Part shown: positions 1-64,000 of the stretch, in pieces | Layout: the number at the start of each line of letters is the position of its first letter | Position numbering within the stretch: position 1 is the stretch's first letter | IMG/VR virus record: IMGVR_UViG_3300034073_005046 | Location: 1 to 64,000 of that record | DNA length: 64,000 nt | Reading direction: 5' to 3' (one strand) | DNA from: a virus | Program-made: the position numbers and the translations under genes | The notes under the pieces: generated by a model | The model's input: the letters and a program-made list of their open reading frames with translations, nothing else | What the model was told of the DNA's origin: nothing | Databases searched by the model: none

Positions 1-213
1 CTCCTTGATGGCCTTATCCCTAGCCATCTTCCAGTCGTCCGAATCGATGTCGCCATCGTCGTCGTGATCACGAGCTTCGCTCGTGTCATACTTCGACTTA
101 CCTGCACTCCGCAGAGCCATAGCAATCGCTTGTTTCTGAGGATACCCCTCATCCATAAGTTTTGAAATGTTATCGCTAATTACTTCGTCCGAAGTACCTT
201 TCTTGAGCGGCAT
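1..213 (-). CDS. DUF6496-like small basic protein, C-terminus outside window
   Basis: Seen: 71 codons open from ATG at 213 to the window edge, so the gene is partial. The N-terminus ([10 protein letters not shown], then [12 protein letters not shown] at about 24-35) matches my memory of the small DUF6496-type proteins common in cyanophages and other phages, whose function is unknown. Residues 50-60 form an acidic loop with the spacing of an EF-hand (D-x-D-x-D-G-x-I-D), so calcium binding is possible but not shown. The start is supported by a late-type motif at 234-252. Family assignment is from recognition of the N-terminal pattern only; the role in the virion is inference from the promoter class. 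Confidence 0.7.
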
Positions 214-233
214 GACTAGATGTTGGTAAATCC

Positions 234-252
234 CTTATACCTAGCTTTCAAC
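234..252 (-). promoter_or_regulatory. Late-type motif before DUF6496-like gene
   Basis: GTTGAAAGC, 4-nt spacer, then TATAA; 21 nt before the ATG at 213. The TGA of the 826-residue gene is inside the first box. Confidence 0.75.
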
Positions 253-2728
253 GCATCATGGCCCGGATGCTTTGCGCGAACTCCTGATATTCCGCACTGT
301 TGACCGTTTTATTCCGGGTCTTACGACCCTTTTGTTGATTGATTGCCTTTGCCGCTGCCTGGTCTACATCCGACTTCGACGCACCTTGGCCCGCCTGTTT
401 CTGAATCAAATCACGGACCCGATTAAAGAATTGTCCGGCTGACTCCCGGGCCGCCTTATCTCGCTCAAGACCGCTCAGCACGGCTTTGGCGACCTGGTCA
501 AGAGGGCTCTTGCCTTTAGCAGTAGAAGTCTTCTGACTAGAGGTAGGAGGCTTGTTGGCCGGCCCAGACTTCGTAAAGTCTTTTGCCGATCCTTCATCGG
601 TAAGCAGACCGGGCTGCTCGGCAGGCTCCGGCGCTTTACGCTGAGATTCTTTGACCTCCTGCTCCTTGCCCCTACGACTTGTGATCTGCTGCCTTTCCTG
701 CTCGGTCAAACCACTCTTCTGGATCTCCTTGACCTGCTTCGGAGTAAACCCATAGCTCTTGAGATTCTGCGTAAGCAACTCATCGCCGGCTTTTTTCTCT
801 CGAGTCGTATTGAATTTACCTGCCGATGGTCCTAGGCCACGAATACTACGTTGGGTAGCCTTCTCACCAGTCGGCTGAGCAGTCTCAGCTACATTCGATC
901 CGAATCCTTTGCCAGATCTAGGCTGCAGCGTCCCCATCTTGAACATGCTTTGTTGTCCGGCAGCACCGGCTTTCTCGGCCTCTGGGGGTTCTTGGCCACC
1001 CGCTTCGGGAGCAGGAGTCTGCTCAGGCGTAGCCGCTGAACCTCCCTCCAGCGGGTTGGTAGCTGAAGTCTCAGTAGTCAATCCGGCTGGGAACAATGTG
1101 CCCTGTTTAAACTCCTTAATAATTTGTTCGGGAGTTGATTTAGCTACCTTCTCCTTTACAGCTCGAAGCTCTTTAGGACTAGGCGTGAATCCGCCACCAC
1201 CCTTTCTTCCGGCCTGCTGGGCTGGTGCTTTGAATCCACCTTTGCTAGTGACTTCGCGACGAGAGGGGGCTTCTGGCTCTGGTGCAGCAGTCGGAGCCTC
1301 GGGCGCAGCACTTTCTTCTGGTTGCTGTTGCGGGCCGCCAATATTTAATCCAAATTTTTCGTTAATCGCCTTAGTAGCTGTATCTAGATCCGTGCCCAAA
1401 TCGTCCGCAGTCTCTTGCGCAATGTACTCCAGGTCGTCGGGAGTAAGCTTAGCGGTTTTAGGTGCTAGTTGACCAGCCTTCCTCGCCGCTGCTTTCGCAC
1501 GTTCAAGGGCATCTTTTTTATTTTGGTTGTACTTTGCCCGGAAGAGGTTAGTAATTTGGTCAGGAGGAATGCCAGGCTTAGCCTCATCCTCTGGTTCGGG
1601 CGCAGCAGCGCCTTTGGTTGATGCAGCCTGAGCTTCGGGCGCAGCAGGGATTTCTTCTTCGTAGGGGTCGACACCCAGAGTATTTACAAGATAGTCTCTA
1701 AGCTGCGATTTGGCTGACTCAGCATCGATGTTACCATGCTTCTCCTGGGTATCTTCGATCGCCAGATCGATTAGATCGCGTAGCTGAGATTCTTCTGGTT
1801 GGATATACTTCTCTTTGCTGGGGTCCCAAGCCCCCTTCGATTTTCTCTTCTCCGCATCGATAAGGCCTTTGCGGAATGTATCGTATTGCGATTTGAATGC
1901 GTTGCCAAGATCTTGCTTGATACGGCCTTCGATTGCGCGGGTAGGACCCTCGGTCTCGGGTTCCGGACCCTCCGCAACCGCTTCGCGGTCCTGGAGACGC
2001 TTATCCTCAGCAATGCGTTGTCTCAGCTCATCTCGTCTACCTTTCTGCTTCTCTTCTCTTTTCGCCTGAGCTTCGGGCGACTGAGAGAGTTTAGATTGAT
2101 ACTGTTTCTGAAATTCTTGCAGAACATCGGCGGTGGTCGCCTTGCCCTCCATCCGATCCTGCAACGTCTTCTGCCACTCCGATCTCGGGCCGGTTTCAGG
2201 TTGGCCCAAGCCCTCACGCTGACTACCTTCGACGGGTTGACCGGTACTTTCACGCTTACCTTCTTTCCGCTGCTGTCCTACCGGCATCGCCTTCTTGCCA
2301 GGCGCCTGTTTGGGCCCATAACCACCTCTCGCCGTAGCTTCCTCTTTCCGTTTCGCCTTACCTTCCTCGTCTTTCTCTCGGGTTAGTCGATTCCCGGGGT
2401 GGCTACCGATGCCCAGATTCTTCATCACCTGGTCGGTGATGGCCATTGCTTCGTTTTCTTGATATCGTCGTCCGGGGTTCTTTGAATCAAGGTAGGCTCC
2501 TACGTAGCCTTTATCTCGGCTGGTCAGTGCCTTGACGCCAGCCATGAATACATCGGCCTCGTCCATGCCATCGCTCCAGAGACGACTTAGCATCTCATCG
2601 AGCTTTTCGCGGCCAGCAACCGATCTTTGATACAGCTTCGACCTCGGATCGACTTGACCGCCCTTCAGGACATTAGCGTTGAAGGGATTCTTCCCCTGCT
2701 GCTGCGTATCTTGGTCTTGAAAATCCAT
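248..2728 (-). CDS. Large hydrophilic, probably disordered virion-associated protein
   Basis: I do not recognise this 826-residue protein. It is extremely hydrophilic, rich in Gln, Lys, Glu, Ala and Pro, with several Pro-Glu-Ala linkers (about residues 255-270, 360-390, 470-500) and Gly-Lys stretches, and no membrane segment. Two related modules can be read at about 275-355 and 390-465: each starts with an N-x-F-(K/R)-x-(K/Q)-Y pattern, continues as a charged helix and ends with a short acidic helix. This suggests an elongated, internally repeated protein such as an internal head, scaffold-like or neck component; that is inference. A late-type motif (2739-2756) sits 10 nt before the ATG. Its TGA stop (248-250) lies inside the late motif of the next gene. 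Confidence 0.75.
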   Translation of the reverse strand: MDFQDQDTQQQGKNPFNANVLKGGQVDPRSKLYQRSVAGREKLDEMLSRLWSDGMDEADVFMAGVKALTSRDKGYVGAYLDSKNPGRRYQENEAMAITDQVMKNLGIGSHPGNRLTREKDEEGKAKRKEEATARGGYGPKQAPGKKAMPVGQQRKEGKRESTGQPVEGSQREGLGQPETGPRSEWQKTLQDRMEGKATTADVLQEFQKQYQSKLSQSPEAQAKREEKQKGRRDELRQRIAEDKRLQDREAVAEGPEPETEGPTRAIEGRIKQDLGNAFKSQYDTFRKGLIDAEKRKSKGAWDPSKEKYIQPEESQLRDLIDLAIEDTQEKHGNIDAESAKSQLRDYLVNTLGVDPYEEEIPAAPEAQAASTKGAAAPEPEDEAKPGIPPDQITNLFRAKYNQNKKDALERAKAAARKAGQLAPKTAKLTPDDLEYIAQETADDLGTDLDTATKAINEKFGLNIGGPQQQPEESAAPEAPTAAPEPEAPSRREVTSKGGFKAPAQQAGRKGGGGFTPSPKELRAVKEKVAKSTPEQIIKEFKQGTLFPAGLTTETSATNPLEGGSAATPEQTPAPEAGGQEPPEAEKAGAAGQQSMFKMGTLQPRSGKGFGSNVAETAQPTGEKATQRSIRGLGPSAGKFNTTREKKAGDELLTQNLKSYGFTPKQVKEIQKSGLTEQERQQITSRRGKEQEVKESQRKAPEPAEQPGLLTDEGSAKDFTKSGPANKPPTSSQKTSTAKGKSPLDQVAKAVLSGLERDKAARESAGQFFNRVRDLIQKQAGQGASKSDVDQAAAKAINQQKGRKTRNKTVNSAEYQEFAQSIRAMMR

Positions 2729-2738
2729 CTGCGTATAT

Positions 2739-2756
2739 CTCTACCTAGCTTTCAAC
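2739..2756 (-). promoter_or_regulatory. Late-type motif before 826-residue gene
   Basis: GTTGAAAGC, 4-nt spacer, TAGAG; 10 nt before ATG 2728. The TGA of the 59-residue gene is inside the first box. Confidence 0.75.
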
Positions 2757-2931
2757 CTATTTTCCACCCCTCAGGCACCTCGATGTTCAAGGGTTTTTCT
2801 TCGCCTGAGAATACGGGATCAGTGCTGGTGGGCCCAGGGACATCGGGCTGCTTAGTGTTCTTCTTCGGCTTGGCCGGACTCAGAATGCCCATCATTCCTT
2901 CGCTTGCCCTCGCGCCATCCAGATTCATCAT
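2752..2931 (-). CDS. Small hypothetical protein, 59 aa
   Basis: A short gene read directly from the sequence: ATG at 2931 overlaps the TGA of the upstream 144-residue gene (2928-2930), and its own TGA (2752-2754) lies inside the late motif that precedes the 826-residue gene. The predicted product starts M-M-N-L-D-G-A-R and ends with E-G-W-K-I-G; it is Pro/Lys/Glu rich with no recognisable domain. The stop-start coupling upstream and the exact fit between flanking genes are the main evidence that it is translated. Function unknown; its position suggests a minor virion or assembly protein. Confidence 0.65.
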   Translation of the reverse strand: MMNLDGARASEGMMGILSPAKPKKNTKQPDVPGPTSTDPVFSGEEKPLNIEVPEGWKIG

Positions 2932-3362
2932 GATCCCAAAATCTCGTTAAGTAGTTCGTCGCTAAGTTCTTTGCCAGCCTCGCTCCGAAGTTGTTCGTCT
3001 GTTCGTTTCTGCTCGTCGTGACACACCTTGGTGATATCAGCGAGGAGACTGAGCACCGAGGAGCGATCCCATTCAGCGATCTCGGCCTGGTCGCTGAGTT
3101 CCTGGAAACGTAGTAGTATCGACTCCAGGATCGACAGGCTCATTTCGCGGACAGCGATCCAGTTCTCCTGCGCAATCGGGTCGGTTGTCTCGGCCTGGTA
3201 ACTATGGCTCTGCGCGATGAGTTTGATGAGACTTTTTCCCATCGTCGCAATGGACTTCGGCCCAATACGCTCCAGGTCGATGGCCCCGAGCTGATTCAAG
3301 ATCATCTCTTGGGCGTCGTTTCCGAAGTTACTGAAGTCCCGTAGTTTCGATCGAGTCGCCAT
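2928..3362 (-). CDS. Hypothetical helical protein, 144 aa
   Basis: Not recognised. The product is predicted to be almost entirely helical, acidic at the C-terminus, without Cys-rich or membrane segments. The start is unusual: ATG at 3362 overlaps the second box of a late-type motif (3361-3376), leaving only 5 nt between the GTTGAAAGC box and the start. If the motif is a promoter, the mRNA would be leaderless or nearly so. The next possible Met is about residue 20. The gene ends in a stop-start overlap with the 59-residue gene. It lies between the wedge gene and the disordered protein, so a small structural or chaperone role is possible. Confidence 0.7.
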   Translation of the reverse strand: MATRSKLRDFSNFGNDAQEMILNQLGAIDLERIGPKSIATMGKSLIKLIAQSHSYQAETTDPIAQENWIAVREMSLSILESILLRFQELSDQAEIAEWDRSSVLSLLADITKVCHDEQKRTDEQLRSEAGKELSDELLNEILGS

Positions 3363-3376
3363 ATATAGCTTTCAAC
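3361..3376 (-). promoter_or_regulatory. Late-type motif overlapping a start codon
   Basis: GTTGAAAGC followed by TATATATGG; the ATG at 3362 lies in the position of the TAGAG box. Suggests a leaderless transcript if it is a promoter. Confidence 0.6.
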
Positions 3377-3390
3377 CGTAACCCTGCGGA

Positions 3391-3927
3391 TTACGCAGCC
3401 CTGAAGTTATACCGAACCAACACATCGCTTAACCCCTCCACCGCGTACTTCGCCACGATGTAGCAGGTTCCATCTTCGCCGAGAGATAAAGATACGGAGA
3501 GGTTCTCATTTCGTAGATACGGAATCGCAGCCAACAACTGCCTCTTGATACTCTGGGCTTCTACGTCCTCACTAATCGTTTCGAACAACAGCTCCCGTAC
3601 ACCCATAAACGGGCTACCGATGCGTTCGCCGATTCGAGTCTCGAACACCTCCTGGATGGCTTGGCCGATGCGTTCGATGCCATAGGTCACTTTGAGACCA
3701 CCATTGCCATCCAATGCGAGAGGGTAAGATAAGCCTCTCAACGTATTGCGTTCCAGCGATTCGGGTGTCGCAAGGCGATCGAATAAAACTTGCGGGTTAG
3801 ACCGTTCCCTCTTGAGTTCCTCATACCGGTCCGCATTACTTCGGTCACGAAGCCTGAAGTTATTCTTGATCCGGCTCAGTTCTGCCGTATCGATGCGGTT
3901 GGGGTACGTGACGATGTTGTTAATCAT
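3391..3927 (-). CDS. Baseplate wedge protein, GPW/gp25 family
   Basis: A 178-residue protein with the gp25/GpW core. Residues about 67-115 contain the family pattern: a segment L-S-Y-P-L-A-L-D-x-N-G-G-L-K, a helix with I-x-Q-A-I-x-E-V-F-E-T-R-x-G-E-R, then S-P-F-M-G. In myoviruses this protein forms part of the inner wedge/sheath-initiating layer of the baseplate. About 60 residues precede the core. Its stop is at 3391-3393 and its start ATG overlaps the stop of the tape-measure gene at 3927, so the pair is translationally coupled and probably transcribed from the motif at 8879-8896. The family match is from motif recognition. Confidence 0.82.
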   Translation of the reverse strand: MINNIVTYPNRIDTAELSRIKNNFRLRDRSNADRYEELKRERSNPQVLFDRLATPESLERNTLRGLSYPLALDGNGGLKVTYGIERIGQAIQEVFETRIGERIGSPFMGVRELLFETISEDVEAQSIKRQLLAAIPYLRNENLSVSLSLGEDGTCYIVAKYAVEGLSDVLVRYNFRAA

Positions 3928-6900
3928 TATGCTGTGGCAGTGCGGGAGATCCGGGAGTTCTCAGCCTCCTTGATCGCATCAGAGATTATTTTATATACCG
4001 GTTCGCGCATGGTCTCTACGAGCTCATCGGCATTGGCGACGACGGAGTGGGCGGTCAGCGACAGGCTGACGTTTACTTGGGTAGGTGTGTTGTTATTCGC
4101 CGAGCCGATGACGCCAGTCGAACGTAAGTTCTGACCAACCAGCCCCGCCAATATCGGGAAGCCATCCTTCGGGATGACAAACTCCCCATCATTGACGACC
4201 ATTGGGCGTCGTCCGCTCATCCTGGCTTCAAGGGCGAGAGCGGGACCGGCGTAGTCTTTGCCTGAGGCAAAAGTGGGGATTTGGGGAGAGAAGAACCCTT
4301 CGATACCTCCCAGAGCTTTGAGAGCGGTTTCTTTGCCTGGGAAAGGCACTTTAATCGACTCGATAACACCCCTTATCGCCCCTGTCATTGTCCTAGGCAA
4401 AGCGGTCATGGCGGACAATGTGGTGTTGAGAGCAGATACGATGCCGTTTACTGCCCATTTCAGGGCTTCCTTTAGGCTATTGCCAGCCCACGACATGCTT
4501 TCACTTACCCACCCAGTAAAGCTATTCCAGCCTTCGGTGAAAGTCTTACCGAGATCAGAGATAAACTTGCCTACACTATCTCTAATACCTTTATCCATCA
4601 GCGGAGCAACGCCTCCGATAATACCACCTATCACCGCGCCAGCGGCTGTCCCGATGCCCGGGATAATTGAACCTATCGCCGCTCCTGTCATCGCTCCTTC
4701 GAATCCACCTCCCAATACACCACCCACCGCATTAAGACCTTCCATCGTTTGGGCATTTGCTCCTGGTCCTCCGAAGATACCAAGACCCAATGCCCCCGCT
4801 CCAGCCAAAGCTCCGGTTACCAGTGCTCCACGGCCAAATCCCCGTATTCCCCTACCTAAAATAGCCCTCGTACCTCCAGATCCATATCTACGATTAAACC
4901 TAGATGCGACGTTAGCTCGACCCCTATCGATATATCCAGGCACAGCATCTGATTCAGAAGTCTCTGCGATGTATCTCAGTTCTTCCAACGCTCTGTTCCT
5001 AAAGCTATATCTTCTCTTGTATTCTTCTATAACTCTCCTCCTGCGCTCCCTCTCATAAGGACTGTCTATTAGCCTACGCTCCCTCTCTTCTCCTCCTCCA
5101 GTCGCAATGAATGGAAAAAGTTCTGCACCAGTGGGAGGTTGGAACATTGTGGTTTGCGGGGTGATGAGGGAAGGACCCCGGTACCCCATCGAACCACCTA
5201 GCATTGTAGTCTCAGGAGTGATACGTCCCATACGTGGCTGGAATATTCGAGAGCTAGGGATGTCGTAAGGTACAGTGCCAGCTAAGGAGGAAGTCCGAGA
5301 ACTTATGCGTCCGATTTGAGATGCGGGCCCCATCATCCCTTCCATGGGGAATTGATAAGAGATTGGAGTTACTGCTGAAAGTTGTGATGGCAACCGAAGT
5401 CCTGATCTCGGTGCGAATCGTTGCATGCGACGAGTAAGGAAGTCCGTCTCGCTCATAAATAGTCCACGCCTCATGGCGTTGACACGCTGCTCGAGAGCTT
5501 CACCCCTGCCGTAGATGTTCTGATAGATGTTGGCTCCGCCGCTTCGATAGGCTCGTGCTGCACCAAACCCAAGGCGACCGGCTCCTCCAGCTAAACCTAA
5601 CATCGCCCCTGGGCCCAGCAACGCTGCGCCGCCCATGGCCAACATACTCAAGATGTTCCCTCCGCCCCCAGTAAGATCTCCAGCCATACTCGCTCGAGCG
5701 ATCTGTCCTACTGGTCCGGGCACAAATCCCAATACGAACTTCAGCACTTTGCCAGCCAGTTCATTACCGAACACTTCAGTCAACATCTTATTGATGCCGT
5801 TGTTGAGGGCAGGCAATACCCTGGTAGCTATCTCTGGGACTTTGTCTATAAACGTTGCGAACAACTCCTTGATCAATACGATGCTAGTTTTGCCGACCTC
5901 CTCAACCAACGTACCGAGAATCGTTCCAGTAAACTCACTCTGCTTCGATACATCCTCACCCCGTATCGTCCTACCTAGATTCTGTATGTACTCCCTAATA
6001 GCCTCATTGAAGTCTGTTATCCCCTCCGTAATCTGCCTTGGATCGAAGTTACCGGATCCAATCTGCTCATATAAGCCTACAAATACCCTGCTTATGCCAT
6101 CAAAAACGTCCTTCGCTACCTCGACTATCCTCTTGAACCCACTACTTTCGAAGTATCGGCCAATAGCACCGAATACCCTCTGCATGAGCTGGATGCCATC
6201 GATGAATGGGCGCATCGGGTCGTAGTCGCCAAACACCGACCGTATCGCCTTCACCAACTTCGCAAACATCCCGTCTTTGCCGAATACCGACTCTGTGAGT
6301 TTCTCGACTTCGTCGAACATTGTAGTCGTGTTTCCAGCCGAGTCCACTACTTTTCGTAGTGAACCAAATACGCCGGCCTCGGGGTTGAAGAGATAGGTGT
6401 TCAGATCTTCTAGGATGATACGGAACCCCATCGTCCGTCTCGACATCAGCCGGAGTTGTTCGCTAATTTCTTTGTCGTTAACTATGTCAGCTAAAATCCG
6501 ACTTCTCTCGGCCGGATCGAAGACATAGCCTTCACCACCAGCTCGTTTTACTATCTCCGAGCCCAGAAATGCGGCCATGGGATCACCAGATTCCACGAGT
6601 TGCATGCCCGTAGCCCGACCCATCAGGAACTGCTGAGCTGTGCCACCGAAGTTATCACCTAGTCCCGCACGACGCATATCGCGTTGGAAGGCCATCATCC
6701 CTTTGGTGAGGTTTTGCCTCATATCCTCACCGATCCTTGTGCTGATGAACGGCGTAGCAGCGAGGGTACGCTGGACATCTTTCATCGTGCCACCGGCTCT
6801 CACCGCGACGTTGTTCAGCGCTGTGCCGATATCATTTGAGATGGCCATGGCCGAGGCGGCCGAGAACCCCTTGAAGGTCTGGGTCAGCAATGCGGCTTGG

Positions 6901-7118
6901 TTCTGTGCCGCCCGAAGCGAACTGGCGCTGGCCAGGCCCTGCTCGCCAATCGCCCGAGTGAAGTCTCGGTTTATCTGACTCAGCGCACTTCGGACGAAGT
7001 CTAGTTTTAGTCCGCTGACAAGGAATTTGTTGTCGAGGGATTGGGAGAACTTACCGAAGTCCGCAAGAGCACGTGAGGTGTTAGCGGCTACGTTTAGGCG
7101 GAGAGTTGATATTGCCAT
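3927..7118 (-). CDS. Tail tape measure protein
   Basis: A 1,063-residue protein with tape-measure organisation: a helical N-terminal half (about 1-430), a central hydrophobic Gly/Ala-rich segment (about 465-510), a Met/Arg/Thr-rich linker containing the near-repeat I-T-P-(E/Q)-T-T-M (about 620-660), a second long glycine-zipper stretch (about 745-835) and a C-terminal domain of helices and beta segments. Tape measures run inside the tail tube, set its length and may contact the host membrane. The neighbours fit: a wedge gene follows with a start/stop overlap and a tube/hub gene precedes it by 7 nt. The alternative is another long baseplate protein, but length, glycine zippers and position favour a tape measure. 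Confidence 0.75.
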   Translation of the reverse strand: MAISTLRLNVAANTSRALADFGKFSQSLDNKFLVSGLKLDFVRSALSQINRDFTRAIGEQGLASASSLRAAQNQAALLTQTFKGFSAASAMAISNDIGTALNNVAVRAGGTMKDVQRTLAATPFISTRIGEDMRQNLTKGMMAFQRDMRRAGLGDNFGGTAQQFLMGRATGMQLVESGDPMAAFLGSEIVKRAGGEGYVFDPAERSRILADIVNDKEISEQLRLMSRRTMGFRIILEDLNTYLFNPEAGVFGSLRKVVDSAGNTTTMFDEVEKLTESVFGKDGMFAKLVKAIRSVFGDYDPMRPFIDGIQLMQRVFGAIGRYFESSGFKRIVEVAKDVFDGISRVFVGLYEQIGSGNFDPRQITEGITDFNEAIREYIQNLGRTIRGEDVSKQSEFTGTILGTLVEEVGKTSIVLIKELFATFIDKVPEIATRVLPALNNGINKMLTEVFGNELAGKVLKFVLGFVPGPVGQIARASMAGDLTGGGGNILSMLAMGGAALLGPGAMLGLAGGAGRLGFGAARAYRSGGANIYQNIYGRGEALEQRVNAMRRGLFMSETDFLTRRMQRFAPRSGLRLPSQLSAVTPISYQFPMEGMMGPASQIGRISSRTSSLAGTVPYDIPSSRIFQPRMGRITPETTMLGGSMGYRGPSLITPQTTMFQPPTGAELFPFIATGGGEERERRLIDSPYERERRRRVIEEYKRRYSFRNRALEELRYIAETSESDAVPGYIDRGRANVASRFNRRYGSGGTRAILGRGIRGFGRGALVTGALAGAGALGLGIFGGPGANAQTMEGLNAVGGVLGGGFEGAMTGAAIGSIIPGIGTAAGAVIGGIIGGVAPLMDKGIRDSVGKFISDLGKTFTEGWNSFTGWVSESMSWAGNSLKEALKWAVNGIVSALNTTLSAMTALPRTMTGAIRGVIESIKVPFPGKETALKALGGIEGFFSPQIPTFASGKDYAGPALALEARMSGRRPMVVNDGEFVIPKDGFPILAGLVGQNLRSTGVIGSANNNTPTQVNVSLSLTAHSVVANADELVETMREPVYKIISDAIKEAENSRISRTATA

Positions 7119-7125
7119 TTATATG

Positions 7126-8859
7126 TTAAACTCCAAAATACCAAATTAATTTACCGTCTAAATTTCTAATGCATTTGTATTGGACACTATCACAACTTAT
7201 ACTTGAGCCCAATTGAGAGCTAGTACAAGGTTTTCTGTTAGTCTTGTACTCATCACATTTTCTTTTCTCGGCTTTTCTTTTCTCATCTCTTTCTCTCTCT
7301 TCCCTAGCTTTTCTCAGGGAGGCACATTTTCCACCATCTTTACCTTCATTATCTAACCAAGTTCCTATGGCTATTCTCATTCTATTAGCGCAGCCATTTA
7401 TAAACTGTATTGCTCTTGTGTATTGAGTTTCATCTATATAGATATTTGCTGTAATAATATTGGGTCCACATCCTGGAGCTACTTTAGATATATAGGGTTC
7501 AAAATTTCTGTATAACCCTGCATCATTAAGCCAATACATGGCACTGCTGTATTGTTTAGATAGTCCTTCTGCTCTACTCTTAGTAGACTGAAATATGGAT
7601 CCTAAAGCCAACGGGTTACTATTATCGTAAATTTTTTGAAAAATAGACCTTTGTTTAATATATTCATTACAAAGACTAGGATTGCTTACCTCTGTTGGTT
7701 TTGGATTACCTCCTCCCTTTTTATTAGCATTTTTCTCTTTTTCATCTCCTGGGCCTGGACCTTCATAGTCACCTTGTGGCAGCAAGGGGTCATTCACCAG
7801 CGGCTGCCTGCCCGGCCGCAATATATCTACATACCCATCATTGATCGTCCATTCTGGTACTTGTTCGAGTTCGAAGGATACCTCGGCGTTGACGAGAATC
7901 CCCTTGTCCCACGCTTTCTCTCTGACCTGGATGTTCTGAATGACACAGGGGCCGAAGACCCTCTTGCCCCACACAAATTCGAGGACCGGAGGACCATCAG
8001 ACCCGTTCTCACCATCTCTCGCCATGAACAACTGTTGTAATCCGGCCTCTAGGGTATCAACACGCTTACCAAACGTATACCCATGCAACAGTACCTTGCC
8101 GAAGCTCAGCTTCCGGTTTCGGTTTGAGCGCCAGGATAGCGGTTGACCGCTGTTTTTAGGATCCGATACGCCCCAAGTCTCAGCCCTGTTATAATCTGGC
8201 CCCGAGCTAAGTTGCAGTTCTTCCGGATTGAAGAGGAACATCCACACCGCATCGGCGGGAGGAGGAGAAGCCGTTACTCCGGCCGTATTAACTGTCCCAG
8301 ATGGATTAGCACTAACAATCTTACCAGACCTCGGAGAAGGTTGAGATCCTGTAACTGGTACTTGTGTGGGTACTGGTTGTCTTCTACCAGTGGCCCGATT
8401 CTCGGGTACTGTCAGAATAGTACGGGTGCTGGGCTGCGTAGTTTGGGGGGTAGGGTTTGTGGTTCCAGGAGAAGACACTTGGCTCACATCCTCCTCCAGC
8501 TTCTGCTGTGGATCGGTTGGGGCGCTGGACTGCTCTTCTGTTTCGACGGGAGTTTTACCAGCAGTTCCACCCCTAGACCAGTAACGGATATAGGCTATGG
8601 TCTGAGACATCTGGCATGCACTGCCAGGAACAAAAGTTATAGCGTTTAGATCTCTTAAGACATCGTAATGAGCCCCGCGCTGTAAAATTACAGTTGTAGG
8701 CTCTTCTGGTTCTGATTCCCAAGAAAAATCTTGGTCATCGCGATCTTCAGGGTCCGGATTCCCCTCACTGTCGTAGGTTGACTCCCAAGTAAACTCAGTG
8801 TCATTCCTGTTTTCAGGATCTACCTGGGAATTATCTACTTCGGTAAAATCCGATGCCAC
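7126..8859 (-). CDS. Baseplate hub/tube-associated protein with CIS-tube-type domain
   Basis: A 577-residue protein starting at GTG 8859, 19 nt after a late-type motif. Residues 20-50 carry a direct repeat of D-P-E-(N/D)-R-(N/D)-D-x-x-F-x-W-E-S. A Thr/Pro/Gln-rich linker (about 100-200) leads to a domain (about 205-345) with F-N-P-E-E-L at its start and a W-x-x-N-(R)-x-R-x-L-x-F core, resembling the N-terminal domain of contractile-injection-system tube/LysM proteins that join the tube to the baseplate. The C-terminal approximately 210 residues are Cys-rich with charged helices and are coded in clearly AT-richer DNA (7126-7770) than the rest, so this part may have a separate origin. Tape measure follows 7 nt downstream. 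Confidence 0.65.
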   Translation of the reverse strand: MASDFTEVDNSQVDPENRNDTEFTWESTYDSEGNPDPEDRDDQDFSWESEPEEPTTVILQRGAHYDVLRDLNAITFVPGSACQMSQTIAYIRYWSRGGTAGKTPVETEEQSSAPTDPQQKLEEDVSQVSSPGTTNPTPQTTQPSTRTILTVPENRATGRRQPVPTQVPVTGSQPSPRSGKIVSANPSGTVNTAGVTASPPPADAVWMFLFNPEELQLSSGPDYNRAETWGVSDPKNSGQPLSWRSNRNRKLSFGKVLLHGYTFGKRVDTLEAGLQQLFMARDGENGSDGPPVLEFVWGKRVFGPCVIQNIQVREKAWDKGILVNAEVSFELEQVPEWTINDGYVDILRPGRQPLVNDPLLPQGDYEGPGPGDEKEKNANKKGGGNPKPTEVSNPSLCNEYIKQRSIFQKIYDNSNPLALGSIFQSTKSRAEGLSKQYSSAMYWLNDAGLYRNFEPYISKVAPGCGPNIITANIYIDETQYTRAIQFINGCANRMRIAIGTWLDNEGKDGGKCASLRKAREERERDEKRKAEKRKCDEYKTNRKPCTSSQLGSSISCDSVQYKCIRNLDGKLIWYFGV

Positions 8860-8878
8860 AGTACACTAAAAGTTTAGT

Positions 8879-8896
8879 CTCTATCTTGCTTTCAAC
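8879..8896 (-). promoter_or_regulatory. Late-type motif before tube/hub, tape measure and wedge operon
   Basis: GTTGAAAGC, 4-nt spacer, TAGAG; 19 nt before GTG 8859. No other element of this type occurs before the tape-measure and gp25 genes, so it likely serves all three. Confidence 0.75.
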
Positions 8897-8908
8897 GGTT
8901 TAGCAGAG

Positions 8909-9892
8909 CTAGACCGGAGGTTCTGAGTGCTCGAAACTCCACGCAATCGCATTACGTACCACTGCATCCGCATCTTTGTCCCAATCATCGAAGTGTGGGT
9001 TGTTCGCTATGCGCTCCATCACCCACTTGTAGGTAACATTTCCCACCATCTCTGGCATACGTGCGATACGGCTAGTACGTTTCCAGACACACTCGTAGCG
9101 ACTAGTACCGTCTGATCCATCGAAAGACTCGATTTCGCGAAGTATACCTAGCACTTTGCGTCGGACAAAATCTCTCTTGCCCTTTGGTAGCTTATCAAAC
9201 ATCTTGCGCTGATCGTCTACCGTGCCCCAGTCCGGATCAAAGTCGCGAGGCACGTTGTCGGTACGTTTTACGATGTAGCGCTCGGCACCCACCGACTCAG
9301 CCAAGCTCCGCACCGCATCTATCGATGTCCGAGTGTCGTTATCCAGGTGTACGATACAATTGGGGTGGGAACCAAAATACATCCGTGCGATGTCGACACA
9401 AGCTCGGTCGCCATCCAGGGCGTGGGCAAGGCCGGTCGCCAACAACTTCGCGGTATCTAGGTCGGTGATTTCTTCGTCGAGGAAGATGATGCCACGGAGT
9501 TTAGGATGCTCGGGAGTACTCGAAAACGAGTGATGGAGTATATTGAAGTGTATACCTAGCTGTTCGGCCTGAGCTATGACCTCCTCAACGCTGTCGCCCG
9601 CATCGTAGTCGACACCGAGGACCTGGCAGCTAGAAAAAAGCCCCTCAATGCGGCGTCTGCGACGCCAGTCCGGGCAGACATTGAATACGAACGGCGACCA
9701 GGTCTGGCCACGCATCACCGCCCTCGCAAGCGACTTCGGCGTTACTTCGGCCGTCTCGGTGCCTAGCCTGGCTCCTAACACTCTTACCTCGGTCCGGGGA
9801 TTCCCATACTTGTCGGTCTCCTTGCGGTACTGGAGGCTCGCGCTGGGCTTGTGGTCCCAGCTTTCGTGGTCGAGAGAAATGGTGGCGGTCAT
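8909..9892 (-). CDS. AEP-superfamily (prim-pol) DNA primase
   Basis: A 327-residue protein. Visible motifs fit an archaeo-eukaryotic primase core: G-V-D-Y-D at about residue 93-97 (metal-binding motif I), a strand with L-R-G-I-I-F-L at about 132-138, and a segment C-V-D-I-A-R-M-Y-F-G at about 162-171 typical of phage AEP primases. It would make primers for replication together with the SF3 helicase encoded just upstream. I chose ATG 9892 instead of a longer frame opening at 9991, because an extended -10 (TGCTATAAT, 9918-9926) lies 25 nt upstream of 9892 and the extra residues would overlap the helicase gene. No Shine-Dalgarno is obvious. Confidence 0.72.
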   Translation of the reverse strand: MTATISLDHESWDHKPSASLQYRKETDKYGNPRTEVRVLGARLGTETAEVTPKSLARAVMRGQTWSPFVFNVCPDWRRRRRIEGLFSSCQVLGVDYDAGDSVEEVIAQAEQLGIHFNILHHSFSSTPEHPKLRGIIFLDEEITDLDTAKLLATGLAHALDGDRACVDIARMYFGSHPNCIVHLDNDTRTSIDAVRSLAESVGAERYIVKRTDNVPRDFDPDWGTVDDQRKMFDKLPKGKRDFVRRKVLGILREIESFDGSDGTSRYECVWKRTSRIARMPEMVGNVTYKWVMERIANNPHFDDWDKDADAVVRNAIAWSFEHSEPPV

Positions 9893-9917
9893 GGGGTGGT
9901 GGGGGGGCCGGGACGGG

Positions 9918-9926
9918 ATTATAGCA
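9918..9926 (-). promoter_or_regulatory. Extended -10 promoter before primase
   Basis: TGCTATAAT on the minus strand, 25 nt before ATG 9892. Supports the shorter primase start. No clear -35. Confidence 0.65.
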
Positions 9927-9944
9927 AGGCAGAGCCGCTCTTTC

Positions 9945-11786
9945 TTACATTTTCTGAGGATCGTAGCCTGCTTCATATAGATACGCCGCATTGCAGCGGG
10001 TATTCCTATCCTCTATGGCCTTCAGCTCTTCAGGGTCGGTCACTGTAGCGATGAGTTCGTTCGCCATTCTGTAAATCTTGTTCTTTTCGCCCCTGACCTG
10101 CTCCCAAGTCCGCACAATGTGGCTTTGTTTCTTGCTCATCGAGAAGCCATCGCGTAGCGTAAGCGCGTTAAAGACGCTCTCAACCGCCATTGGTAAGTCT
10201 TTATCCGATTTGTAGCTGTTGAAGATTTCGTACGCCTTATCAACACTCGTGATTAACATCTTCCGTTGTGCCCAATAGGGGTGGGTCTGATCGCGCTTCG
10301 TGTTTTCCCAGTGCGCTTTCATATTCCGCCTCAGGTTGTTCGCTCGCATGTCGATCATCAGAAACCTTGTACACTCCAGTGTAGTTGCTAGAGAGCCGAG
10401 AGTTAGTTCGGGCAGGTAATCTCCCTGACCCTTCTGCTCCCGTATCGCATAGGCCAAGAAGCAGAAGCGGATAAAACACTCTAGGGCGTTTTTGTGGATC
10501 TGGATCCGGAGATAAGGCAACAACTGCTCGCTGTGGAAGTGTACATCTACGCCACTCTCGATCTTATCGAGGAAGAAATCCGTACAATGGCGCATGATAC
10601 GCATGAACAAGGTCACCTCGTCTACGCCGTATTTCTTGCAGAGGAATTTGATGTTTGCTACAGGGTGAATGTCTCGGCCGGACTCCTCCGACATCTCCTC
10701 TTGTTCGAATGCCCGGTAAGTAGAGATGAGGGCGAGGCGGCTAATCGCGCCGGAGTCCAGGCTATATGAGATCTCCGATCTCACCTCATTGCAGTTGGCG
10801 ATAATCACGGTGTTCGATACGACCTCGATGGCATCAGTGCCTTTGTTCTCGACTTTCTCCGTCCCCCCGGTGACCACCGACTTAAAGCTATGAGCCTTCA
10901 GCATCTTTTCGAGAGAATCTTGAGTCAAATCATCATTGTAGGCTAAATGAGAGCTGATCACCGCGCCCTGGTTAAACCTCGACCCAAAATCACCCATATT
11001 CACCACATTGTAACCACAGTATTGCATGGCTTTCATGAGGCCGTTGAGAATTGTGGTTTTACCGACGCCCGGCTCACCAACAATAATGCCAGCTTTGCGG
11101 AATCCATGCTTGATGGGTGTATCCTTTCCAGGATGGATCGCCCCATTTCGGCCTACACACGCCCTACCAATAATCAGCTTGAACATCTCGGCTTCGGCGG
11201 GCGGGAAGATGGTCACGATGTCTTCGAACTTCAGGTTCCGAATTGGCCGGTCAAACCATTCCAGTTCAGGAACATACGAGTACACATCGCTCAAGGTGCG
11301 AGCACGAAATTCCGCCTCGATGGAGGCGGGGTTGTACGCTATTCCGAGACGATATGACCCCCCACCCATCTTCTTGTGCCTCAGCGCTTTGAGGTTCTCC
11401 ACACCTAGGACGTAGTCCGTCACCTCAGACGCTCTTCCGGAGCGATAAATAAACAACGGACTGACAAAATCCCGAGAATCCGAATCCATCTGGAATATGC
11501 CATCGTCGCTCAGTAGTTCGTTTTGGATGAGTTCGAGGGTGGTTTCCGAGGCTGGCACGAGAAACTCAAACCACTCGGGATAGTTCATCCCCTTCGGAGC
11601 GGATCGTGTGATCGCTTGGTAGGGATTATACCTCTCGTACAGGTCGTGAAATGATGTGAGCTTCGAATCGAGATTGACCTTCAAAAAGAAGCCGTGACTC
11701 GCGAGATTCGCTATGACCTGAGCATACTTCGCTGCTGGACCCTTGGCCTTCAGCAGCTCATCCGACTCATTCTTTGCCTTAGCCAT
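9945..11786 (-). CDS. SF3/D5-like replicative helicase
   Basis: A 613-residue P-loop ATPase. Walker A is G-E-P-G-V-G-K-T-T at about 236-245, Walker B-like Y-N-D-D-L at about 283-287, then a segment with K-S-V-V-T-G-G (about 303) and V-I-I-A-N-C-N (about 326-332). That order and the terminal Asn of the last motif fit superfamily 3 helicases of the D5/primase-helicase type. The roughly 230-residue N-terminal region is unassigned. The ATG at 11786 overlaps the end of the FEN-type nuclease gene (stop at 11779), and the AEP primase follows, giving a nuclease-helicase-primase set probably expressed from the extended -10 at 13012-13020. Confidence 0.78.
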   Translation of the reverse strand: MAKAKNESDELLKAKGPAAKYAQVIANLASHGFFLKVNLDSKLTSFHDLYERYNPYQAITRSAPKGMNYPEWFEFLVPASETTLELIQNELLSDDGIFQMDSDSRDFVSPLFIYRSGRASEVTDYVLGVENLKALRHKKMGGGSYRLGIAYNPASIEAEFRARTLSDVYSYVPELEWFDRPIRNLKFEDIVTIFPPAEAEMFKLIIGRACVGRNGAIHPGKDTPIKHGFRKAGIIVGEPGVGKTTILNGLMKAMQYCGYNVVNMGDFGSRFNQGAVISSHLAYNDDLTQDSLEKMLKAHSFKSVVTGGTEKVENKGTDAIEVVSNTVIIANCNEVRSEISYSLDSGAISRLALISTYRAFEQEEMSEESGRDIHPVANIKFLCKKYGVDEVTLFMRIMRHCTDFFLDKIESGVDVHFHSEQLLPYLRIQIHKNALECFIRFCFLAYAIREQKGQGDYLPELTLGSLATTLECTRFLMIDMRANNLRRNMKAHWENTKRDQTHPYWAQRKMLITSVDKAYEIFNSYKSDKDLPMAVESVFNALTLRDGFSMSKKQSHIVRTWEQVRGEKNKIYRMANELIATVTDPEELKAIEDRNTRCNAAYLYEAGYDPQKM

Positions 11787-12990
11787 CTACCTTCGCACCA
11801 TAGCGGAGCAGGGCGACCTTGTAGTCCTTGCGAGATTCTTTGAGGGCCTCGAGGAGGCCTGGGTTGTGCGATGCGGGGTTGATCTTCCGCAGCTTCTCCA
11901 TCTCCTTGATTTGCTCCCGGGCCGCATCGTCGTCAGCCGCTATCTTAGCGCACTTCTGGAAGTCCGCGTCGTTGACCAGGTTAAGACAATATTTTTTGTT
12001 CAGACCCTTGAGGTCTGGGTTCAGCGCTTCGCGACGCTCTCTCTTGGCCTTTTCGGAGAATGTCAGGATGTCGTAGGGGCTAGGGGCTGGGATCTCGGGC
12101 AGGAACATGCCGAGAGATTGGAGGTAGCGTCCGGATTTCTCAAGATGGTCGGGACGGTTTGAGGCTTTCGTATCGGACAATATCTCCCTCAGGGTAGCCT
12201 CCTCCTCGGCTGTCCAGCCCCAGACCTCATCCTCCTCGTAGAGGTCGAAGAAGCGTAAAGGTGTCCCAGGCAATAAATTATCTCCCGCATCCCCAACCTC
12301 TACCTTCACGGTGTAGGTTTCGCGAGCGGTAGAGATGTTGAGTTTCTCCTTCCGAAGGTAGTAGTCACACACCTCAGCCTCTGTGCGGATTCTCGGAATC
12401 CAGGGGCCGGTATTACACCAAACTATGCGGTGTTCGTCGGAGACTAGTCCTTGCCAATCTCCATCGACCGTAGACAACAAGACATACCGATCACTGACTG
12501 GATCAGTTCGTTGGATACGGGAGATCTTGCCGGCGATGTCATCGGCCTCGTAGTATTCCTTATCGAAAAAGTGGTAGGTCGACCCCGGCGACTTCAGGTA
12601 CCTATAGCCTTCTTCGAGAATTATCGGAAACAACGAAGGCTTATCCGGACGTCCGCCTTTGTATTCTGGCATCCCCAAAAGAAATGCTTCTTGGCTTCTC
12701 CAGTAACCGTATACGCCAGTATCTTCAAATTCCCCCTTGTGGTCATCAACAACAACTGCTGTGAAGTCTCGAGGTGGCAGACTATCAATGCCTCGGTTTA
12801 GCTTATAAGCCCACAATGCCCGGACCACTTTCCGGAGTTTCGCCTCATCGTCCTGGACGATGTCCAGTGCTGACTCGGTAAAGGAATGGACAGCGTGGGC
12901 ATACACTTTGAAGTCGATTACCACGAGGGGGAGCTTGTCGTGCCGGTCTAGCTCTGATTCGAGCCACTTATCCTTGAGTACAGGGTCCAT
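11779..12990 (-). CDS. FEN/PIN-type 5'-3' exonuclease (RNase H-like role)
   Basis: A 403-residue protein with flap-endonuclease family motifs: an N-terminal PIN-type strand V-V-I-D-F (22-26), the acidic helix Y-E-A-D-D-I-A-G-K-I (147-156), D-G-D-W-Q-G-L-V (176-183) and the helix-hairpin-helix approach V-G-D-A-G-D-N-L-L-P-G (232-242). Such enzymes remove RNA primers or flaps at lagging-strand fragments. An extended -10 (TGTTACAAT, 13012-13020) lies 21 nt before the ATG and probably opens the nuclease-helicase-primase operon. The C-terminal 130 residues are charged helices with no assigned role. Confidence 0.82.
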   Translation of the reverse strand: MDPVLKDKWLESELDRHDKLPLVVIDFKVYAHAVHSFTESALDIVQDDEAKLRKVVRALWAYKLNRGIDSLPPRDFTAVVVDDHKGEFEDTGVYGYWRSQEAFLLGMPEYKGGRPDKPSLFPIILEEGYRYLKSPGSTYHFFDKEYYEADDIAGKISRIQRTDPVSDRYVLLSTVDGDWQGLVSDEHRIVWCNTGPWIPRIRTEAEVCDYYLRKEKLNISTARETYTVKVEVGDAGDNLLPGTPLRFFDLYEEDEVWGWTAEEEATLREILSDTKASNRPDHLEKSGRYLQSLGMFLPEIPAPSPYDILTFSEKAKRERREALNPDLKGLNKKYCLNLVNDADFQKCAKIAADDDAAREQIKEMEKLRKINPASHNPGLLEALKESRKDYKVALLRYGAKVDG

Positions 12991-13011
12991 AGGGGTTGGT
13001 TATATGTCTGC

Positions 13012-13020
13012 ATTGTAACA
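13012..13020 (-). promoter_or_regulatory. Extended -10 promoter before FEN nuclease
   Basis: TGTTACAAT on the minus strand, 21 nt before ATG 12990; likely opens the nuclease-helicase-primase operon. Confidence 0.6.
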
Positions 13021-13049
13021 GATCAGACCCCTAGGTGGTAGCCGAAGGT

Positions 13050-13280
13050 TCAGGTGCCCATAAACTTCGCAGACAACACACGCTGTGCGCGAACGAACTT
13101 TCGCAGGGGGTAGTTCGTAATAATCGACCACTCCAAGAGGGAGCGGATGTTCATCTCGGAAAGGGGGAGGTCGAGACTCGCATCTTTGTTAGAGACGAAG
13201 AATTTCTCGCCATCGCGAGCGACCACGAGGACATCGACATCTTTGTCGAACCGAATCGGCTTCTGTAACTTCTCGACCAT
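13050..13280 (-). CDS. Small hypothetical protein, 76 aa
   Basis: Not recognised. I set the start at ATG 13280, not at an upstream in-frame codon, because a strong Shine-Dalgarno (AGGAGGAAACTA) immediately precedes it and the stop of the previous gene overlaps it as TAATG. The product is a compact, probably alpha/beta domain with D-K-D-V-D-V-L-V-V-A near its start. It is co-transcribed with the 152-residue gene behind a late-type motif at 13749-13767, so a minor virion or assembly role is plausible. No domain call is made. Confidence 0.65.
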   Translation of the reverse strand: MVEKLQKPIRFDKDVDVLVVARDGEKFFVSNKDASLDLPLSEMNIRSLLEWSIITNYPLRKFVRAQRVLSAKFMGT

Positions 13281-13738
13281 TAGTTTCCTCCTCGTGCTTT
13301 CCAACCACCTTTCGCAATGCGACGGACCTGCGGATCCGTCTCGGGTGCTTTGGGTACATCTCGATCGAAGTTGGAGGGCTTTGCAGGTTTATCAGCCTTT
13401 GGCTTTTCCTCCTCCCCACCTCGCATCGCTTTTTGTCTGGACTCCAACGATGCTGTGGACTTCGGATCGGGGATACACGCTCCCGACTCGCTCTTGTAGC
13501 CGGGAGGGCAAGGCTGCCCCGGAGCGATCATCTTTCCTCCCGGGCCGATTCGGGCTAGGCCTTCGGCCTGAGGTTCATCATCGCCGAAGGAGACGGGCGC
13601 CGATGCGTTTTCGTGCGAGCCCGGGTCGCCGAGGTTCGGCATCCGGATGTTATCTTGACCAATAGGCGTACCGGACACCCAACTGGACTGCGGTGCTACG
13701 TTCCAGTCCTTGGGCTTCTCGAAGTGGTTTGTCATCAC
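13280..13738 (-). CDS. Hydrophilic hypothetical protein, 152 aa
   Basis: Not recognised. The product is Pro/Gly/Lys/Glu rich and likely disordered, with one short two-Cys segment C-P-P-G-Y-x6-A-C (about 78-91) reminiscent of short Cys-loop motifs in phage structural proteins. The ATG at 13738 is 10 nt after a late-type motif (13749-13767), and its stop overlaps the start of the 76-residue gene as TAATG. Promoter class suggests it is a late, virion-related protein although it lies inside the replication cluster. Confidence 0.65.
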   Translation of the reverse strand: MMTNHFEKPKDWNVAPQSSWVSGTPIGQDNIRMPNLGDPGSHENASAPVSFGDDEPQAEGLARIGPGGKMIAPGQPCPPGYKSESGACIPDPKSTASLESRQKAMRGGEEEKPKADKPAKPSNFDRDVPKAPETDPQVRRIAKGGWKARGGN

Positions 13739-13748
13739 TATACGTATT

Positions 13749-13767
13749 CTCTCACTTAGCTTTCAAC
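13749..13767 (-). promoter_or_regulatory. Late-type motif before 152-residue gene
   Basis: GTTGAAAGC, 4-nt spacer, TGAGA; 10-11 nt before ATG 13738. Lies in the last codons of the upstream 171-residue gene. Confidence 0.7.
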
Positions 13768-14267
13768 GCACCAAGGATGGTGCCAAGAATCTCGTTCTTG
13801 GGTAGCTTCTCAGCGATGATCTTGGTGCCTGCAGCTACGAAGTCGGTGACATCAAGGTTGTTAGGAGGAAGTTCGCGGTAGATTTCAACCGACTTAGTCG
13901 CGACCTCTTCGATTGAGGGAGGAAGGAGCGTCTCAGGTGGCGTGGTAACCTTCTGCTCCGCCACCTCCGGCTTCCATTTAGCCATCACGTAGCGGCTAAG
14001 TTTCCGGACCTCATCGCTGCTGAGGCTATTATCTCTGAGCATCTCAACGATACTACCCACGATAATCCGAACTTCGGAGTCGTTGTAGCTCTCGGTACGC
14101 CCGTACTTGAGCCAGAAGCCATCCACAGCGTTGAACACATCAGCGATGTAGGCGGTGTCGAAGTTGTGTCGATTTAGAACGTGCTTGTTGGCAATGTTGG
14201 CAACGAAGACGTAGAGACGATCGAGAATGCCGATTTTCTCGAGGGTATTGAAGGTGAAGTTCATCAT
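13752..14267 (-). CDS. Hypothetical helical protein, 171 aa, dual promoters
   Basis: Not recognised. A mostly helical N-terminal domain (about 1-110) is followed by a Pro/Thr linker and a short helical tail rich in Lys, Glu and Ala. Its C-terminal codons L-K-A are written by the GTTGAAAGC box of the next gene's late motif. Upstream it has both promoter types: TGCTAGAAT at 14301-14309 (overlapping the HNH stop codon) and a late-type variant GGTGAAAGG-N4-TATAG at 14282-14299, 14 nt before the ATG. It may therefore be expressed both early and late. A second ATG follows the first directly. Confidence 0.65.
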   Translation of the reverse strand: MMNFTFNTLEKIGILDRLYVFVANIANKHVLNRHNFDTAYIADVFNAVDGFWLKYGRTESYNDSEVRIIVGSIVEMLRDNSLSSDEVRKLSRYVMAKWKPEVAEQKVTTPPETLLPPSIEEVATKSVEIYRELPPNNLDVTDFVAAGTKIIAEKLPKNEILGTILGALKAK

Positions 14268-14281
14268 GGTGGCAGAAGGTT

Positions 14282-14299
14282 CTATATTTACCTTTCACC
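14282..14299 (-). promoter_or_regulatory. Variant late-type motif before 171-residue gene
   Basis: GGTGAAAGG, 4-nt spacer, TATAG; 14 nt before ATG 14267. Adjacent to an extended -10, so the gene may have two promoters. Confidence 0.55.
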
Positions 14300-14300
14300 T

Positions 14301-14309
14301 ATTCTAGCA
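14301..14309 (-). promoter_or_regulatory. Extended -10 promoter overlapping HNH stop codon
   Basis: TGCTAGAAT; the HNH stop TAG is part of it. Lies just upstream of the variant late motif of the 171-residue gene. Confidence 0.45.
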
Positions 14310-14819
14310 GGAATACGCATATTGTGACCACTCGGGGTCGGTAGACCGCTGTACAATTTCCACGACCTTTGGTAATGGCGGTCGAGGTTTTCGCCGCAGC
14401 CTGAGGCCAACTTGCTCGGGGGTTTTACTACCCTTTTTCGTATTGCAGGCCGCACACGCCAGTGCCAAATTTTCCCAGGTGTCGGCTCCGCCCCTACACC
14501 GTGGTATCAAATGGTCTATTGTCAACGACCTCGTACTACCACAATACTGGCAGGTATTATTGTCTCGGCGATAAATCGCCGCTTTGGTTGGTTTCTCTCT
14601 AGCTGTGCGACTCAAAGGCATGGAGACGTAAAACCTTAGCCTTATCACTTTCTCCGACAACCTCTGCGCCCGGTCTTTGAGCAAAAGAACAATCGCTCTC
14701 CTGCCCTGGACTATGTTGAGGGGGGTGTAATCAAAATTGAGGACCAGAACATTGGTGTCAGGATCTGGGAACGTATCTCTCACCTGTACCTCCGCAAAAC
14801 TTGCATTCAACAACAACAT
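14304..14819 (-). CDS. HNH endonuclease
   Basis: A 171-residue protein with a complete HNH nuclease core: C-Q-Y-C-G (about 91-95), then L-T-I-D-H-L-I-P-R-x-x-G-G (about 99-112), N-L-A-L-A-C-x-x-C-N (about 118-127) and K-x-x-x-T-P-E. Two CxxC pairs bind the structural zinc; the central His is the general base. The N-terminal part (N-x-x-Y-x-P-L-N-I-V) and layout match the free-standing HNH proteins widespread in cyanobacteria and their phages. It lies between the dUTPase terminator (14857-14896) and a virion-type gene. Whether it acts as a homing nuclease or in packaging or host-DNA breakdown is not visible. Confidence 0.85.
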   Translation of the reverse strand: MLLLNASFAEVQVRDTFPDPDTNVLVLNFDYTPLNIVQGRRAIVLLLKDRAQRLSEKVIRLRFYVSMPLSRTAREKPTKAAIYRRDNNTCQYCGSTRSLTIDHLIPRCRGGADTWENLALACAACNTKKGSKTPEQVGLRLRRKPRPPLPKVVEIVQRSTDPEWSQYAYSC

Positions 14820-14856
14820 CTGGAGTTACCACTTTGTCCGGATCTCTCCGAGTTAG

Positions 14857-14896
14857 AAAAAATCCCCGCCCGCCACAATACGGGCAGAAGCGGGGA
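14857..14896 (-). terminator. Intrinsic terminator after dUTPase
   Basis: On the minus strand, a nested GC-rich hairpin (CCCCG ... CGGGG outside, GCCCG/CGGGC inside) followed by ATTTTTT. Confidence 0.8.
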
Positions 14897-14921
14897 AGAT
14901 AGTCGGGGTACAAAGATTGCT

Positions 14922-15557
14922 TCACACCTTGGTTGATCCGAAGCCACCGGTTGCCCGGCCAGTCACACTAAATACGCTTTCGTTGGTGGTTGCCTGGTTA
15001 CCGGATTGGTCCAGGACCACTTCGCAGAGCCCCTGAGCGATCCTTGATCCATGAGTAAAGACGTGGTAGTTGTCTCGTGTGTTGGTTAGCGAGACCTTAA
15101 CCCAGTCCTGGTACCCCGCATCGATTATGCCGGGGGAATTCGTAACAACAATGCCGTGTTTATGTGCCAACCCTGATCTCGGTACGATTTTATATACACA
15201 TAGCATCGAGTTCCAGGGGAAACTAAGGTTCTTCAGGCTCGGCACGATAACCTTAAACCCGCTCTCTACCAACTCCGTGCAGCCAGGGCCAAGCAGGACT
15301 GCGCCACCACACTGGTCGAGTACGTCGAGAAAGTCACTCTCCGACTCCGAGGTGAATACCTCGCCATCTACATACAACCTCGTCCCGTGCCGCAACGACA
15401 TCGACTCGAAGTCGCGATAGAAATCAATGGCATCGTCGCGATCATAGGTGTTAGTGACATGGGCGCGGATATCCGCTCCTGCGTCTTCGCCGGCATGGGA
15501 AACTTGAGGGACGAAGGACTCGTCTCCAGGGCGAACATAGAAGATAGGTGAGACCAC
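14922..15557 (-). CDS. dut: dUTPase (dUTP diphosphatase)
   Basis: A 211-residue trimeric-type dUTPase hydrolysing dUTP to dUMP, limiting uracil in phage DNA and supplying dTMP synthesis. All five motifs are visible: I E-D-A-G-A-D-I (24-30), II P-R-S-G-L-A (126-131), III G-I-I-D-A-G-Y-Q-D (143-151), IV G-S-R-I-A-Q (170-175) and V R-A-T-G-G-F-G-S-T (201-209). It is longer than the usual approximately 150 residues because about 50-60 extra residues separate motifs I and II. Start is GTG 15557, 24 nt downstream of an extended -10 (15582-15590). A good intrinsic terminator follows the gene. Confidence 0.93.
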   Translation of the reverse strand: MVSPIFYVRPGDESFVPQVSHAGEDAGADIRAHVTNTYDRDDAIDFYRDFESMSLRHGTRLYVDGEVFTSESESDFLDVLDQCGGAVLLGPGCTELVESGFKVIVPSLKNLSFPWNSMLCVYKIVPRSGLAHKHGIVVTNSPGIIDAGYQDWVKVSLTNTRDNYHVFTHGSRIAQGLCEVVLDQSGNQATTNESVFSVTGRATGGFGSTKV

Positions 15558-15581
15558 GAGAGGTGCGGGGTTTATGAGGAT

Positions 15582-15590
15582 ATTGTAGCA
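15582..15590 (-). promoter_or_regulatory. Extended -10 promoter before dUTPase
   Basis: TGCTACAAT on the minus strand, 24 nt before GTG 15557. Confidence 0.65.
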
Positions 15591-15599
15591 CGAAGTGGG

Positions 15600-17543
15600 T
15601 TAGCCTTGGCAGGCTAAGCATTCGCCGTACGGATTATCTTCGGTTTCGCCGAGCATAGCGGCGACGCCCTCATAACCTCCCTCGATGTGGCTGCCATTGA
15701 TCCAGACCTGGGGTACCGTCTGATACGGCCAGTCAGAATCTGCAATAGCCGAGCGATCCATCTCCTGGATCACATATCCCTTAGCACTTAACAATTCCTT
15801 AACCTTTACGCACCAGGGACAATCGGATTTAGTGACCACCATCGCGATGTTCTGCGAGGTCTCGGCTTTTTTCCTGCTTTTCTTTACCTGCAGCGAGGTA
15901 GACTTCAGATAGTATAGCGACTTCAGGCCCATTTTCCAAGCCGAGAGATGTAGGCGCATCAGGTACGAGGCGTCAGCCTCGGGGTCGACGAAGAGGTTGA
16001 CGGATTGTCCTTGACAGATATACGATTGACGATCCGCTGCCTGCTTGACAATCTCGAACTGATCGATCTCCCTCGCCGTCTTGAAGATCTCTTTCGCCCG
16101 AGGGCTTAAGAAGTCGAGATGTTGGACACTACCCCGTTCTTCCAGGATGCTGTCCCAGACCTCCTGATTATTCTTACCTATCGCCTCGAGATGGCTCTCT
16201 AGGTAGGGGTTCCGACGGACGAAGGTTCCTTTGGCGTTTCCGGCAACGAAGAGGTTGGCGGTTAGCGGCTCGATGCCTTCCGACACCGCACCACAAATCA
16301 CAGAGTTCGTCTTGGTCGGGGCGATGGCCAGGCGGGTAGCATGGCGTACACCGTGTCCCTCACACCACTCCGGCTCACCATATTCCACTGCCATATCCTG
16401 CGACGCCTTGAGCGACATCTCATCGATGTACCTGTGGACTTCGATATTTAACTCTCTCGCGGATTTTGAGGCGAAGGGAAGGCCTCGGGATTGGTAGAGG
16501 GCATGGAGACCCATGGTTCCTAGACCAAGGGCTCGGGCCTTTTTAGTGAATCGAACAGCCCGTCCCATGGACGGTAGCCTGGAAGCTTTGTGAATGAACT
16601 CCTCAGCCACTGCATCGAGTAGGTAAACCCCTAGCTCAGGGACAGTCTTGCCGGTATTTTGTCCCCTCCAGCTCTTCCACTCGTCGTATTTTGCTAGGTT
16701 AACCGAGCTAAGGAGGCAGCTAAAAGTGTGATTTTCATCGGAAGGTAAGAAGATTTCGCTGCAAAGTTGACTCTGAATAATCTCCAGAGCCCTATCAACA
16801 AAGCACTTAGGCCTGTGGTTGTTGGCATTGTCGATAAAGGTAAGGTAAGGTGATCCTGAGATCATTCTGGCTTTCAATACCTCCGCAAAGATCTTCTGTT
16901 TCTCCGTGTCACCGGCCAGCATCTCCTCGATCCACTCGTCTCGGATAGTGACAGCGAGGTTTGAGTCGATGAAATTCCTCGGATCTCCTTGACTATGATC
17001 TTTGCTACGCAAAGCGTCCATCAGATCTGGGTGATCGATGGGGAGGTAGAGGGCGAAGGATCCGCGCCGGGTATTGCCTTGCGACACAGTGGCTGCGGTG
17101 CGGTCGTAAAGGCGCATCCAGTCCACGATGGATCCGGACTTACCGCCACCGCTAATAGGAGACCCGCCAGGACGTAATTCGCCAAAATAACTTCCTACGC
17201 CACCACCATACTTACTAAGAGATGCAACTTCTTTGAGGTGGCTGTAGATACTGGAGGTACTGTCGGAGATTGTATGCCCGAAACAACTCACGGGCAATGC
17301 CCTATTGGTCCCAAAATTGCTCAGGACTGGTGTTGCTCCGCCCATGTAGCCGAGCCAAAACATCTCCATGATGTCTTCACCGATGCCAGGCTTCTTGAGG
17401 TGCTTTTCCGCTGTCAACGCGCAGCGTTTCCACATGTCCCGTGGAGTCTCACCCGGCAGCAGATAACCTTTCGACAAGGTCTGCTGAGCTTCTTCGCTTA
17501 GCCAGTTAGGGTGGGTGGGGAGTTTGTCGATGTCGAAGGACAT
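15600..17543 (-). CDS. nrdA: Class I ribonucleotide reductase alpha subunit with built-in glutaredoxin domain
   Basis: A 647-residue NrdA that reduces ribonucleoside diphosphates with NrdB. The N-terminus is short and lacks an ATP-cone, so overall-activity control by dATP is probably absent. Active-site thiols are visible at C87 and C276, with C261 and E263 in the Q-L-C-S-E loop; the residue usually Asn in this loop is Gln259. From about 565 to 632 there is a glutaredoxin fold (C575-P-W-C578, cis-Pro segment T-V-P-Q, then G-G-Y). It is followed, not preceded, by the NrdA redox tail E-C-L-A-C-Q-G at 641-647. The reductant is thus inserted between the catalytic barrel and its own C-terminal dithiol. 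It follows nrdB and an HNH gene. Confidence 0.93.
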   Translation of the reverse strand: MSFDIDKLPTHPNWLSEEAQQTLSKGYLLPGETPRDMWKRCALTAEKHLKKPGIGEDIMEMFWLGYMGGATPVLSNFGTNRALPVSCFGHTISDSTSSIYSHLKEVASLSKYGGGVGSYFGELRPGGSPISGGGKSGSIVDWMRLYDRTAATVSQGNTRRGSFALYLPIDHPDLMDALRSKDHSQGDPRNFIDSNLAVTIRDEWIEEMLAGDTEKQKIFAEVLKARMISGSPYLTFIDNANNHRPKCFVDRALEIIQSQLCSEIFLPSDENHTFSCLLSSVNLAKYDEWKSWRGQNTGKTVPELGVYLLDAVAEEFIHKASRLPSMGRAVRFTKKARALGLGTMGLHALYQSRGLPFASKSARELNIEVHRYIDEMSLKASQDMAVEYGEPEWCEGHGVRHATRLAIAPTKTNSVICGAVSEGIEPLTANLFVAGNAKGTFVRRNPYLESHLEAIGKNNQEVWDSILEERGSVQHLDFLSPRAKEIFKTAREIDQFEIVKQAADRQSYICQGQSVNLFVDPEADASYLMRLHLSAWKMGLKSLYYLKSTSLQVKKSRKKAETSQNIAMVVTKSDCPWCVKVKELLSAKGYVIQEMDRSAIADSDWPYQTVPQVWINGSHIEGGYEGVAAMLGETEDNPYGECLACQG

Positions 17544-17671
17544 TGGTGCAGGGTAATAAGAACAATTTCAGACGCAAAATCTCCTATCAGCAGGCCGTCT
17601 GTAACCCACCAGGAGGAATAATTGATAAAGGGGAAGAGTAAGGGTTTACCCGTACCTCGGCCTGATCCTTC

Positions 17672-18151
17672 TCACTTCCACTTCGCCCCAGAATCCATCA
17701 GACCGTCGTCCCATGCGTCCTCGACATTCCGGCTCCTGTCACACCAGTATAGGTTGCTGAGGCGGTTGTCCGGCTTACCATCTGGTCCTGTTGGCTTTTT
17801 GTGACAAACGACGATGTGATCGCCGGCCGGTTTTTCAGGACCGAAGACAGACATCACCATCTGATGCAGGAACGGTTCTTCGCGATACGGAACACCGTTA
17901 CGCTCCCATGTCAGGTTTACGCGATACTTGCCTCGATCGTCGGAACGGGGCTTCCGGTACTTCACACCTCCATTCTGCTGGACACGCCGGACACGCCCCA
18001 TATCACTAATCTGATACGGTGAGTCTTTCCAAGCCTTCCACTGTTCGCGTTTAGCATCGGCCGGGTCGATGTCGGGGATCTCCTCGAAAGATTCGGAGTC
18101 ATCAGATTCACCGATCTGCCATCCCTCCGGAACATTGATATTGATGTCCAT
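17672..18151 (-). CDS. HNH homing-type endonuclease with NUMOD4 domain
   Basis: A 159-residue protein. A NUMOD4-like DNA-recognition segment lies at about 37-60 (W-K-A-W-K-D-S-P-Y-Q-I-S-D-M-G-R-V-R), followed by an HNH region at about 117-150 (C-H-K-K-P ... N-R-L-S-N-L-Y-W). These two together are typical of free-standing homing endonucleases inserted near conserved genes. It sits between nrdB and nrdA, a frequent target region in phages. The gap to nrdA (17544-17671) holds no other gene that I can support. Its presence may have displaced an original direct nrdA-nrdB junction; that is inference. Confidence 0.85.
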   Translation of the reverse strand: MDININVPEGWQIGESDDSESFEEIPDIDPADAKREQWKAWKDSPYQISDMGRVRRVQQNGGVKYRKPRSDDRGKYRVNLTWERNGVPYREEPFLHQMVMSVFGPEKPAGDHIVVCHKKPTGPDGKPDNRLSNLYWCDRSRNVEDAWDDGLMDSGAKWK

Positions 18152-18155
18152 TGAT

Positions 18156-18323
18156 CTAAATGTCCCAGGAATCGATGGGGATCATACGCTCTCGATTGAC
18201 TCTACGCTTATGGGCTAGCTCCAGTAAGCGATCAGCTTTGCCAACTTCGGTAATCAGGCACGCTGTACCATGCGCTTCGCGCATATACCCTGTATCCTTA
18301 TCAACGTTCTTGTTAGGTTTCAT
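18156..18323 (-). CDS. Small hypothetical protein, 55 aa
   Basis: Not recognised. ATG at 18323 overlaps the stop codon region of the 53-residue gene upstream (TAA at 18313-18315 lies within its first codons), and a longer frame starting at a TTG at 18356 is less likely. The product is basic, with an Arg-rich segment K-R-R-V-N-R-E-R near the end. It ends 4 nt before the HNH gene. It belongs to the nrdB to nrdA transcription unit. The coupled start and tight packing are the evidence. Confidence 0.55.
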   Translation of the reverse strand: MKPNKNVDKDTGYMREAHGTACLITEVGKADRLLELAHKRRVNRERMIPIDSWDI

Positions 18324-18474
18324 GTTGGTGTTTCTTTTCGTAAGCCAATTTAGCAAATTGATACGTCGACCAGGCTATTTCTGGGTCAGTGAAAGTCCGG
18401 ATCCCCTTCTCCCCATGCACTATCCATGGGCCGTTAGGCTCTTGGCGATAGGGCTTGGGGAAGGGGTAAGGCAT
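18313..18474 (-). CDS. Small hypothetical protein, 53 aa, directly after nrdB
   Basis: A short frame found by reading the gap after nrdB: ATG at 18474 begins 2 nt after the nrdB TAG, and TAA at 18313-18315 overlaps the start of the 55-residue gene. The product begins M-P-Y-P-F-P-K-P-Y, contains P-W-I-V-H-G-E-K-G and a C-terminal amphipathic stretch A-K-L-A-Y-E-K-K-H. No family recognised. Perfect packing between two genes supports translation. A TGCTAAATT string inside it resembles an extended -10 but is more simply explained as coding sequence. Confidence 0.6.
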   Translation of the reverse strand: MPYPFPKPYRQEPNGPWIVHGEKGIRTFTDPEIAWSTYQFAKLAYEKKHQHET

Positions 18475-18476
18475 GG

Positions 18477-19481
18477 CTACACGAGTTCGAGATCCAGTGC
18501 GCTGAGATCGACTGACATGAAATCTTGGGCTGGTTTTGCCACATAGCCTTTACCATCTTTACTCATAGCGAAGAAGTCGGTGTTTGTTTGACCTTTGACC
18601 ATGGGATCGAACCAGGAGGAAATAGATGCTGATGCGGAGATCTCCTCAGCGGACATTGGATAGCAGAGTTGAGGTAGTCCGAGGTTCTTCAGGCGATTAT
18701 TTGCTCTAGACTTGATGTAGGCTTTGAGGTCAGACAGAGAGATAGGAATAGCACTATTATCAATTGTGCTGAAGATATTCCCCAAAAAGCTATACTCATT
18801 CTCAATTACAGTATCAAAGCCAGCTTTGATTTCTGCAATTTCATCTTCAGTAACACCTTGCTCTTTTACTAACTCTCTAAATAATGCGCTGCCACCTTCA
18901 CTATGAATTTGCTCATCGGACACACTCCATGATATGATTTGCGCCAAACCTTTCATCCGACCGGTTTTGTTAAAGGCCAGAAGGATAGCGAAAGACGCAA
19001 AAAGTGACACGCCTTCTCCCCCGCCAGAAAACACAGCGAGAGACACCTTCTCAGAGCTACAAGATGTGAAGAATCTCTCTACCTTTCTCTGCGCAGTAGG
19101 GTCGGAGAGAAACGCTTCGAACTCGTTAATGCCCAGAGTATCGGAGAGATGGTTGTATGCCTGAGCGTGAATCTGCTCGAAGAAGCTAAATGCCCTCGCC
19201 ATACTTAAGATCTCCGGCTTCCTGAACAACTTACACACCGTATCTCCCCAATACTCGGAGATCCCCATTTCAGCAACCGTAAACCCTCGCAAAACGCCAG
19301 CGATCAAATCTCTCTCACTCTGCGAGAGGTTGTGGTGCCAGTCATTGACATCGGAAGCCATCGCCACTTCTTCGGGTCGCCACACAGACGCCACGGCACT
19401 CTGGTAGTATTCAAAGAACTCGGGATACTCATAACCCGACTTCGTCTTGTACAGCATTGGGGTGTGAGAGAGGATGGACAT
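18477..19481 (-). CDS. nrdB: Class I ribonucleotide reductase beta subunit
   Basis: A 334-residue ferritin-like radical-generating subunit. Candidate metal ligands are E71, E102 and H105 (F-E-Q-I-H), E156, E190 and H193 (S-D-E-Q-I-H); the radical tyrosine is likely Y109 in H-A-Q-A-Y. A conserved C-terminus ends D-L-E-L-V. It supplies the tyrosyl radical to NrdA. An extended -10 (TGCTATACT, 19505-19513), overlapping the end of the upstream small gene, lies 24 nt before the ATG and likely starts the operon nrdB, two small genes, HNH, nrdA. A stretch at 18700-18900 is AT-richer than the rest. Confidence 0.92.
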   Translation of the reverse strand: MSILSHTPMLYKTKSGYEYPEFFEYYQSAVASVWRPEEVAMASDVNDWHHNLSQSERDLIAGVLRGFTVAEMGISEYWGDTVCKLFRKPEILSMARAFSFFEQIHAQAYNHLSDTLGINEFEAFLSDPTAQRKVERFFTSCSSEKVSLAVFSGGGEGVSLFASFAILLAFNKTGRMKGLAQIISWSVSDEQIHSEGGSALFRELVKEQGVTEDEIAEIKAGFDTVIENEYSFLGNIFSTIDNSAIPISLSDLKAYIKSRANNRLKNLGLPQLCYPMSAEEISASASISSWFDPMVKGQTNTDFFAMSKDGKGYVAKPAQDFMSVDLSALDLELV

Positions 19482-19502
19482 GGGACGTATTAGGTATACC
19501 TA

Positions 19503-19673
19503 TCAGTATAGCACGGAATCTTTGATTCCGCATTGGTCGTAGGCGCGGTACGACTGGCCTCGGTACACGAACCAGCGGGTCGCATCGCAGTGGATCTTGT
19601 TCCACCACGCCCTATGGGCGTCCTGATGGGCTTCGGTATCATACTTGACACCACGATACGTAGCTTTAGACAT
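19503..19673 (-). CDS. DUF4278-like small cyanobacterial-type protein
   Basis: A 56-residue protein beginning M-S-K-A-T-Y-R-G-V-K-Y and containing a second copy of the same signature near the end, Y-R-G-Q-S-Y-R-A. The Y-R-G-x-x-Y pattern is the hallmark I recall for DUF4278, a family almost limited to cyanobacteria; its function is unknown. The start ATG 19673 overlaps the stop of the 182-residue gene by a few bases, so it is probably co-expressed from that gene's late-type motif. Its last codons contain the nrdB promoter -10. Confidence 0.62.
   Translation of the reverse strand: MSKATYRGVKYDTEAHQDAHRAWWNKIHCDATRWFVYRGQSYRAYDQCGIKDSVLY
19505..19513 (-). promoter_or_regulatory. Extended -10 promoter before nrdB
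   Basis: TGCTATACT on the minus strand, 24 nt before ATG 19481; overlaps the end of the DUF4278-like gene. Confidence 0.6.
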
Positions 19674-20214
19674 TGTTAAGAGCAAGGGTTTCAGGGAAGC
19701 GCTCTCGGAGCTGGGCGAGGGCGGAGTCGGGCAGAGAGGCGGCGAGCACACGGTAGGCATCGGCGAGGGCGGATGTACGGTCAGACTTCATCGCCGACTT
19801 ATACTGCTCACCGTCTTTGTAATTGGGCACAACAGTGTAGAATTTCTCCGACTTAATATCCTGCACGAGATAATAGTTCCGGCTCGACGCCATACCATTC
19901 TCGACAACGACGTGGCCGACTGGGAGATCGAGGGAGCCAGTATCGCCCGGATCCTTCGAGCCGGCCTCTGGCCGATAATCATCCGTCCCGCCGTAGCTCG
20001 ACTTTTCGCCGCCACCGGTTTTCGCCACACCTTTGGAGTCCGGGCTCACATTCACGCTGTGGTACTCATCTTCCTGAGATTTCCCATCGGTGCCGGTATC
20101 GTTGGCGGGGATATCATTGGGGCCCGTGCCAAATCTCGCCTCGCCGAAGTCGTAGGACACGGACTCCGGGTCGAGAGAGGTCCAGCCATACGGTGCTGTA
20201 TTGTCTTCAGTCAT
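19666..20214 (-). CDS. Hypothetical protein, disordered N-terminus, 182 aa
   Basis: Not recognised. Residues 1-90 are Gly/Asp/Ser/Pro rich and likely disordered; residues 95-180 form a compact domain with L-P-V-G-H-V-V-V, a beta-rich middle and a C-terminal helix ending L-R-E-R-F-P-E-T-L. A late-type motif variant (GTTGAAGGC-N4-TAGAA, 20230-20248) is 16 nt before the ATG. The promoter class suggests a virion or late protein although the neighbours are SSB and nrdB. The terminator of the SSB gene lies between the two genes. Confidence 0.65.
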   Translation of the reverse strand: MTEDNTAPYGWTSLDPESVSYDFGEARFGTGPNDIPANDTGTDGKSQEDEYHSVNVSPDSKGVAKTGGGEKSSYGGTDDYRPEAGSKDPGDTGSLDLPVGHVVVENGMASSRNYYLVQDIKSEKFYTVVPNYKDGEQYKSAMKSDRTSALADAYRVLAASLPDSALAQLRERFPETLALNNV

Positions 20215-20229
20215 CAGATGTTGCTGTTA

Positions 20230-20248
20230 CTTCTACATAGCCTTCAAC
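20230..20248 (-). promoter_or_regulatory. Late-type motif before 182-residue gene
   Basis: GTTGAAGGC, 4-nt spacer, TAGAA; about 16 nt before ATG 20214. Confidence 0.65.
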
Positions 20249-20266
20249 GGGGTGAGGTTATCTTGA

Positions 20267-20295
20267 TAAAAAAAAGCCCGGGAGTTACCCCGGGC
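20267..20295 (-). terminator. Intrinsic terminator after candidate SSB
   Basis: On the minus strand, GCCCGGG/CCCGGGC stem with a 6-nt loop, followed by eight or more T. Textbook form, just after the gene's stop. Confidence 0.88.
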
Positions 20296-20297
20296 CG

Positions 20298-20318
20298 CTG
20301 ACACGCGGAGCGTGTCAG
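20298..20318. repeat. 9-bp triloop inverted repeat at SSB stop codon
   Basis: CTGACACGC-GGA-GCGTGTCAG, overlapping the stop codon and lying just before the terminator. Confidence 0.8.
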
Positions 20319-21277
20319 AAGTTCAGATCGAGGTCGTCATCACTGACCTCAGCTTGTGCGCTAAGAATCATCGAACAACGGATCCGGGTCTTACCGTCCT
20401 TCTCACTGACCGTCTTCTCCTTGATATGGAGAGTTGCGGGGTTCTCCTCACTGATTTCAGGCTTGGTGGCCAGAAGCGGGCGAAGAGTGCTGTGAGCCCA
20501 GCATTCGGCTGTTTCGCCTTCGGCTGGGTAGTTAGCCAGCATGATACGGTACGACTGACCGTACTTAGTTTCACACCCCCGGTAGCTAATCACCTCATAG
20601 CTCATGCCCTCTTCGAGGTCACGGAACTCGATGTCGTGGTCGGCACGGTTAGCACCACCACCACCGCTACCGCGCGGTGAGGCTTGCTGGACAAGAGTAA
20701 GAATCTCAGCCTCCTTGCCCTTCTTGAGCATGGCGTTGAGAGTCTTGGTATCCGTCGGATTCTCCCAGTCCACGAAGCGGACGGCGACGGGCAGGATGAC
20801 CTGACCGCTACCGTCTTCCTCGTCGACCGCGATCATCAGGGCAGGGTCGTTGCCGCGTCCACTGAAGTTGAACTCAGAGAATTCCGCTTCGAGGGAGACG
20901 GGCTGACCGTTGATCTGGACCGTTACGCCTTCTTTCCCCAGAGATACGGGGATGTAACGGTTGCCCCATTGGATGTAGGCTGAACCGGATTCGGTTCCTT
21001 CCACATCGTCTGAACCGGCCTTGAGGATCGGGCCGAAGAGACGTGCGTAGACGCCATCCTCTGCTTTGATCAGGAAAGTTCCTTCGTCGAGGGGAAGCTC
21101 TTCGCCGGTTAGGGCGAGGAAGACTTTATCGAGACTCTTGCGGACCGACTTGGGCAGGCAAGAATTAGGAAGGCTGGTAAACTGGCTGTTGTAAAGACGT
21201 CCAGCCAGGGGGGCGAGGTCGGGGGAGCCGGTCCCTACCTGGATAGTGTTGACGGTAAACGTTGTTGCTGATGCCAT
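20315..21277 (-). CDS. Candidate single-stranded DNA-binding protein
   Basis: A 320-residue beta-rich protein. I do not recognise the fold with certainty, but the C-terminus is a strongly acidic tip ending D-D-D-L-D-L-N-F, as in SSB proteins whose acidic tail recruits replication partners. A Gly-rich linker (about 205-215) separates an N-terminal region from a smaller domain (about 218-300). It has an extended -10 (TGCTACAAT, 21329-21337) of the replication class and a strong intrinsic terminator directly downstream, so it is a monocistronic, probably abundant product. SSB fits context and tail; another DNA-metabolism accessory protein is the alternative. Confidence 0.55.
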   Translation of the reverse strand: MASATTFTVNTIQVGTGSPDLAPLAGRLYNSQFTSLPNSCLPKSVRKSLDKVFLALTGEELPLDEGTFLIKAEDGVYARLFGPILKAGSDDVEGTESGSAYIQWGNRYIPVSLGKEGVTVQINGQPVSLEAEFSEFNFSGRGNDPALMIAVDEEDGSGQVILPVAVRFVDWENPTDTKTLNAMLKKGKEAEILTLVQQASPRGSGGGGANRADHDIEFRDLEEGMSYEVISYRGCETKYGQSYRIMLANYPAEGETAECWAHSTLRPLLATKPEISEENPATLHIKEKTVSEKDGKTRIRCSMILSAQAEVSDDDLDLNF

Positions 21278-21328
21278 TGGGTTGGTACTTACGGTTGGTG
21301 GGGCAGCTATCTACGCTTACCCTTTGAT

Positions 21329-21337
21329 ATTGTAGCA
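21329..21337 (-). promoter_or_regulatory. Extended -10 promoter before candidate SSB
   Basis: TGCTACAAT on the minus strand, 51 nt before ATG 21277, identical over nine bases to the dUTPase element. Abuts a 9-bp inverted repeat at 21336-21356. Confidence 0.65.
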
Positions 21338-21356
21338 CGGTGGCTGAGCCACCGTG
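21336..21356. repeat. 9-bp inverted repeat upstream of SSB promoter
   Basis: CACGGTGGC-TGA-GCCACCGTG, sharing two bases with the extended -10. Could be an operator or the terminator stem of the Mo-nitro_C-like gene, though no T-run follows. Confidence 0.8.
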
Positions 21357-21362
21357 GGAGGC

Positions 21363-21653
21363 CTACTCCCGATCTTTAGATTCTCTTAACAAATACGCCT
21401 GGGCCTCGATCCGAAGCCTGTAGAGCTGGGTGCTGAAGGGGTTAAGGGGACACAGAGGAGGAATGTAGAGGACGAGGACGCCCGCTACGCGCCACTCCCT
21501 TTCAAAAGGGCACTTGGCGGGTATGGCATCTACCCAACGCTTAGCGAGCGCTGGGGTCCACTCCCTCGGCTCGATCCAAGGAACATTGAATTTCGGCAAC
21601 GAGCTGGTGAAAACTCCCCACCACCGGGGAGGACGTGTCCGAGGTCTAGCCAT
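21363..21653 (-). CDS. Mo-dependent nitrogenase C-terminal-like (Mo-nitro_C) protein
   Basis: A 96-residue protein. The second half (about 50-92) contains I-P-A-K-C-P-F-E-R, then Y-I-P-P-L-C-P-L-N-P-F, then L-R-I-E-A-Q-A-Y-L. This is the order and wording of the family named after the C-terminal region of Mo-dependent nitrogenases (Mo-nitro_C), which is chiefly found as small stand-alone proteins in cyanobacteria; its biochemical role is not known to me. The two conserved Cys are kept. The N-terminus is Arg/Pro/Trp rich. ATG 21653 starts 4 nt after the stop of the fibre gene at 21658. Likely acquired from a cyanobacterial host; a link to nitrogen metabolism is speculation. Confidence 0.68.
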   Translation of the reverse strand: MARPRTRPPRWWGVFTSSLPKFNVPWIEPREWTPALAKRWVDAIPAKCPFEREWRVAGVLVLYIPPLCPLNPFSTQLYRLRIEAQAYLLRESKDRE

Positions 21654-21657
21654 TTCT

Positions 21658-23754
21658 CTAGTCAGTTTTCTCAAGATACCAACTACGGGCGAACGTATTC
21701 CCACTATAGTTTACGTCCTTCGAGCGGTTTACCGACCAGTTGCTGACGTATGTATTTTCCCACTCTTCACCGTAGGATCGGAACCAAACCCACACGGTCT
21801 TATCATCAACCCTAGATATCTTAGAGACTTGTATCTGAGTGGAGATTCCGGACGCAGTAAGATTTCGGTTAATCACAATATTGATGTTAGAAGCATCAGC
21901 GTTTACGATAGTCTCATCGAGAAACTCAATCTCGTAGTATTTCTTGCTTAGGTCGTCTAGTGTGCCTCCGCCAGGATCGGTTGGATTCTGAGGTGTAACA
22001 ATAATCTGAGGAGATGAGAGGTCGGAGAGCTCGGTGTTCGTTGTGTCCGCGGTGTCATCGAACACATGTAGTATATCGTCAGTAAACTGAATCTTGTCGA
22101 CGTGCGAGATATAGAACCAGACACCTACGGTATTTGTATTGATCTGAGTCTTCTTGAATACAGTGACAGGTGTGTTAATACCGTCCGCTGTAACGTCTTG
22201 GCCCACAAACACATTGATATTGCTGGCCCCTGGCTGTACGACCGTATTATCGGTAAACGTCACACTGTAGTATCTCCGGTCCGTAGTACCGAGATTGGCG
22301 TTGGTGGAAGGGTCAGCCTCGTTGTACGGACTTACATATGCATCAGAAAGGTTGTTGGCTGTGACAATAAGGTTGGTATCTGATACCAGAGAGACGTTCT
22401 GGTTGACATCGCTGTCAAAGATATGGAGAACCGAATACTTCGAACTCAATGATCCGAGTTCTTGATCTGGAGCCAAAGCTCCAGCGATGTTACGGAAATT
22501 CCCGTAGCAGATAGGATCGGGCAATGAAGTTTTTGACGATCTGAGTGAAGGTATGCGGAAGCGGATCTTCGCGCTGTGATCGCGATAGTCACCGACACAA
22601 TTACCCACCGCCCCTACTTGAGTAGAATCGGGAACCCAAACATTTGCTTTCAATGCGGAAGTACACACCGGACCCGTCGCACTAATCGCGTTGCGGACAC
22701 TTACTACCTCGACAGTCACGTACTGGTCATCGTAGTTGCCGCCGCCCCCATCCTCATACTGCCATTGGACCCGGTCACCACCATTCTTAGAGATAGCGAC
22801 ACCTGTGGGGCAGTATGGCCAGGGGCTAAAGTATTCGATGCCGGCTGGAACACAGAAGTAGGTGGTCGTACACTCGGATCCGTCTTCGTTGCAGGATCGG
22901 CTAGATTCGCGGTTAAAAAGCTGACGAGAGGGGGCTGGACCAGGCACCGAGCCGTGGTTAAACACATAGTCGTAGTCTCCACCATCGATATTGTAGACGT
23001 AGAAGGTACTTGTTCCAGAGATATTATCATTCGAGTAGCCTGACTTAGCATACGGAGTGCCGCCAGTGTTCGGGCTAATATCAGAACAATTCGGAATATT
23101 AAAGCTAAAAGACTGAGTCCAGGATGCGGAGGTCTGGTGTGTGATCTTGAGGGTGACCAGTTTATTGGCGTAGTTTCGGAGGTTCAGGGTGATTTGGTTT
23201 TGACCAGTCTTACTAATTTGTAACCCTCCGCTAGAGTTTATTCCGGTAGGAGGAACACCGCAAGAAGGGGGAACAGGCTCTGACCAGGGACCAGGAGGAC
23301 AAGTATCCGGTCCTTCTTCTCTTTCGGAGGTAATAGGACTCTGAACAAGTGGGAAATACTCTACCTCACTAAAAGTTAATGCTATATTAGCGTTCTTGTC
23401 TGTACCGTCTTCGTCGTAAAAATAAACTTCACTATCTCCCCTTTTGCCAGCAGGAGTTGTAGGCTCGTTATTCATGATAAATCCGCCTGGCCGTTTTTGA
23501 TACGATACAGACCAGATCTTATTACTGTCTGCAGTAGCAAAAAGAGTTACTGAGCGACTGGCTGACCCCGTATCATTCTCTATGCTCCTACTCCAGTTAA
23601 ACTCCTTACCCTCTTGATCCAAAGATGCAGATACCAGGGCAAGGCCATCGGCCAGATTCTGGTCATTCCAGCGGATATTTAGAGTAACCTTTACCTTCTT
23701 TATTCCTTTGGCTACTACGATGTCGCCATTACCCTTAAAATAAGCGGCTGTCAT
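21658..23754 (-). CDS. Large beta-rich structural (fibre-type) protein with tandem repeat
   Basis: A 698-residue beta-rich protein, not recognised as a named family. The C-terminal third contains two tandem copies of a roughly 105-residue unit: each has L-H-(I/V)-F-D, then Y-Y-x-(V/I)-x-F-x-D-x-T-(V/I)-V, then A-S-N-I-N-(V/I) and T-A-x-G-I-x-T (about 440-560 and 555-665). The N-terminal part includes several Cys-containing loops. It begins 3 nt after the S74 fibre gene and is likely co-transcribed with it from the late-type motif at 28753-28771. A fibre or fibre-associated adhesin is likely. Confidence 0.65.
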   Translation of the reverse strand: MTAAYFKGNGDIVVAKGIKKVKVTLNIRWNDQNLADGLALVSASLDQEGKEFNWSRSIENDTGSASRSVTLFATADSNKIWSVSYQKRPGGFIMNNEPTTPAGKRGDSEVYFYDEDGTDKNANIALTFSEVEYFPLVQSPITSEREEGPDTCPPGPWSEPVPPSCGVPPTGINSSGGLQISKTGQNQITLNLRNYANKLVTLKITHQTSASWTQSFSFNIPNCSDISPNTGGTPYAKSGYSNDNISGTSTFYVYNIDGGDYDYVFNHGSVPGPAPSRQLFNRESSRSCNEDGSECTTTYFCVPAGIEYFSPWPYCPTGVAISKNGGDRVQWQYEDGGGGNYDDQYVTVEVVSVRNAISATGPVCTSALKANVWVPDSTQVGAVGNCVGDYRDHSAKIRFRIPSLRSSKTSLPDPICYGNFRNIAGALAPDQELGSLSSKYSVLHIFDSDVNQNVSLVSDTNLIVTANNLSDAYVSPYNEADPSTNANLGTTDRRYYSVTFTDNTVVQPGASNINVFVGQDVTADGINTPVTVFKKTQINTNTVGVWFYISHVDKIQFTDDILHVFDDTADTTNTELSDLSSPQIIVTPQNPTDPGGGTLDDLSKKYYEIEFLDETIVNADASNINIVINRNLTASGISTQIQVSKISRVDDKTVWVWFRSYGEEWENTYVSNWSVNRSKDVNYSGNTFARSWYLEKTD

Positions 23755-23757
23755 GAA

Positions 23758-26700
23758 TTAGTTATCCTCTAGCTTCTTAATTCTAGCAGACAACTCCTTG
23801 ACCGCTTCGATGAGCAGGGGAACAAGGGACTGATAGGACACTTTATACATGTCGGAGGCCGAATCGTGTAGGACGACTTCGGGCACGATGTCCTTTACTT
23901 CCTGGGCGATCAGGCCGAGGTGATCGGTGCCGGGGTCGGCTTTCAACTCATACGACACACCACGCAGCTTTTCGACTTTTTCTAGCGATTCGGTCAGCGA
24001 AGTCACATTCTGCTTCAACCTAAAATCTGAGAACGCACAGATGTCGGAGGTGGCGGTGACTGTGTTGAATGTTACATTGGCGTTGGTAGCCACATTTTGG
24101 CCAATCGAGACTTCGTAGGTATTGAAGTCGTCGTCGGGGCTATCAGTACCAGCGTTGTTTGGGGTCACCTGTACACTGACGCCTTCACCCGCTGTAATGA
24201 AGCCGGAGAGGCGGGTATCCAGCTCCTGGGCTAGCTGTAGAGCAGATACGACCACCTTATCCGATACGCCTTTCAGACCAATGAGGTTCCGTGCACCTTC
24301 GATATCTTGGCGCTTGGCCAACTGAACGAAGCCGGCATATTCCTCTGTGGCATACGACTTCGCCTTAGTATCCGGCGTAATCGGCCCCGTATTGGATACG
24401 ATTTCAGTATTTTTGTTTAAGATGATCTGCGTGCCATCGTTCAAGATGATCTTGCTGTCATCATTCATCAAGAGAGTGTTCTTGATGATCACATTGTTTA
24501 GGACTTGGTTGGTGACGTTACCGGGCTCGGTGTCCGCTTTGAGGGGGATGGAGAACTGTTCGCCAGAGCGCAAATCGAAGACCGTCGTACCAATATAGTA
24601 GCTGCCTTCCTCGTTCATGCCGGTAGCATAGACACGGCCACCATTCTCCTCGACGATAATCTTACCGAGAGCGTATTCTGCCTCTAGGGGGTCGCCCTGG
24701 AAAGTCGGGAATGCTGTATCGTAGTTTAGATAGCCTGTCCATTCCCAGGTGTGGCCGGATGCGCGGATGACGCTGGGTCGGCGCAGGTTGATGAGGATGC
24801 CGGGCGTTGTGCTGTTCGACCTAGCCTTAATCACAAAGCGCTCAGTGCCCGGGGCAATCTCGCCATCGAAATAGATGCCAGGCCGCTCTTTGAGGAGTTC
24901 GAGAGCGATTTTGGTGATAGAATCGGCTGGGTCTTCGGTTAGTTCGGGTTCGTCTAGGTTGATGGAGGGGAATACGTCGGCGGTGAAGACCTGGCGAGCG
25001 GTGGACCCATTGGTAAGATAGGTGACAAACTTATCTAGGTCGAGGGGGCTTTGGACACCAGGCCTGAAGATATCGTTGTACGGGGTGATTTGTGTGATGG
25101 TCAGGGGGTCGGATGCCAACGCTGCCGAACCGTTCAACGCCTCACTGGATGCGGCCTCTTGGCGCTCGAGAACATAGTAAGGCTGAGGCCGACGGACACC
25201 GGCGAGAAGCTTATCGAAACCGCTAAGAATTACCCGATACACTCTCTCATCGTTCTTACGGGCATCGACGGCGCGGATAATCTTGATCGACGACCGGTCG
25301 AAGATGAAGTCGATGTCGGAGATGGCGGTGTTGGGAGCGGTACCGGGGGCGAGCTTAAACCTGAAGGCGTAGTCTAGACGCTTGAGTAAATAGCCGTCAC
25401 CATCGTCATCAGTGGTTTCCTCGACCACATCGCCAGTCCGAACCTTAACGTACCAAGCCGACTCATTGGTATCCCATTCAAATACTTTAGACCGATCGTC
25501 TAGGCTGCTGAAGCCGAGGTTTTGGTTACTCGCCAACTGGATTTCTCCAGTGTATAGGATAGAGTTACCGCCCTCATCGAAACCGTTGATATAAATACGG
25601 CGGCGGTTCACATAAGTGCTGCCACTAGCGTGGTCATAGGAACCATCAGTCAGTTTTTTGGTATAGCTGAACTGGCCGAAGGCGGCATTGCTGTAGCTGG
25701 GCGGATTATTAAGTGAGAACGGATTCGCCCCATCGGAGTTTTCGAAGTACACCCGAATCTCAGCAGGTGCAGAGAAGCCGACCGCGTTGGCCAAGACATA
25801 CGCCTCGGTCTTCTCGTAGTCAATTACCAAGCCCGTATTGATTTCTGTGTCGACGAGGGTGGGACCCCTATCTTTAAAGCACTTACCATCGTCAATAATA
25901 TTGCCGAGATTGTCGATCTTACAAGCGTAGCGGAGCGGCAGAGGTGGTATCACCTCACTCAGCCTCGTTCCACTGTATCCTGGTGCTGTGATACCTTCAT
26001 CCTGACTAAACGGTTTCTGCTTGTAGCCAATCGACCGCAGAGAAATATCACCGAAGTCGCTACAGGAGTTGGTGATGGACAGATCGGCACCGGATTCCGA
26101 TACGAAGTGGTCGCTGTTGCCAATGACAAACACAGATACGATCTGGATCGTCGCATCATTGCTGCCTCGCATACCGAAGTGACGGTACTTGAAGGGATCG
26201 GGGGTGGAGGTTTTATATTGTTTACCTGACCCCGTCTCTTTGTTGGTGGGAGGATCTTGGAAATAGGTGGTAGGCAAGTAGCAGTTAGGGTCGGTCTGCA
26301 GGCTGACTTGGGTGAAGTTAGCCGTAACCATTGACTTGAAGCCGCCTACGCGACCACCGTCAGCCCAGAGGCCATTGAGGCCGAAGATAGAGCGGACGGA
26401 ACAATTGAAGACGTAGGGCGAACTCGACCGGGTCGAGTTGATGTCGGGGAGGGGGAGAATCGACCCATCCGTATCGCGGATTCGGGTCGCCCCCGGATAG
26501 GCTACCGGTGCGCCGGCGCGGCTGTCACCACCATCAACGAGTAGGCCGGTCTGATTCTCCTCGATGTCCTGAGAACGATTGGTCTTACTCCCCGCAATAG
26601 GCGCTACAATAGTGGTTTCGGCCGGAATCGCTTCGAGACCCTCAGAACCCCATCCATCAATGTCTTTGAAAAGGTTATTGAGTCGACTGTAATATGGAGA

Positions 26701-28740
26701 TTCGCTTCCACTACCATTAATCTCAGCCTGAGATGCGAAAGCGACGGAGGTTACGGTGTTGTGGCTGCGGGAGTATTGCGGGTTATCGGTGAAAGTGAGG
26801 AGGGAGATGTAGGTACCACCAGTAACCTTGAGAATCGCCGTTCTCTCGGTTTGCGGATCGTTCTGTATCGGAGTTAGCTCGGGCACATACATCGGACGGA
26901 GCCGGACCTTACGGAGGTCAGTGCCGTCGATAGAAATACCTCGGGGGACAATTAGTCCCCCGGTCTGCGGATTCACTGCAGCGAGATTGTCGTAGAACAA
27001 TTCATCGTTGATTCCGAAGGTCCCCTGGACATATTCGAGCGTGACTACCCAATTTGAATTAGAGGCAGATAGCTTTTCGATACGGGCAATGTTGCCTACG
27101 CCGCCAGATTGGCTGTAGAGTACGCGGCCGAGGTTTAGGGACCGGGGGGGCTGATTAGAAACCGGATCGTTAACGTCGATGGTCAAGTGGACTACACGGT
27201 CGCCCTGGGCTACACTGCCAACGCTATATCCTGTACTGGTGCGTTGCACGAGACCGGTGTCTTCGGTCAGGGTGAGGGGAGCAAGGGAGCCGGGGCTATT
27301 ATCTACATAGTAATCTCCGGGGGCTAGCTCAATCAAGACGCGGTCGTAACGGTCATTGGCTTGTCCACTCCGCCTCGATTCTCTTACCGCCTCTATCAAC
27401 GCGCGTTCGAGGGTACGGAAGGGTCGGTTTGCCTCGATGCCAGCGTTACCAACCGAATCATCACCAATGGTGGGGTCGACGTAGATGGTGTTACGGGTTA
27501 CCGAGGCGACGGAAGAAGACCCTTCTCTCGCGCAGCGAGGGGCGTCACCTACACTAATCAGGCCGCCGGTTCCATTCGCATACAACGCGACGGTGGTGTC
27601 GTAGACCCTGTAGCATTTACCTAGCGTCGGGTCGGACTGTGACGGTTCGAAGCTGTATACGCCTGCGCTGGGCTCGGGATACCGGGCCGGCAACGCCGCA
27701 CCGTCAGGACATTCAGTGGCTGTACGGTCACCGATGTACTCGCGTCCGCCACAAGATAGAAATGTACCTAGGACCGGGTTACACTCAGATCCAGGTGCCT
27801 CTTCGAATTTCCATTGGCCGGTAGCCGAGTGATAGAACAGCTCGAGGTGGGCGTCGCGGATGTTGACAATCCAGTCATCGGATGAATTGTTTAACAGCTC
27901 TGTGCTAATGGAATTGGTACGGAGGATTAGTGGGAACCGATCAAACGTGCCAGAGATATCCACAACCGCGAAGCGATCGGAGTCACTAGGAGATTCGGGT
28001 AAAGTTACAATAATGCTGCCATTACTGGTGTCCGCAATGACGCGGTCCCAAGCCTTTGCGGTGTAATCAGCAGATTTGATCGGTGTATTGGCGAGATTCT
28101 GAGGGTAGGAGTTAAGATTACCAACAAACGTGTTCGGACGCAAATCGATGTAACCCGTACCGACTACTTCATTGGTTAAGGGGTCGGTGGCTAGGCCGTC
28201 TCCTGTGGAGTTGAGGGTGATTTTAGCGAGGGGGATATGAGCTTCGGTTACACTCGGCAATGAATTGCCGATCGAGACGGTCAGTGGATTGGAGCCGTCA
28301 TCGAGGACGTAGAGGTAGGAGACGCTGTCCGCTCCGCCGAGGATCTGCACGGTCTGACGAGCCCAGGAGACAGGATTTCCAGTACGGCTGACAAAACTAC
28401 CCGCCTCGACTGTTACGCCGATGCTACCGGCCCCAGCAGGACGGGTTGCAGGTACGCCAGGCACAACCACTGACGCAGTCGTTGCGTCCCAGCCGAGGAC
28501 AATACCATCATGAGCTGTACGCCCTAACGCGGATTCCTGATCGATGCGGGGATCGGCTATCTCCCAATCCTTGATTCGGTCGCGTTGTCCGATTTCCCAG
28601 CCCGCCTCATCAGAAGTAGTAGGTTGACCGTAGTAATCGGTACGGATATCACCAGTAAACTTCGAAGCTTTCTGGATTTCATTCAGATAAGCACTGGATA
28701 CGGTCTTGCCGTTGCTAAATACGATCTTGTCCACAGACAA
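23758..28740 (-). CDS. Giant tail fibre with beta-helix segment and C-terminal S74 chaperone
   Basis: A 1,660-residue fibre. About residues 415-500 carry the G-D-D ... N-R-P-F-R-T-L-E-R-A-L-I-E pattern followed by L-A-P-G-D-Y-Y-V-D-N, as in the large fibre proteins of marine cyanophages and other pectate-lyase-like beta-helices. The last 90 residues are a peptidase S74 (intramolecular chaperone) domain: S1571-D-F-R-L-K starts it, with the G-L-I-A-Q-E-V and Y-x-x-L-V-P-L-L motifs; the domain helps trimerisation and cleaves itself off at the Ser. The start is TTG 28740 (or GTG 28734); no ATG is near. A late-type motif is 12 nt upstream. Confidence 0.85.
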   Translation of the reverse strand: MSVDKIVFSNGKTVSSAYLNEIQKASKFTGDIRTDYYGQPTTSDEAGWEIGQRDRIKDWEIADPRIDQESALGRTAHDGIVLGWDATTASVVVPGVPATRPAGAGSIGVTVEAGSFVSRTGNPVSWARQTVQILGGADSVSYLYVLDDGSNPLTVSIGNSLPSVTEAHIPLAKITLNSTGDGLATDPLTNEVVGTGYIDLRPNTFVGNLNSYPQNLANTPIKSADYTAKAWDRVIADTSNGSIIVTLPESPSDSDRFAVVDISGTFDRFPLILRTNSISTELLNNSSDDWIVNIRDAHLELFYHSATGQWKFEEAPGSECNPVLGTFLSCGGREYIGDRTATECPDGAALPARYPEPSAGVYSFEPSQSDPTLGKCYRVYDTTVALYANGTGGLISVGDAPRCAREGSSSVASVTRNTIYVDPTIGDDSVGNAGIEANRPFRTLERALIEAVRESRRSGQANDRYDRVLIELAPGDYYVDNSPGSLAPLTLTEDTGLVQRTSTGYSVGSVAQGDRVVHLTIDVNDPVSNQPPRSLNLGRVLYSQSGGVGNIARIEKLSASNSNWVVTLEYVQGTFGINDELFYDNLAAVNPQTGGLIVPRGISIDGTDLRKVRLRPMYVPELTPIQNDPQTERTAILKVTGGTYISLLTFTDNPQYSRSHNTVTSVAFASQAEINGSGSESPYYSRLNNLFKDIDGWGSEGLEAIPAETTIVAPIAGSKTNRSQDIEENQTGLLVDGGDSRAGAPVAYPGATRIRDTDGSILPLPDINSTRSSSPYVFNCSVRSIFGLNGLWADGGRVGGFKSMVTANFTQVSLQTDPNCYLPTTYFQDPPTNKETGSGKQYKTSTPDPFKYRHFGMRGSNDATIQIVSVFVIGNSDHFVSESGADLSITNSCSDFGDISLRSIGYKQKPFSQDEGITAPGYSGTRLSEVIPPLPLRYACKIDNLGNIIDDGKCFKDRGPTLVDTEINTGLVIDYEKTEAYVLANAVGFSAPAEIRVYFENSDGANPFSLNNPPSYSNAAFGQFSYTKKLTDGSYDHASGSTYVNRRRIYINGFDEGGNSILYTGEIQLASNQNLGFSSLDDRSKVFEWDTNESAWYVKVRTGDVVEETTDDDGDGYLLKRLDYAFRFKLAPGTAPNTAISDIDFIFDRSSIKIIRAVDARKNDERVYRVILSGFDKLLAGVRRPQPYYVLERQEAASSEALNGSAALASDPLTITQITPYNDIFRPGVQSPLDLDKFVTYLTNGSTARQVFTADVFPSINLDEPELTEDPADSITKIALELLKERPGIYFDGEIAPGTERFVIKARSNSTTPGILINLRRPSVIRASGHTWEWTGYLNYDTAFPTFQGDPLEAEYALGKIIVEENGGRVYATGMNEEGSYYIGTTVFDLRSGEQFSIPLKADTEPGNVTNQVLNNVIIKNTLLMNDDSKIILNDGTQIILNKNTEIVSNTGPITPDTKAKSYATEEYAGFVQLAKRQDIEGARNLIGLKGVSDKVVVSALQLAQELDTRLSGFITAGEGVSVQVTPNNAGTDSPDDDFNTYEVSIGQNVATNANVTFNTVTATSDICAFSDFRLKQNVTSLTESLEKVEKLRGVSYELKADPGTDHLGLIAQEVKDIVPEVVLHDSASDMYKVSYQSLVPLLIEAVKELSARIKKLEDN

Positions 28741-28752
28741 ATAGGATATGTT

Positions 28753-28771
28753 CTTCTATTTGGCTTTCAAC
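28753..28771 (-). promoter_or_regulatory. Late-type motif before giant fibre gene
   Basis: GTTGAAAGC, 4-nt spacer, TAGAA; 12 nt before the TTG start at 28740. Confidence 0.7.
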
Positions 28772-28791
28772 GAGATTTAGAGATGTGTACG

Positions 28792-29271
28792 TTAACTTTC
28801 CTGCCTGTACCACAGGACTCGTCCGAGCCACTTCGGGCTAGGACCAAAGGCGCAAAGTTCTACCAATACTAATGCTCCGGTCTCCGCATACTCACTCGGA
28901 CTGACTCCCGCACCCCAATCAACATCGTAGTCGAAGTACGTGGTAAAAGATTGAAGAGGAGCGCCGACAAAACGCAATAGAATCCGAATCTCTCTGTAGA
29001 AGCCGGCTGGCACGTCGTTGGGATTTGGTACAGGTACGGGCAGATTGTCAGGGTTGGTGATATCTAGGTCGAGGTAGTTGCCGGCGAAGAGGTTGGCGTT
29101 TATGGGCTTGTTGACACAAGATCCGCCCAGCTCGATAGGGTTACCGGAAACATCGGCTACCCAGACTCTGCCATCAGCCGTATTGGTAATCAGCTCCCCT
29201 TCGACCCCATCACCAATGAACGGCTCTTCGCTTGGTAGCGATGTTGTCAGTGTCTGTACCGTAGCTTCCAC
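28792..29271 (-). CDS. Hypothetical structural protein, 159 aa
   Basis: Not recognised. I set the start at GTG 29271, with AGGAAAAA upstream, because the longer open frame (to 29370) would run through the divergent promoter palindrome at 29299-29316 and the start of the opposite gene. The product is beta-rich with a Pro/Asn loop (P-V-P-N-P-N-D-V-P) in the middle and aromatic-rich end. It sits immediately upstream of the giant fibre gene and ends 21 nt before that gene's own late-type motif, so it may be a fibre-attachment or collar protein; this is inference. Confidence 0.65.
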   Translation of the reverse strand: MEATVQTLTTSLPSEEPFIGDGVEGELITNTADGRVWVADVSGNPIELGGSCVNKPINANLFAGNYLDLDITNPDNLPVPVPNPNDVPAGFYREIRILLRFVGAPLQSFTTYFDYDVDWGAGVSPSEYAETGALVLVELCAFGPSPKWLGRVLWYRQES

Positions 29272-29289
29272 GATGTGAAATTTTTTCCT

Positions 29290-29307
29290 GTCTACTGGGC
29301 TTTCAAC
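29290..29307 (-). promoter_or_regulatory. Late-type motif, leftward half of divergent palindrome
   Basis: GTTGAAAGC, 4-nt spacer, TAGAC reading left; 18 nt before GTG 29271. Its first box is fused back to back with the rightward element. Confidence 0.75.
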
Positions 29308-29316
29308 GTTGAAAGC
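29299..29316. repeat. 18-bp perfect palindrome at divergent late promoters
   Basis: GCTTTCAACGTTGAAAGC: two late boxes joined head to head, serving the 159-residue gene (left) and the baseplate operon (right). Confidence 0.9.
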
Positions 29317-29325
29317 AGGGTAGAG
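29308..29325 (+). promoter_or_regulatory. Late-type motif, rightward half, opens the baseplate operon
   Basis: GTTGAAAGC, 4-nt spacer, TAGAG; 13 nt before the TTG start at 29339. Forms the 18-bp palindrome GCTTTCAACGTTGAAAGC (29299-29316) with the leftward element. Confidence 0.75.
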
Positions 29326-29338
29326 AACATCATTTAAG

Positions 29339-30358
29339 TTGTCCACGTATCTCACTGACTCCTGGTCCACTGTTACCGGTCTTGCATCCGTCGCTTACGG
29401 TTCGCCTGACCGTTACACTGAGGTGGCTAACCAGGTTCGGGCGAAGTCGGTGATGTCGTTTCTGTCGCCCATCCTGCCCTCAGCGATCGTTGCGGATAAG
29501 CTTTCCGTTGACCATCTGACTTCAGCGCTGCAGGCCGAATACGAGGAGGGAGGGGGCTTTGCCCGGTACGTTGATTCGCAGGGATCGGATATCTCTACCA
29601 TCGCCACTGACCTCTACGACAAAGTGCTCTCAGCGTACAACGAAATCTCGTCGTACGAAACATCTCTCATCGATGCGGTGGAATATGCGGCAGGTGAAAT
29701 GAACATCGATGCGAGGAGACTGGTCGACACCTTGATTAACTCCACATCCGACCTCGAATTGTCCAGCAGAATGGCCGCGAGTGTTCCGTTGGCTAAGCTA
29801 GACAAATTGCCTGCTGGTACCCGTATCGAGTTAGACGACAACACTCCGTTGGATAGAGATGAGAGGGGTGTGTCGGTCTCCACAGGTTACCTCACTCCCA
29901 ACCAGTACTTCAGCGATATTGCGTATCCGGGCGCTGGCAGCACCGCAGACGATCTGCCTAGTTCGATTGTGAGGTCGGTGAGTGAGGGATACAACGGTTA
30001 TGCAACCCTCCAGCCTCTCGACGACCTGTTGCGGCCTGGTTTAGCAACCCTCCTATCTCTCGCCGACATCCGAGATGTGAACAATGTCTCCAGGGCCGTG
30101 GCTGGCCTGGGCACCCTTGACACACTACGCGATCTCACCGGACTCGGGTCAATGGATCCGGCCGACCGCGCTATGTACGGTGTTGATGATTTAGCGAGTT
30201 TGGTTGTCGAGATGAATGGATATACGGTCTACGATCCTCTTACCGACTCCAGTGGCGACTTCATCAACCCCGCTTTGATTCCTGATTACAGCGGTGAGAA
30301 TGCCGACCCGGGTGGTGGCCTCACACCCTCAACTCGCCCTCGCACCACCCCCTTCTAA
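29339..30358 (+). CDS. Baseplate-operon first protein, function unassigned
   Basis: A 339-residue protein opening the plus-strand baseplate operon. The start is TTG 29339, 14 nt after a late-type motif; TTG also starts the giant fibre gene. The N-terminal segment (W-S-T-V-T-G-L-A x5 S-P-D-R-Y-T-E-V-A-N-Q) loosely resembles a LysM-type domain, common in tail proteins that thread onto the tube, but I cannot confirm it. The middle contains L-P-A-G-T-R-I-E-L followed by charged turns; the end is Gly/Pro/Thr rich. The gpJ-like gene follows 6 nt downstream. Confidence 0.6.
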   Translation: MSTYLTDSWSTVTGLASVAYGSPDRYTEVANQVRAKSVMSFLSPILPSAIVADKLSVDHLTSALQAEYEEGGGFARYVDSQGSDISTIATDLYDKVLSAYNEISSYETSLIDAVEYAAGEMNIDARRLVDTLINSTSDLELSSRMAASVPLAKLDKLPAGTRIELDDNTPLDRDERGVSVSTGYLTPNQYFSDIAYPGAGSTADDLPSSIVRSVSEGYNGYATLQPLDDLLRPGLATLLSLADIRDVNNVSRAVAGLGTLDTLRDLTGLGSMDPADRAMYGVDDLASLVVEMNGYTVYDPLTDSSGDFINPALIPDYSGENADPGGGLTPSTRPRTTPF

Positions 30359-30364
30359 CTAATC

Positions 30365-31657
30365 ATGGCAACAGAGATATTTGGACCACTACTGCCGCTT
30401 CAGCTTGATAGCCGAAATGTCAACGACATCGTTCGGGCGATTCAGTCGAGGATTCATATTGAATCAGGAGGTCAACTCACTGACTTCACGCCGGCTTCGC
30501 CTTTGGCGGCTATTAGCGAGGGACAGGGATTCGCTCAAGCGGAGTTACTCTACTACCTCAACTCGTTACCCGAAGCCGTGACCGTGCAGTGGCTGAGGAG
30601 TTTAGGTATACAAAGGCGGATAGGCTCCAGAGCGTTGGTCGAGGTGACCTTTTATCGGGTTCCAGGGTATACCAGGCCCGTAACAATTCCGTCAGGGACG
30701 AAAGTCTATGCGACTGGCGGCCAGGTCTACATCACTCTTGATCAGGTTCGGATGACCGAGGCCAGCGCGACGGTTACTGCTCAATCGGAGAGGTGGGGAA
30801 GCGTATACAACATCCCAGCAGGATCGATAGGAGCAGTGGAGAGGAATTTCCTCGGCCTGGATTCGGTTACTAACAACTCTGCCGCCGAAGGCGGCACGGA
30901 TCTCGAGACGGTCGAAGAGATGAAGATCAGGGCGTTTGAGCTATTCGGACGCAGAAACCTTACCTCGAAGGCGGATTTCGAAGCCGAAGTGTCGGCCATC
31001 GCTCCGGAAGCCAGCCTCGTACGAGTTCTTTCGTACGAGGAGAGGTTTGGCGAGAATTCTCGCGGGGTGTTTATCGTGGCCGGAGGCGACAATGGTAGCC
31101 CGTTGTCTGTGCCGACGCAACAACAACTCCTGACGTCGTTACGGGACCGGGTACCCCTCGATGTAAAAGTCTACCTCGCTGAGCCGACAATCATTCCGGT
31201 AGAAGTTGTGGTCAATGTGCTTTGGGACCCCAGGGTTACCACGACGTTCACTGATACGTTGGCGGAGGGACTGAAAACTATCCTCGAGGATATCGTATAC
31301 CCCTCGGCCATTGGCCTCGGTGGAGAGCTAAGCGGGTCTACGGTGCTTCGGGAAATCCTGTCCCAGGACTTCGTCGTTGACGTGCCGGTCCTAGATATTA
31401 AACAAATGGTGCTGGATCCCGAGGTTACCGGGGCGACGGATGGGATTTGTGGGAGGTTTGTAGGAATCGAAAATACCGAGACGAACACCTGCGATTATGA
31501 GTATAGCCAAATCGTTGCTAGGTCGTCCACCGAGCCACTCCGGGCACCGGATTTGACGACGGGATTTAGACTCTACCGCTGTATTGTGTCTCTAACGTCG
31601 GTGGTAGATTACAGTACCCTGACCTACACCTACGAGGGGATATATGATCTCGTCTAA
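30365..31657 (+). CDS. Baseplate J/gp47-like protein
   Basis: A 430-residue protein with the architecture of gpJ/gp47-type (gp6-like) wedge proteins: helical N-terminal segment; beta domain with T-I-P-x-G-T-x-V (about 101-109) and I-P-A-G-x-I-G (about 148-154), then N-x-x-x-A-x-x-G-T-D-L-E-T-V-E-E-M-K-x-R-A (about 172-192), typical for this family; C-terminal domain with a V-x-x-L-I/L-P-V-E-V-V-V-N-V pattern. The protein forms the ring of wedges around the hub. Together with the gp25 protein it defines a simple P2/Mu-type baseplate core. It overlaps the next gene by 14 nt. Confidence 0.85.
   Translation: MATEIFGPLLPLQLDSRNVNDIVRAIQSRIHIESGGQLTDFTPASPLAAISEGQGFAQAELLYYLNSLPEAVTVQWLRSLGIQRRIGSRALVEVTFYRVPGYTRPVTIPSGTKVYATGGQVYITLDQVRMTEASATVTAQSERWGSVYNIPAGSIGAVERNFLGLDSVTNNSAAEGGTDLETVEEMKIRAFELFGRRNLTSKADFEAEVSAIAPEASLVRVLSYEERFGENSRGVFIVAGGDNGSPLSVPTQQQLLTSLRDRVPLDVKVYLAEPTIIPVEVVVNVLWDPRVTTTFTDTLAEGLKTILEDIVYPSAIGLGGELSGSTVLREILSQDFVVDVPVLDIKQMVLDPEVTGATDGICGRFVGIENTETNTCDYEYSQIVARSSTEPLRAPDLTTGFRLYRCIVSLTSVVDYSTLTYTYEGIYDLV
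31015..31040. repeat. 10-bp inverted repeat inside the gpJ-like gene
   Basis: CCTCGTACGA, 6-nt loop, TCGTACGAGG; a 12-bp palindrome CGAGAATTCTCG lies about 11 nt further on. Confidence 0.75.
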
Positions 31658-33797
31658 TAGCACTTGGGATCGGGGTAGTCGAAAGCGCGATGTGTCGCCG
31701 GCTTTTTCGCTCGGCAGAGCGAGAGTCACCTATGAGTTTCCGAATCGTCGAAGCAATAAGATATTTGGCCATAGGCTCGGAAATATCACCTTCCAAGATG
31801 GGTTAAGCACCCAGCTCAACGACAGCAGGAACGATCTTATCAACGAGGTGTATGGCGAGAGGGGTATTGGAGGCTACAGGTATAAGCCTGTATCACATAC
31901 TTACATCAGACCTACTCTGATCGGGTCTGATCTCATCGTGCTCGGCCACGGTGCTCCGAGGTCTGGAGGATATGAGAACTGCGTGTTGGTCGGGGCTCAG
32001 TGTGCGGATGGGACCGATACACAGTGCGAGGTTGGTAAATGTGAAGTGGGTAGGTTGAGCCGCGTAAGCGGTACGAAGTGGAGATACGACTCATTGACGG
32101 TTCCTGGCCTATACTACTTCGTGTTTGGGACGGAGAGGGTTGAGCTGAAGCCCGTAGTGCGAGGGAGATTTTCGCTTCCGGCAGGGGCCGGAGTCATCGA
32201 TGTTATCTATCCCGCCAGCCCTTCCGGCACTATCTACCTCCCCCTCAACACCTACAACGCTGAGACGTTCACCCGGAGAGTTGTTAGGCAGGTGTTCTCT
32301 GGTACCACCGACGACCTCCGACTCATCACCGACTCCGTCGATAACTTCGCCAGAGGTTTATTGGGACTAAATAAGGCAGAGGATAAGGTGGAGCAGGAGG
32401 TGAAAGATCGGCTCCTGGACCTATTGTACTCGACCACTGACATCTCTTGGCACCCTTCTCTCTTCGATACGGTTGAGGGAGTATGGACCCAGCGATACGA
32501 AGGCATCGATATGACGAACCGGGATTTCGCGTTCCGATGCTACGAGCAGCTCACAACGCTGTATAATTCTGGACTCCAGATCGCCATGAGTGGCCTGAAG
32601 GTGGCGAGAGTTGTGGTTGATCAGGAGATTGGGAGGCCGGTGTATGGAAGATTGCCAGGGATCTCCGGGGCGTATAACACCGATGAGGAAGATAAGGCGG
32701 CGAAATGGTTGACCTCTGGCGCGGACAGCGAGCTATCTGGGTCCAAGACTCTCATCGACACGTTCTACCGTACATTTCTCGATCCGGCTACCTGCTACCC
32801 TCTCAACCTCGATTGGATCGCCCAGCATATGGGATTCATTGGGGGGTTGTGGAATCTCGAGTGGTCAGTGAGAACGAAGCGCACATTGATTGCTAATGCC
32901 CATGTAAACAAAATTCCCGAGGGAGGAATGTGGACGAAAAATCCCGAATCAGATACACTACGTACCATAGATCTTAGTCGTATAGAACGTATAAAAATAG
33001 ACTATTACTCTGATCCCTCTTCTACAACTTATATTTATAAGTTCGGAAAGCCAAATTACCCTCAAACTCCTTCTGGGTATAGATTTGGGGGGCTTGACTC
33101 TCTTTCGATACCTCCTGTATATAGATTTGGAGAGACAGATCCCGATGTTGGTTACAGGTTCGGGGAGTTGGATACATCTACAGATCCGGATACATACCGG
33201 TTTGGTTATAAAGCTAGAGCCGACGGTTTAGGGAATGTACTAACATTGTACAAGTATAGCTCGAAAGTCTATGATTCTGACTCTAAAACAACCTCTATAG
33301 TTCCGACATCAGATCTTGTTGTAGATATGGGCAGATGGCAGGGGATTTTACCCTCTCGTGGTAGCCTATTGACTCTACTTTTCATGTTTTGGGCTTTTGA
33401 TATAAAGTCTAATAGCCCAGAAGAGTTAGTCTATGACCCCCGTGACTATACATTTTCCGTACGAAGCGGCTTAAGGTCAACTGAGATATCTGCACCGATC
33501 AACGTCCCTTATATTGTGGACACACTAAAAGTGGGAGACGACACCGATGCGGAGGTGTATAATTACCCAAACCAGCTCATCGCAGATACCAGTACGTGTC
33601 AGGATGAATTGTCAGCTAATACGACGGTGGTGCGGATGCCTTTCTACTACAACAGAAATGGTAGATCTTGGGATGCGGCTCAGAGTATACTGGAAAATTA
33701 TGCCCCCGAAACCTCCATTAAGCGTATACAATATCCCTATGCTAATGCAGATCTGCTTGTCTGCGAAGACGTATTTTTTGAGCCCGTTGTTGAATAA
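31644..33797 (+). CDS. gpI-like baseplate/tail protein with YRFG repeats
   Basis: A 717-residue protein. At about 385-420 it has the segment Y-P-L-N-L-D-W-I-A-Q-H-M-G, then W-N-L-E-W-S, then K-R-T-L-I-A-N-A, which is the diagnostic centre of P2 gpI-type tail proteins. After it comes a stretch of five (Y)-(R/K)-F-G repeats at about 465-525 (Y-K-F-G, then Y-R-F-G four times) spaced 10-17 residues, unlike standard gpI, and a beta-rich C-terminus with a few Cys. The DNA from about 32930 to 33790, coding the repeat and C-terminal part, is clearly AT-richer, hinting at a separately acquired domain. Start ATG 31644 lies inside the J-like gene. Confidence 0.7.
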   Translation: MISSNSTWDRGSRKRDVSPAFSLGRARVTYEFPNRRSNKIFGHRLGNITFQDGLSTQLNDSRNDLINEVYGERGIGGYRYKPVSHTYIRPTLIGSDLIVLGHGAPRSGGYENCVLVGAQCADGTDTQCEVGKCEVGRLSRVSGTKWRYDSLTVPGLYYFVFGTERVELKPVVRGRFSLPAGAGVIDVIYPASPSGTIYLPLNTYNAETFTRRVVRQVFSGTTDDLRLITDSVDNFARGLLGLNKAEDKVEQEVKDRLLDLLYSTTDISWHPSLFDTVEGVWTQRYEGIDMTNRDFAFRCYEQLTTLYNSGLQIAMSGLKVARVVVDQEIGRPVYGRLPGISGAYNTDEEDKAAKWLTSGADSELSGSKTLIDTFYRTFLDPATCYPLNLDWIAQHMGFIGGLWNLEWSVRTKRTLIANAHVNKIPEGGMWTKNPESDTLRTIDLSRIERIKIDYYSDPSSTTYIYKFGKPNYPQTPSGYRFGGLDSLSIPPVYRFGETDPDVGYRFGELDTSTDPDTYRFGYKARADGLGNVLTLYKYSSKVYDSDSKTTSIVPTSDLVVDMGRWQGILPSRGSLLTLLFMFWAFDIKSNSPEELVYDPRDYTFSVRSGLRSTEISAPINVPYIVDTLKVGDDTDAEVYNYPNQLIADTSTCQDELSANTTVVRMPFYYNRNGRSWDAAQSILENYAPETSIKRIQYPYANADLLVCEDVFFEPVVE

Positions 33798-36700
33798 TGA
33801 CTGAGAATCCTTTCAAGGGCCTTGTGGCCGCTACTGAGATACAACAACGTATCGTTGAGAGCCTCGGCGTACCTTTCGCCGACCCCTTCAACGAAGAAGC
33901 AATCATTGCGGATGTAAACGATCCGAAGAAGCTTGGGCGAGTAAAGGTTACCACGAGTGATGGGATTACCTCACAGAATTGGGTGCCGGTGGCCGGATCG
34001 AGTCGGGGTACGTTGAGTGCGAGGTACATCGGGGCGAGGGTTCTGGTAACGAAGAGAGATGGCCGATCGGAGAATATGTATGTCCTTGGTGTGGTCAGGA
34101 ATGATCCGGAGGTCGGGGTTACAGGTAATCCGATACAACTCCCAATCATCGACGAAAGCATGGGTGTTTGGAACAACACCGTCTCTGATGAGGGGATGAA
34201 GTGCAATGAGGGGAATGAGGGCAAGGTATATATCCTGAGCACGGAGATGAACCAAGATGTTGTTGTCTGCTTGCGTCGGACCAGCAAGCAAGTGGGCAAT
34301 AAGTCGGCTTGGGCATGGAAATCGTTGACGAATGGATTGTGGGTTGAGAAGGGTTATAACCCGGGCAACGAGACGACACCGGCAATTTCGCAGTCACAAC
34401 GAAACAACCCGGGCATCCCTGCTTGTACCGAATCGTTGTTGGGTGAGGTTCATGAGTTCACCGAAGATAGGGGGTTCCGGACCACTACGATGGTGTGCAG
34501 GCGCGATGAGAACAAGGATTACAACTGGATGCCGCTTAGCTCTCCGCCGGTTTTCTTTCGAACAACGCTTCCCAAATGCTCGGAGAAGGTCCATGGCATG
34601 GAGGCTGTCGTAGATGATGGCAATAACTCAGAGTTCATGGTTTGTCAGAGGTACCAGGGACTTATGCGCTGGGTCCGGCAAGGTCGTCGTATCCCTCATA
34701 AGTTCTATGGCAATGAAAAACCCCTGAGCCGTGTTCAGTTCACAACTAGATTTAACCAGATCTCAGCGTTGGAGGAAGATATAAGCCTTAGCGAGAACGA
34801 TAAGTGGCAAGAGACAGAGGACATGATCGATATCGCCTTCGATGAGACGATCAAAGATGTCCCATTGACTGGCACTGACCCTAAACTTAAAGCGCTATTG
34901 CAGGCGGCAGGCCTGGTTCCCGCCACCGCATTCGATGGGGCTCAGACGATGCGGAGAGTCGCCAGCGAAGCGCTAAGAAAACGGACTGGCCTCCCTATCG
35001 AGACCATCACAGCGTTGATACGGGAGGATCTGGATCGAGATGGGGTGTTGACACCCGCTACTGCGCAAGCGCTAGAAGGTGTGGGCCGTACAGTCGATGT
35101 GTTGGTCAACGGAGTAGCGGACGGCGACATTGAAGGAGCGTTGCTTGGCATCGGCCAGACTACTCTCCGAAACGCCCTTCTGAGCCTTGAGCCCCGTGCT
35201 GCGTCGGTGATGACTGGCTTGATGAGCGGAGGGATCATGGGCGCTGTGGACAGCGCGGTGGCCATTGGCCTAGACCAACTCCCGCCTGAAGTTAATAAGT
35301 ATGTTTCTCCAGTCCTCGGGATAGCGAAGAACTTCCTACTATCATCTTACCCTAAATCGCTTGAGAACATCTTGAGTTCGGCTTCGGGCGGAGGTTTACT
35401 GGGAGCCGTATCTAGTACGGTGAATGGGGCGATTGGGAATAACATCGTAACGCCTCAGCTCCTATCTACTCTCGCGACAGGATTGACGTCAGGCAATTTC
35501 GGCGATGTATCGAAGCTTTTCGGATCTCTGGGTAACCTCGACCAGATTGCTAAGCTTCCCGCTCCGGCTGATTCCCTGCCTGCTTTGGCCACCACGGCCT
35601 TGGGTATCGCCGGACAAGCCGAAGCGATGAAGAATCTGTTGGGGGAGGGGGGCATCGGCCTAGACAACCTTGATCAGTTGATGGGTGGCGGTTTCAGCGC
35701 GGCTACGACGATCGTGTCGGGTGTGAAGGGTCTGGCTGGACTCTTTGGTGGCAGCGGATCCCTCGGCTGCCCCTGCGACCCGAAATGCCGGAAAACGAAG
35801 CATGGGGAGGACAGTGACAACAATAATTTAATCGAACCTTGTGGTGCGATGACCGCTAACAATGCGAATTCTGCGACACCCACTGGAAACCCACTTCTCA
35901 ACAACATCGGTCCTATTGCTGAAGCGTTGAAGCTGCTTCCGACGGATGTCGGGGCGGATCTTATACCGAAGAATATCCGAGATGTCAGCAGGATGATAGC
36001 CTCGAACCAAAGGGTTCGAGATATGGCGGAAACCGTATATAGCACTCGATTTGCGGACCAAGTAGACAAGATAGCAGAAGATACCTACACTGCTGAGGCT
36101 GTAGAAAAGACGGTCAAAGTAATCGACAATAACATCACCCGTATCGAGTCGGTAGAGAAAAAACTTATCGATACGTTGTATAACCTCCTCGCGGCTGTTG
36201 TGTATGACAAGAAACTATCTGGGCGTGATCCGGCCATCCTCCCTACCCTTATCAGGGATATCAGAGAGAATTCTCAAGCGATCAAGGACTTATATCGGTT
36301 CACCGCTAAACTAGATAGGGTGAAGAATGGGGGAACGGCCGGTGTAAACGTGACAACTAGCATAGCTAAATCTTTTCAGAATATTCCTGATCTTCAGGCG
36401 TTGATACGCCTGAATCGCAAAAAGGCCCTAGAACTCCTAAGAAACGGGGTTACGCCAGCGTACCGGGAGTGGAAGAGCATGGATCCCGGGTTCGGATTGT
36501 CCACGAAACTTGGTGCGTATGATCCGCCCATTCCCGATCCCTATGGGTCAGAGAAAACTCTATTCAACAAAGACCGAATTCTCGCGATCAGCATCGAGTC
36601 GAAGGTAGGAGATAACTCACCGCCCGAAGACAACACGACTCTGGATTTGGCTTTATCGTCTCAGCAGTTAAATAGACTGAAATCTGCATCGACGAGGTCT

Positions 36701-36838
36701 TTGGGTCTTGGTGAAAGAGAGTTGAATAGTCTGGGAGACATCTCCCCCTCTGACCTAGAGTCAGTCAACTCTGATCTCGGTGAAAGCACCTTATACGACA
36801 CGATTGTTGGTCGGGAGGGCCAGACCGATTGTGAATAA
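33797..36838 (+). CDS. Baseplate spike/hub protein with gpV/gp5-type OB domain
   Basis: A 1,013-residue protein. Residues about 33-100 form a gpV/gp5-like OB-fold: A-D-V-N-D-P-K-K-L-G-R-V-K-V, W-V-P-V-A-G, I-G-A-R-V-L-V, Y-V-L-G-V-V. In phages this domain starts the central spike below the hub. Residues about 120-310 hold Cys-containing repeats of a small beta motif; 380-640 is Ala/Gly/Leu-rich helical with glycine-zipper-like stretches; a C-P-C-D-P-K-C cluster occurs near 655; the C-terminal third is helical. The size greatly exceeds a normal gpV, so it is likely a fusion or expansion. Its stop overlaps the terminase start. Confidence 0.7.
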   Translation: MTENPFKGLVAATEIQQRIVESLGVPFADPFNEEAIIADVNDPKKLGRVKVTTSDGITSQNWVPVAGSSRGTLSARYIGARVLVTKRDGRSENMYVLGVVRNDPEVGVTGNPIQLPIIDESMGVWNNTVSDEGMKCNEGNEGKVYILSTEMNQDVVVCLRRTSKQVGNKSAWAWKSLTNGLWVEKGYNPGNETTPAISQSQRNNPGIPACTESLLGEVHEFTEDRGFRTTTMVCRRDENKDYNWMPLSSPPVFFRTTLPKCSEKVHGMEAVVDDGNNSEFMVCQRYQGLMRWVRQGRRIPHKFYGNEKPLSRVQFTTRFNQISALEEDISLSENDKWQETEDMIDIAFDETIKDVPLTGTDPKLKALLQAAGLVPATAFDGAQTMRRVASEALRKRTGLPIETITALIREDLDRDGVLTPATAQALEGVGRTVDVLVNGVADGDIEGALLGIGQTTLRNALLSLEPRAASVMTGLMSGGIMGAVDSAVAIGLDQLPPEVNKYVSPVLGIAKNFLLSSYPKSLENILSSASGGGLLGAVSSTVNGAIGNNIVTPQLLSTLATGLTSGNFGDVSKLFGSLGNLDQIAKLPAPADSLPALATTALGIAGQAEAMKNLLGEGGIGLDNLDQLMGGGFSAATTIVSGVKGLAGLFGGSGSLGCPCDPKCRKTKHGEDSDNNNLIEPCGAMTANNANSATPTGNPLLNNIGPIAEALKLLPTDVGADLIPKNIRDVSRMIASNQRVRDMAETVYSTRFADQVDKIAEDTYTAEAVEKTVKVIDNNITRIESVEKKLIDTLYNLLAAVVYDKKLSGRDPAILPTLIRDIRENSQAIKDLYRFTAKLDRVKNGGTAGVNVTTSIAKSFQNIPDLQALIRLNRKKALELLRNGVTPAYREWKSMDPGFGLSTKLGAYDPPIPDPYGSEKTLFNKDRILAISIESKVGDNSPPEDNTTLDLALSSQQLNRLKSASTRSLGLGERELNSLGDISPSDLESVNSDLGESTLYDTIVGREGQTDCE
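36393..36414. repeat. 9-bp inverted repeat inside the spike gene
   Basis: TTCAGGCGT-TGAT-ACGCCTGAA, perfect with a 4-nt loop. A second one, CTCGAACC/GGTTCGAG, is at 36001-36020. Confidence 0.75.
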
Positions 36839-38411
36839 AGCGCAGAGAGATAAGGAGAAGGAAATAGTATTGGAGATGTCGAAAGACATTGAGAACCTTT
36901 CCCTGTCCGATAAAAAAGAGCTACTTAGGCTTCGATGTCGCACTGAGTTTATAACTTTCGCTAAGTTTATAACTCGAGAAGTAAGTACTAATGGTGTTTT
37001 CGTGCCATACAAAGTACACTCATTGATTTGTGATTATGTACAAGGGATTTGTGATGGTGAACCGAAATACCGTAGAACCGTAATTTCTTTGCCACCTAGA
37101 ACAGGTAAATCTTTGCTTCTTTCTAAATTAATGCCCACATGGCAGTTAGGCAGGAGTCCAACGGCACAATTTATTCTAGCTTCGTATGCCCTTAAACTAA
37201 GCCAAGAAGCCAGCCGTTCTATCTTAGCTTATACTACAAGCGAAGCATTTCACTGGGTATTTCCAGAATGTGAAGTTTTGGAAAAAAATTCTAATTTAAA
37301 AACTATAAGGTCCGAGCAAGGTGGACTAATTATGTCCGCATCGGCTGGTGGTGGTGTAACAGGTTTTGGCTACGGAGTAATTAGCGAAGATGATTTGCCA
37401 GGAATCGGCATCATGGATGACTTACTTGAAGATGGTAATTCTCCACAAGTCCTTGAATCGGCATTTTCTTGGGCAGCAGCTCAGTTTCTCACTAGAGGTT
37501 TGCCAAATAACTGCGTAGCTAGCATCGGAACTCGATTCCACAAAGAAGATGTTTCAGGTAGGCTTATCTCTAGTGATCCAGAAGGCTGGTTACAGTTGAA
37601 TGTCCCAGCCCTGTGTATGGACGAAGATAACGACCCGCTGGGAAGAAAACTAGATGAATCACACTGGCCTGAGTTTTTCCCCACTTCTGCCCTGGAAAGT
37701 ATCAAGAAACAGGATCCCAAGACGTTCGAAGTACTGTATCAAGGTCGGCCGAGCGGTGAGAGCGGGGCGATATTCAAGGATTTTTGGTTTGAGTACCATG
37801 ATAAAAACAAAGAGAACTACGAGTATATCTACGCTTCCGCTGACACCGCCTTGAAGAAAGGGGAGATGAACGATTCGTCTGTAATCTGTATTTTCGGTGT
37901 CGTTAAAAGGACTAGGAAACTTCACCTGCTCCATGTATATAAAGAAAAAATGGAATTTCCCGAACTCCTTAAGGCTATGCCGTTGTGGCTAAAGACTTGG
38001 CGTGTCCGAACCCTGTATATCGAAGCGAGGGCTTCTGGTCTCCCTCTTATACAAATGCTCCGCAAGGAGCTGCAGATACCTGTGCGTGAGGTCATCCCGA
38101 CCAAAGATAAAATCGCTCGAGCCAACGAAATCGCTCCGATTGCGGAGGAAGGACGGATCTCAATCTACTCTGATATCCCTAACCTCGGTGAGCTGATGGC
38201 CGAGTTGACAGCTTTCCCGTTTACAAAACACGACGACTTTGTGGACAGTTTTGTCCTCGGTGTGACTGTATTCCGCGATGAGATTATGGGGTCGGCTAAG
38301 GCGGCTCATGGCGGTAGCCGTATTCATCTTCCACAAGCAAACCACACTAGCGGCTTACAACGGACGACAAGTCGTCTGGGACGAGGATCGTTGAAAACGA
38401 CGTACATGTGA
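36831..38411 (+). CDS. terL: Terminase large subunit
   Basis: A 526-residue packaging motor. Walker A is P-P-R-T-G-K-S (88-94); the ATPase Walker B-type segment is G-I-M-D-D-L-L-E-D (about 195). The RNase H-like nuclease is visible as S-A-D-T-A x8 N-D-S-S-V (about 335-352), Y-I-E-A-R-A-S-G (about 395) and K-H-D-D-F-V-D-S-F (about 464-472). It cuts and translocates phage DNA into heads. Start is GTG 36831 inside the end of the spike gene; a longer open frame is in-frame with coding of the spike gene and is rejected. DNA from about 36840 to 37690 (ATPase part) is AT-rich, the nuclease part is not. No small subunit is seen nearby. Confidence 0.92.
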   Translation: MNKAQRDKEKEIVLEMSKDIENLSLSDKKELLRLRCRTEFITFAKFITREVSTNGVFVPYKVHSLICDYVQGICDGEPKYRRTVISLPPRTGKSLLLSKLMPTWQLGRSPTAQFILASYALKLSQEASRSILAYTTSEAFHWVFPECEVLEKNSNLKTIRSEQGGLIMSASAGGGVTGFGYGVISEDDLPGIGIMDDLLEDGNSPQVLESAFSWAAAQFLTRGLPNNCVASIGTRFHKEDVSGRLISSDPEGWLQLNVPALCMDEDNDPLGRKLDESHWPEFFPTSALESIKKQDPKTFEVLYQGRPSGESGAIFKDFWFEYHDKNKENYEYIYASADTALKKGEMNDSSVICIFGVVKRTRKLHLLHVYKEKMEFPELLKAMPLWLKTWRVRTLYIEARASGLPLIQMLRKELQIPVREVIPTKDKIARANEIAPIAEEGRISIYSDIPNLGELMAELTAFPFTKHDDFVDSFVLGVTVFRDEIMGSAKAAHGGSRIHLPQANHTSGLQRTTSRLGRGSLKTTYM

Positions 38412-38413
38412 GT

Positions 38414-38433
38414 TTGTGTGTTATAATACACAA
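38414..38433. repeat. Inverted repeat over thioredoxin/sigma promoter
   Basis: TTGTGTGTTATAATACACAA: nine of ten positions are symmetric; the -10 TATAAT is at the centre. Operator-like. Confidence 0.7.
38419..38427 (+). promoter_or_regulatory. Extended -10 promoter before thioredoxin and sigma genes
   Basis: TGTTATAAT, about 29 nt before ATG 38456, at the centre of a 20-bp inverted repeat (38414-38433) that could be an operator. Confidence 0.65.
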
Positions 38434-38455
38434 GTATTAGTTTACAACCTTCTCT

Positions 38456-38782
38456 ATGACTGACACTAACGATTTTCGCTACAGGGTCGTGTTTTTCACA
38501 CAAAACGGATGCCCAGCCTGCGATGCCATGGCTCCCATCTGGGCGAAAGTCGCCGGGGAAGTAGCTGAAGAGTACCCAGAACTACAAGTGGGTTGGGGAG
38601 AATTTAATGTCCTTGATGACAACTGGGAGTTTTTAGAGTCTCTTGTTCCCGGCGAATCTGGCAACGGAACCCCCGAATTCGCCATTTTTGATGAAGATTG
38701 CGAACTCATCGCATTTAACGGCGACGGGATCATGCCCGCCAGCCAACTCAAAGATTTCGTAATCTCCTCGATTCGTAAGTAA
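38456..38782 (+). CDS. Thioredoxin-like protein
   Basis: A 108-residue thioredoxin fold with the redox pair C19-P-A-C22 and the cis-proline loop G-T-P-E-F (71-75). It could reduce ribonucleotide reductase or other phage or host targets; thioredoxins are frequent in cyanophages. An extended -10 (TGTTATAAT, 38419-38427), inside a near-perfect 20-bp inverted repeat (38414-38433), lies about 30 nt before the ATG, so it is not only a late read-through from terminase. The sigma factor follows 4 nt after its stop, so both are likely on one transcript. Confidence 0.85.
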   Translation: MTDTNDFRYRVVFFTQNGCPACDAMAPIWAKVAGEVAEEYPELQVGWGEFNVLDDNWEFLESLVPGESGNGTPEFAIFDEDCELIAFNGDGIMPASQLKDFVISSIRK

Positions 38783-38786
38783 TCAC

Positions 38787-39503
38787 ATGGATTTGAATTC
38801 TAAGCACCGGGGTAGGAAGCGCACGGAGTACGAGGTTACCCGGGACAGGCATATCCGCGAGAATATGTGGAAAGCGGCTCATGTAGCGAGGAAGGTATCG
38901 ACGTTTAGCGGCTTACCTTTCGAGGATCTGAGGTCCGTTGCCCTCGAAGCGATGGTCAAACTCTACGACAAGTGGGATCCGAGCCGGGCGAACTTCAGTA
39001 CGTGGCTGAATCGGTCACTTACGTTCCAGGTTCTTAACTACCTTCGCGACCACTCCCGGATGATCCGAATGCCAAGATTGTATGCCGATGTATACATGAA
39101 GATTCGGAAGATCATTGGGGCGAATCCGGACATCTCGGATTGTGAAGTGGCCGAGCAAACCGGTCTCGACGAGATCTTGATACGGGAGACGAGAAAGGCG
39201 TATCTTGTGACGTATACCGAAATCAATGAAGATACGGAGATGCCCGTTGAAGACGAGGAGCTGGACAAAGATACGTTGCCCAGGATGTTAGAGGACTACA
39301 AGGGTACGTTAGAGCGTTTGGCCGATTTACCCGAATCGGAGTACGATTTTCTCGTCGATGTGTACGTACACAAACGGGCTTATTCGACCATCGCTAGGAA
39401 AAACCCTGGCATCTGTAATGCCGAAAAGATACGGGCGAAGACAAACGAAATTATGGAGAAAATCTTGACCGAGGAGGATGACCCGTGGCCAGGAAGTATG
39501 TGA
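38787..39503 (+). CDS. Sigma-70 family RNA polymerase sigma factor
   Basis: A 238-residue protein with recognisable sigma-70 regions. Region 2 lies at about 25-97: F-E-D-L-R-S-V-A-L-E-A-M, K-W-D-P-S-R-A-N-F-S-T-W-L-N, and I-R-M-P at its end. A region 3-type helix-turn-helix is at about 100-140 (S-D-C-E-V-A-E-Q-T-G-L), and a shorter region 4-like C-terminal helix pair is at about 185-230. Such proteins direct host RNA polymerase to phage promoters. It is cotranscribed with thioredoxin from the class TGYTAnAAT promoter, i.e. expressed with middle genes, which fits a switch to late transcription. I infer it reads the GTTGAAAGC-N4-TAGAG elements. Confidence 0.8.
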   Translation: MDLNSKHRGRKRTEYEVTRDRHIRENMWKAAHVARKVSTFSGLPFEDLRSVALEAMVKLYDKWDPSRANFSTWLNRSLTFQVLNYLRDHSRMIRMPRLYADVYMKIRKIIGANPDISDCEVAEQTGLDEILIRETRKAYLVTYTEINEDTEMPVEDEELDKDTLPRMLEDYKGTLERLADLPESEYDFLVDVYVHKRAYSTIARKNPGICNAEKIRAKTNEIMEKILTEEDDPWPGSM

Positions 39504-40195
39504 CGGTTCTGGGGACCCAGTACAACAAGAAGGGGCTTGGAGCGAAATGGTCGGAGGTTGTCGCCTCGTATGAGGTGGGGGTGACCGTGGGTCCGGAGGA
39601 CTTCGCGTTCATCACCGACATACTACAACGGATACCGCGCTTCTCTAAAGTGTTGGCCCGGGGAAAACCGGTGTATCGGGTGGTTAACAAACGATTTAAC
39701 GGTAAGGTCGTCAAAGGCATCGTCCTGGTGACACCGAATTCGGGCTACGAGGTGTGGGTAGGGAAGAAAGTCATCATAGATGCGATGTTTCCGCCAATCA
39801 ATCTCCCCAACCCTGCCAAGCAAAATCGCCGCGATGCGTTGCGGGCGATGCGGGGAATCATCGAACCTCAGATACAACAGTATCGTCGGAGGTTTGCGGG
39901 CAAATCGGTGATCAAGTCGTCGTTGACAGGCAAGCCGATCCTCGGGCCGTATCACGTCGACCATGTGTATCCGTTTGTGAGGCTGGTCGAGGAGTGGTGC
40001 AGGGAGAGGGGGCACGATCTCGAGACGATACCGGTTAAGTGTCGGGGAGCGAGTTGCCGATTTGAGTCGGTGGACATGGCCGAGGACTGGTTTGACTATC
40101 ACGCATTTCACGCGGAATTCCAGGTCCTCGATGCGTCGGAGAATACCTCGAAGGGGTCAAGATACTTTGGGAGGAGTAAAGATTCGGTCGAATAG
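39485..40195 (+). CDS. DUF3223-like protein, possible nuclease
   Basis: A 236-residue protein. The C-terminal half contains L-T-G-K-P-I-L-G-P-Y-H-V-D-H-V-Y-P-F (about 145-162), then F-D-Y-H-A-F-H-A-E-F-Q-V-L and N-T-S-K-G (about 202-225). That pattern matches what I recall for DUF3223 (also found in a plant chloroplast protein) and looks like an HNH-style arrangement of His/Asp/Asn, so an endonuclease is possible. The function is not established. The first 60 residues are a separate basic domain. It overlaps the sigma gene by 19 nt and its 3' end overlaps the opposite-strand gene by 39 nt. Confidence 0.6.
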   Translation: MARKYVTVLGTQYNKKGLGAKWSEVVASYEVGVTVGPEDFAFITDILQRIPRFSKVLARGKPVYRVVNKRFNGKVVKGIVLVTPNSGYEVWVGKKVIIDAMFPPINLPNPAKQNRRDALRAMRGIIEPQIQQYRRRFAGKSVIKSSLTGKPILGPYHVDHVYPFVRLVEEWCRERGHDLETIPVKCRGASCRFESVDMAEDWFDYHAFHAEFQVLDASENTSKGSRYFGRSKDSVE

Positions 40196-40687
40196 GCGGG
40201 CGGCTTCGTTTGCCAAGATGTCAGAGATGGCCGAATCCTCTGTGCGCAGCACAGAGGAGCTGAGCCAAGGACGAGAGGGGTCGGGTCTTTCCATATACAT
40301 CGTGTAGACAGGCTGCTGCTTACGCCCCACCACCGACTCCTCCCGCTTCCCGTACTTCTCTTCGAGGTATTTGATTACCGGGGAATCCGGACCCTGCTGC
40401 TCGAGTTCGGCCTCGAGATCTTTGAGGGATTTCTGGAAAGCAGTGTATAATTTTTCGCCGTATCCACCACTATCGATCTCAACACTTACCGCTTCGACCG
40501 ACCGGACATACTGCGAGATGTTATGCGTAACTTCTCTCGCGTATCCTTCAGCGACGGTGCGGAGGAATTCTTGCCGTATCGACTCAGCTACCTGCGACAC
40601 CGCTTCGCGCTTCAGGATTTGTTTGGCTGAGTCGTCTATGACGTCGCGCAGGAAGAGAGCGAGGAGAGGACGGAGTAAGGGAGTCAT
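40157..40687 (-). CDS. Hypothetical helical protein, 176 aa
   Basis: Not recognised. The N-terminal 115 residues form charged helices, likely coiled; a hydrophobic start L-L-R-P-L-L-A-L-F-L is too short and acidic-flanked to be called a signal. Its ATG shares bases with the stop of the hub hydrolase gene (TAATG at 40687), so it is translationally coupled. A 10-bp perfect hairpin (40236-40258) lies in its coding sequence. The last 39 nt overlap the converging DUF3223 gene. Position suggests a tail or baseplate chaperone or accessory. Confidence 0.6.
   Translation of the reverse strand: MTPLLRPLLALFLRDVIDDSAKQILKREAVSQVAESIRQEFLRTVAEGYAREVTHNISQYVRSVEAVSVEIDSGGYGEKLYTAFQKSLKDLEAELEQQGPDSPVIKYLEEKYGKREESVVGRKQQPVYTMYMERPDPSRPWLSSSVLRTEDSAISDILANEAARLFDRIFTPPKVS
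40236..40258. repeat. 10-bp triloop inverted repeat inside a gene
   Basis: TCCTCTGTGC-GCA-GCACAGAGGA, perfect, in the coding sequence of the 176-residue gene. Confidence 0.8.
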
Positions 40688-43671
40688 TAAGAAATGCGAC
40701 TACATTTGAGTCCAGGGTATATCTTTCCAGCCTCTATCGACCTCTCTGGAACTGCGCCAGATCCTCTCTCATAGTACTGATTCCACAACGATGCTGCTTC
40801 CTCCGCACTCCTCGCGTTATTCATAGCATCGACTACTCCAGGGTTTACGTCTTTTCCCTCCCGTATCTCTTTTACCATAAACCTCAACTCACAATCTAAT
40901 GTGCTTACATCTCCACAGAATCTACGTATAGCTTCTTGTCTAGTAAAACACCATTGGGCGATACCATATCCCGGAGAGCCACTACAGCCAACTCCTGGGT
41001 TAGGAAGATTGTGTCTATTAGCTCGAATTCCTGATTCGATTTGGAAGTTTCCTAGCACACCTGCATAGGCGTAGGGGTTTGTTATGCCCACCGACTTCAG
41101 TGCTGCCATTACCTCATTCATTGTGGAAGTAGAAGCCTTTAAGTAATTACCGGTATAACTGCATTGGGAGGGGGGGAAGTTTCCACCCACACTAGGCCCA
41201 TTTGTCTGATCACCTGGCCTCAAGAAATTCCTAAGCTTTTCGGTCTCCTGGCATATCACCTCACAACTGGTCTTACCACTCTCCAGTTTCCAGCACAGAT
41301 CTCCGAGAGATCTGATGTAGCCGTAATAATCCTTGGTCTTATCTAGGCCGGCTACAGCAAGGTAATCGTCGAATGACGGAGAATCAGCCTTCGCTACATC
41401 GACCCCCCAATCCGTGATACCTGTCAACGAGACACGCAGATCGCCTTGATTCCAGTTGTAACGAGCCTCTCTTACGATATATTTCGAAAACCTCCCAGCA
41501 ATCCACACCCCCGGGTCGATATCAGCCGGCTTACCTCTCTCGATCCACTCATCGTAGCGGGTGACGAAAGAGAGAATCGTTCGGCCAGGGGTGATCCGAA
41601 GTGCTCTCGGGACTCCCTTGAACTCTGTAGTGATCTCCGCTCCTCGGACAGCAGGACCACCACGCACACCGGATCCGAATTTACTACCAGACCCGGGTTG
41701 CCCCGGAGTACCCGTGATTCCTCCGGGGGCGAGGTGGGCGAGAAGCATTTGGCCTTTGGGAGTATCTATAATAACATGATTACCATACCTGCCTCCACAT
41801 TCGTCGGTTCTATCATTTTCTTTAGTACACCCTGATTCAACTATTTGGGCTAAAGTAGCACCGTTGATCAGTTCTAGGGGGGCTCTATCATTACCACCTA
41901 TATCAACCCCGTTGTGATCAGGTCTTTTAGCACTCCGGTAGGTCGATGTAACAGTACCAGGAACATTAACAAATTCTCTGACTTGGTTTTCATTGATAGG
42001 TCTTTTATCTTGCCACTCAGCGTGTAGGTGAGGGCCATCACTACTACCTGTGCTGCCGACATAACCTATCACTCCGCTACTTCCTTGCCCAAGCTCCGAC
42101 GGCCCGGAGGGCGTTTCACTCAGCCCGATGTCTTTACGTTCCTGTTCACTCAGATCTTTTACGGGGACAGCGTACTTCCACACGATAGCTGGAGACAAAG
42201 TGACCTCGCTAGCCCCGGCAAGAAAGAAGCGGGTATGTTCCGGATTCTCAGCCGTCGAGGTACCCAGAGGTTGATTGAGCCTCACATCAGCCCCAGGTTT
42301 AATGTCCCCAGCAAGCTGGAGATTTCTAGTCTCCTGCACAATAACCCTATTTTGGCACGGAGGCTTATTCCCTTTCTCGCAAAACCGAACAAAGTAGTTT
42401 GTATTGATTCGGACCAAACCTTCTGGGGCTACGGAGACCCGTCCATCCAACAACGCGATGGGCTCGGTGCCATTGACATTCAAACCAAACAGATTGATTT
42501 TTGTCTTCCTGATCGTCGTCACCTTCGGCCCAGCCGACTCCCACACATACCCCGAGGTAGACAGGTTATCGATGTAGTGTTTTGTGTAAGTCTCAAATTG
42601 GCCCGGGAAGATCGTCAGAGATGTTTTCGCCTCCTTCAGCTTCGCTTTACGTTTCTGCGGATAAATATCATTAATCTCGTATTCAATCTCCTGGAGGCCA
42701 GTTCTATCGTACTGATAGCCTAGGCCCATCTCCTCCGCGAACTCTCTGTTCAGGTTGTTGAGGGTTTGGGGAACCTGCCCGGTGATCTGATACGATTCGT
42801 ACAATCCTTTGCCCAGGTAAAATACCGAACAGCCCTGGTTGATGTTAGCCCTTGTGCAGATGCTGATTTTTTTGGCGAATTCTTGGGTAGGCAAAGAGAG
42901 ATAATTTCCCTTCACACTCTTGACATATTTATTAATAATTTCCCCAGCAGTTACCTTTCTCTCTTTGAAAGCTTGGGGCATTATATATTCCTTTGTATCT
43001 GTTTGTGACGGATCAGTGCAGAAGGAGACCTTATAATCATATCGCTCGACAATCGACTTCAGGTTTTCTTCCAACGTCTTGTTCTCCTCCATCTGAAAGT
43101 TAACAAGGTTTTGGTTAAAGATCACGCTTTGTGGGTCGACGGCTTGCAGGTTTACGCGTGGAAAAGCCGAACCGTGTTCGATGGAGAAGCCTTGCAGACG
43201 AAAATACGATGTCAAGCCAAACCTCGTCCCAGCAACATCGTAGTAGTACTGAATTAGTAGGTGGGCGAAGGACCCGAAACTCGTTGAGTTGAGGTTGGGG
43301 TCGTCGATTTCCTGATAACTGGCGCATTTCCCCGAGGCCGGGCTCTCTCCCTCCGCACAAGCCGGCAACATGATTTTGTTTGCCGCTGCGTTCTGGCTAG
43401 TGGTATACGCAGCAGCAGAGTCGAAAAGGGCGGCCCAGGCGATTCCCGTCATGTACGGATCGGACAGGGTTACGTTGGCTGTCGACCCTGTCAACGAATT
43501 GACAAACTGGCTGAGAGTTGTCTCCGAGTCGAGGTTGGTCGCAACGGAGTTCGGATCCCAGCGCAGGTTGACATTCGCACTTACGATCTGCCTCTCTGGG
43601 AACGTGATAAGCCGACTACTGGCGTACGGCCGGTAGCTTACCGTACACTTGCAGCGGTATAGGCTATGCAC
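40687..43671 (-). CDS. Baseplate hub protein with permuted M23 peptidase and tail lysozyme domains
   Basis: A 994-residue multidomain protein. The N-terminal half (about 1-520) is a beta-rich hub-like region with Cys pairs. At about 530-660 there is an M23-type (lysostaphin-like) zinc endopeptidase whose motifs occur in swapped order: G-Y-V-G-S-T-G-S-S-D-G-P-H-L-H (about 535-549) comes first, then D-H-N-G-V-D-I-G (about 584-591), then G-N-H-V-I-I-D and L-A-H-L (about 645). All zinc ligands are present, so the domain looks active but circularly permuted. The C-terminal 150 residues (about 845-985) match phage tail lysozymes: G-V-L-G-N-F-Q-I-E-S-G and G-Y-G-I-A-Q-W. It probably digests the host wall during infection. 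Start GTG 43671. Confidence 0.8.
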   Translation of the reverse strand: MHSLYRCKCTVSYRPYASSRLITFPERQIVSANVNLRWDPNSVATNLDSETTLSQFVNSLTGSTANVTLSDPYMTGIAWAALFDSAAAYTTSQNAAANKIMLPACAEGESPASGKCASYQEIDDPNLNSTSFGSFAHLLIQYYYDVAGTRFGLTSYFRLQGFSIEHGSAFPRVNLQAVDPQSVIFNQNLVNFQMEENKTLEENLKSIVERYDYKVSFCTDPSQTDTKEYIMPQAFKERKVTAGEIINKYVKSVKGNYLSLPTQEFAKKISICTRANINQGCSVFYLGKGLYESYQITGQVPQTLNNLNREFAEEMGLGYQYDRTGLQEIEYEINDIYPQKRKAKLKEAKTSLTIFPGQFETYTKHYIDNLSTSGYVWESAGPKVTTIRKTKINLFGLNVNGTEPIALLDGRVSVAPEGLVRINTNYFVRFCEKGNKPPCQNRVIVQETRNLQLAGDIKPGADVRLNQPLGTSTAENPEHTRFFLAGASEVTLSPAIVWKYAVPVKDLSEQERKDIGLSETPSGPSELGQGSSGVIGYVGSTGSSDGPHLHAEWQDKRPINENQVREFVNVPGTVTSTYRSAKRPDHNGVDIGGNDRAPLELINGATLAQIVESGCTKENDRTDECGGRYGNHVIIDTPKGQMLLAHLAPGGITGTPGQPGSGSKFGSGVRGGPAVRGAEITTEFKGVPRALRITPGRTILSFVTRYDEWIERGKPADIDPGVWIAGRFSKYIVREARYNWNQGDLRVSLTGITDWGVDVAKADSPSFDDYLAVAGLDKTKDYYGYIRSLGDLCWKLESGKTSCEVICQETEKLRNFLRPGDQTNGPSVGGNFPPSQCSYTGNYLKASTSTMNEVMAALKSVGITNPYAYAGVLGNFQIESGIRANRHNLPNPGVGCSGSPGYGIAQWCFTRQEAIRRFCGDVSTLDCELRFMVKEIREGKDVNPGVVDAMNNARSAEEAASLWNQYYERGSGAVPERSIEAGKIYPGLKCSRIS

Positions 43672-43682
43672 AGTGTGTCAGA

Positions 43683-44402
43683 TTAGCCAACAGTGCCGAC
43701 GATGGCGGTGCCGCCGGACCCAGTAGCCGATTCCTGGCCCGCCTCAGTGGTGTCGATTTCTAGGCTGACAACATCTCCTACGGCGAAACCGTCGCCACCA
43801 TCAACGATGGCGGTTAGAGCGGTGATCACACCGGCCACTATCGTGGCCTCGACAACTGCGTCAGCGTATTGGTCGGGGTCAGTCTGGTCGCCGAGGGCGA
43901 GGGTTGCCAAGAACACAACGCCAGTCTCGTCTTCATCCGCACCGTCGATGGTGTAGCCGCTACCGCCCTCGTCAAGAGTCAGAGTGAGAATCGGGCCGAC
44001 GGGAGTCACGTTATCTAGGATTTCGGCCAACACCACACTGAGGTCGTAGACAGCCACCATGAAGTGGAAGTCTTCTTCGCCAGCAATACCCACGTATCGG
44101 GTCACATTAACGAGCTGGTCGTTGAGACGGGAAACATAAGCGCTGGGAACGTCCGGATTATTGACCAACGCATCTACGATTAGCTCGAGGGTGCCGTAGG
44201 CGAACTTCTTCGCCTCAAAGCCCATGCTCGGGCCGCAGAGGACAAACTGATCTTTGAGCGAGGTGCGAGCGGAGGGGGTGTTGGAGCCGGTATCGTACTC
44301 AAGTACGAGTTTGTTGGCCAATGCGTCGGTGAGGAAGGTCTGAAGTTCGCGCTTAAACTCGAACTGAATACCAACCAATTTCTTAAGTGTTGCTGCGGAC
44401 AT
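43683..44402 (-). CDS. Virion structural protein, 239 aa
   Basis: Not assigned to a named family. The N-terminal 130 residues are helical with the start S-A-A-T-L-K-K-L-V-G; the C-terminal 100 residues are a beta domain with G-G-S-G-Y-T and G-G-D-G-F-A-V-G-D-V-V-S-L, a small module frequent in phage structural proteins and present also in the 524-residue gene at 49673-51247. A late-type motif (44427-44445, second box weak) and a 7-bp inverted repeat (44420-44437) precede it. It heads the operon with the hub hydrolase. A tube, collar or decoration role is possible. Confidence 0.65.
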   Translation of the reverse strand: MSAATLKKLVGIQFEFKRELQTFLTDALANKLVLEYDTGSNTPSARTSLKDQFVLCGPSMGFEAKKFAYGTLELIVDALVNNPDVPSAYVSRLNDQLVNVTRYVGIAGEEDFHFMVAVYDLSVVLAEILDNVTPVGPILTLTLDEGGSGYTIDGADEDETGVVFLATLALGDQTDPDQYADAVVEATIVAGVITALTAIVDGGDGFAVGDVVSLEIDTTEAGQESATGSGGTAIVGTVG

Positions 44403-44426
44403 GGGAATTTACCCTGTTACTATACG

Positions 44427-44445
44427 TCTTCGTATAGCTTTCAAC
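44427..44445 (-). promoter_or_regulatory. Late-type motif before 239-residue structural gene
   Basis: GTTGAAAGC is intact (44437-44445), but the second box reads CGAAG. A 7-bp inverted repeat CTATACG/CGTATAG (44420-44437) covers the downstream half, perhaps a regulatory hairpin. Confidence 0.6.
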
Positions 44446-44450
44446 GAGAT

Positions 44451-44780
44451 TCAGGCTACGCGGACCTTGAGGATACTGCCTGTTCGATAAAGGCCGCCCA
44501 CGGCGACAGCCGGATCCGCTGCTGCGGCTGCGGAGTCGTCAGCGAACTCCCTTAAGCCGGTAAAATCGATTCGGTCGTAGGCGATAGCCGTATTACCATT
44601 CACCGTCTTAGCCACGCCGTCCAACCCGACATAGTACAGCTCCTCATGGATCTCATTGAGGAACAGCTCACCCCGCTTCGCGTTAGCGGCATCGGTATCG
44701 TATAGATCTTGGACGTATTGCTGGCGTTTCGTGGTGTCGGCGGTGAACCGGACCCCCCAGCGAGGCATAGGAACAGTCAT
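44451..44780 (-). CDS. Small virion protein, 109 aa
   Basis: Not recognised. A compact protein with an aromatic N-terminal half, an acidic Ala-rich loop (D-D-S-A-A-A-A-A-D-P) and a basic end. It has its own strong late-type motif (GTTGAAAGC-N4-TAGAG at 44798-44815), 17 nt before the ATG, so it may be made in large amounts. It is immediately followed by the 239-residue structural gene, and divergent to the P-loop kinase gene. A decoration or minor tail role is possible. Confidence 0.65.
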   Translation of the reverse strand: MTVPMPRWGVRFTADTTKRQQYVQDLYDTDAANAKRGELFLNEIHEELYYVGLDGVAKTVNGNTAIAYDRIDFTGLREFADDSAAAAADPAVAVGGLYRTGSILKVRVA

Positions 44781-44797
44781 TTGAAATCGTTATCTCT

Positions 44798-44815
44798 CTC
44801 TACACTGCTTTCAAC
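44798..44815 (-). promoter_or_regulatory. Late-type motif before 109-residue gene
   Basis: GTTGAAAGC, 4-nt spacer, TAGAG; 17 nt before ATG 44780. Confidence 0.75.
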
Positions 44816-44832
44816 GCCTGGCTACGCCAGGC
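44816..44832. repeat. 7-bp inverted repeat upstream of kinase promoter
   Basis: GCCTGGC-TAC-GCCAGGC between the two divergent promoters of the 109-residue and kinase genes. Confidence 0.7.
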
Positions 44833-44839
44833 AGGTGTG

Positions 44840-44848
44840 TGCTAGAGT
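44840..44848 (+). promoter_or_regulatory. Extended -10-like promoter before P-loop kinase
   Basis: TGCTAGAGT, 18 nt before GTG 44867; follows a 7-bp inverted repeat (44816-44832). Confidence 0.5.
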
Positions 44849-44866
44849 AAGGTAGAGTTCAACTAT

Positions 44867-45463
44867 GTGACTGTGGAGACCATCATCGTTCTCGGTGCTG
44901 ACCGGGTAGGAAAGACTACGGCCGTCTCCAACACAAGAGAGTTGATTAGCGGATACGGGTCAACTGTCCTCCAAGCCCACTTCGGCCCAGTGTCAGAGAA
45001 AGACCATTATCCTGGGCAGCAATTTGCTGACTTTATCTACGGTATCGATAACATAAACACCGATTTTCTCCTCCTAGATAGATTTGTCCCCGATACATTG
45101 TTCTATGAGCCCCGCCGGAATGGCTTTCCGAGTATGCCTTACGAGTACGCCAATCACATCGAGTCGATGTATATGTCGGCCTCAGGCCGGCTCGACCTCG
45201 TGCTGATCAGACACCAGTGGAATACGGACATAGAAGAGAGACATCTTGCCGAGATAGCAAAACTCTACCCAAACCGAACACCGTATTGGGAGAGCATTAA
45301 CCTCAAGGCGAGAGAGGCTGAGCATAAGGCGTATTATGAATTTATCGAAAACTACCTCACATCTTACTCCCTCCTGCCCTCGACCTCGATTCACTACCTT
45401 GATGGGGAGATCTACGACTCTGATATCAACCTCTCGTATTGTGAGAGTCTTCAGTTACCATAA
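44867..45463 (+). CDS. P-loop (deoxy)nucleotide kinase-like protein
   Basis: A 198-residue protein. The N-terminus has a P-loop G-A-D-R-V-G-K-T-T (10-18) and a second motif L-L-L-D-R-F-V-P-D (about 66-74) as in thymidylate/deoxynucleoside kinases, where Asp-Arg binds the acceptor; a lid-type basic segment is less clear. It probably phosphorylates a nucleotide for DNA synthesis; an uncharacterised P-loop protein is the alternative. Start is GTG 44867: a nearby ATG at 44865 is followed at once by TGA. An extended -10-like TGCTAGAGT (44840-44848) and a hairpin (44816-44832) precede it. Confidence 0.7.
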   Translation: MTVETIIVLGADRVGKTTAVSNTRELISGYGSTVLQAHFGPVSEKDHYPGQQFADFIYGIDNINTDFLLLDRFVPDTLFYEPRRNGFPSMPYEYANHIESMYMSASGRLDLVLIRHQWNTDIEERHLAEIAKLYPNRTPYWESINLKAREAEHKAYYEFIENYLTSYSLLPSTSIHYLDGEIYDSDINLSYCESLQLP

Positions 45464-45468
45464 GCAGT

Positions 45469-45486
45469 GTTGAAAGCTAGGTAAGG
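45469..45486 (+). promoter_or_regulatory. Late-type motif upstream of phoH leader
   Basis: GTTGAAAGC, 4-nt spacer, TAAGG. Unlike all others it is 90 nt from the start codon it faces, with an intrinsic terminator between. Confidence 0.65.
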
Positions 45487-45532
45487 GTTGAGGACAAGCC
45501 TTTGACCAGAGAAACTAACCTCTAATCCGGTG

Positions 45533-45563
45533 TGCGGACACGTTCTCGTGGTCCGCATTTTTT
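45533..45563 (+). terminator. Intrinsic terminator between kinase gene and phoH
   Basis: TGCGGAC/GTCCGCA stem with an inner ACG/CGT pair, loop TTCT and one bulged G, followed by TTTTTT. It ends 13 nt before the phoH ATG, so phoH expression requires read-through or initiation within the hairpin. Confidence 0.8.
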
Positions 45564-45576
45564 GTATCTATTCAAC

Positions 45577-46335
45577 ATGCCTAAAGCACGGACGAGAAAA
45601 GAGAAGGTGACAGAAGCCTCTGTCCCCGGATACGATGAAATTGCGTATGGGATTCCAGCGACGCGTGGTGACGGGGTCTGCTCGATCCACCCGAGAAACG
45701 AGAGCCAGCGCGAGGCGTTGGAGTATTTGCGGACCAAGACGCTCACGATTCTCACTGGCCCCCCTGGAACAGCGAAAACCCTCCTCTCTGTCTACATCGC
45801 ATGCGAGAAGCTACAAAAGCGCCAAATCGATAAGATCTACTACATCAAACCGATTGTCGACACGCCTGGAGAGAAAGGAATCGGATATCTCCCAGGAGAT
45901 GAGTCGCAAAAACTCGAGCCACACATCGCCTCGCTTCGCGACGCATTGAGTGTGTTCATGGCGAAGGGTAAGGCCGACTATCTTATCGACAAAAAGATCA
46001 TTGAGTTCCTGCCCATCGAACACCTACGAGGCAGATCACTACACCGGTGTATGATTATCGCCGACGAGATGCAGAATGCGACGAGCCACAGCGTGCTCAC
46101 AATCCTCACTAGGCTGGGCGATCACAGCAGTATCGCGATGCTGGGCGATGTGGTTCAGAGGGACTTGGCGAATCGCTTTGGCAAGGATGGCCTTTCCGAT
46201 GCTGCAAGACGCCTAGGATCTGACACCGAACACATCGGCCATGTAAACTTCGGCTTCGACGATATCGTTCGCTCGGAGTTTGTCAGGAATGTGATTCTGG
46301 CTTACTCCGACCTCTACGAGAGCCGGGCGGCGTAG
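45577..46335 (+). CDS. phoH: PhoH-family ATPase
   Basis: A 252-residue PhoH-type P-loop protein: Walker A G-P-P-G-T-A-K-T (61-68), the segment Y-Y-I-K-P-I-V-D, G-Y-L-P-G, Walker B I-I-A-D-E-M-Q-N (about 163-170) and the R-x-G x5-8 I-A-M-L-G-D sensor stretch near 188-200. PhoH-like genes are hallmark auxiliary genes of cyanophages; the function is uncertain (RNA/phosphate-related ATPase). I chose ATG 45577; an in-frame GTG at 45532 lies within a hairpin. No clear Shine-Dalgarno. A late-type motif (45469-45486) lies upstream but is separated from the gene by an intrinsic terminator (45533-45563). Confidence 0.92.
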   Translation: MPKARTRKEKVTEASVPGYDEIAYGIPATRGDGVCSIHPRNESQREALEYLRTKTLTILTGPPGTAKTLLSVYIACEKLQKRQIDKIYYIKPIVDTPGEKGIGYLPGDESQKLEPHIASLRDALSVFMAKGKADYLIDKKIIEFLPIEHLRGRSLHRCMIIADEMQNATSHSVLTILTRLGDHSSIAMLGDVVQRDLANRFGKDGLSDAARRLGSDTEHIGHVNFGFDDIVRSEFVRNVILAYSDLYESRAA

Positions 46336-46355
46336 GTCCCTGAATACTGGAAGGC

Positions 46356-46538
46356 ATGAAAAGGCCCGCCGCGAACATCCAACGGTCTACACACTGGTTG
46401 GGTGAATGCGGGCCTCTCGTCCAGTTTGGTATCTCACACGATGAGATGAAGGCTAGGCAGAATAATACCTCGGCTATTAAAAACGCGGTCCCTTCTAAGT
46501 TGATTCTATTCATAGTGAACTTTTTTCCCTCTACTTAA
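46356..46538 (+). CDS. Possible small protein after phoH, 60 aa (uncertain)
   Basis: ATG 46356 follows the phoH stop by 20 nt and has G-G-A-A-G-G as a fair ribosome site. The product has one Cys, a charged middle and a hydrophobic end (L-I-L-F-I-V-N-F-F). The frame runs through a nested hairpin (46363-46414). On the opposite strand a 76-residue frame starting at ATG 46513 has its own late-type motif and leader similar to that of the 159-residue gene at 29271. I cannot tell which strand is coding, or whether the stretch is structured RNA, so this call is weak. Confidence 0.3.
   Translation: MKRPAANIQRSTHWLGECGPLVQFGISHDEMKARQNNTSAIKNAVPSKLILFIVNFFPST
46357..46414 (-). terminator. Nested hairpin, possible leftward terminator or structured RNA
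   Basis: GGCCCGC (46363-46369) pairs with GCGGGCC (46408-46414); inside, CATCCAAC (46376-46383) pairs with GTTGGGTG (46397-46404). On the minus strand the stem is followed by TTTTC. Lies after phoH. Confidence 0.45.
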
Positions 46539-46547
46539 TCTCTCAAC
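46529..46547 (-). promoter_or_regulatory. Weak leftward late-type motif after phoH
   Basis: GTTGAGAGA, spacer, TAGAG reading left, back to back with the rightward element. Leads to ATG 46513 of a doubtful frame through a leader with GGGAAAAAAGTTCAC, similar to that at 29271-29289. Confidence 0.45.
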
Positions 46548-46564
46548 GTTGAAAGCAGTATAGG
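46548..46564 (+). promoter_or_regulatory. Late-type motif before 1,031-residue structural gene
   Basis: GTTGAAAGC, 4-nt spacer, TAGGA; 16 nt before ATG 46581. Confidence 0.7.
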
Positions 46565-46580
46565 ATTAGGCGTGTAAAGC

Positions 46581-49500
46581 ATGGCGACTCGGGTCGACGG
46601 AAACAGGGAATTATCTACTCTTCCTGAGTCTACTTTACTTCGAAAACTTAGGCTGAAGGTGCCTAGGCGCGAGGGCCAAGCGAATTTCATCGGCCTGAAG
46701 AGAAGTAATGCGTTGTCTGATGTCTCAGATTCTGGAGAGACTCTGGACAACATCCTTCGAAAGATCTCCCTTCTCGATGCAGCAGAGAGTAATAGGTACG
46801 GTGGTCCGTACAACGGGGTTGACTGGAGCGTAACTTCTGACTTCGTAGACGAAAATATAAACAAACAGTTTCTTCTCCCCTTATCCGGAGCGAGTATTGG
46901 TGGGGGATCGTTGGGTAGTCAGGTCTCCACCGACCCTAGGATTCGCATCGAAGATCGGATTAGCCTCGCCGGATCGTTTGTGGGAGATGGCAGCTACCCC
47001 GGTCTGCACAACGGACCTGATGCCCAGTTTTATAAAGACCCTGGACCACAGGAAATTGGATACATAGAATTTAGTTTTTCTGGCAGCAGTGTAACAGTAA
47101 CCCAGCTTAAGAATCCCGACGAGGTTACTAATCTGTTGGTGTCAGAGATACTGGGTGACCAAGACAGTGTTGTTCTAGACATAATCGGCTACGCCGACAT
47201 CGACTTATCGGGATCAGGAATCTCCTTAAGGATAGACTCCCTCGGGCCTGCATGGACGGTGGAAAGCGGCCTGAGTGGTCTGAATCAGATACGTAGTATA
47301 CTTGGCACGACTGAGTTTAATTCCACCTTATTTCGGATAAGTCGTGACTACTCCGTGCTCAATCCTCCTATCTGGTATACGGATGCCCCTGGCACAGAGT
47401 ACGATGAGTTTAAGGTTCGGGAGAACGTTGATGGGACTTTGAGGTCGTTGGTGGCTAAGAGCTACTGGTATAGCCGAGAGTACGTAGAATCGAGGTGGTC
47501 GGATACTGAACGCAGCCTAATTGGTAGCAATAGTGTCGCTCAAGACTCTAATATGAGGTGGGCGGATAACCCCTCTCCACTTCGTGGAGAGCAGTACAAT
47601 TGGGGGATTAGGTGGGATGGTTACTTGAGGATAGCCCCGGGAATTTACGGTCTACAAGTACAAACAAACGTCGATGTCCGTATCGATTTGGGCATAGGAT
47701 CCTCTAGCCCATACTGGGAAAATATCTTCGATACCAGATCTAACTCCGCCAAACAGTCGGAAGATCTGTATATATCCTCAGCGACTTTCAGTACCCCTCA
47801 GGTCAACGATCTGTTCAAGTATGCGACGGGAGATGGAGCTGATGACTGGATCGCGTATGTTCCTATTACCATCCGGATGTTCAGAGGTGGCCCGGATAGA
47901 TCGGATCTAACTCTGCAGATACCAGATGAACCCAATCTGTTCATCAAAACCACCCCTATATCCGCTGAAACGACATTCTACTCCCAAGAACACGAAATTA
48001 CTCTAAGCGGTACGGATGGAAACTGGAGTGTCGCGAGTGGGACGTTGAGCCAGATCATCGATGTGCTGGAAGATACGAGTGCGTCGGTTAGTTATCAACT
48101 TATTGGCCTAGGGGATACGATATTTATCTCTCCCATTTCCATAAACCTTACAACCGATGGTACGCTGGTGACTAGCGATACGACCGGCTTAGCAGCAGAA
48201 ACCTACACCCTAAGCATATCCCCATCTCGTAGTTCGGAGTTCGATAGTAATCTGACCGCTTTGTGGAAAGGACGCATCGCATCACCGAGTCCGAGCCACC
48301 AGACGTATACCGATCTCATTGATGGGAGTTATACGCCCGATCAGCAGAAAGTAGATTTCCAGTCTCGGCCGGAGTGGTGGAAAGTCAGTGAGGGACATCC
48401 GTTTGACAGAGACTTGACATTGTCCGACAACAATACACCGTTGGATGGTCTACTCAGGAATAGCTTTAAGTCTACTTTATCTTCTGATGCTCCTAATATC
48501 GGGTTATACGGAGACGGGTTGGGCGTATACTCATCTCGTCCCAATATCCTTATGGGCGAAGCGAGATATGATGTGGGATCTGATAGCCCAGGCTCTAACT
48601 ACATCGGGGTGTTGCTGGAGGCTAACAGACTGGGAGAGGGAGGTCGACTCATTGTCAACGCCCTGCCCATCAACAACTCCACTTTCTCTGCGGCCAATAG
48701 GCTAGGGCAAAACGACCTCGGTGGAGACCCAAATCACAAAACTTTAGCTTACAACAATGTAACTGACCGCATCGCTCAGATGTTCTTGTGGAACCCGGTC
48801 ACACCAGATGGCAATGAGAACAAATACTATCTGCATTCCGATTTGACCGCGTTGTCGGCCAGCGACGATCCTACAACTCTCGGCTTCCCTGCCTTCTCCG
48901 ATGCCACCTGGCTATCTCCCGTAACCATCTCAGCCACTGAAGTAGCCGATGATGATCTGTTTACCTCCGAGGTGGCCGGCTTCGTATCTCCCCTGACTCT
49001 GTCGGTAGAAAAAGTAACGGTCGGGGGATACGATATCCTCGGATTCAGCACGACGTTGCCCTCGATCCTAATCGGCGGTTCAGAGGTCGGCCAGTTTAGT
49101 GGGAAGTATGTTAAGTTTTACAACGAAACCGATCTCGCATTTCAGTATAAGTTTGTTGATACGGGGGAAGGAATTTCTTTCTCAGACATCTTGAAGCTAA
49201 CCTATAATCCTGGGTTCAACGCCACCCTGAGTGAGATTCCGAAGCCCCCTTCAGACCGGGTAACCCCGTTTGGTTTTGATCTGCCAGAGTACGGAGGCGG
49301 TCTGTGCTATCCGCCGTACGCTATCAATAACCCTCTACTCGAGGATATCGCCATTGACGATACCAACCTCTATGATGATCAGGTTGCTGGGTACTACGAT
49401 GTCTTTTGGGGTGACCATACTAAATCGGACTTAGGAGGTAATACTCTCACCATTACTGAAAAGCTCGAGTTCAACTCTACCGATATCGCCAGCGTAATCA

Positions 49501-49676
49501 CTGAGTTAACTCCCACTGAACTCCTAGATACCGCGCTAAACTCCTCGGATTATACCCACAGGCTTAGAATCGATGTCGCCTTAGACCCCACTCTCTACGA
49601 TACCGACCAAATCGAGCATATCGGAAATGGGGAAAAAGTAAAAGATTCGTATTACGCCTACGTCAACCTTGACTAG
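46581..49676 (+). CDS. Large beta-rich structural protein (baseplate/fibre)
   Basis: A 1,031-residue protein, not recognised. A helical N-terminus (about 1-70) precedes long beta-rich domains. One region (about 335-385: W-x-G-Y-L-R-I-A-P-G-I-Y-G-L-Q, then V-D-V-R-I-D-L) has the look of a PA14-type carbohydrate-binding domain but is not certain. Serine, aspartate and threonine are abundant, as in phage fibres. A late-type motif (46548-46564) is 16 nt before the ATG, facing away from the phoH region. Its end overlaps the converging 524-residue gene by 4 nt. It could be a receptor-binding or baseplate wedge protein. Confidence 0.6.
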   Translation: MATRVDGNRELSTLPESTLLRKLRLKVPRREGQANFIGLKRSNALSDVSDSGETLDNILRKISLLDAAESNRYGGPYNGVDWSVTSDFVDENINKQFLLPLSGASIGGGSLGSQVSTDPRIRIEDRISLAGSFVGDGSYPGLHNGPDAQFYKDPGPQEIGYIEFSFSGSSVTVTQLKNPDEVTNLLVSEILGDQDSVVLDIIGYADIDLSGSGISLRIDSLGPAWTVESGLSGLNQIRSILGTTEFNSTLFRISRDYSVLNPPIWYTDAPGTEYDEFKVRENVDGTLRSLVAKSYWYSREYVESRWSDTERSLIGSNSVAQDSNMRWADNPSPLRGEQYNWGIRWDGYLRIAPGIYGLQVQTNVDVRIDLGIGSSSPYWENIFDTRSNSAKQSEDLYISSATFSTPQVNDLFKYATGDGADDWIAYVPITIRMFRGGPDRSDLTLQIPDEPNLFIKTTPISAETTFYSQEHEITLSGTDGNWSVASGTLSQIIDVLEDTSASVSYQLIGLGDTIFISPISINLTTDGTLVTSDTTGLAAETYTLSISPSRSSEFDSNLTALWKGRIASPSPSHQTYTDLIDGSYTPDQQKVDFQSRPEWWKVSEGHPFDRDLTLSDNNTPLDGLLRNSFKSTLSSDAPNIGLYGDGLGVYSSRPNILMGEARYDVGSDSPGSNYIGVLLEANRLGEGGRLIVNALPINNSTFSAANRLGQNDLGGDPNHKTLAYNNVTDRIAQMFLWNPVTPDGNENKYYLHSDLTALSASDDPTTLGFPAFSDATWLSPVTISATEVADDDLFTSEVAGFVSPLTLSVEKVTVGGYDILGFSTTLPSILIGGSEVGQFSGKYVKFYNETDLAFQYKFVDTGEGISFSDILKLTYNPGFNATLSEIPKPPSDRVTPFGFDLPEYGGGLCYPPYAINNPLLEDIAIDDTNLYDDQVAGYYDVFWGDHTKSDLGGNTLTITEKLEFNSTDIASVITELTPTELLDTALNSSDYTHRLRIDVALDPTLYDTDQIEHIGNGEKVKDSYYAYVNLD
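47573..47591. repeat. 8-bp triloop inverted repeat inside 1,031-residue gene
   Basis: CTCTCCAC-TTC-GTGGAGAG, perfect. Confidence 0.75.
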
Positions 49677-51247
49677 ATAGCCAAAATCTTCGCATCTTTT
49701 GTAGTGTTATCCTCGTCGACGTAGGAGAATAGAGGCCAGGAGTCTACGATACCACGGATATTTTCCTCGACAGTCAATGTGCGGTGGTACACAAATCCGC
49801 CATCTTTTCCAGTGTCCGAGATGTTTTGGACCAGAGTCCCAAGCTGAGTGTTAAACCCCCGCACCGAACTGTTTGACAGAGCTGTGCCGGGTTTATAATA
49901 CCCCGCGCTAATCGCATAGAGGTTTGAAGTGGCAGGCTCTAGTCCTCCTGAACCATCAAACTGAGAGACAATCGGGCTCAAGTAGCTACGGCCACTTTGG
50001 CTGAAGAAGGGTTTGTCGTCAGTGCTGAATACGCGCTGGTATTTTTCCCCAGTAAACAACCAGATCCCTGGAACAGACACCCCGTCGATGCTTACTTGCC
50101 CTGGTTGATTAGTTTGGTCCCGTAGTTCGAAGAATTCAAGGTTAGGGTCATCGATGACGCCGTCAGGATCCCTAAAAACCACCCTATAATCAGACTGGAT
50201 ATTCAATCCGCTGAATCGGTTATAGGTGAACCCTAGCTCATTCTCGCTACTTTGGATCTTAACATTCTGAACAAAGCTAGAGAGGTCTGATCTAACCGAC
50301 TCAATGGAGTTTGAGATAGACCGTAGGTTAGAGGTTAGACCTGGTCCGGGCTCATAAGACTCATCATAGCTGTAGAACAGAGAGCGACCGTCCAGTTTGT
50401 ATAACTGAAGGAGGTTTGAAGACGATAATGTATCGTATCTACCTAGCGATAGAGTAGCAAACTGAAAGGAGTTATAGATCTCACCAAGGTATACCCACTC
50501 CTCCTCTTTCTCATCATATAACAGGAATCCATCCTGTCTCGCAGATCGGACGATATAGGTATACTTCTCGTTCTTAAAGGTGGCTTTATACCCAACCGCC
50601 CCGTTATCATAATAGACTTGATACAGTGCGTTGCCAGCATACCTAATGCACTTATCTTCTGCCGGGTCGTCTTCACCATAGCAGGAGGGTATAGGTTCAA
50701 GGATTTCGTCGGGCAGATAGTTGGTTCCCTGGCTAACAATCGACACATTGCGGCTCAACGTCCCATCTGCATTGACAGTCACTGCCACAATCGCATCAGT
50801 AGAGCCTGACTCAAGTCCTTTAACTCTAACCTGTACGGTGGCCGGATAGGCTAACTCAGTCCCTGAGGAAGTCCGGGCTTCGTATTGTGTCCCAGTACCA
50901 ATCAAGCTAATATTAACAATCGCACCCGTGTCAGAAACATAAATCGGTGCGCCTGGGTCGGAGTCTTCTCTTTGGTCCAGAGCTATTTCCTTGAACCAAA
51001 CCCTATTGCCCTCGGAGAAGGTAAAAGTATCGGTTACGAAACGTGTACGAAGCACAGTGTTTCCGTTCACATCGACGAACGGGTCGTTCACAGCCCCGTA
51101 GACTTTCTCGTTCTCCGATTCTAGTCGGCTGGAAAAGGAGAAAAGGCTGACATCTTCTTGAATCTGAGGTCCATACAGCTTCTGCAGTGCATCAATTGCG
51201 TTTAGGCCGTCCTCGGATAGGTTGTATTTAGTATAAAGTCCGGACAT
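49673..51247 (-). CDS. Structural protein, 524 aa
   Basis: Not recognised. It is beta-rich with a module at about 110-200 (G-T-G-T-Q-Y, V-Q-V-R-V-K-G, V-N-A-D-G-T) similar in pattern to the C-terminal domain of the 239-residue protein at 43683-44402. Y-rich and D-rich segments dominate the C-terminal half. It starts 4 nt after the stop of the leucine-rich-repeat gene, so both are cotranscribed from the motif at 54778-54796. Fibre, fibre-adaptor or chaperone roles are possible. The 3' end overlaps the converging 1,031-residue gene by 4 nt. Confidence 0.55.
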   Translation of the reverse strand: MSGLYTKYNLSEDGLNAIDALQKLYGPQIQEDVSLFSFSSRLESENEKVYGAVNDPFVDVNGNTVLRTRFVTDTFTFSEGNRVWFKEIALDQREDSDPGAPIYVSDTGAIVNISLIGTGTQYEARTSSGTELAYPATVQVRVKGLESGSTDAIVAVTVNADGTLSRNVSIVSQGTNYLPDEILEPIPSCYGEDDPAEDKCIRYAGNALYQVYYDNGAVGYKATFKNEKYTYIVRSARQDGFLLYDEKEEEWVYLGEIYNSFQFATLSLGRYDTLSSSNLLQLYKLDGRSLFYSYDESYEPGPGLTSNLRSISNSIESVRSDLSSFVQNVKIQSSENELGFTYNRFSGLNIQSDYRVVFRDPDGVIDDPNLEFFELRDQTNQPGQVSIDGVSVPGIWLFTGEKYQRVFSTDDKPFFSQSGRSYLSPIVSQFDGSGGLEPATSNLYAISAGYYKPGTALSNSSVRGFNTQLGTLVQNISDTGKDGGFVYHRTLTVEENIRGIVDSWPLFSYVDEDNTTKDAKILAI

Positions 51248-51251
51248 GATT

Positions 51252-54200
51252 TTACGGGTTGACTAGGTCGGCCGGATCATATCCAGCGTCGATGATTGAT
51301 TGGTATCGTGTGGTGGAGTTTGAGTACTCAGTAGATACGATGGTAGGGGAGGTGTCAGGGGATCTGTAAGTAAAGCCTAGGTCTATCAGGATACCCCTAA
51401 GGTTTTTAAACAAAATGGCGACCGGATTCTCCTCGATGATTTGCCTTTTGTCCGTTCGGGTCTTGTAATACGTACCGCTCACCAGCGATCCTGGGATAGA
51501 TACAGTGCGTGTTCCTACCTGAACCTCAACTGTGGTGGTGTTACCCTCCTCATCGGTAAGGGTTCTTTCCTCGTAAACCTTAAACAGTTCGTTTCGATAC
51601 AACGAAGTAACAACATCGGATGCAGCGGAAACTGTTACTGGGAACACTTCGGATTGGGTGTAATTTTCTACCCCCGCCTTATTAAAGGCTAACCTAACCC
51701 TGCAGTTACTAAAGCGTCTACTTGCATCGAGGGTGGAGACTTCGGAGATTATTTCTCGTATCTTCTCAGTGCTTAAGCTATTCCTAGAGAGATCGATAGT
51801 GATTCTTCTGCTATTGCCCGTGAAGATTTGGCTTAAGCTGCCGGACTCATAGCCCGATATAGAGTTTGCGCTGAGGTCGAGGGCGGGATAGGAGTCGTCT
51901 CGTATATTAGAGAGGTTGGCACGGATGTTAAGAGTACCAGACAACTTACAATTACTCGCCCTAAACACAAGCAATGAGCTAAACCCTGTACCGAACCAGT
52001 CAGAGGTGTTGATGGTTCTCCGTACGAAGTAGAGAGGGGATGGGACTAAGCCGGGTATATCAGAGTCTATGGTAACAGTCGTATTTGTGACAGACAAGAC
52101 CCTTGCGAGATCCGGACCCCCCTCTGATGCTCTGATTACGTCGTTCACTTGGACCAACTGCTTGAAGTTACTTGCACCGGTAAGGGTATAAACGTTGTCG
52201 TCAGGGTCGGTTTGCGTAGATCGGACCATAGAAAGTCCAGAAACAGATGTCGATGAATCCGAGTCATTGACGTATTTGCCTCTCACCGCTGCGACTGACC
52301 AGTCGGAGGGATAGGTGGAAGGCAAAGAGTTGCTGATGTCTACGGTTTGAATGTTGGTGGTAGATGTACCCTGGAAAGTTGGCAATAAGCAGCCACTACC
52401 AGATGCGTTCTGACTATTAAACACCAGGCTACGGACATCTCTGGCAAAATAGAAGTTCGATGAGTTGATGCTGAGGTTTCTCAGATCGTAGAAGTTACAG
52501 AGAGGAGAGTATATGCTGATCGATTTGGTGTCTGTCTCATACTGTAGTTTGAGTGGGAATACTGGGAATTTACCGGTTAGCCCGCTGCGCTCGGTGTTTA
52601 GAGAGGTAAGGTTGTGTAGGTTATCCAGATCTCTGTTTCTAAAACGATAGGCTGGTGAGAAGTAGTTTACCGTCAGATCTGTCAACCTATGTTCGTTTCC
52701 AAGGGAACGAGAGGTGGCGAAGCTGGCGGGGAGAAGGTAACTTATCCCATTCGAGACCACAGCGCTGATGGAGTTGCAAGCCCCGATGTTTAGGGATTCT
52801 AGGCTTCCAGTATCCAGGGAGGAACCGAGGGTAGGCATTGGCCCGGTTGTCCCAGATCCGTACAGGGAAAGGGAGCGGAGCTTCGGTACACGTAGAGGGG
52901 AAGTCGGGCTAACGAACTGTGCTCCGCCGGAGAACGAGGCGCCGAGGGAAACCAGATTCTGCCAAACCGCACTCTGCAGATCGATATCGATGTTGGTGTA
53001 AGTGATATCGATGGAAGTAGTTGTCCCCGTCCAATTCGACCAGGATTCGGAGGGGTCGTTGATATAGCCGGTCAGATTGTTAATTCGACCATAGACTCCG
53101 GCTACATTAAACGAATTTATCTTATACTTGGAGATGTGGCTAGGGCCATTGATTGTGTTGTCTGTATCCGTTGCCGATGTACCAATCGCTTCGATGGGTC
53201 CAGAGGTCCCCGTTCCACTCACATTGTAGTCTATAATTCCGCCGTTGTTATTAATCTTGGGCGGTGTACCAAAGATTACTTGAATATCGAGATTATTCGA
53301 CCAAGAGACTGAGCGAAGGTTGGGGAAGATGTCGTCGAAGCGGGGATTTCGGCCGTAGAATCTACCGCCTAGGGAGATAGAGGTGAGGGCTGAGAATTGG
53401 CGATAGTCGGTACCTGCGGTGCGAGATTGGTTGAGGATATACTTCTCGAACAACTGATCTGACCAGTCATCCCCGTCTTCATTAATCATCGCACCGGTCT
53501 TAGGGATAGTCAGGTATCCCGCTGCGGTGTACAAGGGGTGGGAGAAAGAAGGTGTGGCCGATGAATTCCTAATATCGAACCAGCCCATTGGGCCGCTACG
53601 CCAGGTGTCGCCGGATCCGGAGAGGTCGAGGGTGGTAAGCGTGGTTCGGAGAGTTTTTAGCCAGAGGGGTAGGATTGTCATCGATCCTCCGGATACTCTA
53701 AAAGTCCGAAGGTTATTAAACCCTACCAGGCCGAGATCTTTGCGGTCCGGGAACTCCCTGATATCGATGCCCTCAAACTCGATGCCAGCCACCTTCTCCG
53801 GGTTAACATAGAGGTATAGGTAGAGGTCGTAGAGGTTCTGGTAACCGGTACTTGTAATATCGATGTCGAGGGTGTACGTACTGGATCCGGTTTGCTGAAA
53901 CTTTTGGTCTACTGGTAGGAAGTCTACGGCAGGTGAGTTAGGCCTTTGTTGGGCAGGTTGGATCTGGTAGCCGAAGAAGTAGGGGGCTACGGAGTCGGTG
54001 AATGTAAATCTGACTCGGCCTGTAGCCATCCGGCAGTACACCCGGAGAGGGGTATTCTTTGTGGCGAGTAATCTGACTGGGGTTATTGTTCCTGTATTTC
54101 CATTATCGATGTTTACGGTTATGGCGTGGGACGGGTTTTCGACGATGGGCGATTTAGCCAGAAACGAGGTTTTTGGTAGTATGATTCTATTTACGTGAGA

Positions 54201-54761
54201 ACGACGCCGCACCCTAATCGATTCAGGATACCTCGCACTAAGGAAATACCCTACATTGTCCGGATCAGTCTCTGCGTTGAACAGGCTAGCACGAGATGTG
54301 GAGAGAGCTACGGACTGTCTGACCGGGCTACTAAATAGGCTGGTACCTATTGTGTTGGACCGGTACTGTGCCCCCGCACACTGGATCGATCCGTTGTAGA
54401 TGATTGCGTTAGGTGTGTTGAGGGTGGGTGCTCCGATACCACCGAGGGGGAATTGGGGCGAATAAAATTCTTTGTTGGTGTATAGACGAGTAGGGATACG
54501 GTCGTTATATATCTCAGAGAGCTGGTGGAGGGAGGGCAGCAGGAGTCGAGATAGACCAGAGGCAGCCCGAAGATCTTCCCTACTGATCGATTCGGATATA
54601 CCATAAATGCGATCTAATATCTCGGGGCGAATGAGGATATTCCTCAACGCATCGCGTCTGTCGGAATCAAATATCTCAGCCAGATTACTAACGCTATCTG
54701 ACCTCAGGCCAATATCTGGACGTGAAAATCTGCCAAATCCGGAGAAAAATGAATCCGCCAT
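51252..54761 (-). CDS. Leucine-rich-repeat structural/receptor-binding protein
   Basis: A 1,169-residue protein. From about 345 to 1,020 there are many leucine-rich repeats of the L-x-x-L-x-(L/I)-x-x-(N/S)-x-L-S/T-G type, for example L-T-T-L-D-L-S-G-S-G, L-T-S-I-S-L-G-G, L-E-S-L-N-I-G-A-C, L-T-S-L-N-T-E-R-S-G-L-T-G and I-T-I-D-L-S-R-N-S-L. The repeats are irregular and interrupted by Gly/Ser/Thr-rich loops. The first 330 residues form a beta-rich anchor. Leucine-rich repeats bind proteins, so this could be an adhesin or fibre tip; they are not common in phage tails. Late-type motif 17 nt upstream. Confidence 0.72.
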   Translation of the reverse strand: MADSFFSGFGRFSRPDIGLRSDSVSNLAEIFDSDRRDALRNILIRPEILDRIYGISESISREDLRAASGLSRLLLPSLHQLSEIYNDRIPTRLYTNKEFYSPQFPLGGIGAPTLNTPNAIIYNGSIQCAGAQYRSNTIGTSLFSSPVRQSVALSTSRASLFNAETDPDNVGYFLSARYPESIRVRRRSHVNRIILPKTSFLAKSPIVENPSHAITVNIDNGNTGTITPVRLLATKNTPLRVYCRMATGRVRFTFTDSVAPYFFGYQIQPAQQRPNSPAVDFLPVDQKFQQTGSSTYTLDIDITSTGYQNLYDLYLYLYVNPEKVAGIEFEGIDIREFPDRKDLGLVGFNNLRTFRVSGGSMTILPLWLKTLRTTLTTLDLSGSGDTWRSGPMGWFDIRNSSATPSFSHPLYTAAGYLTIPKTGAMINEDGDDWSDQLFEKYILNQSRTAGTDYRQFSALTSISLGGRFYGRNPRFDDIFPNLRSVSWSNNLDIQVIFGTPPKINNNGGIIDYNVSGTGTSGPIEAIGTSATDTDNTINGPSHISKYKINSFNVAGVYGRINNLTGYINDPSESWSNWTGTTTSIDITYTNIDIDLQSAVWQNLVSLGASFSGGAQFVSPTSPLRVPKLRSLSLYGSGTTGPMPTLGSSLDTGSLESLNIGACNSISAVVSNGISYLLPASFATSRSLGNEHRLTDLTVNYFSPAYRFRNRDLDNLHNLTSLNTERSGLTGKFPVFPLKLQYETDTKSISIYSPLCNFYDLRNLSINSSNFYFARDVRSLVFNSQNASGSGCLLPTFQGTSTTNIQTVDISNSLPSTYPSDWSVAAVRGKYVNDSDSSTSVSGLSMVRSTQTDPDDNVYTLTGASNFKQLVQVNDVIRASEGGPDLARVLSVTNTTVTIDSDIPGLVPSPLYFVRRTINTSDWFGTGFSSLLVFRASNCKLSGTLNIRANLSNIRDDSYPALDLSANSISGYESGSLSQIFTGNSRRITIDLSRNSLSTEKIREIISEVSTLDASRRFSNCRVRLAFNKAGVENYTQSEVFPVTVSAASDVVTSLYRNELFKVYEERTLTDEEGNTTTVEVQVGTRTVSIPGSLVSGTYYKTRTDKRQIIEENPVAILFKNLRGILIDLGFTYRSPDTSPTIVSTEYSNSTTRYQSIIDAGYDPADLVNP

Positions 54762-54777
54762 TCCGGTTATACTACCC

Positions 54778-54796
54778 CTCTATACGAGCTTTCAAC
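54778..54796 (-). promoter_or_regulatory. Late-type motif before LRR protein gene
   Basis: GTTGAAAGC, 5-nt spacer, TAGAG; 17 nt before ATG 54761. Confidence 0.7.
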
Positions 54797-54801
54797 GAAA
54801 C

Positions 54802-57800
54802 TCACTGCTCGGAGTAGTTCAGGGACACATAGATCTCCCCACCATCGATGTTGTTCAAGGCTCGAGCGATGATAAATGTGGCAAGATTGCCGTCATCTTC
54901 ATTCACAATGCTTTCGGCTGAAATGTTGAAGACCGTGTTCAAATCGATTTGAGTAGGGGTGTTGGAGGATACGTAGTAGGTAGCTAGGGGGGATCCCAGG
55001 CTATTGTCTGTTAGCCATTTGATCGGGTACTGAGATTCGGTGAAAATACCGGCGGAATTAGTTCCTCCAGCAGACAAGAAGCTACCACACTTTCTCGGAT
55101 TACTGTGTATAGATTTGAATGTATCGAGGGTGGCTTCACTAGCATCGAAGGTGGGTGCGGTTGGTAGACCGAGGGAATCGGGAACCGTCGTGGCCACAAT
55201 ACCCTTCACTGCTCCATTAGCACTCGGACTGGCTGACCACTGGCTATGATAGTCGGCAGTCTCGGAGTCGGAGATAGATACTGTGCTACGGTGGGGTGTT
55301 AGTGGTCGGACATCAATGCCTCTGGCTGTTTTCTGGCCTATCCACACCCCACCGAGTTCAGCACCCTGTCTACCTTGCACGAAAACACGGATGAAAGGCA
55401 CATTACCAGGTGCGATGCGGGATACGAGGATGTTACGGACCCTTGATCGTTTATCGATACTGGCCATATAAACAACATTGTAGTATACCACAACGTCGCC
55501 TACCGATATGCCGCCAGGCAGAGAATTGCCGAGAGGCAGGAGATATAAGGCTACGCCGTCATCGACAGTACGGACTATGCCACCAGTCGTTGAGATGTTC
55601 GCAGACGATGCACCTTGGACGATTGTGACGGTGTACGATTCACCCAAATTGGGCCAGGGAGACACAGGGTCGGAGATGTAGTAGGTGGTTACGAGGGTAT
55701 CCGGATCTACTTCAGCGATGATTGATACGTCTGAACGGAGTTCTCGACCAGCCTTACAGAATAATCCCCTGCAGTCGTTAAGATCGATGCTAGATAACTC
55801 ACCATATGTAGTGGTTTCACCAGATTCTTGACCGTACGTATTCCCTACAACCACCGGATTAGTTTCGATGTACACCGTGTTATCAGGATGGTCCGATACA
55901 AAATCGTAAGGCAAACCTTCATAGAAGTTTTCGCCATCCCAAACTGCATTCGGTTCGATTCCCCAGTCTGGGTCGGAAGTGGTGGCGTAGATGTCGCTGG
56001 AAGGATTGGTGGTGTCTGGCCAGATGAAACCGAAGCGTAGGGCAGATGCGTGAGATGAGTCGAGACCGGACCCTGGGCCACCTACCCAGTAGATATAAAA
56101 CTCATCGCTTAGCACATCGACCGTGCTGAGCAGGATTTGGTCACGCCTGAAGTAGTCGAATTCGATGTCGTAGCCCAGATCGTAAGGTGAAATGGGGGCG
56201 TAGAGGTTGGGCAGGTAGATGTTGGTTGGAGTAGGGCTGGGGTTACGGTTAGAAAGATACGGTGTGCCTTGTCCATCCCTTTGTAGTTTGATAATCAGCG
56301 AGTCTCCACTAAAATCTCTCAGCGAGGCTGGAAACAATCCGTACAGATCATCGCCCACAACCCTGATTACCTGATTTCCCACCGACCAATTTGCTGATAC
56401 AGTCGGATCTCTGAAGTTACCGGCCGACGCCGTGCTGTATGCCGCCACAGCACTGTAGCTCGCTGCGTTGTCTGATGTGATGCCGATCGCAGGGCGGTCT
56501 AGGGTGAAGTAGGGGTCGATGGTGAATTTACCCTTCAGACGGCGTTCTTCGGGCAATAGGGTCCACCTGTAGCCTTCCTGGTGCGTATAAGCCCACTCCG
56601 GACAACCCCTTTGCCTGATGATCTTAATCTCACAGTCTTGCTGGCTATGCACAAAGAGGTTTTCAGGGAAAATCTCCTTCTTGTTGTAAAGCTCAGTACC
56701 GAATCGGTTTACAACAAACTGCCTGGGCTTAATGCCCATTAGTGTTGTCCAGTCGATGGCGTTGAGAAGGGTTTTAGACTCTGAGAAACCAGGGTTACGG
56801 AGATACCTTACCCTCGACTGAGCATTCAACGTGTACAGCGTGCCTTCATCGTATCCATCAATGTAGTACGATGCGCCGAACTTATTGACGTACTGATCGA
56901 CTCGTATCGTTGAGGAGTCGGTGATTAGTAGGCGATACTTGAAGTAGAAGAAGGGGTCGGCGAGGCATGGTTGACCGAGTTGGTTCTCGATCACCAAAGT
57001 GTGAAGGGTAACCCATCTACACTCACCGTTCTCTACGGGAATGTAGGCATAAAACCTAGCCCCAATCGCACCGTACCAGCCAAACTCAATCTTGTACATG
57101 GTGACGGTGTCGGGATCGAGAATATAACCGCTCTGGCCCTCACCGCTTAACGGGTCACCGTTCATGATATTTTGTTCGATGACCGTCTCGTACTGGACCT
57201 GGCCATTACGAATAACGGTTCGGGTGTTTTCCGGATACCTCGCTTCGCGCAAGAAGTTGGTATCCTCGAGGGGAACGATGGAACGTCTTACTACTGAGAA
57301 GTTAGCTCCGTTGCTAAGACGGAACATATACGAGTCAGTATCATTCTCGATGCCAAACTCCAGGATTGTTCCTGGTCCAGCTCCTATCTCACTGACTTTT
57401 ACACCATAAGTGAACCCGCTAATCCGGCCGGGCTGATACCTGAACGACCGTATCGATTTTAGTGTGATTTCGCTTCGGATGCCCTGCGATCCGCCGATTC
57501 GGTTGGTGCTGGTCGGCAATCCGATTTGCGTTTGAGGCCAGGATGTAGAGAAGACATTGTTTACTTTGTCTGGTAGGACTGGGGTGTCTAGGACGAAGTA
57601 GGGAAGCTTGAGGTCTTTCTCGAGCTGGGTTACAGTGGAGAGATCAGGGTGTACAGTGAACTCCCAATTCTTCAAGTCCTCCCTCATCTCGTCCCAGCGA
57701 AGACCGAAGTATTTCTCCCATAACTCGGCTTGTGGATTCGTACGGATCCTGTAGTGGCCTTTATCTTCGGGGCGTCCGGAGGGATAGTATACCCTCGTGC

Positions 57801-58752
57801 TGCTGAAGAAGAAGGAGTCCCAAGATACATCGAGGTCTTGGGGTAGGCGGCTTGTCGCCTCGGTGATAATCACATTGCTTGTTCCCCACAACAATGGGTT
57901 GTTTCGCCAGTTAGTGATGCTGACTGTATTGAAGTTGTAGGCTTGTCCGGTGGGGAGTACAGGGTAGTTGCTGACAGGACCGAAGCGGTTTTGATTAATA
58001 TCTAACCAAATCTTGTCCCAATATAACTCGTCGAAGTCGGGATAAGTCGATAGTAGGTAGCCGAGATTAAACTGCTCACGCAGTGAGGTAGAGAAATTCT
58101 CCGTCATGTACCTGAATAGGTATAAGGCTACGATAGAATTGATATATTGTCCCCAGCTTGTGTATCTCTCAGCCCCACCAGGATTGATTAGTTGGTCTTG
58201 GATGCCAGGTTTGGCCGGGGGTAGGAAGGGCGTGGGGTTAGCTGACAGTACAATAGCCGCGTTCCTGCTGTCCTCGGTGAATCGAGATGGGTAGTAGTTG
58301 CCACTCGAGCTAGGACGTCTTGTCCACCACTGCATTCCCTCAGAATCCTCATAGCCCCCTACATCCACTCTCCAGTCTTTGGGGTCTAAGCCATATGTCG
58401 AGACATTGCCGAACAAACCTTGCTGAGTGGTTTCGCGATTGATGCCCAGCAACGACCTGGACACCTGACTCTGCTCGGCGAATTGCTCGACGATAGGCAG
58501 AGCGGCTGGGCTTCCCTTGCTAAAAATGTTCTGACTACTCAGACCGTCGGTTTGATAAGACTCTGAGTCAACCACAACACTCGGTGCCGTGTCAGCCCCG
58601 TACTCGCTGCGTCTATACTCCTCTTTCTCTGTGACCAACGGTGCGCCTTGCTCGGTGGACAGGGCGAGGCCCCTAATGTCCACCATCTGCTTGACTCCTC
58701 GGCTACGCCGAGGTGGAGTTTTATCTGCCCGGATAGATTGTTTACCAGCCAT
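54802..58752 (-). CDS. Giant structural protein, paralogue of the 1,018-residue neighbour
   Basis: A 1,316-residue protein of unknown function sharing segments with the next gene upstream (58756-61812): S-L-L-G-I x9 G-(L/I)-F-x-(N/D)-V-x-T-Y, then F-R-Y-Q-P-G-R, then K-I-(E/D)-F-x-W-Y-G-A-(I/V)-G-A-x-F, then G-A-S-Y-Y-I-D-G. The order and spacing are the same, so the two arose by duplication and then diverged. It is beta-rich with a hydrophilic N-terminal 90 residues. Likely a tail-fibre or baseplate-peripheral protein. The stop precedes the LRR gene's late motif; it is cotranscribed with the paralogue (gap 3 nt). Confidence 0.6.
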   Translation of the reverse strand: MAGKQSIRADKTPPRRSRGVKQMVDIRGLALSTEQGAPLVTEKEEYRRSEYGADTAPSVVVDSESYQTDGLSSQNIFSKGSPAALPIVEQFAEQSQVSRSLLGINRETTQQGLFGNVSTYGLDPKDWRVDVGGYEDSEGMQWWTRRPSSSGNYYPSRFTEDSRNAAIVLSANPTPFLPPAKPGIQDQLINPGGAERYTSWGQYINSIVALYLFRYMTENFSTSLREQFNLGYLLSTYPDFDELYWDKIWLDINQNRFGPVSNYPVLPTGQAYNFNTVSITNWRNNPLLWGTSNVIITEATSRLPQDLDVSWDSFFFSSTRVYYPSGRPEDKGHYRIRTNPQAELWEKYFGLRWDEMREDLKNWEFTVHPDLSTVTQLEKDLKLPYFVLDTPVLPDKVNNVFSTSWPQTQIGLPTSTNRIGGSQGIRSEITLKSIRSFRYQPGRISGFTYGVKVSEIGAGPGTILEFGIENDTDSYMFRLSNGANFSVVRRSIVPLEDTNFLREARYPENTRTVIRNGQVQYETVIEQNIMNGDPLSGEGQSGYILDPDTVTMYKIEFGWYGAIGARFYAYIPVENGECRWVTLHTLVIENQLGQPCLADPFFYFKYRLLITDSSTIRVDQYVNKFGASYYIDGYDEGTLYTLNAQSRVRYLRNPGFSESKTLLNAIDWTTLMGIKPRQFVVNRFGTELYNKKEIFPENLFVHSQQDCEIKIIRQRGCPEWAYTHQEGYRWTLLPEERRLKGKFTIDPYFTLDRPAIGITSDNAASYSAVAAYSTASAGNFRDPTVSANWSVGNQVIRVVGDDLYGLFPASLRDFSGDSLIIKLQRDGQGTPYLSNRNPSPTPTNIYLPNLYAPISPYDLGYDIEFDYFRRDQILLSTVDVLSDEFYIYWVGGPGSGLDSSHASALRFGFIWPDTTNPSSDIYATTSDPDWGIEPNAVWDGENFYEGLPYDFVSDHPDNTVYIETNPVVVGNTYGQESGETTTYGELSSIDLNDCRGLFCKAGRELRSDVSIIAEVDPDTLVTTYYISDPVSPWPNLGESYTVTIVQGASSANISTTGGIVRTVDDGVALYLLPLGNSLPGGISVGDVVVYYNVVYMASIDKRSRVRNILVSRIAPGNVPFIRVFVQGRQGAELGGVWIGQKTARGIDVRPLTPHRSTVSISDSETADYHSQWSASPSANGAVKGIVATTVPDSLGLPTAPTFDASEATLDTFKSIHSNPRKCGSFLSAGGTNSAGIFTESQYPIKWLTDNSLGSPLATYYVSSNTPTQIDLNTVFNISAESIVNEDDGNLATFIIARALNNIDGGEIYVSLNYSEQ

Positions 58753-58755
58753 ACC

Positions 58756-61700
58756 TCACTGCTCCTCCCAAGTCAAAGAGTTGACGATGGAGAGTTGGGT
58801 AGATGGTTGAGAGGTGGCCGATGTCGATTCCCACATCGTGTATGCGCAGAGGATATCGACCTCGTTGGTTAGAGGGAAGGAGATATACTCTTTGTTATAC
58901 GCGAAGTAGTCGGTCAGGTCGTATTGCGAGCCTCCCGGGTTTGTATACAGCGAGAAGATAGTGTTGCCGGTATTGGCGACGGGGGAGAGGCGGAAGTCTT
59001 GAGATACCGAGGCTCCTGACAACTGCGCGATGGATTCGAAACTACCGACTTTGTCAGTTTCATTCCACTTCTTCTGATCTTCATACTTCGTGTGAACGAA
59101 GTCGCCAGTAAATAAGGTGATGGTACCTTCGGCGTTGAAAGTATACATTCGTACGGGCAGCAAAGATCCGTAGACGGTTACAGGCTCTGGCTGAGCGGTG
59201 TAATTCTGAACATAGTAGTTGCTACCTTTCCTGAAGAACCTCACCAGGACTGAGTCTTCGGATACAGAAGGACTGGCAGGAAAACCACCCACTGGCACTG
59301 ACCCCGTCGCAATTCCGCGCATGTAGCAGTGGAGGTAGGAACCGTCGGAGGGCAGGAGGGTCTGGAGGGTTGAGAAATCGCCACTGGAAATGTTGACGCC
59401 CGAATCGATTTCCCTAGGAGCTGTGCCAGAACCCAGGTCAAACCCGAATTGCGGTGATCCAGAGATACTATATAGAGTGATGGCGTAGGTTTGAGAGAGA
59501 GCAGAGTTGTCGAGGTTGTTGGTAATTAGAAGAGGGTTTTTGATGAAGTTTACGGTGAGAATGTTATTCGACGTATCCGCTGCGGGCTGGGTAACACCAA
59601 TGCCGTATTTGATTGGATAAAGCTGGATGCGGTTGCGAATAGGCGTACCGGTCGTATTGGTCACCTCGTCTTTTGCCCTCAACGCTACCATCGCCCTTTG
59701 ACGACGAGGCACCATCAACTCGATAGGATCTCCATTGCTGAGGAAAGTAGTAGATTTGTTAAAGTAGAGCCTCACCCTCGTACTCTCATTCTCTACCCAA
59801 ATCACCCTCATCGTTGTGTCGGTCTTAAGATACGATCCGATCAACTGATCCTTGTCGGCCTGAGGTACAGCAGACGCTAAGATGCTAAAATAATTCGCCG
59901 CAGGCGCTGTGGCCACAGTGGTCTTGATGCCACCATAGGCTACAGACTTAGCGTAGTCGGAGGATTTAGAGAGAAGCTTAACTGTACCTTTATCGCCACC
60001 ATCGATGTAATACGACGCACCGTATTTCACCAGGCTACTCTTGGAGTCAGGCAAACCATTGCTGAGGCCGGAGTGGGTGAGATAGGTGATAGGCAACGTC
60101 GCGTTACCCAACGACGCTACATCAAGTTGGTTAGATGCCCGCATGTGGTGGACACGAACCCACCTCGCTTCGCCGTTTCCTACGGGAACGTAGCAAAGGA
60201 ACAACGCGCCTACGGCTCCGTACCACGAGAAGTCGATCTTCCACATCGTGACTTTTGTAAAGTCGACATCGTAGACGGAGGGTGCGGTGAGAGTCTGGCC
60301 GTTGAGTTCGACAGGGTCGCCTGGGCGTTTTACGCCGATGATGGTGGGGTCGACGTTGGCGGTGGATACATCGCTCCAGCGGACAATGTTATCGCTTTGA
60401 CCGTTGAGTTGGTCGGCGCTGAACATGGCACGCACGGGTCGCCATTCATATACTGTGCGGTATTGAGGGGGCACACAGAGCCTAAACCATTCCTTCAGGG
60501 TGATGTTCTTTGTTCCGGGGTCAGCCGATGCGGTATCGTACTCTTTCTCTGCACTGCGGTGAGAATCAGCGCCAAACGCATTGTCGAAATCGCTATTGCT
60601 GACTTGCGTACCGCCTTGAACTGTGACAAGAAGGTTCCAGACCTTCACACCGCTGTTAACCTCACTCGGATCGGTATCATAGCCGAAGCGGGCGTTATCA
60701 ACATTAACGTCAAGGGCGTCGCCGGACAACCCGATCTCACCAGTGAAGCCGGTGCCGTTGCCACGAGATAGGTTAGTGACAATATCTTCCCATCTGCAAT
60801 GAGCATCGAGACGAATATACTCTGAAGCGGGCTTCAGGAATTCGTTGTTGGTCCTCCACCCCTCGTACTCCAGGCTGGTGTAGGTATCGGACTCGCGTTG
60901 GTCGAGGGGGAATTGAAACTGCCGGCCAGACAGGTGTTCGATGAAACTACCCCCCGCATCGCGGTAGGCTAGACGCACTGCATAGCCAGCATCCGATTCG
61001 TAATCGGAGAGGGTGTTGGGCGCAGATTCGATGGCTCGGACATCGGCGGGGGCATAGCACAGGCTCGGGTCGTAGATAGCGGCTGCGACATAGCAAAGGC
61101 CGTTTCGGTAGATGACAGGGTCGGTGCCAACAACGCCCCAGTTGCCCCCCTTGATGTTACTCGTACCGCTCAACGACGCGACGCGATTCCACGCATCACT
61201 GGTGGATTCGATGCCAGTGGGTTGGGATGGTGTGAGGGCTTGGGTGCGGCGGATACACCTGAAGTCGTTACGATCGCCACCATTAACAATCTCGAAGTAA
61301 TACCCATCGAACTTATCAAAAATGCCCCACTTTTTGATGGTCGGAGCGCCCTTCATCGTGTTACGGTTAGGCGTAGCCGCGTCGTAGGTAGATAGCGTGC
61401 GATTCATTTTAACGCCCATCGTGGACGATGATACGCGGCCAGGCTGATACCTAAAGAATCGCTTAGAGGTAAGAATGGTTGTCTGGCCTTCCGCTGCCAC
61501 CAGCTCCGCGCCGGCCTCGGTCGCTAAGTGATTCACCCCCGTGCCGGTATCCGGATCGTTCTCCAGGGGGACTTGCGACCACTCGGACGGATTAACATCG
61601 TACGTGTTGACGTCAGCGAAGATGCCTAGGGCTACTTCGGCCCGGGGGATACCCAGCAAGCTAAGTGCGACCTCTGACTGGACTTTATTTTGTTCTTCGA

Positions 61701-61812
61701 CAGGGATGGGTGGCTGGTCTTCAGCGAAGACGACAGGCAACGAGTTGACGGCCTTCTGTTGGCCAAGGGGAACGGGGGCGGTCTTACCGATAATTGTTTG
61801 TTTGTTAGCCAT
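58756..61812 (-). CDS. Large structural protein, paralogue of the 1,316-residue neighbour
   Basis: A 1,018-residue protein. It shares with the downstream gene the segments S-L-L-G-I, F-R-Y-Q-P-G-R, M-W-K-I-D-F-S-W-Y-G-A-V-G-A and G-A-S-Y-Y-I-D-G, in the same order. The start M-A-N-K-Q-T-I-I-G-K-T resembles M-A-G-K-Q-S-I-R in the paralogue. It is beta-rich and without membrane segments. The ATG 61812 follows the stop of the beta-helix gene by 2 nt, so the three genes form one unit. A fibre or wedge protein is likely, but no family is named. Confidence 0.6.
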   Translation of the reverse strand: MANKQTIIGKTAPVPLGQQKAVNSLPVVFAEDQPPIPVEEQNKVQSEVALSLLGIPRAEVALGIFADVNTYDVNPSEWSQVPLENDPDTGTGVNHLATEAGAELVAAEGQTTILTSKRFFRYQPGRVSSSTMGVKMNRTLSTYDAATPNRNTMKGAPTIKKWGIFDKFDGYYFEIVNGGDRNDFRCIRRTQALTPSQPTGIESTSDAWNRVASLSGTSNIKGGNWGVVGTDPVIYRNGLCYVAAAIYDPSLCYAPADVRAIESAPNTLSDYESDAGYAVRLAYRDAGGSFIEHLSGRQFQFPLDQRESDTYTSLEYEGWRTNNEFLKPASEYIRLDAHCRWEDIVTNLSRGNGTGFTGEIGLSGDALDVNVDNARFGYDTDPSEVNSGVKVWNLLVTVQGGTQVSNSDFDNAFGADSHRSAEKEYDTASADPGTKNITLKEWFRLCVPPQYRTVYEWRPVRAMFSADQLNGQSDNIVRWSDVSTANVDPTIIGVKRPGDPVELNGQTLTAPSVYDVDFTKVTMWKIDFSWYGAVGALFLCYVPVGNGEARWVRVHHMRASNQLDVASLGNATLPITYLTHSGLSNGLPDSKSSLVKYGASYYIDGGDKGTVKLLSKSSDYAKSVAYGGIKTTVATAPAANYFSILASAVPQADKDQLIGSYLKTDTTMRVIWVENESTRVRLYFNKSTTFLSNGDPIELMVPRRQRAMVALRAKDEVTNTTGTPIRNRIQLYPIKYGIGVTQPAADTSNNILTVNFIKNPLLITNNLDNSALSQTYAITLYSISGSPQFGFDLGSGTAPREIDSGVNISSGDFSTLQTLLPSDGSYLHCYMRGIATGSVPVGGFPASPSVSEDSVLVRFFRKGSNYYVQNYTAQPEPVTVYGSLLPVRMYTFNAEGTITLFTGDFVHTKYEDQKKWNETDKVGSFESIAQLSGASVSQDFRLSPVANTGNTIFSLYTNPGGSQYDLTDYFAYNKEYISFPLTNEVDILCAYTMWESTSATSQPSTQLSIVNSLTWEEQ

Positions 61813-61814
61813 GA

Positions 61815-64000
61815 TCAGGAGTGAACGATGAGGTTGCCGTCAGCCACGAAATAATCGGACCGCTGGATGTACAAGGAGCCGCCCAAGAATTCGATGGGGG
61901 TGGTAGTCAAAGTGAGGCCGGAGATTGGGTTTAGCAGGAGGGAGTTAGTGTCGGTATCTATGCCAATCACAGTGTACGCTACATCTTGATCTAGACCGGC
62001 TAGGTTGGTGTTATCGAAACCGGTGATTTTGATCCTGTCGTTTTCCGGACTCGATGCGGAGTAGATCTGGAAGCCCAAGATATCACTGGGATTTCTAAGG
62101 CGCACAGCTACGTACTGGTTGCCACCCACCGTCGCACTGAGAATCGAAAGAGGGGAGAGGTTTCGTCCGATTAGGACGGTAGCCTTAACCTCGTACATGT
62201 ACCCGTCAGCGTTTGTCAACGAGTTTGTGGCCGGTATCGTCTTACCGTTGTAGTTAGCTGAGGTAGTGGCTGGGAGAGTGAGAGAGAAGATGCCCGCCTC
62301 GAGTTGTGCGGAAGTCTCCAGGACACGGAACGCACCGATGGCGGGGGTGGTCTTGATCCCTGAGGAGTCGAGTGCGTAGATGTCGGCGTTTACGGAATTT
62401 TTGAGTATACCTACCGACTCGCCACCCAGCGTTACGGTCATATACACTGGATCGAGAGCGAAGCCCGATCTCACCTCGATGGCCGCTTTGCTATATTCAT
62501 TGTTATACGTGTCGATGGAGCGGATTAACGAGTCGTTGTCGCTGTAGGCCAGGTTCCCCTGCGCGTTCCACTGGAACGAGGTCTCGAGGACTAAGCCGTT
62601 GTCTCCGCAGGCCCTGATGATATTTCCATTAATCGTACTGTAATCTGTGCTTATCACCTTCGGGCCGGTGGTGGCGAACTCGAGGAGATTGGCTTGGGCG
62701 ACCACGTTCTCACTCGTATCGATGAGGAGAGGAGATACGGTCTGCTCGTAAGAGCGACCGGTCAACCTGATCGTATTGCCAATCAACGATGCGCCTTTGG
62801 TGTCGTAGAGGGCGATGCCACCGCCTCCGCACCCGGTCACCGTACAGTCGTTGATGACAACGTTGTCCGCGTAACGGATCTGCAGGCCTACTTCGGAGGT
62901 GATGGGGGATACCTGGGAGAACGATTCGGTCCGATTGCCGTCGAAGGCTATTGAGCGCAGGCGAATACCTCGCACACGAGGTGACACGGACTCTCCGGTG
63001 AAATTCAAGATGCCAGGGTTGCCCGGATTACTCAGCGTACACGGTAGCCGCCTAATCACCGATCCGTCTCCCACACCTCGGATCGAGATGTTAGAGAAGT
63101 TGGATTGAGATGTATTGGTGAAAAACGTATCCGCCACATTGTAGATGCCGGCGGGGAAAAATATCTCCTTTACATCACTGGTTGAGGCGAGGTTGATGGC
63201 TGTTTGGACAAAACTCGTATCGTCGAGAGTAAATGTTACGGTGTCTCCGGCTTGTAGCTGAGAGTTAGCTGATAGGCCAGTGCATTGGATGTAGGAGGGC
63301 AGGGTGCCGAGCTGGTTAGGCAATATCGTTACGCGCTCCTTGCCAACTACTTTCCTAATCTGCGTCGCATCGACTCCGGTTACAGAGAAGACGTTGGAGA
63401 GGAAGTAGGGGAGAAGGGGATCGGATTCCCAGCCAGGAATCTCGAGGAGGCCGAGGTCACGAAAGGCTTGGGTTCCCGACCCTGGATAGCCAATCTTGTT
63501 GTTGCCAATGACTCCGAGAAAATCGACCCGGCTACCCCAGACCCGATAGATGACCGGCAAAGCGTATTGAGATGTTCGGATGAAGTCTAGTTGTACGTAT
63601 TGTTCGGTTCCCCAGAGGTCGGGGTTCAAGACTTTTGTCCCTACCGTTACGGTTGACCGGAAGAACGGTAAGCGACCGGTTTGCGGGTCGAAGCCGAAAA
63701 CGTAGTAGGTGAGTGGGGCGAGGTTGGGGTTTGCCCCAAGAGATCCGGAAAAATCAACGTTTACGACGCTCGAGGATGATACGGAGAGAATAGGGGTTTC
63801 CTCTAGCCCCGGGGTTCTATACCCAAAGAGTTGAATCCCTACTCCGCTCTTCAGTACGTCGGTATACTGAAAGATGGAATTACCTTCGCCATCATCGATG
63901 TTGCTGATTGTTACAACGCCTTCGGCATCGATGTCGGTAACGGTGCCAGTAAATTCCAGGTCTCCCCTGCCACTCGCACCGATGTTCCGGACATTGATGT
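61815..64000 (-). CDS. Right-handed beta-helix tailspike-like protein, 5' end outside window
   Basis: The frame stays open from 61815 to the window edge (at least 728 codons), so a TTG start at 63629 is rejected and the gene is partial. Residues coded by about 63160-62350 show the stacked short-strand pattern of a pectate-lyase-type beta-helix: I-S-I-R-G-V-G-D-G-S, I-R-L-R-S-I-A-F-D-G-N, L-Q-I-R-Y-A-D-N-V-V-I-N-D-C-T-V-T-G-C-G-G-G-G-I-A-L-Y and further I-x-G-N-x-I rungs. This fold is typical of tailspikes that bind or cut surface polysaccharide. A catalytic residue cannot be placed by eye. It heads the operon with the paralogous pair. Confidence 0.72.
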   Translation of the reverse strand, partial: INVRNIGASGRGDLEFTGTVTDIDAEGVVTISNIDDGEGNSIFQYTDVLKSGVGIQLFGYRTPGLEETPILSVSSSSVVNVDFSGSLGANPNLAPLTYYVFGFDPQTGRLPFFRSTVTVGTKVLNPDLWGTEQYVQLDFIRTSQYALPVIYRVWGSRVDFLGVIGNNKIGYPGSGTQAFRDLGLLEIPGWESDPLLPYFLSNVFSVTGVDATQIRKVVGKERVTILPNQLGTLPSYIQCTGLSANSQLQAGDTVTFTLDDTSFVQTAINLASTSDVKEIFFPAGIYNVADTFFTNTSQSNFSNISIRGVGDGSVIRRLPCTLSNPGNPGILNFTGESVSPRVRGIRLRSIAFDGNRTESFSQVSPITSEVGLQIRYADNVVINDCTVTGCGGGGIALYDTKGASLIGNTIRLTGRSYEQTVSPLLIDTSENVVAQANLLEFATTGPKVISTDYSTINGNIIRACGDNGLVLETSFQWNAQGNLAYSDNDSLIRSIDTYNNEYSKAAIEVRSGFALDPVYMTVTLGGESVGILKNSVNADIYALDSSGIKTTPAIGAFRVLETSAQLEAGIFSLTLPATTSANYNGKTIPATNSLTNADGYMYEVKATVLIGRNLSPLSILSATVGGNQYVAVRLRNPSDILGFQIYSASSPENDRIKITGFDNTNLAGLDQDVAYTVIGIDTDTNSLLLNPISGLTLTTTPIEFLGGSLYIQRSDYFVADGNLIVHS

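Follow-up and report, generated by a model that had tools for sequence, protein, structure and literature searches.

A recurrent element, GTTGAAAGC-N4-TAGAG, found upstream of virion-type genes in the window (the whole 64,000-nucleotide stretch analysed, positions 1 to 64,000 of IMG/VR record IMGVR_UViG_3300034073_005046), is probably the late promoter of the S-TIM5-like phage lineage, of a -10-only type and read by a phage-encoded sigma factor. A dedicated late promoter class, as put forward in the initial annotation, is the best supported reading because of the class specificity of the element, its conservation, the presence of a candidate sigma factor and a concerted one-base switch in S-TIM5.

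Copy number and position of the element

The 69,859-base record contains 16 exact copies of GTTGAAAGC, where 0.56 would be expected, and none of the sequence read backwards. The copies lie nearly always directly 5' of same-strand gene starts; in the genome-wide motif search scored by position relative to starts, as first proposed, copies were in excess and before starts. When up to three mismatches were allowed, the window gave 19 matches to GTTGAAAGC-N4-TAGAG where 4.7 were expected, and none of 100 shuffles reached 19. The consensus across related phage records is c-GTTGAAAGC-N4-TAGAr. All 16 sites of the initial annotation are present on the strands given, 13 of them as exact GTTGAAAGC and three in a weaker form (14282-14299, GGTGAAAGG; 20230-20248, GTTGAAGGC; 46529-46547, GTTGAGAGA). 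The spacer of 4 nt, described as near-constant, holds as a rule but not absolutely (5 nt at 54778, 46529 and 64076), and the TAGAG half is replaced by CGAAGA at 44427-44445. The elements are as follows.

234..252, minus strand: GTTGAAAGC TAGG TATAAG, start codon 39 nt past the first G
2738..2756, minus strand: GTTGAAAGC TAGG TAGAGA, 5' of the 826-aa gene 248-2728 (start at +28)
3358..3376, minus strand: GTTGAAAGC TATA TATGGC, holding the start codon (index 14) of the 144-aa gene 2928-3362
8878..8896, minus strand: GTTGAAAGC AAGA TAGAGA, 5' of the 577-aa gene 7126-8859
13749..13767, minus strand: GTTGAAAGC TAAG TGAGAG, 5' of the 152-aa gene 13280-13738
14281..14299, minus strand: weak element GGTGAAAGG TAAA TATAGA, 5' of the 171-aa gene 13752-14267
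20230..20248, minus strand: GTTGAAGGC TATG TAGAAG, 5' of the 182-aa gene 19666-20214
28753..28771, minus strand: GTTGAAAGC CAAA TAGAAG, 5' of the 1660-aa tail fibre gene 23758-28740
29289..29307, minus strand: GTTGAAAGC CCAG TAGACA, flush back-to-back with 29308..29326
29308..29326, plus strand: GTTGAAAGC AGGG TAGAGA, 5' of the structural gene 29339-30358
44427..44445, minus strand: GTTGAAAGC TATA CGAAGA, 5' of the 239-aa structural gene 43683-44402
44797..44815, minus strand: GTTGAAAGC AGTG TAGAGA, 5' of the 109-aa gene 44451-44780
45469..45487, plus strand: GTTGAAAGC TAGG TAAGGG, ~63 nt 5' of the called phoH start (45532)
46529..46547, minus strand: weak element GTTGAGAGA TTAA GTAGAG, flush back-to-back with 46548..46566
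46548..46566, plus strand: GTTGAAAGC AGTA TAGGAT, 5' of the 1031-aa gene 46581-49676
54778..54796, minus strand: GTTGAAAGC TCGT ATAGAG, 5' of the 1169-aa gene 51252-54761
64076-64094, 64997-65015 and 65959-65977 (GTTGAAAGA): further elements past the window in the same record, 5' of gene starts

An additional exact 9-mer at 23939-23947 (minus strand) lies within the tail fibre gene without TAGAG and is probably a chance occurrence. The back-to-back elements at 29289..29307 and 29308..29326 form an 18-bp palindrome, GCTTTCAACGTTGAAAGC, and flush divergent pairs leave no space for a separate -35. By position, the 239-aa and 1031-aa genes correspond to gp112 and gp116 of S-TIM5, respectively.

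Gene classes and conservation in related phages

In nine related records, the element was found 5' of 105 of 191 structural first-genes and of 8 of 91 replication or metabolic homologues (p=7e-15). Its absence before replication and nucleotide genes, noted initially, was borne out in the window, where the best upstream matches of the primase, polymerase/exonuclease, HNH, nrdA and nrdB genes carry 3-4 mismatches. Some genomes showed exceptions, with an element at phoH (2/9), primase (2/8) or a speD-like gene (3/3). No element was found at internal operon genes or 5' of the sigma gene itself (0/9), and upstream gaps were longer in element-bearing genes than in genes without it.

Across the nine related phage records, GTTGAAAGC totalled 187 copies against 6.9 expected. 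In an unbiased word search the top upstream 8-mer was GTTGAAAG or TTGAAAGC in 9/9 genomes, and GTTTAAAG in S-TIM5. This ruled out as late signal both the T4-type TATAAATA and a standard sigma-70 promoter, in agreement with the initial annotation, which had seen no likeness to either. In a profile built from the related phages, the region upstream of the element, including -35, carried no information above background. Judged from these comparisons, the element is not confined to one phage and belongs to a lineage, with a one-base variant in the cultured S-TIM5. A text search of the literature for the motif returned nothing relevant; a mention of GTTTAAAG in the S-TIM5 genome paper (PNAS 2012) is possible.

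A candidate phage sigma factor and the one-base switch

The proposed reader of the element and the promoter of its operon are located as follows.

38422..38427, plus strand: TATAAT of the host-like extended -10 promoter TGTGTTATAAT, 5' of the thioredoxin-like gene and sigma operon
38787..39503, plus strand: phage sigma-70-family factor, 238 aa

The sigma gene adjoins the terminase gene and lies downstream of the host-like TATAAT; a TATAAT/TATAGT box is kept 5' of the sigma operon in most relatives. TATAAT-like boxes showed no overall enrichment before genes without the element, and sigma-70-like boxes were seen only at orthologous cases (sigma operon, polymerase, nrdB and 14922-15557). A single sigma-70-type factor is encoded in all records that span the locus. 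Searches of seven genomes gave exactly one sigma region-2 match in each (7/7) and detected no region 4. In the window protein, region 2 is clear (over the Pfam cut-off), region 3 appears to be present and region 4 appears diverged, with no Pfam match, though a fold search from a weak model (pLDDT 66, pTM 0.36) aligned the full length with sigma-28, SigB and WhiG. The best NCBIfam match was the SigB/F/G family, below its cut-off.

In the cultured ocean cyanophage S-TIM5 (Aurunvirus), the orthologous sigma gp108, annotated as SigF in GenBank, shares 42% identity with the window sigma and has the same gene neighbours. The S-TIM5 element GTTTAAAG differs by one base (GTTT for GTTG), its TAG(A) block is weaker and its first block is equally common. 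GTTTAAAG was found at 12 of 18 genes bearing GTTGAAAGC in relatives against 0 of 25 others (p=1.2e-6), and sigma clades follow the motif variant, with changes in sigma region 2.3-2.4 (L74V, S77C, T79Q, Q81H). Across promoters of the regulon the same base has switched in step, accompanied by changes in sigma region 2.4. The G/T switch is a single phylogenetic event between clades that differ at 24 sigma columns, so that the switch alone is no proof of a contact between sigma and this base. The clade-level co-variation bears indirectly on whether the sigma factor at 38787-39503, the proposed reader, initiates at the element.

Transcription start and alternative explanations

The element-to-start distance ranges from 14 to ~67 nt. 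Nine in-frame ATGs, from four gene families, occur at index 14; others are at 16 and 17 and next from 27, giving 11 start codons within the element at index 14-17 and none at 18-26. The start codon of the 144-aa gene 2928-3362 is one inside the element, and index 14-17 is kept in relatives. Some start codons share the A of TAGA, which puts this block where transcription would be expected to begin; if the element is a promoter, we infer a transcription start at about the A of TAG. The start at 5-10 nt after TAGAG suggested in the initial annotation is at odds with these start codons, and a two-box promoter is improbable, as GTTGAAAGC behaves as the recognition element with TAGA at the start region. 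Expression of the 144-aa gene by read-through is another possibility and would make the +1 assignment less secure.

An unlikely alternative is a bipartite sigma promoter, as drawn in the initial annotation, with GTTGAAAGC as upstream box, TAGARR as -10 hexamer and +1 ~7 nt further on (index ~25). A TA at index 13-14 with purines after it does resemble a degenerate -10, and most starts, at index >=27, are compatible with such a +1; however, the 11 start codons at index 14-17, from four gene families, would be lost from the transcript, which contradicts TAGARR as -10, and the TAG block of S-TIM5 is weak while its first block is just as common. The geometry is also disfavoured because the upstream box would end 4 bp above -10, and we know of no sigma-70 geometry of this kind.

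A conserved mRNA leader, acting as a processing site or translation signal in longer transcripts without any promoter, is less likely than a late promoter and improbable in itself. It would account for elements near starts on the coding strand, and 5' ends produced by cleavage would give the same picture, but the start distance varies, internal operon genes lack the element, overlaps with the start codon occur, a flush divergent palindromic arrangement is natural for promoters and the element changes in concert with the sigma clade.

Recognition by a phage RNA polymerase, single-subunit or multisubunit, at a promoter of T7-like TA+1G geometry is very improbable: a +1 near TAG fits, and TAGRR resembles TATAG(G), at which T7-type promoters start, but these phages encode a sigma factor and no gene for either polymerase was found (multisubunit, no match in seven genomes with positive controls detected; T7-type, no match in a weak search that detected no control).

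Proposed mechanism and comparison with known systems

As a late promoter read by the phage sigma, GTTGAAAGC would span ~-15/-14 to -7/-6 as an extended -10 element whose register is that of the -10 boxes of group-3 sigmas, G-N-N-[G/T]-A-N-A (sigma-28 GCCGATAA, SigB GGGTAT), and a -35 element would not be required. The N4 would be the discriminator and TAGA would make up the start region; +1 would fall at or beside the A of TA(G). Leaders of ~13-24 nt would then be found on most late mRNAs, and a few mRNAs would begin exactly at AUG. Host sigma would serve the thioredoxin-like/sigma operon and the other early and middle genes via TGnTATAAT promoters, after which the phage sigma would turn on the virion genes, with divergent units driven by back-to-back promoters.

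The T4 late promoter sequence, TATAAATA, is unrelated to GTTGAAAGC. In other respects T4 is similar, with the small phage sigma gp55 acting on host core at -10-only late promoters (Virol J 2010, PMC2988020) that have no upstream/-35 element and are used on both strands (PMC2988020); unlike gp55, the window sigma comprises regions 2-3 plus a C-terminal domain. The sigma factors of phiEco32 (gp36) and phage 7-11 recognize TAATGTATA and TGATGT+TATA, respectively (PMC4331800). As here, a phage sigma is combined with one short -10-type element 5' of structural genes, but element sequence and phage lineage differ, and those phages carry ~10 or fewer copies whereas here there are tens, on both strands and often back-to-back. 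Among group-3 sigmas, the sigma-28/FliA promoter is TAAAGTTT-N11-GCCGATAA (PMC2859248) and the SigB promoter RGGXTTRA-N14-GGGTAT, with cyanobacterial SigF also described (PMC2758279). GTTGAAAGC and GTTTAAAG fit their -10 pattern GNN[G/T]ANA in the register suggested by the start codons; group-3 promoters carry a -35, whereas none is conserved at the element. The cyanophage Ma-LMM01 has early, middle and late classes (PMC5780444) but is reported to rely on host sigma-70-like promoters in all of them and to use no phage sigma (PMC5780444). S-CBWM1, a separate cyanomyovirus with sigma genes, has ~30 GGGTAAAA elements, likewise without -35; Cr-LKS4 (sigma 30% identical) showed no clear motif in 40 kb.

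Late promoters of the -10-only type under a phage sigma are already known, and the one here would be a new form of them. A fuller joint reading stands at about even chances: each phage would have a -10-only group-3-type late regulon with ~15-35 promoters, orthologous promoters would vary at ~-12 (G/T) together with residues of the sigma region 2.4 helix (a natural sigma-promoter co-evolution experiment), some late genes would be leaderless with the promoter start region serving as AUG, and divergent flush palindromic pairs would load only one polymerase at once. GTTGAAAGC, GTTTAAAG and GGGTAAAA share a pattern, and the same rule may hold generally among cyanomyoviruses that carry SigF-like sigmas. 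If true, these findings would reveal how transcription is programmed in a widespread phage lineage that is mostly uncultured, make its late genes recognisable by sequence alone, and connect the sequences of phage sigma and promoter through a single base, a link that is testable in the cultured S-TIM5.

Distribution of the element in the window and its relatives

Every one of the approximately 16 copies of GTTGAAAGC-N4-TAGAG listed in the initial annotation was confirmed as present, with two mismatches each at 14282 and 46529 and no TAGAG at 44427. A scan allowing up to three mismatches gave 19 sites in the window as compared to 4.7 in shuffled sequences. Across the whole 69,859-base viral record, of which the window covers bases 1–64,000, exact GTTGAAAGC occurred 16 times against 0.56 expected and the reversed word, serving as control, 0 times; one exact 9-mer, at 23939, lies within a gene, and beyond the window end there are three further element copies, one carrying a single mismatch.

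The gene calls in the relatives were mechanical ORFs and the records were mostly incomplete. In most of 31 relatives retrieved with one structural protein of the window as query, the element was kept at the equivalent divergent intergene, next to a protein only ~40–60% identical, and a pattern search of 15 relatives gave many copies in each, the backwards control being almost absent. Eight of these 15, read completely, and the window's own record made up a set of nine genomes with 187 exact copies (6.9 expected) and the profile c-GTTGAAAGC-t-n-w-r-T-A-G-A-r; in an unbiased word count, the top upstream 8-mer in each genome was GTTGAAAG or TTGAAAGC. The element is a lineage-wide signal. Upstream of it the nine-genome profile was flat with no −35 conserved, and a −35 is therefore lacking. 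The same set contained nine exact divergent element pairs with gaps of 0, 0, 0, 0, 1, 1, 1, 9 and 9 bp, the flush pairs forming the palindrome GCTTTCAACGTTGAAAGC; the partner promoter occupies the would-be −35 region, a further sign that no −35 is required. Separately, the reverse strand of 60001–80000 in the genome G004 (stretch L065) carries two copies of GTTGAAAGCTATAGGGGTGTGTCT about 400 bases apart (~75600–76000), neither of them at the start of a called gene.

When homologues in the nine genomes were classed via annotated proteins of the cultured cyanophage S-TIM5, the element preceded 105 of 191 structural homologues vs 8 of 91 replication, metabolic or host-like ones (p=7e-15), bearing out its proposed location before virion-type genes. 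It was found before the structural gene that opens the divergent unit (9/9 orthologues), terminase (8/9), portal (4/4) and tail sheath (4/4), and before none of the orthologues of operon-internal genes (0/7 to 0/9) or of the sigma gene (0/9). The median upstream gap was 36 nt for genes with the element vs 5 nt for those without. Judged from this gene context, the element marks late-type transcription units. The initial annotation proposed a new late promoter. No description of this element was found in the literature searched (the S-TIM5 genome paper lying outside that search); −10-only late promoters read by phage sigmas are already known from T4 gp55 (PMC2988020) and from phiEco32 and 7-11 (PMC4331800).

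Candidate reader and proposed transcription start

The features concerned are:
38787–39503 (+), 238-aa sigma factor (PHROG 351; Pfam region 2)
38422–38427 and upstream of 12990, 15557 and 19481, extended −10 boxes (TGnTATAAT/TACAAT/TATACT) before the sigma operon, polymerase, a 211-aa gene and nrdB
15600–17543, nrdA, flanked by HNH endonuclease genes
2928–3362 (−), 144-aa gene, with the element at 3358–3376 (−)

The top NCBIfam profile of the sigma factor was the SigB/SigF/SigG family, under that model's cut-off, and full-length fold matches of its low-confidence AlphaFold model (pLDDT 66) include sigma-28, SigB and WhiG. The gene was present in 9/9 genomes and in nearly all other relatives covering the locus. 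In the seven genomes tested, only one sigma was encoded per genome (7/7), and neither a sigma region 4 nor a multisubunit polymerase was detected. A candidate reader is present, and its link to the element is by association. In most relatives its gene sits after a thioredoxin-like gene, downstream of a TATAAT/TATAGT box, an arrangement consistent with initial production of the phage sigma by way of the host sigma; the TGnTATAAT-type boxes are probably host-sigma promoters of early/middle genes. In some relatives, the sequence just ahead of the aligned nrdA start reads as coding, possibly reflecting intein or intron insertions.

Counted from the first G of GTTGAAAGC, in-frame ATG starts occurred at index 14 (nine cases from four gene families), at 16 and at 17, with none at 18–26 and the next from 27 upward; a few GTG starts at 12–20 look like over-extended gene calls. 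In the window and seven relatives, the conserved N-terminus of the 144-aa protein begins at index 14–17, within the element. If the element is the promoter of this gene, +1 would lie at or before index 14, and the position of its start codon within the element, shared by the window and most relatives, suggests leaderless late mRNAs. The empty index 18–26 would fit leaders either zero or ribosome-sufficient in length. With +1 at index 14–15, GTTGAAAGC would span about −15 to −6, with its index-4 A at −11/−10, apparently the register of group-3 −10 boxes such as those of sigma-28 (GCCGATAA; PMC2859248) and SigB (GGGTAT; PMC2758279).

Candidate reader and element in other cyanophages

S-TIM5 encodes an orthologue of the window sigma (42% identity); among the upstream words of this phage, GTTTAAAG, with GTTT in place of GTTG, ranks first. 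This word was found at 12/18 genes whose relatives mostly have GTTGAAAGC vs 0/25 genes without it in relatives (p=1.2e-6). In a wider sigma sampling (88 relatives, 80 kept), phages with a sigma 58–97% identical to that of the window carried GTTG and those at 41–45% mainly GTTT. Twenty-four sigma residues were diagnostic, four of them (74, 77, 79 and 81) in the region 2.3–2.4 helix, which is responsible for reading the −12 base in sigma-70. Sigma residues and the base of the element switch together, which suggests, but does not prove, a pairing of the two, because a single evolutionary event is involved.

The separate cyanomyovirus S-CBWM1 (MG450654) encodes two sigma factors, one of them 28% identical to the window sigma. 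About 30 copies of GGGTAAAA(T/C) were found in its genome (stretches L086–L088), roughly 30–48 nt upstream of gene starts, almost always on the coding strand and likewise without a −35; this is probably the late promoter of S-CBWM1. GTTGAAAGC of the window lineage, GTTTAAAG of S-TIM5 and GGGTAAAA of S-CBWM1 have in common the pattern G-N-N-[G/T]-A-A-A.

Follow-up and report, generated by a model that had tools for sequence, protein, structure and literature searches.

The virus studied here raises the question of which protein reads its late element, and the open reading frame at positions 38787 to 39503 (plus strand) offers a candidate. This frame lies in the window, a stretch of 64 kb out of a 69,859-base viral record, and encodes a SigF/SigB-like protein of 238 residues that begins with ATG. 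A preliminary description had taken the product for a phage sigma-70-type factor and for the probable reader of a non-canonical late element; our analysis confirms what was observed and, to the extent that sequence can do so, bears out the interpretation. The protein appears to be an alternative sigma factor of the S-TIM5 lineage, and it very probably reads a late element that we define as CGTTGAAAGC-N4-TAGAG. This reading is suggested because the box co-occurs and co-varies with the sigma and precedes virion genes, and because the operon of the thioredoxin-like gene and the sigma (Trx-sigma) itself carries a host-type -10.

Region 2, the part of a sigma that binds core polymerase, reads the -10 and takes part in melting, marks the product as a genuine sigma-70-family protein. 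Residues 29-91 (38871 to 39059) match the Pfam family Sigma70_r2 (PF04542) at E=6e-10, with 39.2 bits against a cut-off of 24, and residues 18-202 match PHROG 351, 'RNA polymerase sigma factor', at E=4e-14. Pfam reports PF04542 for all thirty members of the sigma family, each of the twenty-two lineage records contains one sigma region 2, and regions 2.2-2.4 form the best-conserved part of the family. In the alignment of the window's clade, 19 of 26 columns in regions 2.3-2.4 are invariant and none of 16 in the 4.2 recognition helix. The preliminary description had seen clear sigma regions 2 and 3/4; region 2 stands on Pfam and PHROG, whereas regions 3 and 4 are predicted from structural models and weak profiles. 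Sigma70_r3 matches weakly in six of the thirty members, HTH_24 is reported in 23/30 and falls under its cut-off in the four members scanned singly, and region 4 has no Pfam match in any of the thirty.

Structure prediction, which had been proposed as a check, gives the full helix order of sigma2, sigma3, linker and sigma4. Two AlphaFold models of the window sigma (mean pLDDT 70.9 and 76.5; pTM 0.33 and 0.36) place sigma2 at residues 14-89, sigma3 at 97-143 with three predicted helices at 97-139, a low-confidence 3.2 linker, and then a sigma4-like part whose five helices (164-227) follow the sigma4 order; at these pTM values the helix order is readable and the domain arrangement is not. Aligned by VIA-align on the whole chains of sigma-28, sigma-S, sigma-B and sigma-70, the window sigma gives a Z of about 10 and an rmsd of about 20, and Foldseek whole-model superpositions give TM 0.3-0.4 with rmsd mostly about 20. 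Among viral models, SigF of cyanophage S-TIM5 comes closest. The best profile matches belong to group 3 (SigF/SigB/SigG), the type of cyanobacterial SigF and B. subtilis SigB (SigBFG and PRK07408 SigF), although they fall far under the curated cut-offs (TIGR02980, 37.8 against 234 bits; PRK07408, 33 against 261). Synechocystis SigF is described as reading the boxes TAGGC (-32) and GGTAA (-12) (PMC2758279). A scan of genome contigs gave no cellular relative among the thirty stretches returned, and phiEco32 and 7-11 are not among the 40 records that a tblastn search with the window sigma lists from 50,697 phage records (E<=0.1). The tryptophan pair that lies beside the -10 in sigma-A (WW in the alignment) corresponds to R76 and S77 in the window sigma, so its -10 contacts would differ from the usual ones.

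The surroundings of the gene bear out the earlier statements that the sigma is encoded after thioredoxin and driven by the other promoter class. Directly upstream lies a thioredoxin-like CPAC gene (38456 to 38782), the first of the Trx-sigma operon, with sub-threshold Pfam Thioredoxin matches. It is preceded by a host-type extended -10, TGTTATAAT (38419 to 38427), and by the terminase large subunit gene (36780 to 38411), which is the upstream neighbour of Trx-sigma in S-TIM5 as well; all three lie on the plus strand. A CxxC protein precedes the sigma in all 28 loci read in the window's sigma clade (CVAC in S-TIM5), and the Trx stop and the sigma start often overlap or else lie a few bases apart. 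Over the same 28 loci, counted unweighted with near-copies and loci sharing a contig included, an extended -10 akin to TGTTATAAT precedes the Trx gene in 25, compared with 1.8% of random 150-nt stretches; the other three lack the host-type pattern, and a late box within 460 nt upstream of the sigma is found in none. One-mismatch TGTTATAAT boxes also lie upstream of the genes for ribonucleotide reductase small subunit (19513), dUTPase (15590) and a polymerase/exonuclease (13020), and several of the eleven TGTTATAAT-type boxes listed in the window with an open reading frame behind them are inside long genes. Trx and the late sigma are joined in all the clade loci read and in S-TIM5, and no conserved sigma cysteine explains the linkage; redox control of the sigma by its neighbour was accordingly set aside, no cysteine being conserved through the sigma family. 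The 3′ end of the sigma gene is overlapped by a gene at 39485 to 40195, with S-TIM5 gp109 in the same place. Its product has no Pfam or PHROG match, and the stretch HVDHVYPF suggests, by eye, an HNH-like or DUF3223-like protein.

The late element first noted at 29299 to 29325 is real and better defined as the unit given above. The window holds 24 copies of CGTTGAAAGC with at most one mismatch where 3.5 would be expected, a number reached by none of 100 shuffles, and the ten exact copies all lie near the starts of tail, structural or unknown genes. When boxes whose 100-nt surroundings are at least 80% identical are merged (101 reduced to 64), the non-redundant copies from the window and its relatives show, after N4, T in 58/64, A in 49/64 (G in 14) and G in 46/64, and the logo of these 64 sites shows no conservation further downstream. 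The box itself hardly varies: sites with a downstream T, purines and a long open reading frame comprise 31 exact copies, six with one mismatch (five of them at the first base) and none with two. Two scrambled words gave 0, 0, 1 and 0, 0, 0 such sites at zero, one and two mismatches. A start codon of an open reading frame of at least 80 codons lies 15-62 nt downstream of 50/66 boxes, compared with 19% of random positions. The distance from box to start codon varies (28-57 nt, sd 6.8). TAGAG keeps a fixed spacing from the box but not from the start codon, and was therefore rejected as a Shine-Dalgarno sequence.

Within the window the boxes precede operons and not every gene. On the minus strand, late elements lie at 234 to 253, upstream of a gene whose start lies at about 213 and which continues past the window's left end, at 8878 to 8897 (gene 7126-8859), 13749 to 13768 (gene 13280-13738), 28753 to 28772 (tail-fibre gene 23758-28740), 44427 to 44446 (gene 43683-44402), 44797 to 44816 (gene 44451-44780) and, with a spacer one base longer, 54777 to 54797 (gene 51252-54761). 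Two further minus-strand elements carry one mismatch, GGTTGAAAGC at 2738 to 2757 (gene 248-2728) and CGTTGAAGGC at 20230 to 20249 (gene 19666-20214). On the plus strand, CGTTGAAAGC-N4-TAGAGA at 29307 to 29326 precedes the rightward structural operon, an element at 46547 to 46566, adjoined by a degenerate divergent copy, precedes gene 46581-49676, and a probable element with one mismatch (TGTTGAAAGC, 45468 to 45487) precedes the PhoH-like gene 45532-46335. Gene 13280-13738 has no assigned function, encodes 152 residues and lies inside the replication block; the comparable block of S-TIM5 has a virion gene with an element (138596).

We further note that boxes stand back to back at 25 places in the loci read, near-copies included, where they share CG (GCTTTCAACGTTGAAAGC) or lie a few bases apart, mostly at two recurrent genome positions. 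In the window such late boxes are found at 29299 to 29316 and 46540 to 46555. At the former site, the palindrome GCTTTCAACGTTGAAAGC, the plus-strand element shares CG with a divergent minus-strand element (29289 to 29308). Many relatives (L005, L007, L009, L011, L013, L026 and others) have, at the same gene junctions, pairs that share the central CG and make up a palindrome of 18 bp. In the counterpart pair of S-TIM5 (at about 122.79 kb), two GTTTAAAG boxes are spread 11 bp apart, and between them lies CGTGGAAAGC, one mismatch from the box of the other clade. Two polymerases could hardly occupy back-to-back boxes at once.

Co-occurrence of sigma and motif in relatives had been set as a test, and the two are found together. 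CGTTGAAAGC occurs in 21 of the 22 sigma-bearing records, in up to 15 copies (the one miss is a 10.9-kb contig), whereas its reversed-word control occurs in none of the 22. Scanned with a 16-letter form of the box, the viral collection yielded 24 stretches in 21 contigs, of which 14 belong to the S-TIM5/window lineage, so that the box can serve as a search tag for this lineage. Eight of these contigs are sigma-bearing loci already in the set. The motif without the sigma, named in the preliminary description as evidence against the interpretation, was found in the other 13. Six of them contain 2-9 boxes each and encode S-TIM5- or window-type proteins, and are thus other fragments of the lineage; seven contain a single box and no S-TIM5- or window-type protein in the stretch fetched, which for two of them means 2-3 kb compared out of 39-58 kb. 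Most lineage records are fragments, S-TIM5 being the sole complete genome. The IMG/VR records of L050 (G028, 46.5 kb) and L057 (G033, 39.5 kb) show eight box sites with the same mutual spacing in opposite orientation, and the sigma-bearing records of L011 and L010 come under their sample numbers too; the former may be missing parts of the latter genomes.

Nearly all sigma-bearing relatives searched carry either the CGTTGAAAGC element or a sister element, GTTTAAAG-N5/6-TAG. The nearest isolate relatives are S-TIM5, through its SigF (gp108), and S-TIM54/61/66 (genus Aurunvirus), with about 42% identity over 88% of the protein and, in S-TIM5, the same gene order of terminase, CxxC Trx-like protein and sigma. 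S-TIM5 contains an exact CGTTGAAAGC only once, inside a gene, and its late genes carry the sister element, with GTTTAAAG mostly 5-7 nt before TAGA where TAGA is present. In place of the G of the window's clade the S-TIM5 box carries T; its flanking C and C are unfixed, and its spacer from GTTKAAAG to TAG is mostly 6 nt, compared with 5 in the window's clade. In S-TIM5, 17/47 virion, 1/41 replication or auxiliary and 7/123 hypothetical genes have GTTTAAAG within 75 nt upstream, and no other word among the 560 of the same composition exceeds 3/47 virion genes. The split between gene classes is imperfect, because the window element at 13768 lies in the replication block and an S-TIM5 box at 6754 precedes a glucosyltransferase gene. 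Over whole records, GTTTAAAG-N5/6-TAG occurs in 10/10 sister records and in 2/10 of the window's clade (one copy each), with controls at 0, and it is absent from T4; CGTTGAAAGC occurs in 3/13 sister records, one copy each. In the S-TIM5 group, de novo 8-mer enrichment gave GTTTAAAG the fifth-highest ratio (49 upstream stretches, with 3.15 expected). The box is not among the eight words listed for the window's clade or the 14 for the pooled third group, because start-codon words dominate at low counts, and box counts in these two groups rest on targeted searches.

A deeper search for the sigma added a further group at 41-50% identity, and the sigma tree comprises 49 sequences, including 17 of the 29 new loci considered (L085, with a stop codon within the stretch, was left out of alignment A2). 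Among sites with the downstream signal and an open reading frame, counted unweighted with same-contig or near-copy loci included, the box letter is G at 66 and T at none in the window's clade (18 sigmas), and G at 4 and T at 71 in the other 31. The letter tracks the deepest, fully supported split of the tree, with L070 (one G, no T) as the exception; ten of the 49 sigmas have no majority of either box type (L028, L074, L075, L076, L088, L093, L108, L111, L113 and L126). Early branches of the window's clade (L025 and L064) keep GTTGAAAG, with a varying flanking C, which looks like an intermediate between the two box types. Because the sigma tree calls for essentially a single G/T change, the switch demonstrates joint inheritance and not recognition, and any protein inherited with the sigma would co-vary equally.

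How the sigma would read the element depends on where transcription starts. Probably regions 2.3-2.4 and 3.0 read the box as the sole, -10-type element, and transcription starts within TAGAG, where T would be -1 and A would be +1. A start at TAGAG places the box at about -15 to -6 and gives leaders that average 22 nt, with a minimum of 13; such a promoter would have no -35 element, and sigma4 would mainly hold the polymerase. The same sigma could also use TAGAG as the -10, with sigma3 or a displaced sigma4 contacting CGTTGAAAGC further upstream at about -25, in an unusually compressed two-box promoter, an arrangement that we regard as possible and somewhat doubtful. It would fit the helix-turn-helix parts predicted in sigma3 and sigma4 and the fixed 4-nt spacing at which T (58/64), A (49/64) and G (46/64) follow the box in the window's clade. 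As a start site, this T-A-G is more conserved than usual bacterial start sites, which would suit TAGA as a -10. However, leaders would then average 11 nt, with a minimum of 2 and fewer than 5 nt in 8/51, and the box is constant even though the recognition helix of sigma4 has drifted. In addition, sister-group boxes lie at differing distances from TAGA (mostly 5-7), as box-to-start distances do. The leaders, the invariance of regions 2.3-2.4, the variable sister spacing and the layout of phiEco32 promoters thus lead us to favour the single -10-type element. The Shine-Dalgarno position proved uninformative as an arbiter of geometry, since by the rule used 48/51 genes in the window's clade and 28/30 on the S-TIM5 side have no recognisable one.

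Readers other than the sigma were also weighed. An unrecognised phage activator could bind the box and recruit the host holoenzyme, with the phage sigma acting on other targets such as middle or host genes. Most sigma elements are shorter and less rigid than the box, as its 31 exact, six one-mismatch and no two-mismatch sites illustrate, and the sigma and such an activator would share one history. We nevertheless consider an activator unlikely: in the logo of the 64 sites no host-type -10 keeps a constant spacing from the box, a lone promoter has one box and a divergent pair has two back to back, unlike a dimer site, and no other motif was seen for the sigma. A MotA-type activator was rejected, PF09114 being absent from S-TIM5 and nine lineage records with T4 positive. 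Single-subunit RNA polymerase promoters are short rigid blocks with a purine-rich start, and the element, taken as a short block promoter ending in GGGTAGAGA, resembles them. A phage polymerase of this kind is nonetheless the least credible reader, and was rejected as a candidate, because the T7-type family (PF00940) is found neither in the complete S-TIM5 genome nor in the 22 lineage records, while the T7 control is positive. Hardly more credible is a signal for translation or RNA processing in place of a promoter, or a sigma that is an unrelated passenger gene. The element does lie near start codons, and 48/51 late genes lack a Shine-Dalgarno sequence by the rule used; yet the start-codon distance varies over 28-57 nt while the box-TAG spacing is fixed, divergent back-to-back copies exist, and window boxes stand before operons and not each gene. 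The contrast drawn earlier with the gp55/gp33/clamp system of T4 also holds, as neither gp33 (PF16805) nor the T4-type sliding clamp (PF02916) is found in S-TIM5 or seven lineage records, with T4 positive for both. These absences of other readers are weak evidence from the fragments and firmer from S-TIM5.

With the window sigma as the reader of the box, host RNA polymerase carrying the host primary sigma would transcribe the Trx-sigma, nucleotide and replication genes early or in mid infection. The phage sigma would then bind the host core polymerase and direct it to CGTTGAAAGC-N4-TAGAG, turning on the virion genes, and the sliding clamp, the gp33 co-activator and a phage RNA polymerase would all be unneeded. 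This scheme resembles that of phiEco32 as described in PMC8948821, where the host sigma serves early genes and gp36 with host core serves middle and late genes, at promoters with a single conserved element and a start 6-8 bp downstream; we propose the same division of labour and the same one-element layout for the window. It differs in that gp36 is described as having no region 4 and reads tAATGTAtA, whereas the window sigma has a predicted region 4 and an unrelated box. The same source presents gp47 of phage 7-11 as a late sigma and states that, between sister phages whose sigmas differ, the late promoters at comparable positions of the genome differ too (PMC8948821), a pairing like the one seen here. 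The 7-11 promoter, in contrast, is given there as bipartite, GTAAtg-(16)-aCTA, with a -35-like element, and the closest homologues of gp47 as sigma-24 proteins. T4 likewise uses a phage sigma for late genes without a -35 element, according to a T4 review (PMC2988020), but its sigma is split into gp55 and gp33, a clamp is used, and its promoter sequence differs from that of the window.

Phage sigmas that run late genes are thus already known from phiEco32, 7-11 and T4. What appears new is the late element with its architecture, the natural one-letter switch of the box, and a SigF-like late sigma that is not split and has a rigid promoter of its own. Among the literature titles and abstracts searched, no paper treats S-TIM5 late promoters; an earlier report of the motif, for instance in the 2012 PNAS paper on the S-TIM5 genome, is possible. 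The two box types are ready-made sigma-promoter pairs, one base apart, and because S-TIM5 has been isolated and its host strain, Synechococcus WH8102, named, the claim is directly testable. The T4 review asks why gp55 and gp33 are never fused into one late sigma (PMC2988020), a question to which the S-TIM5 lineage seems to offer an answer: a contractile-tailed phage whose late sigma is unsplit and which lacks the T4-type clamp. Taken jointly, these observations may well describe a myovirus lineage that runs its whole late programme by one unsplit phage sigma and an almost invariant 10-bp promoter with no -35 element, clamp or co-activator. Such a lineage would hold a natural co-evolution series from GTTTAAAG through GTTGAAAG to CGTTGAAAGC, along which the late promoters of one sigma clade all shifted in concert, and back-to-back copies sharing two bases would make its divergent late operons mutually exclusive for polymerase.
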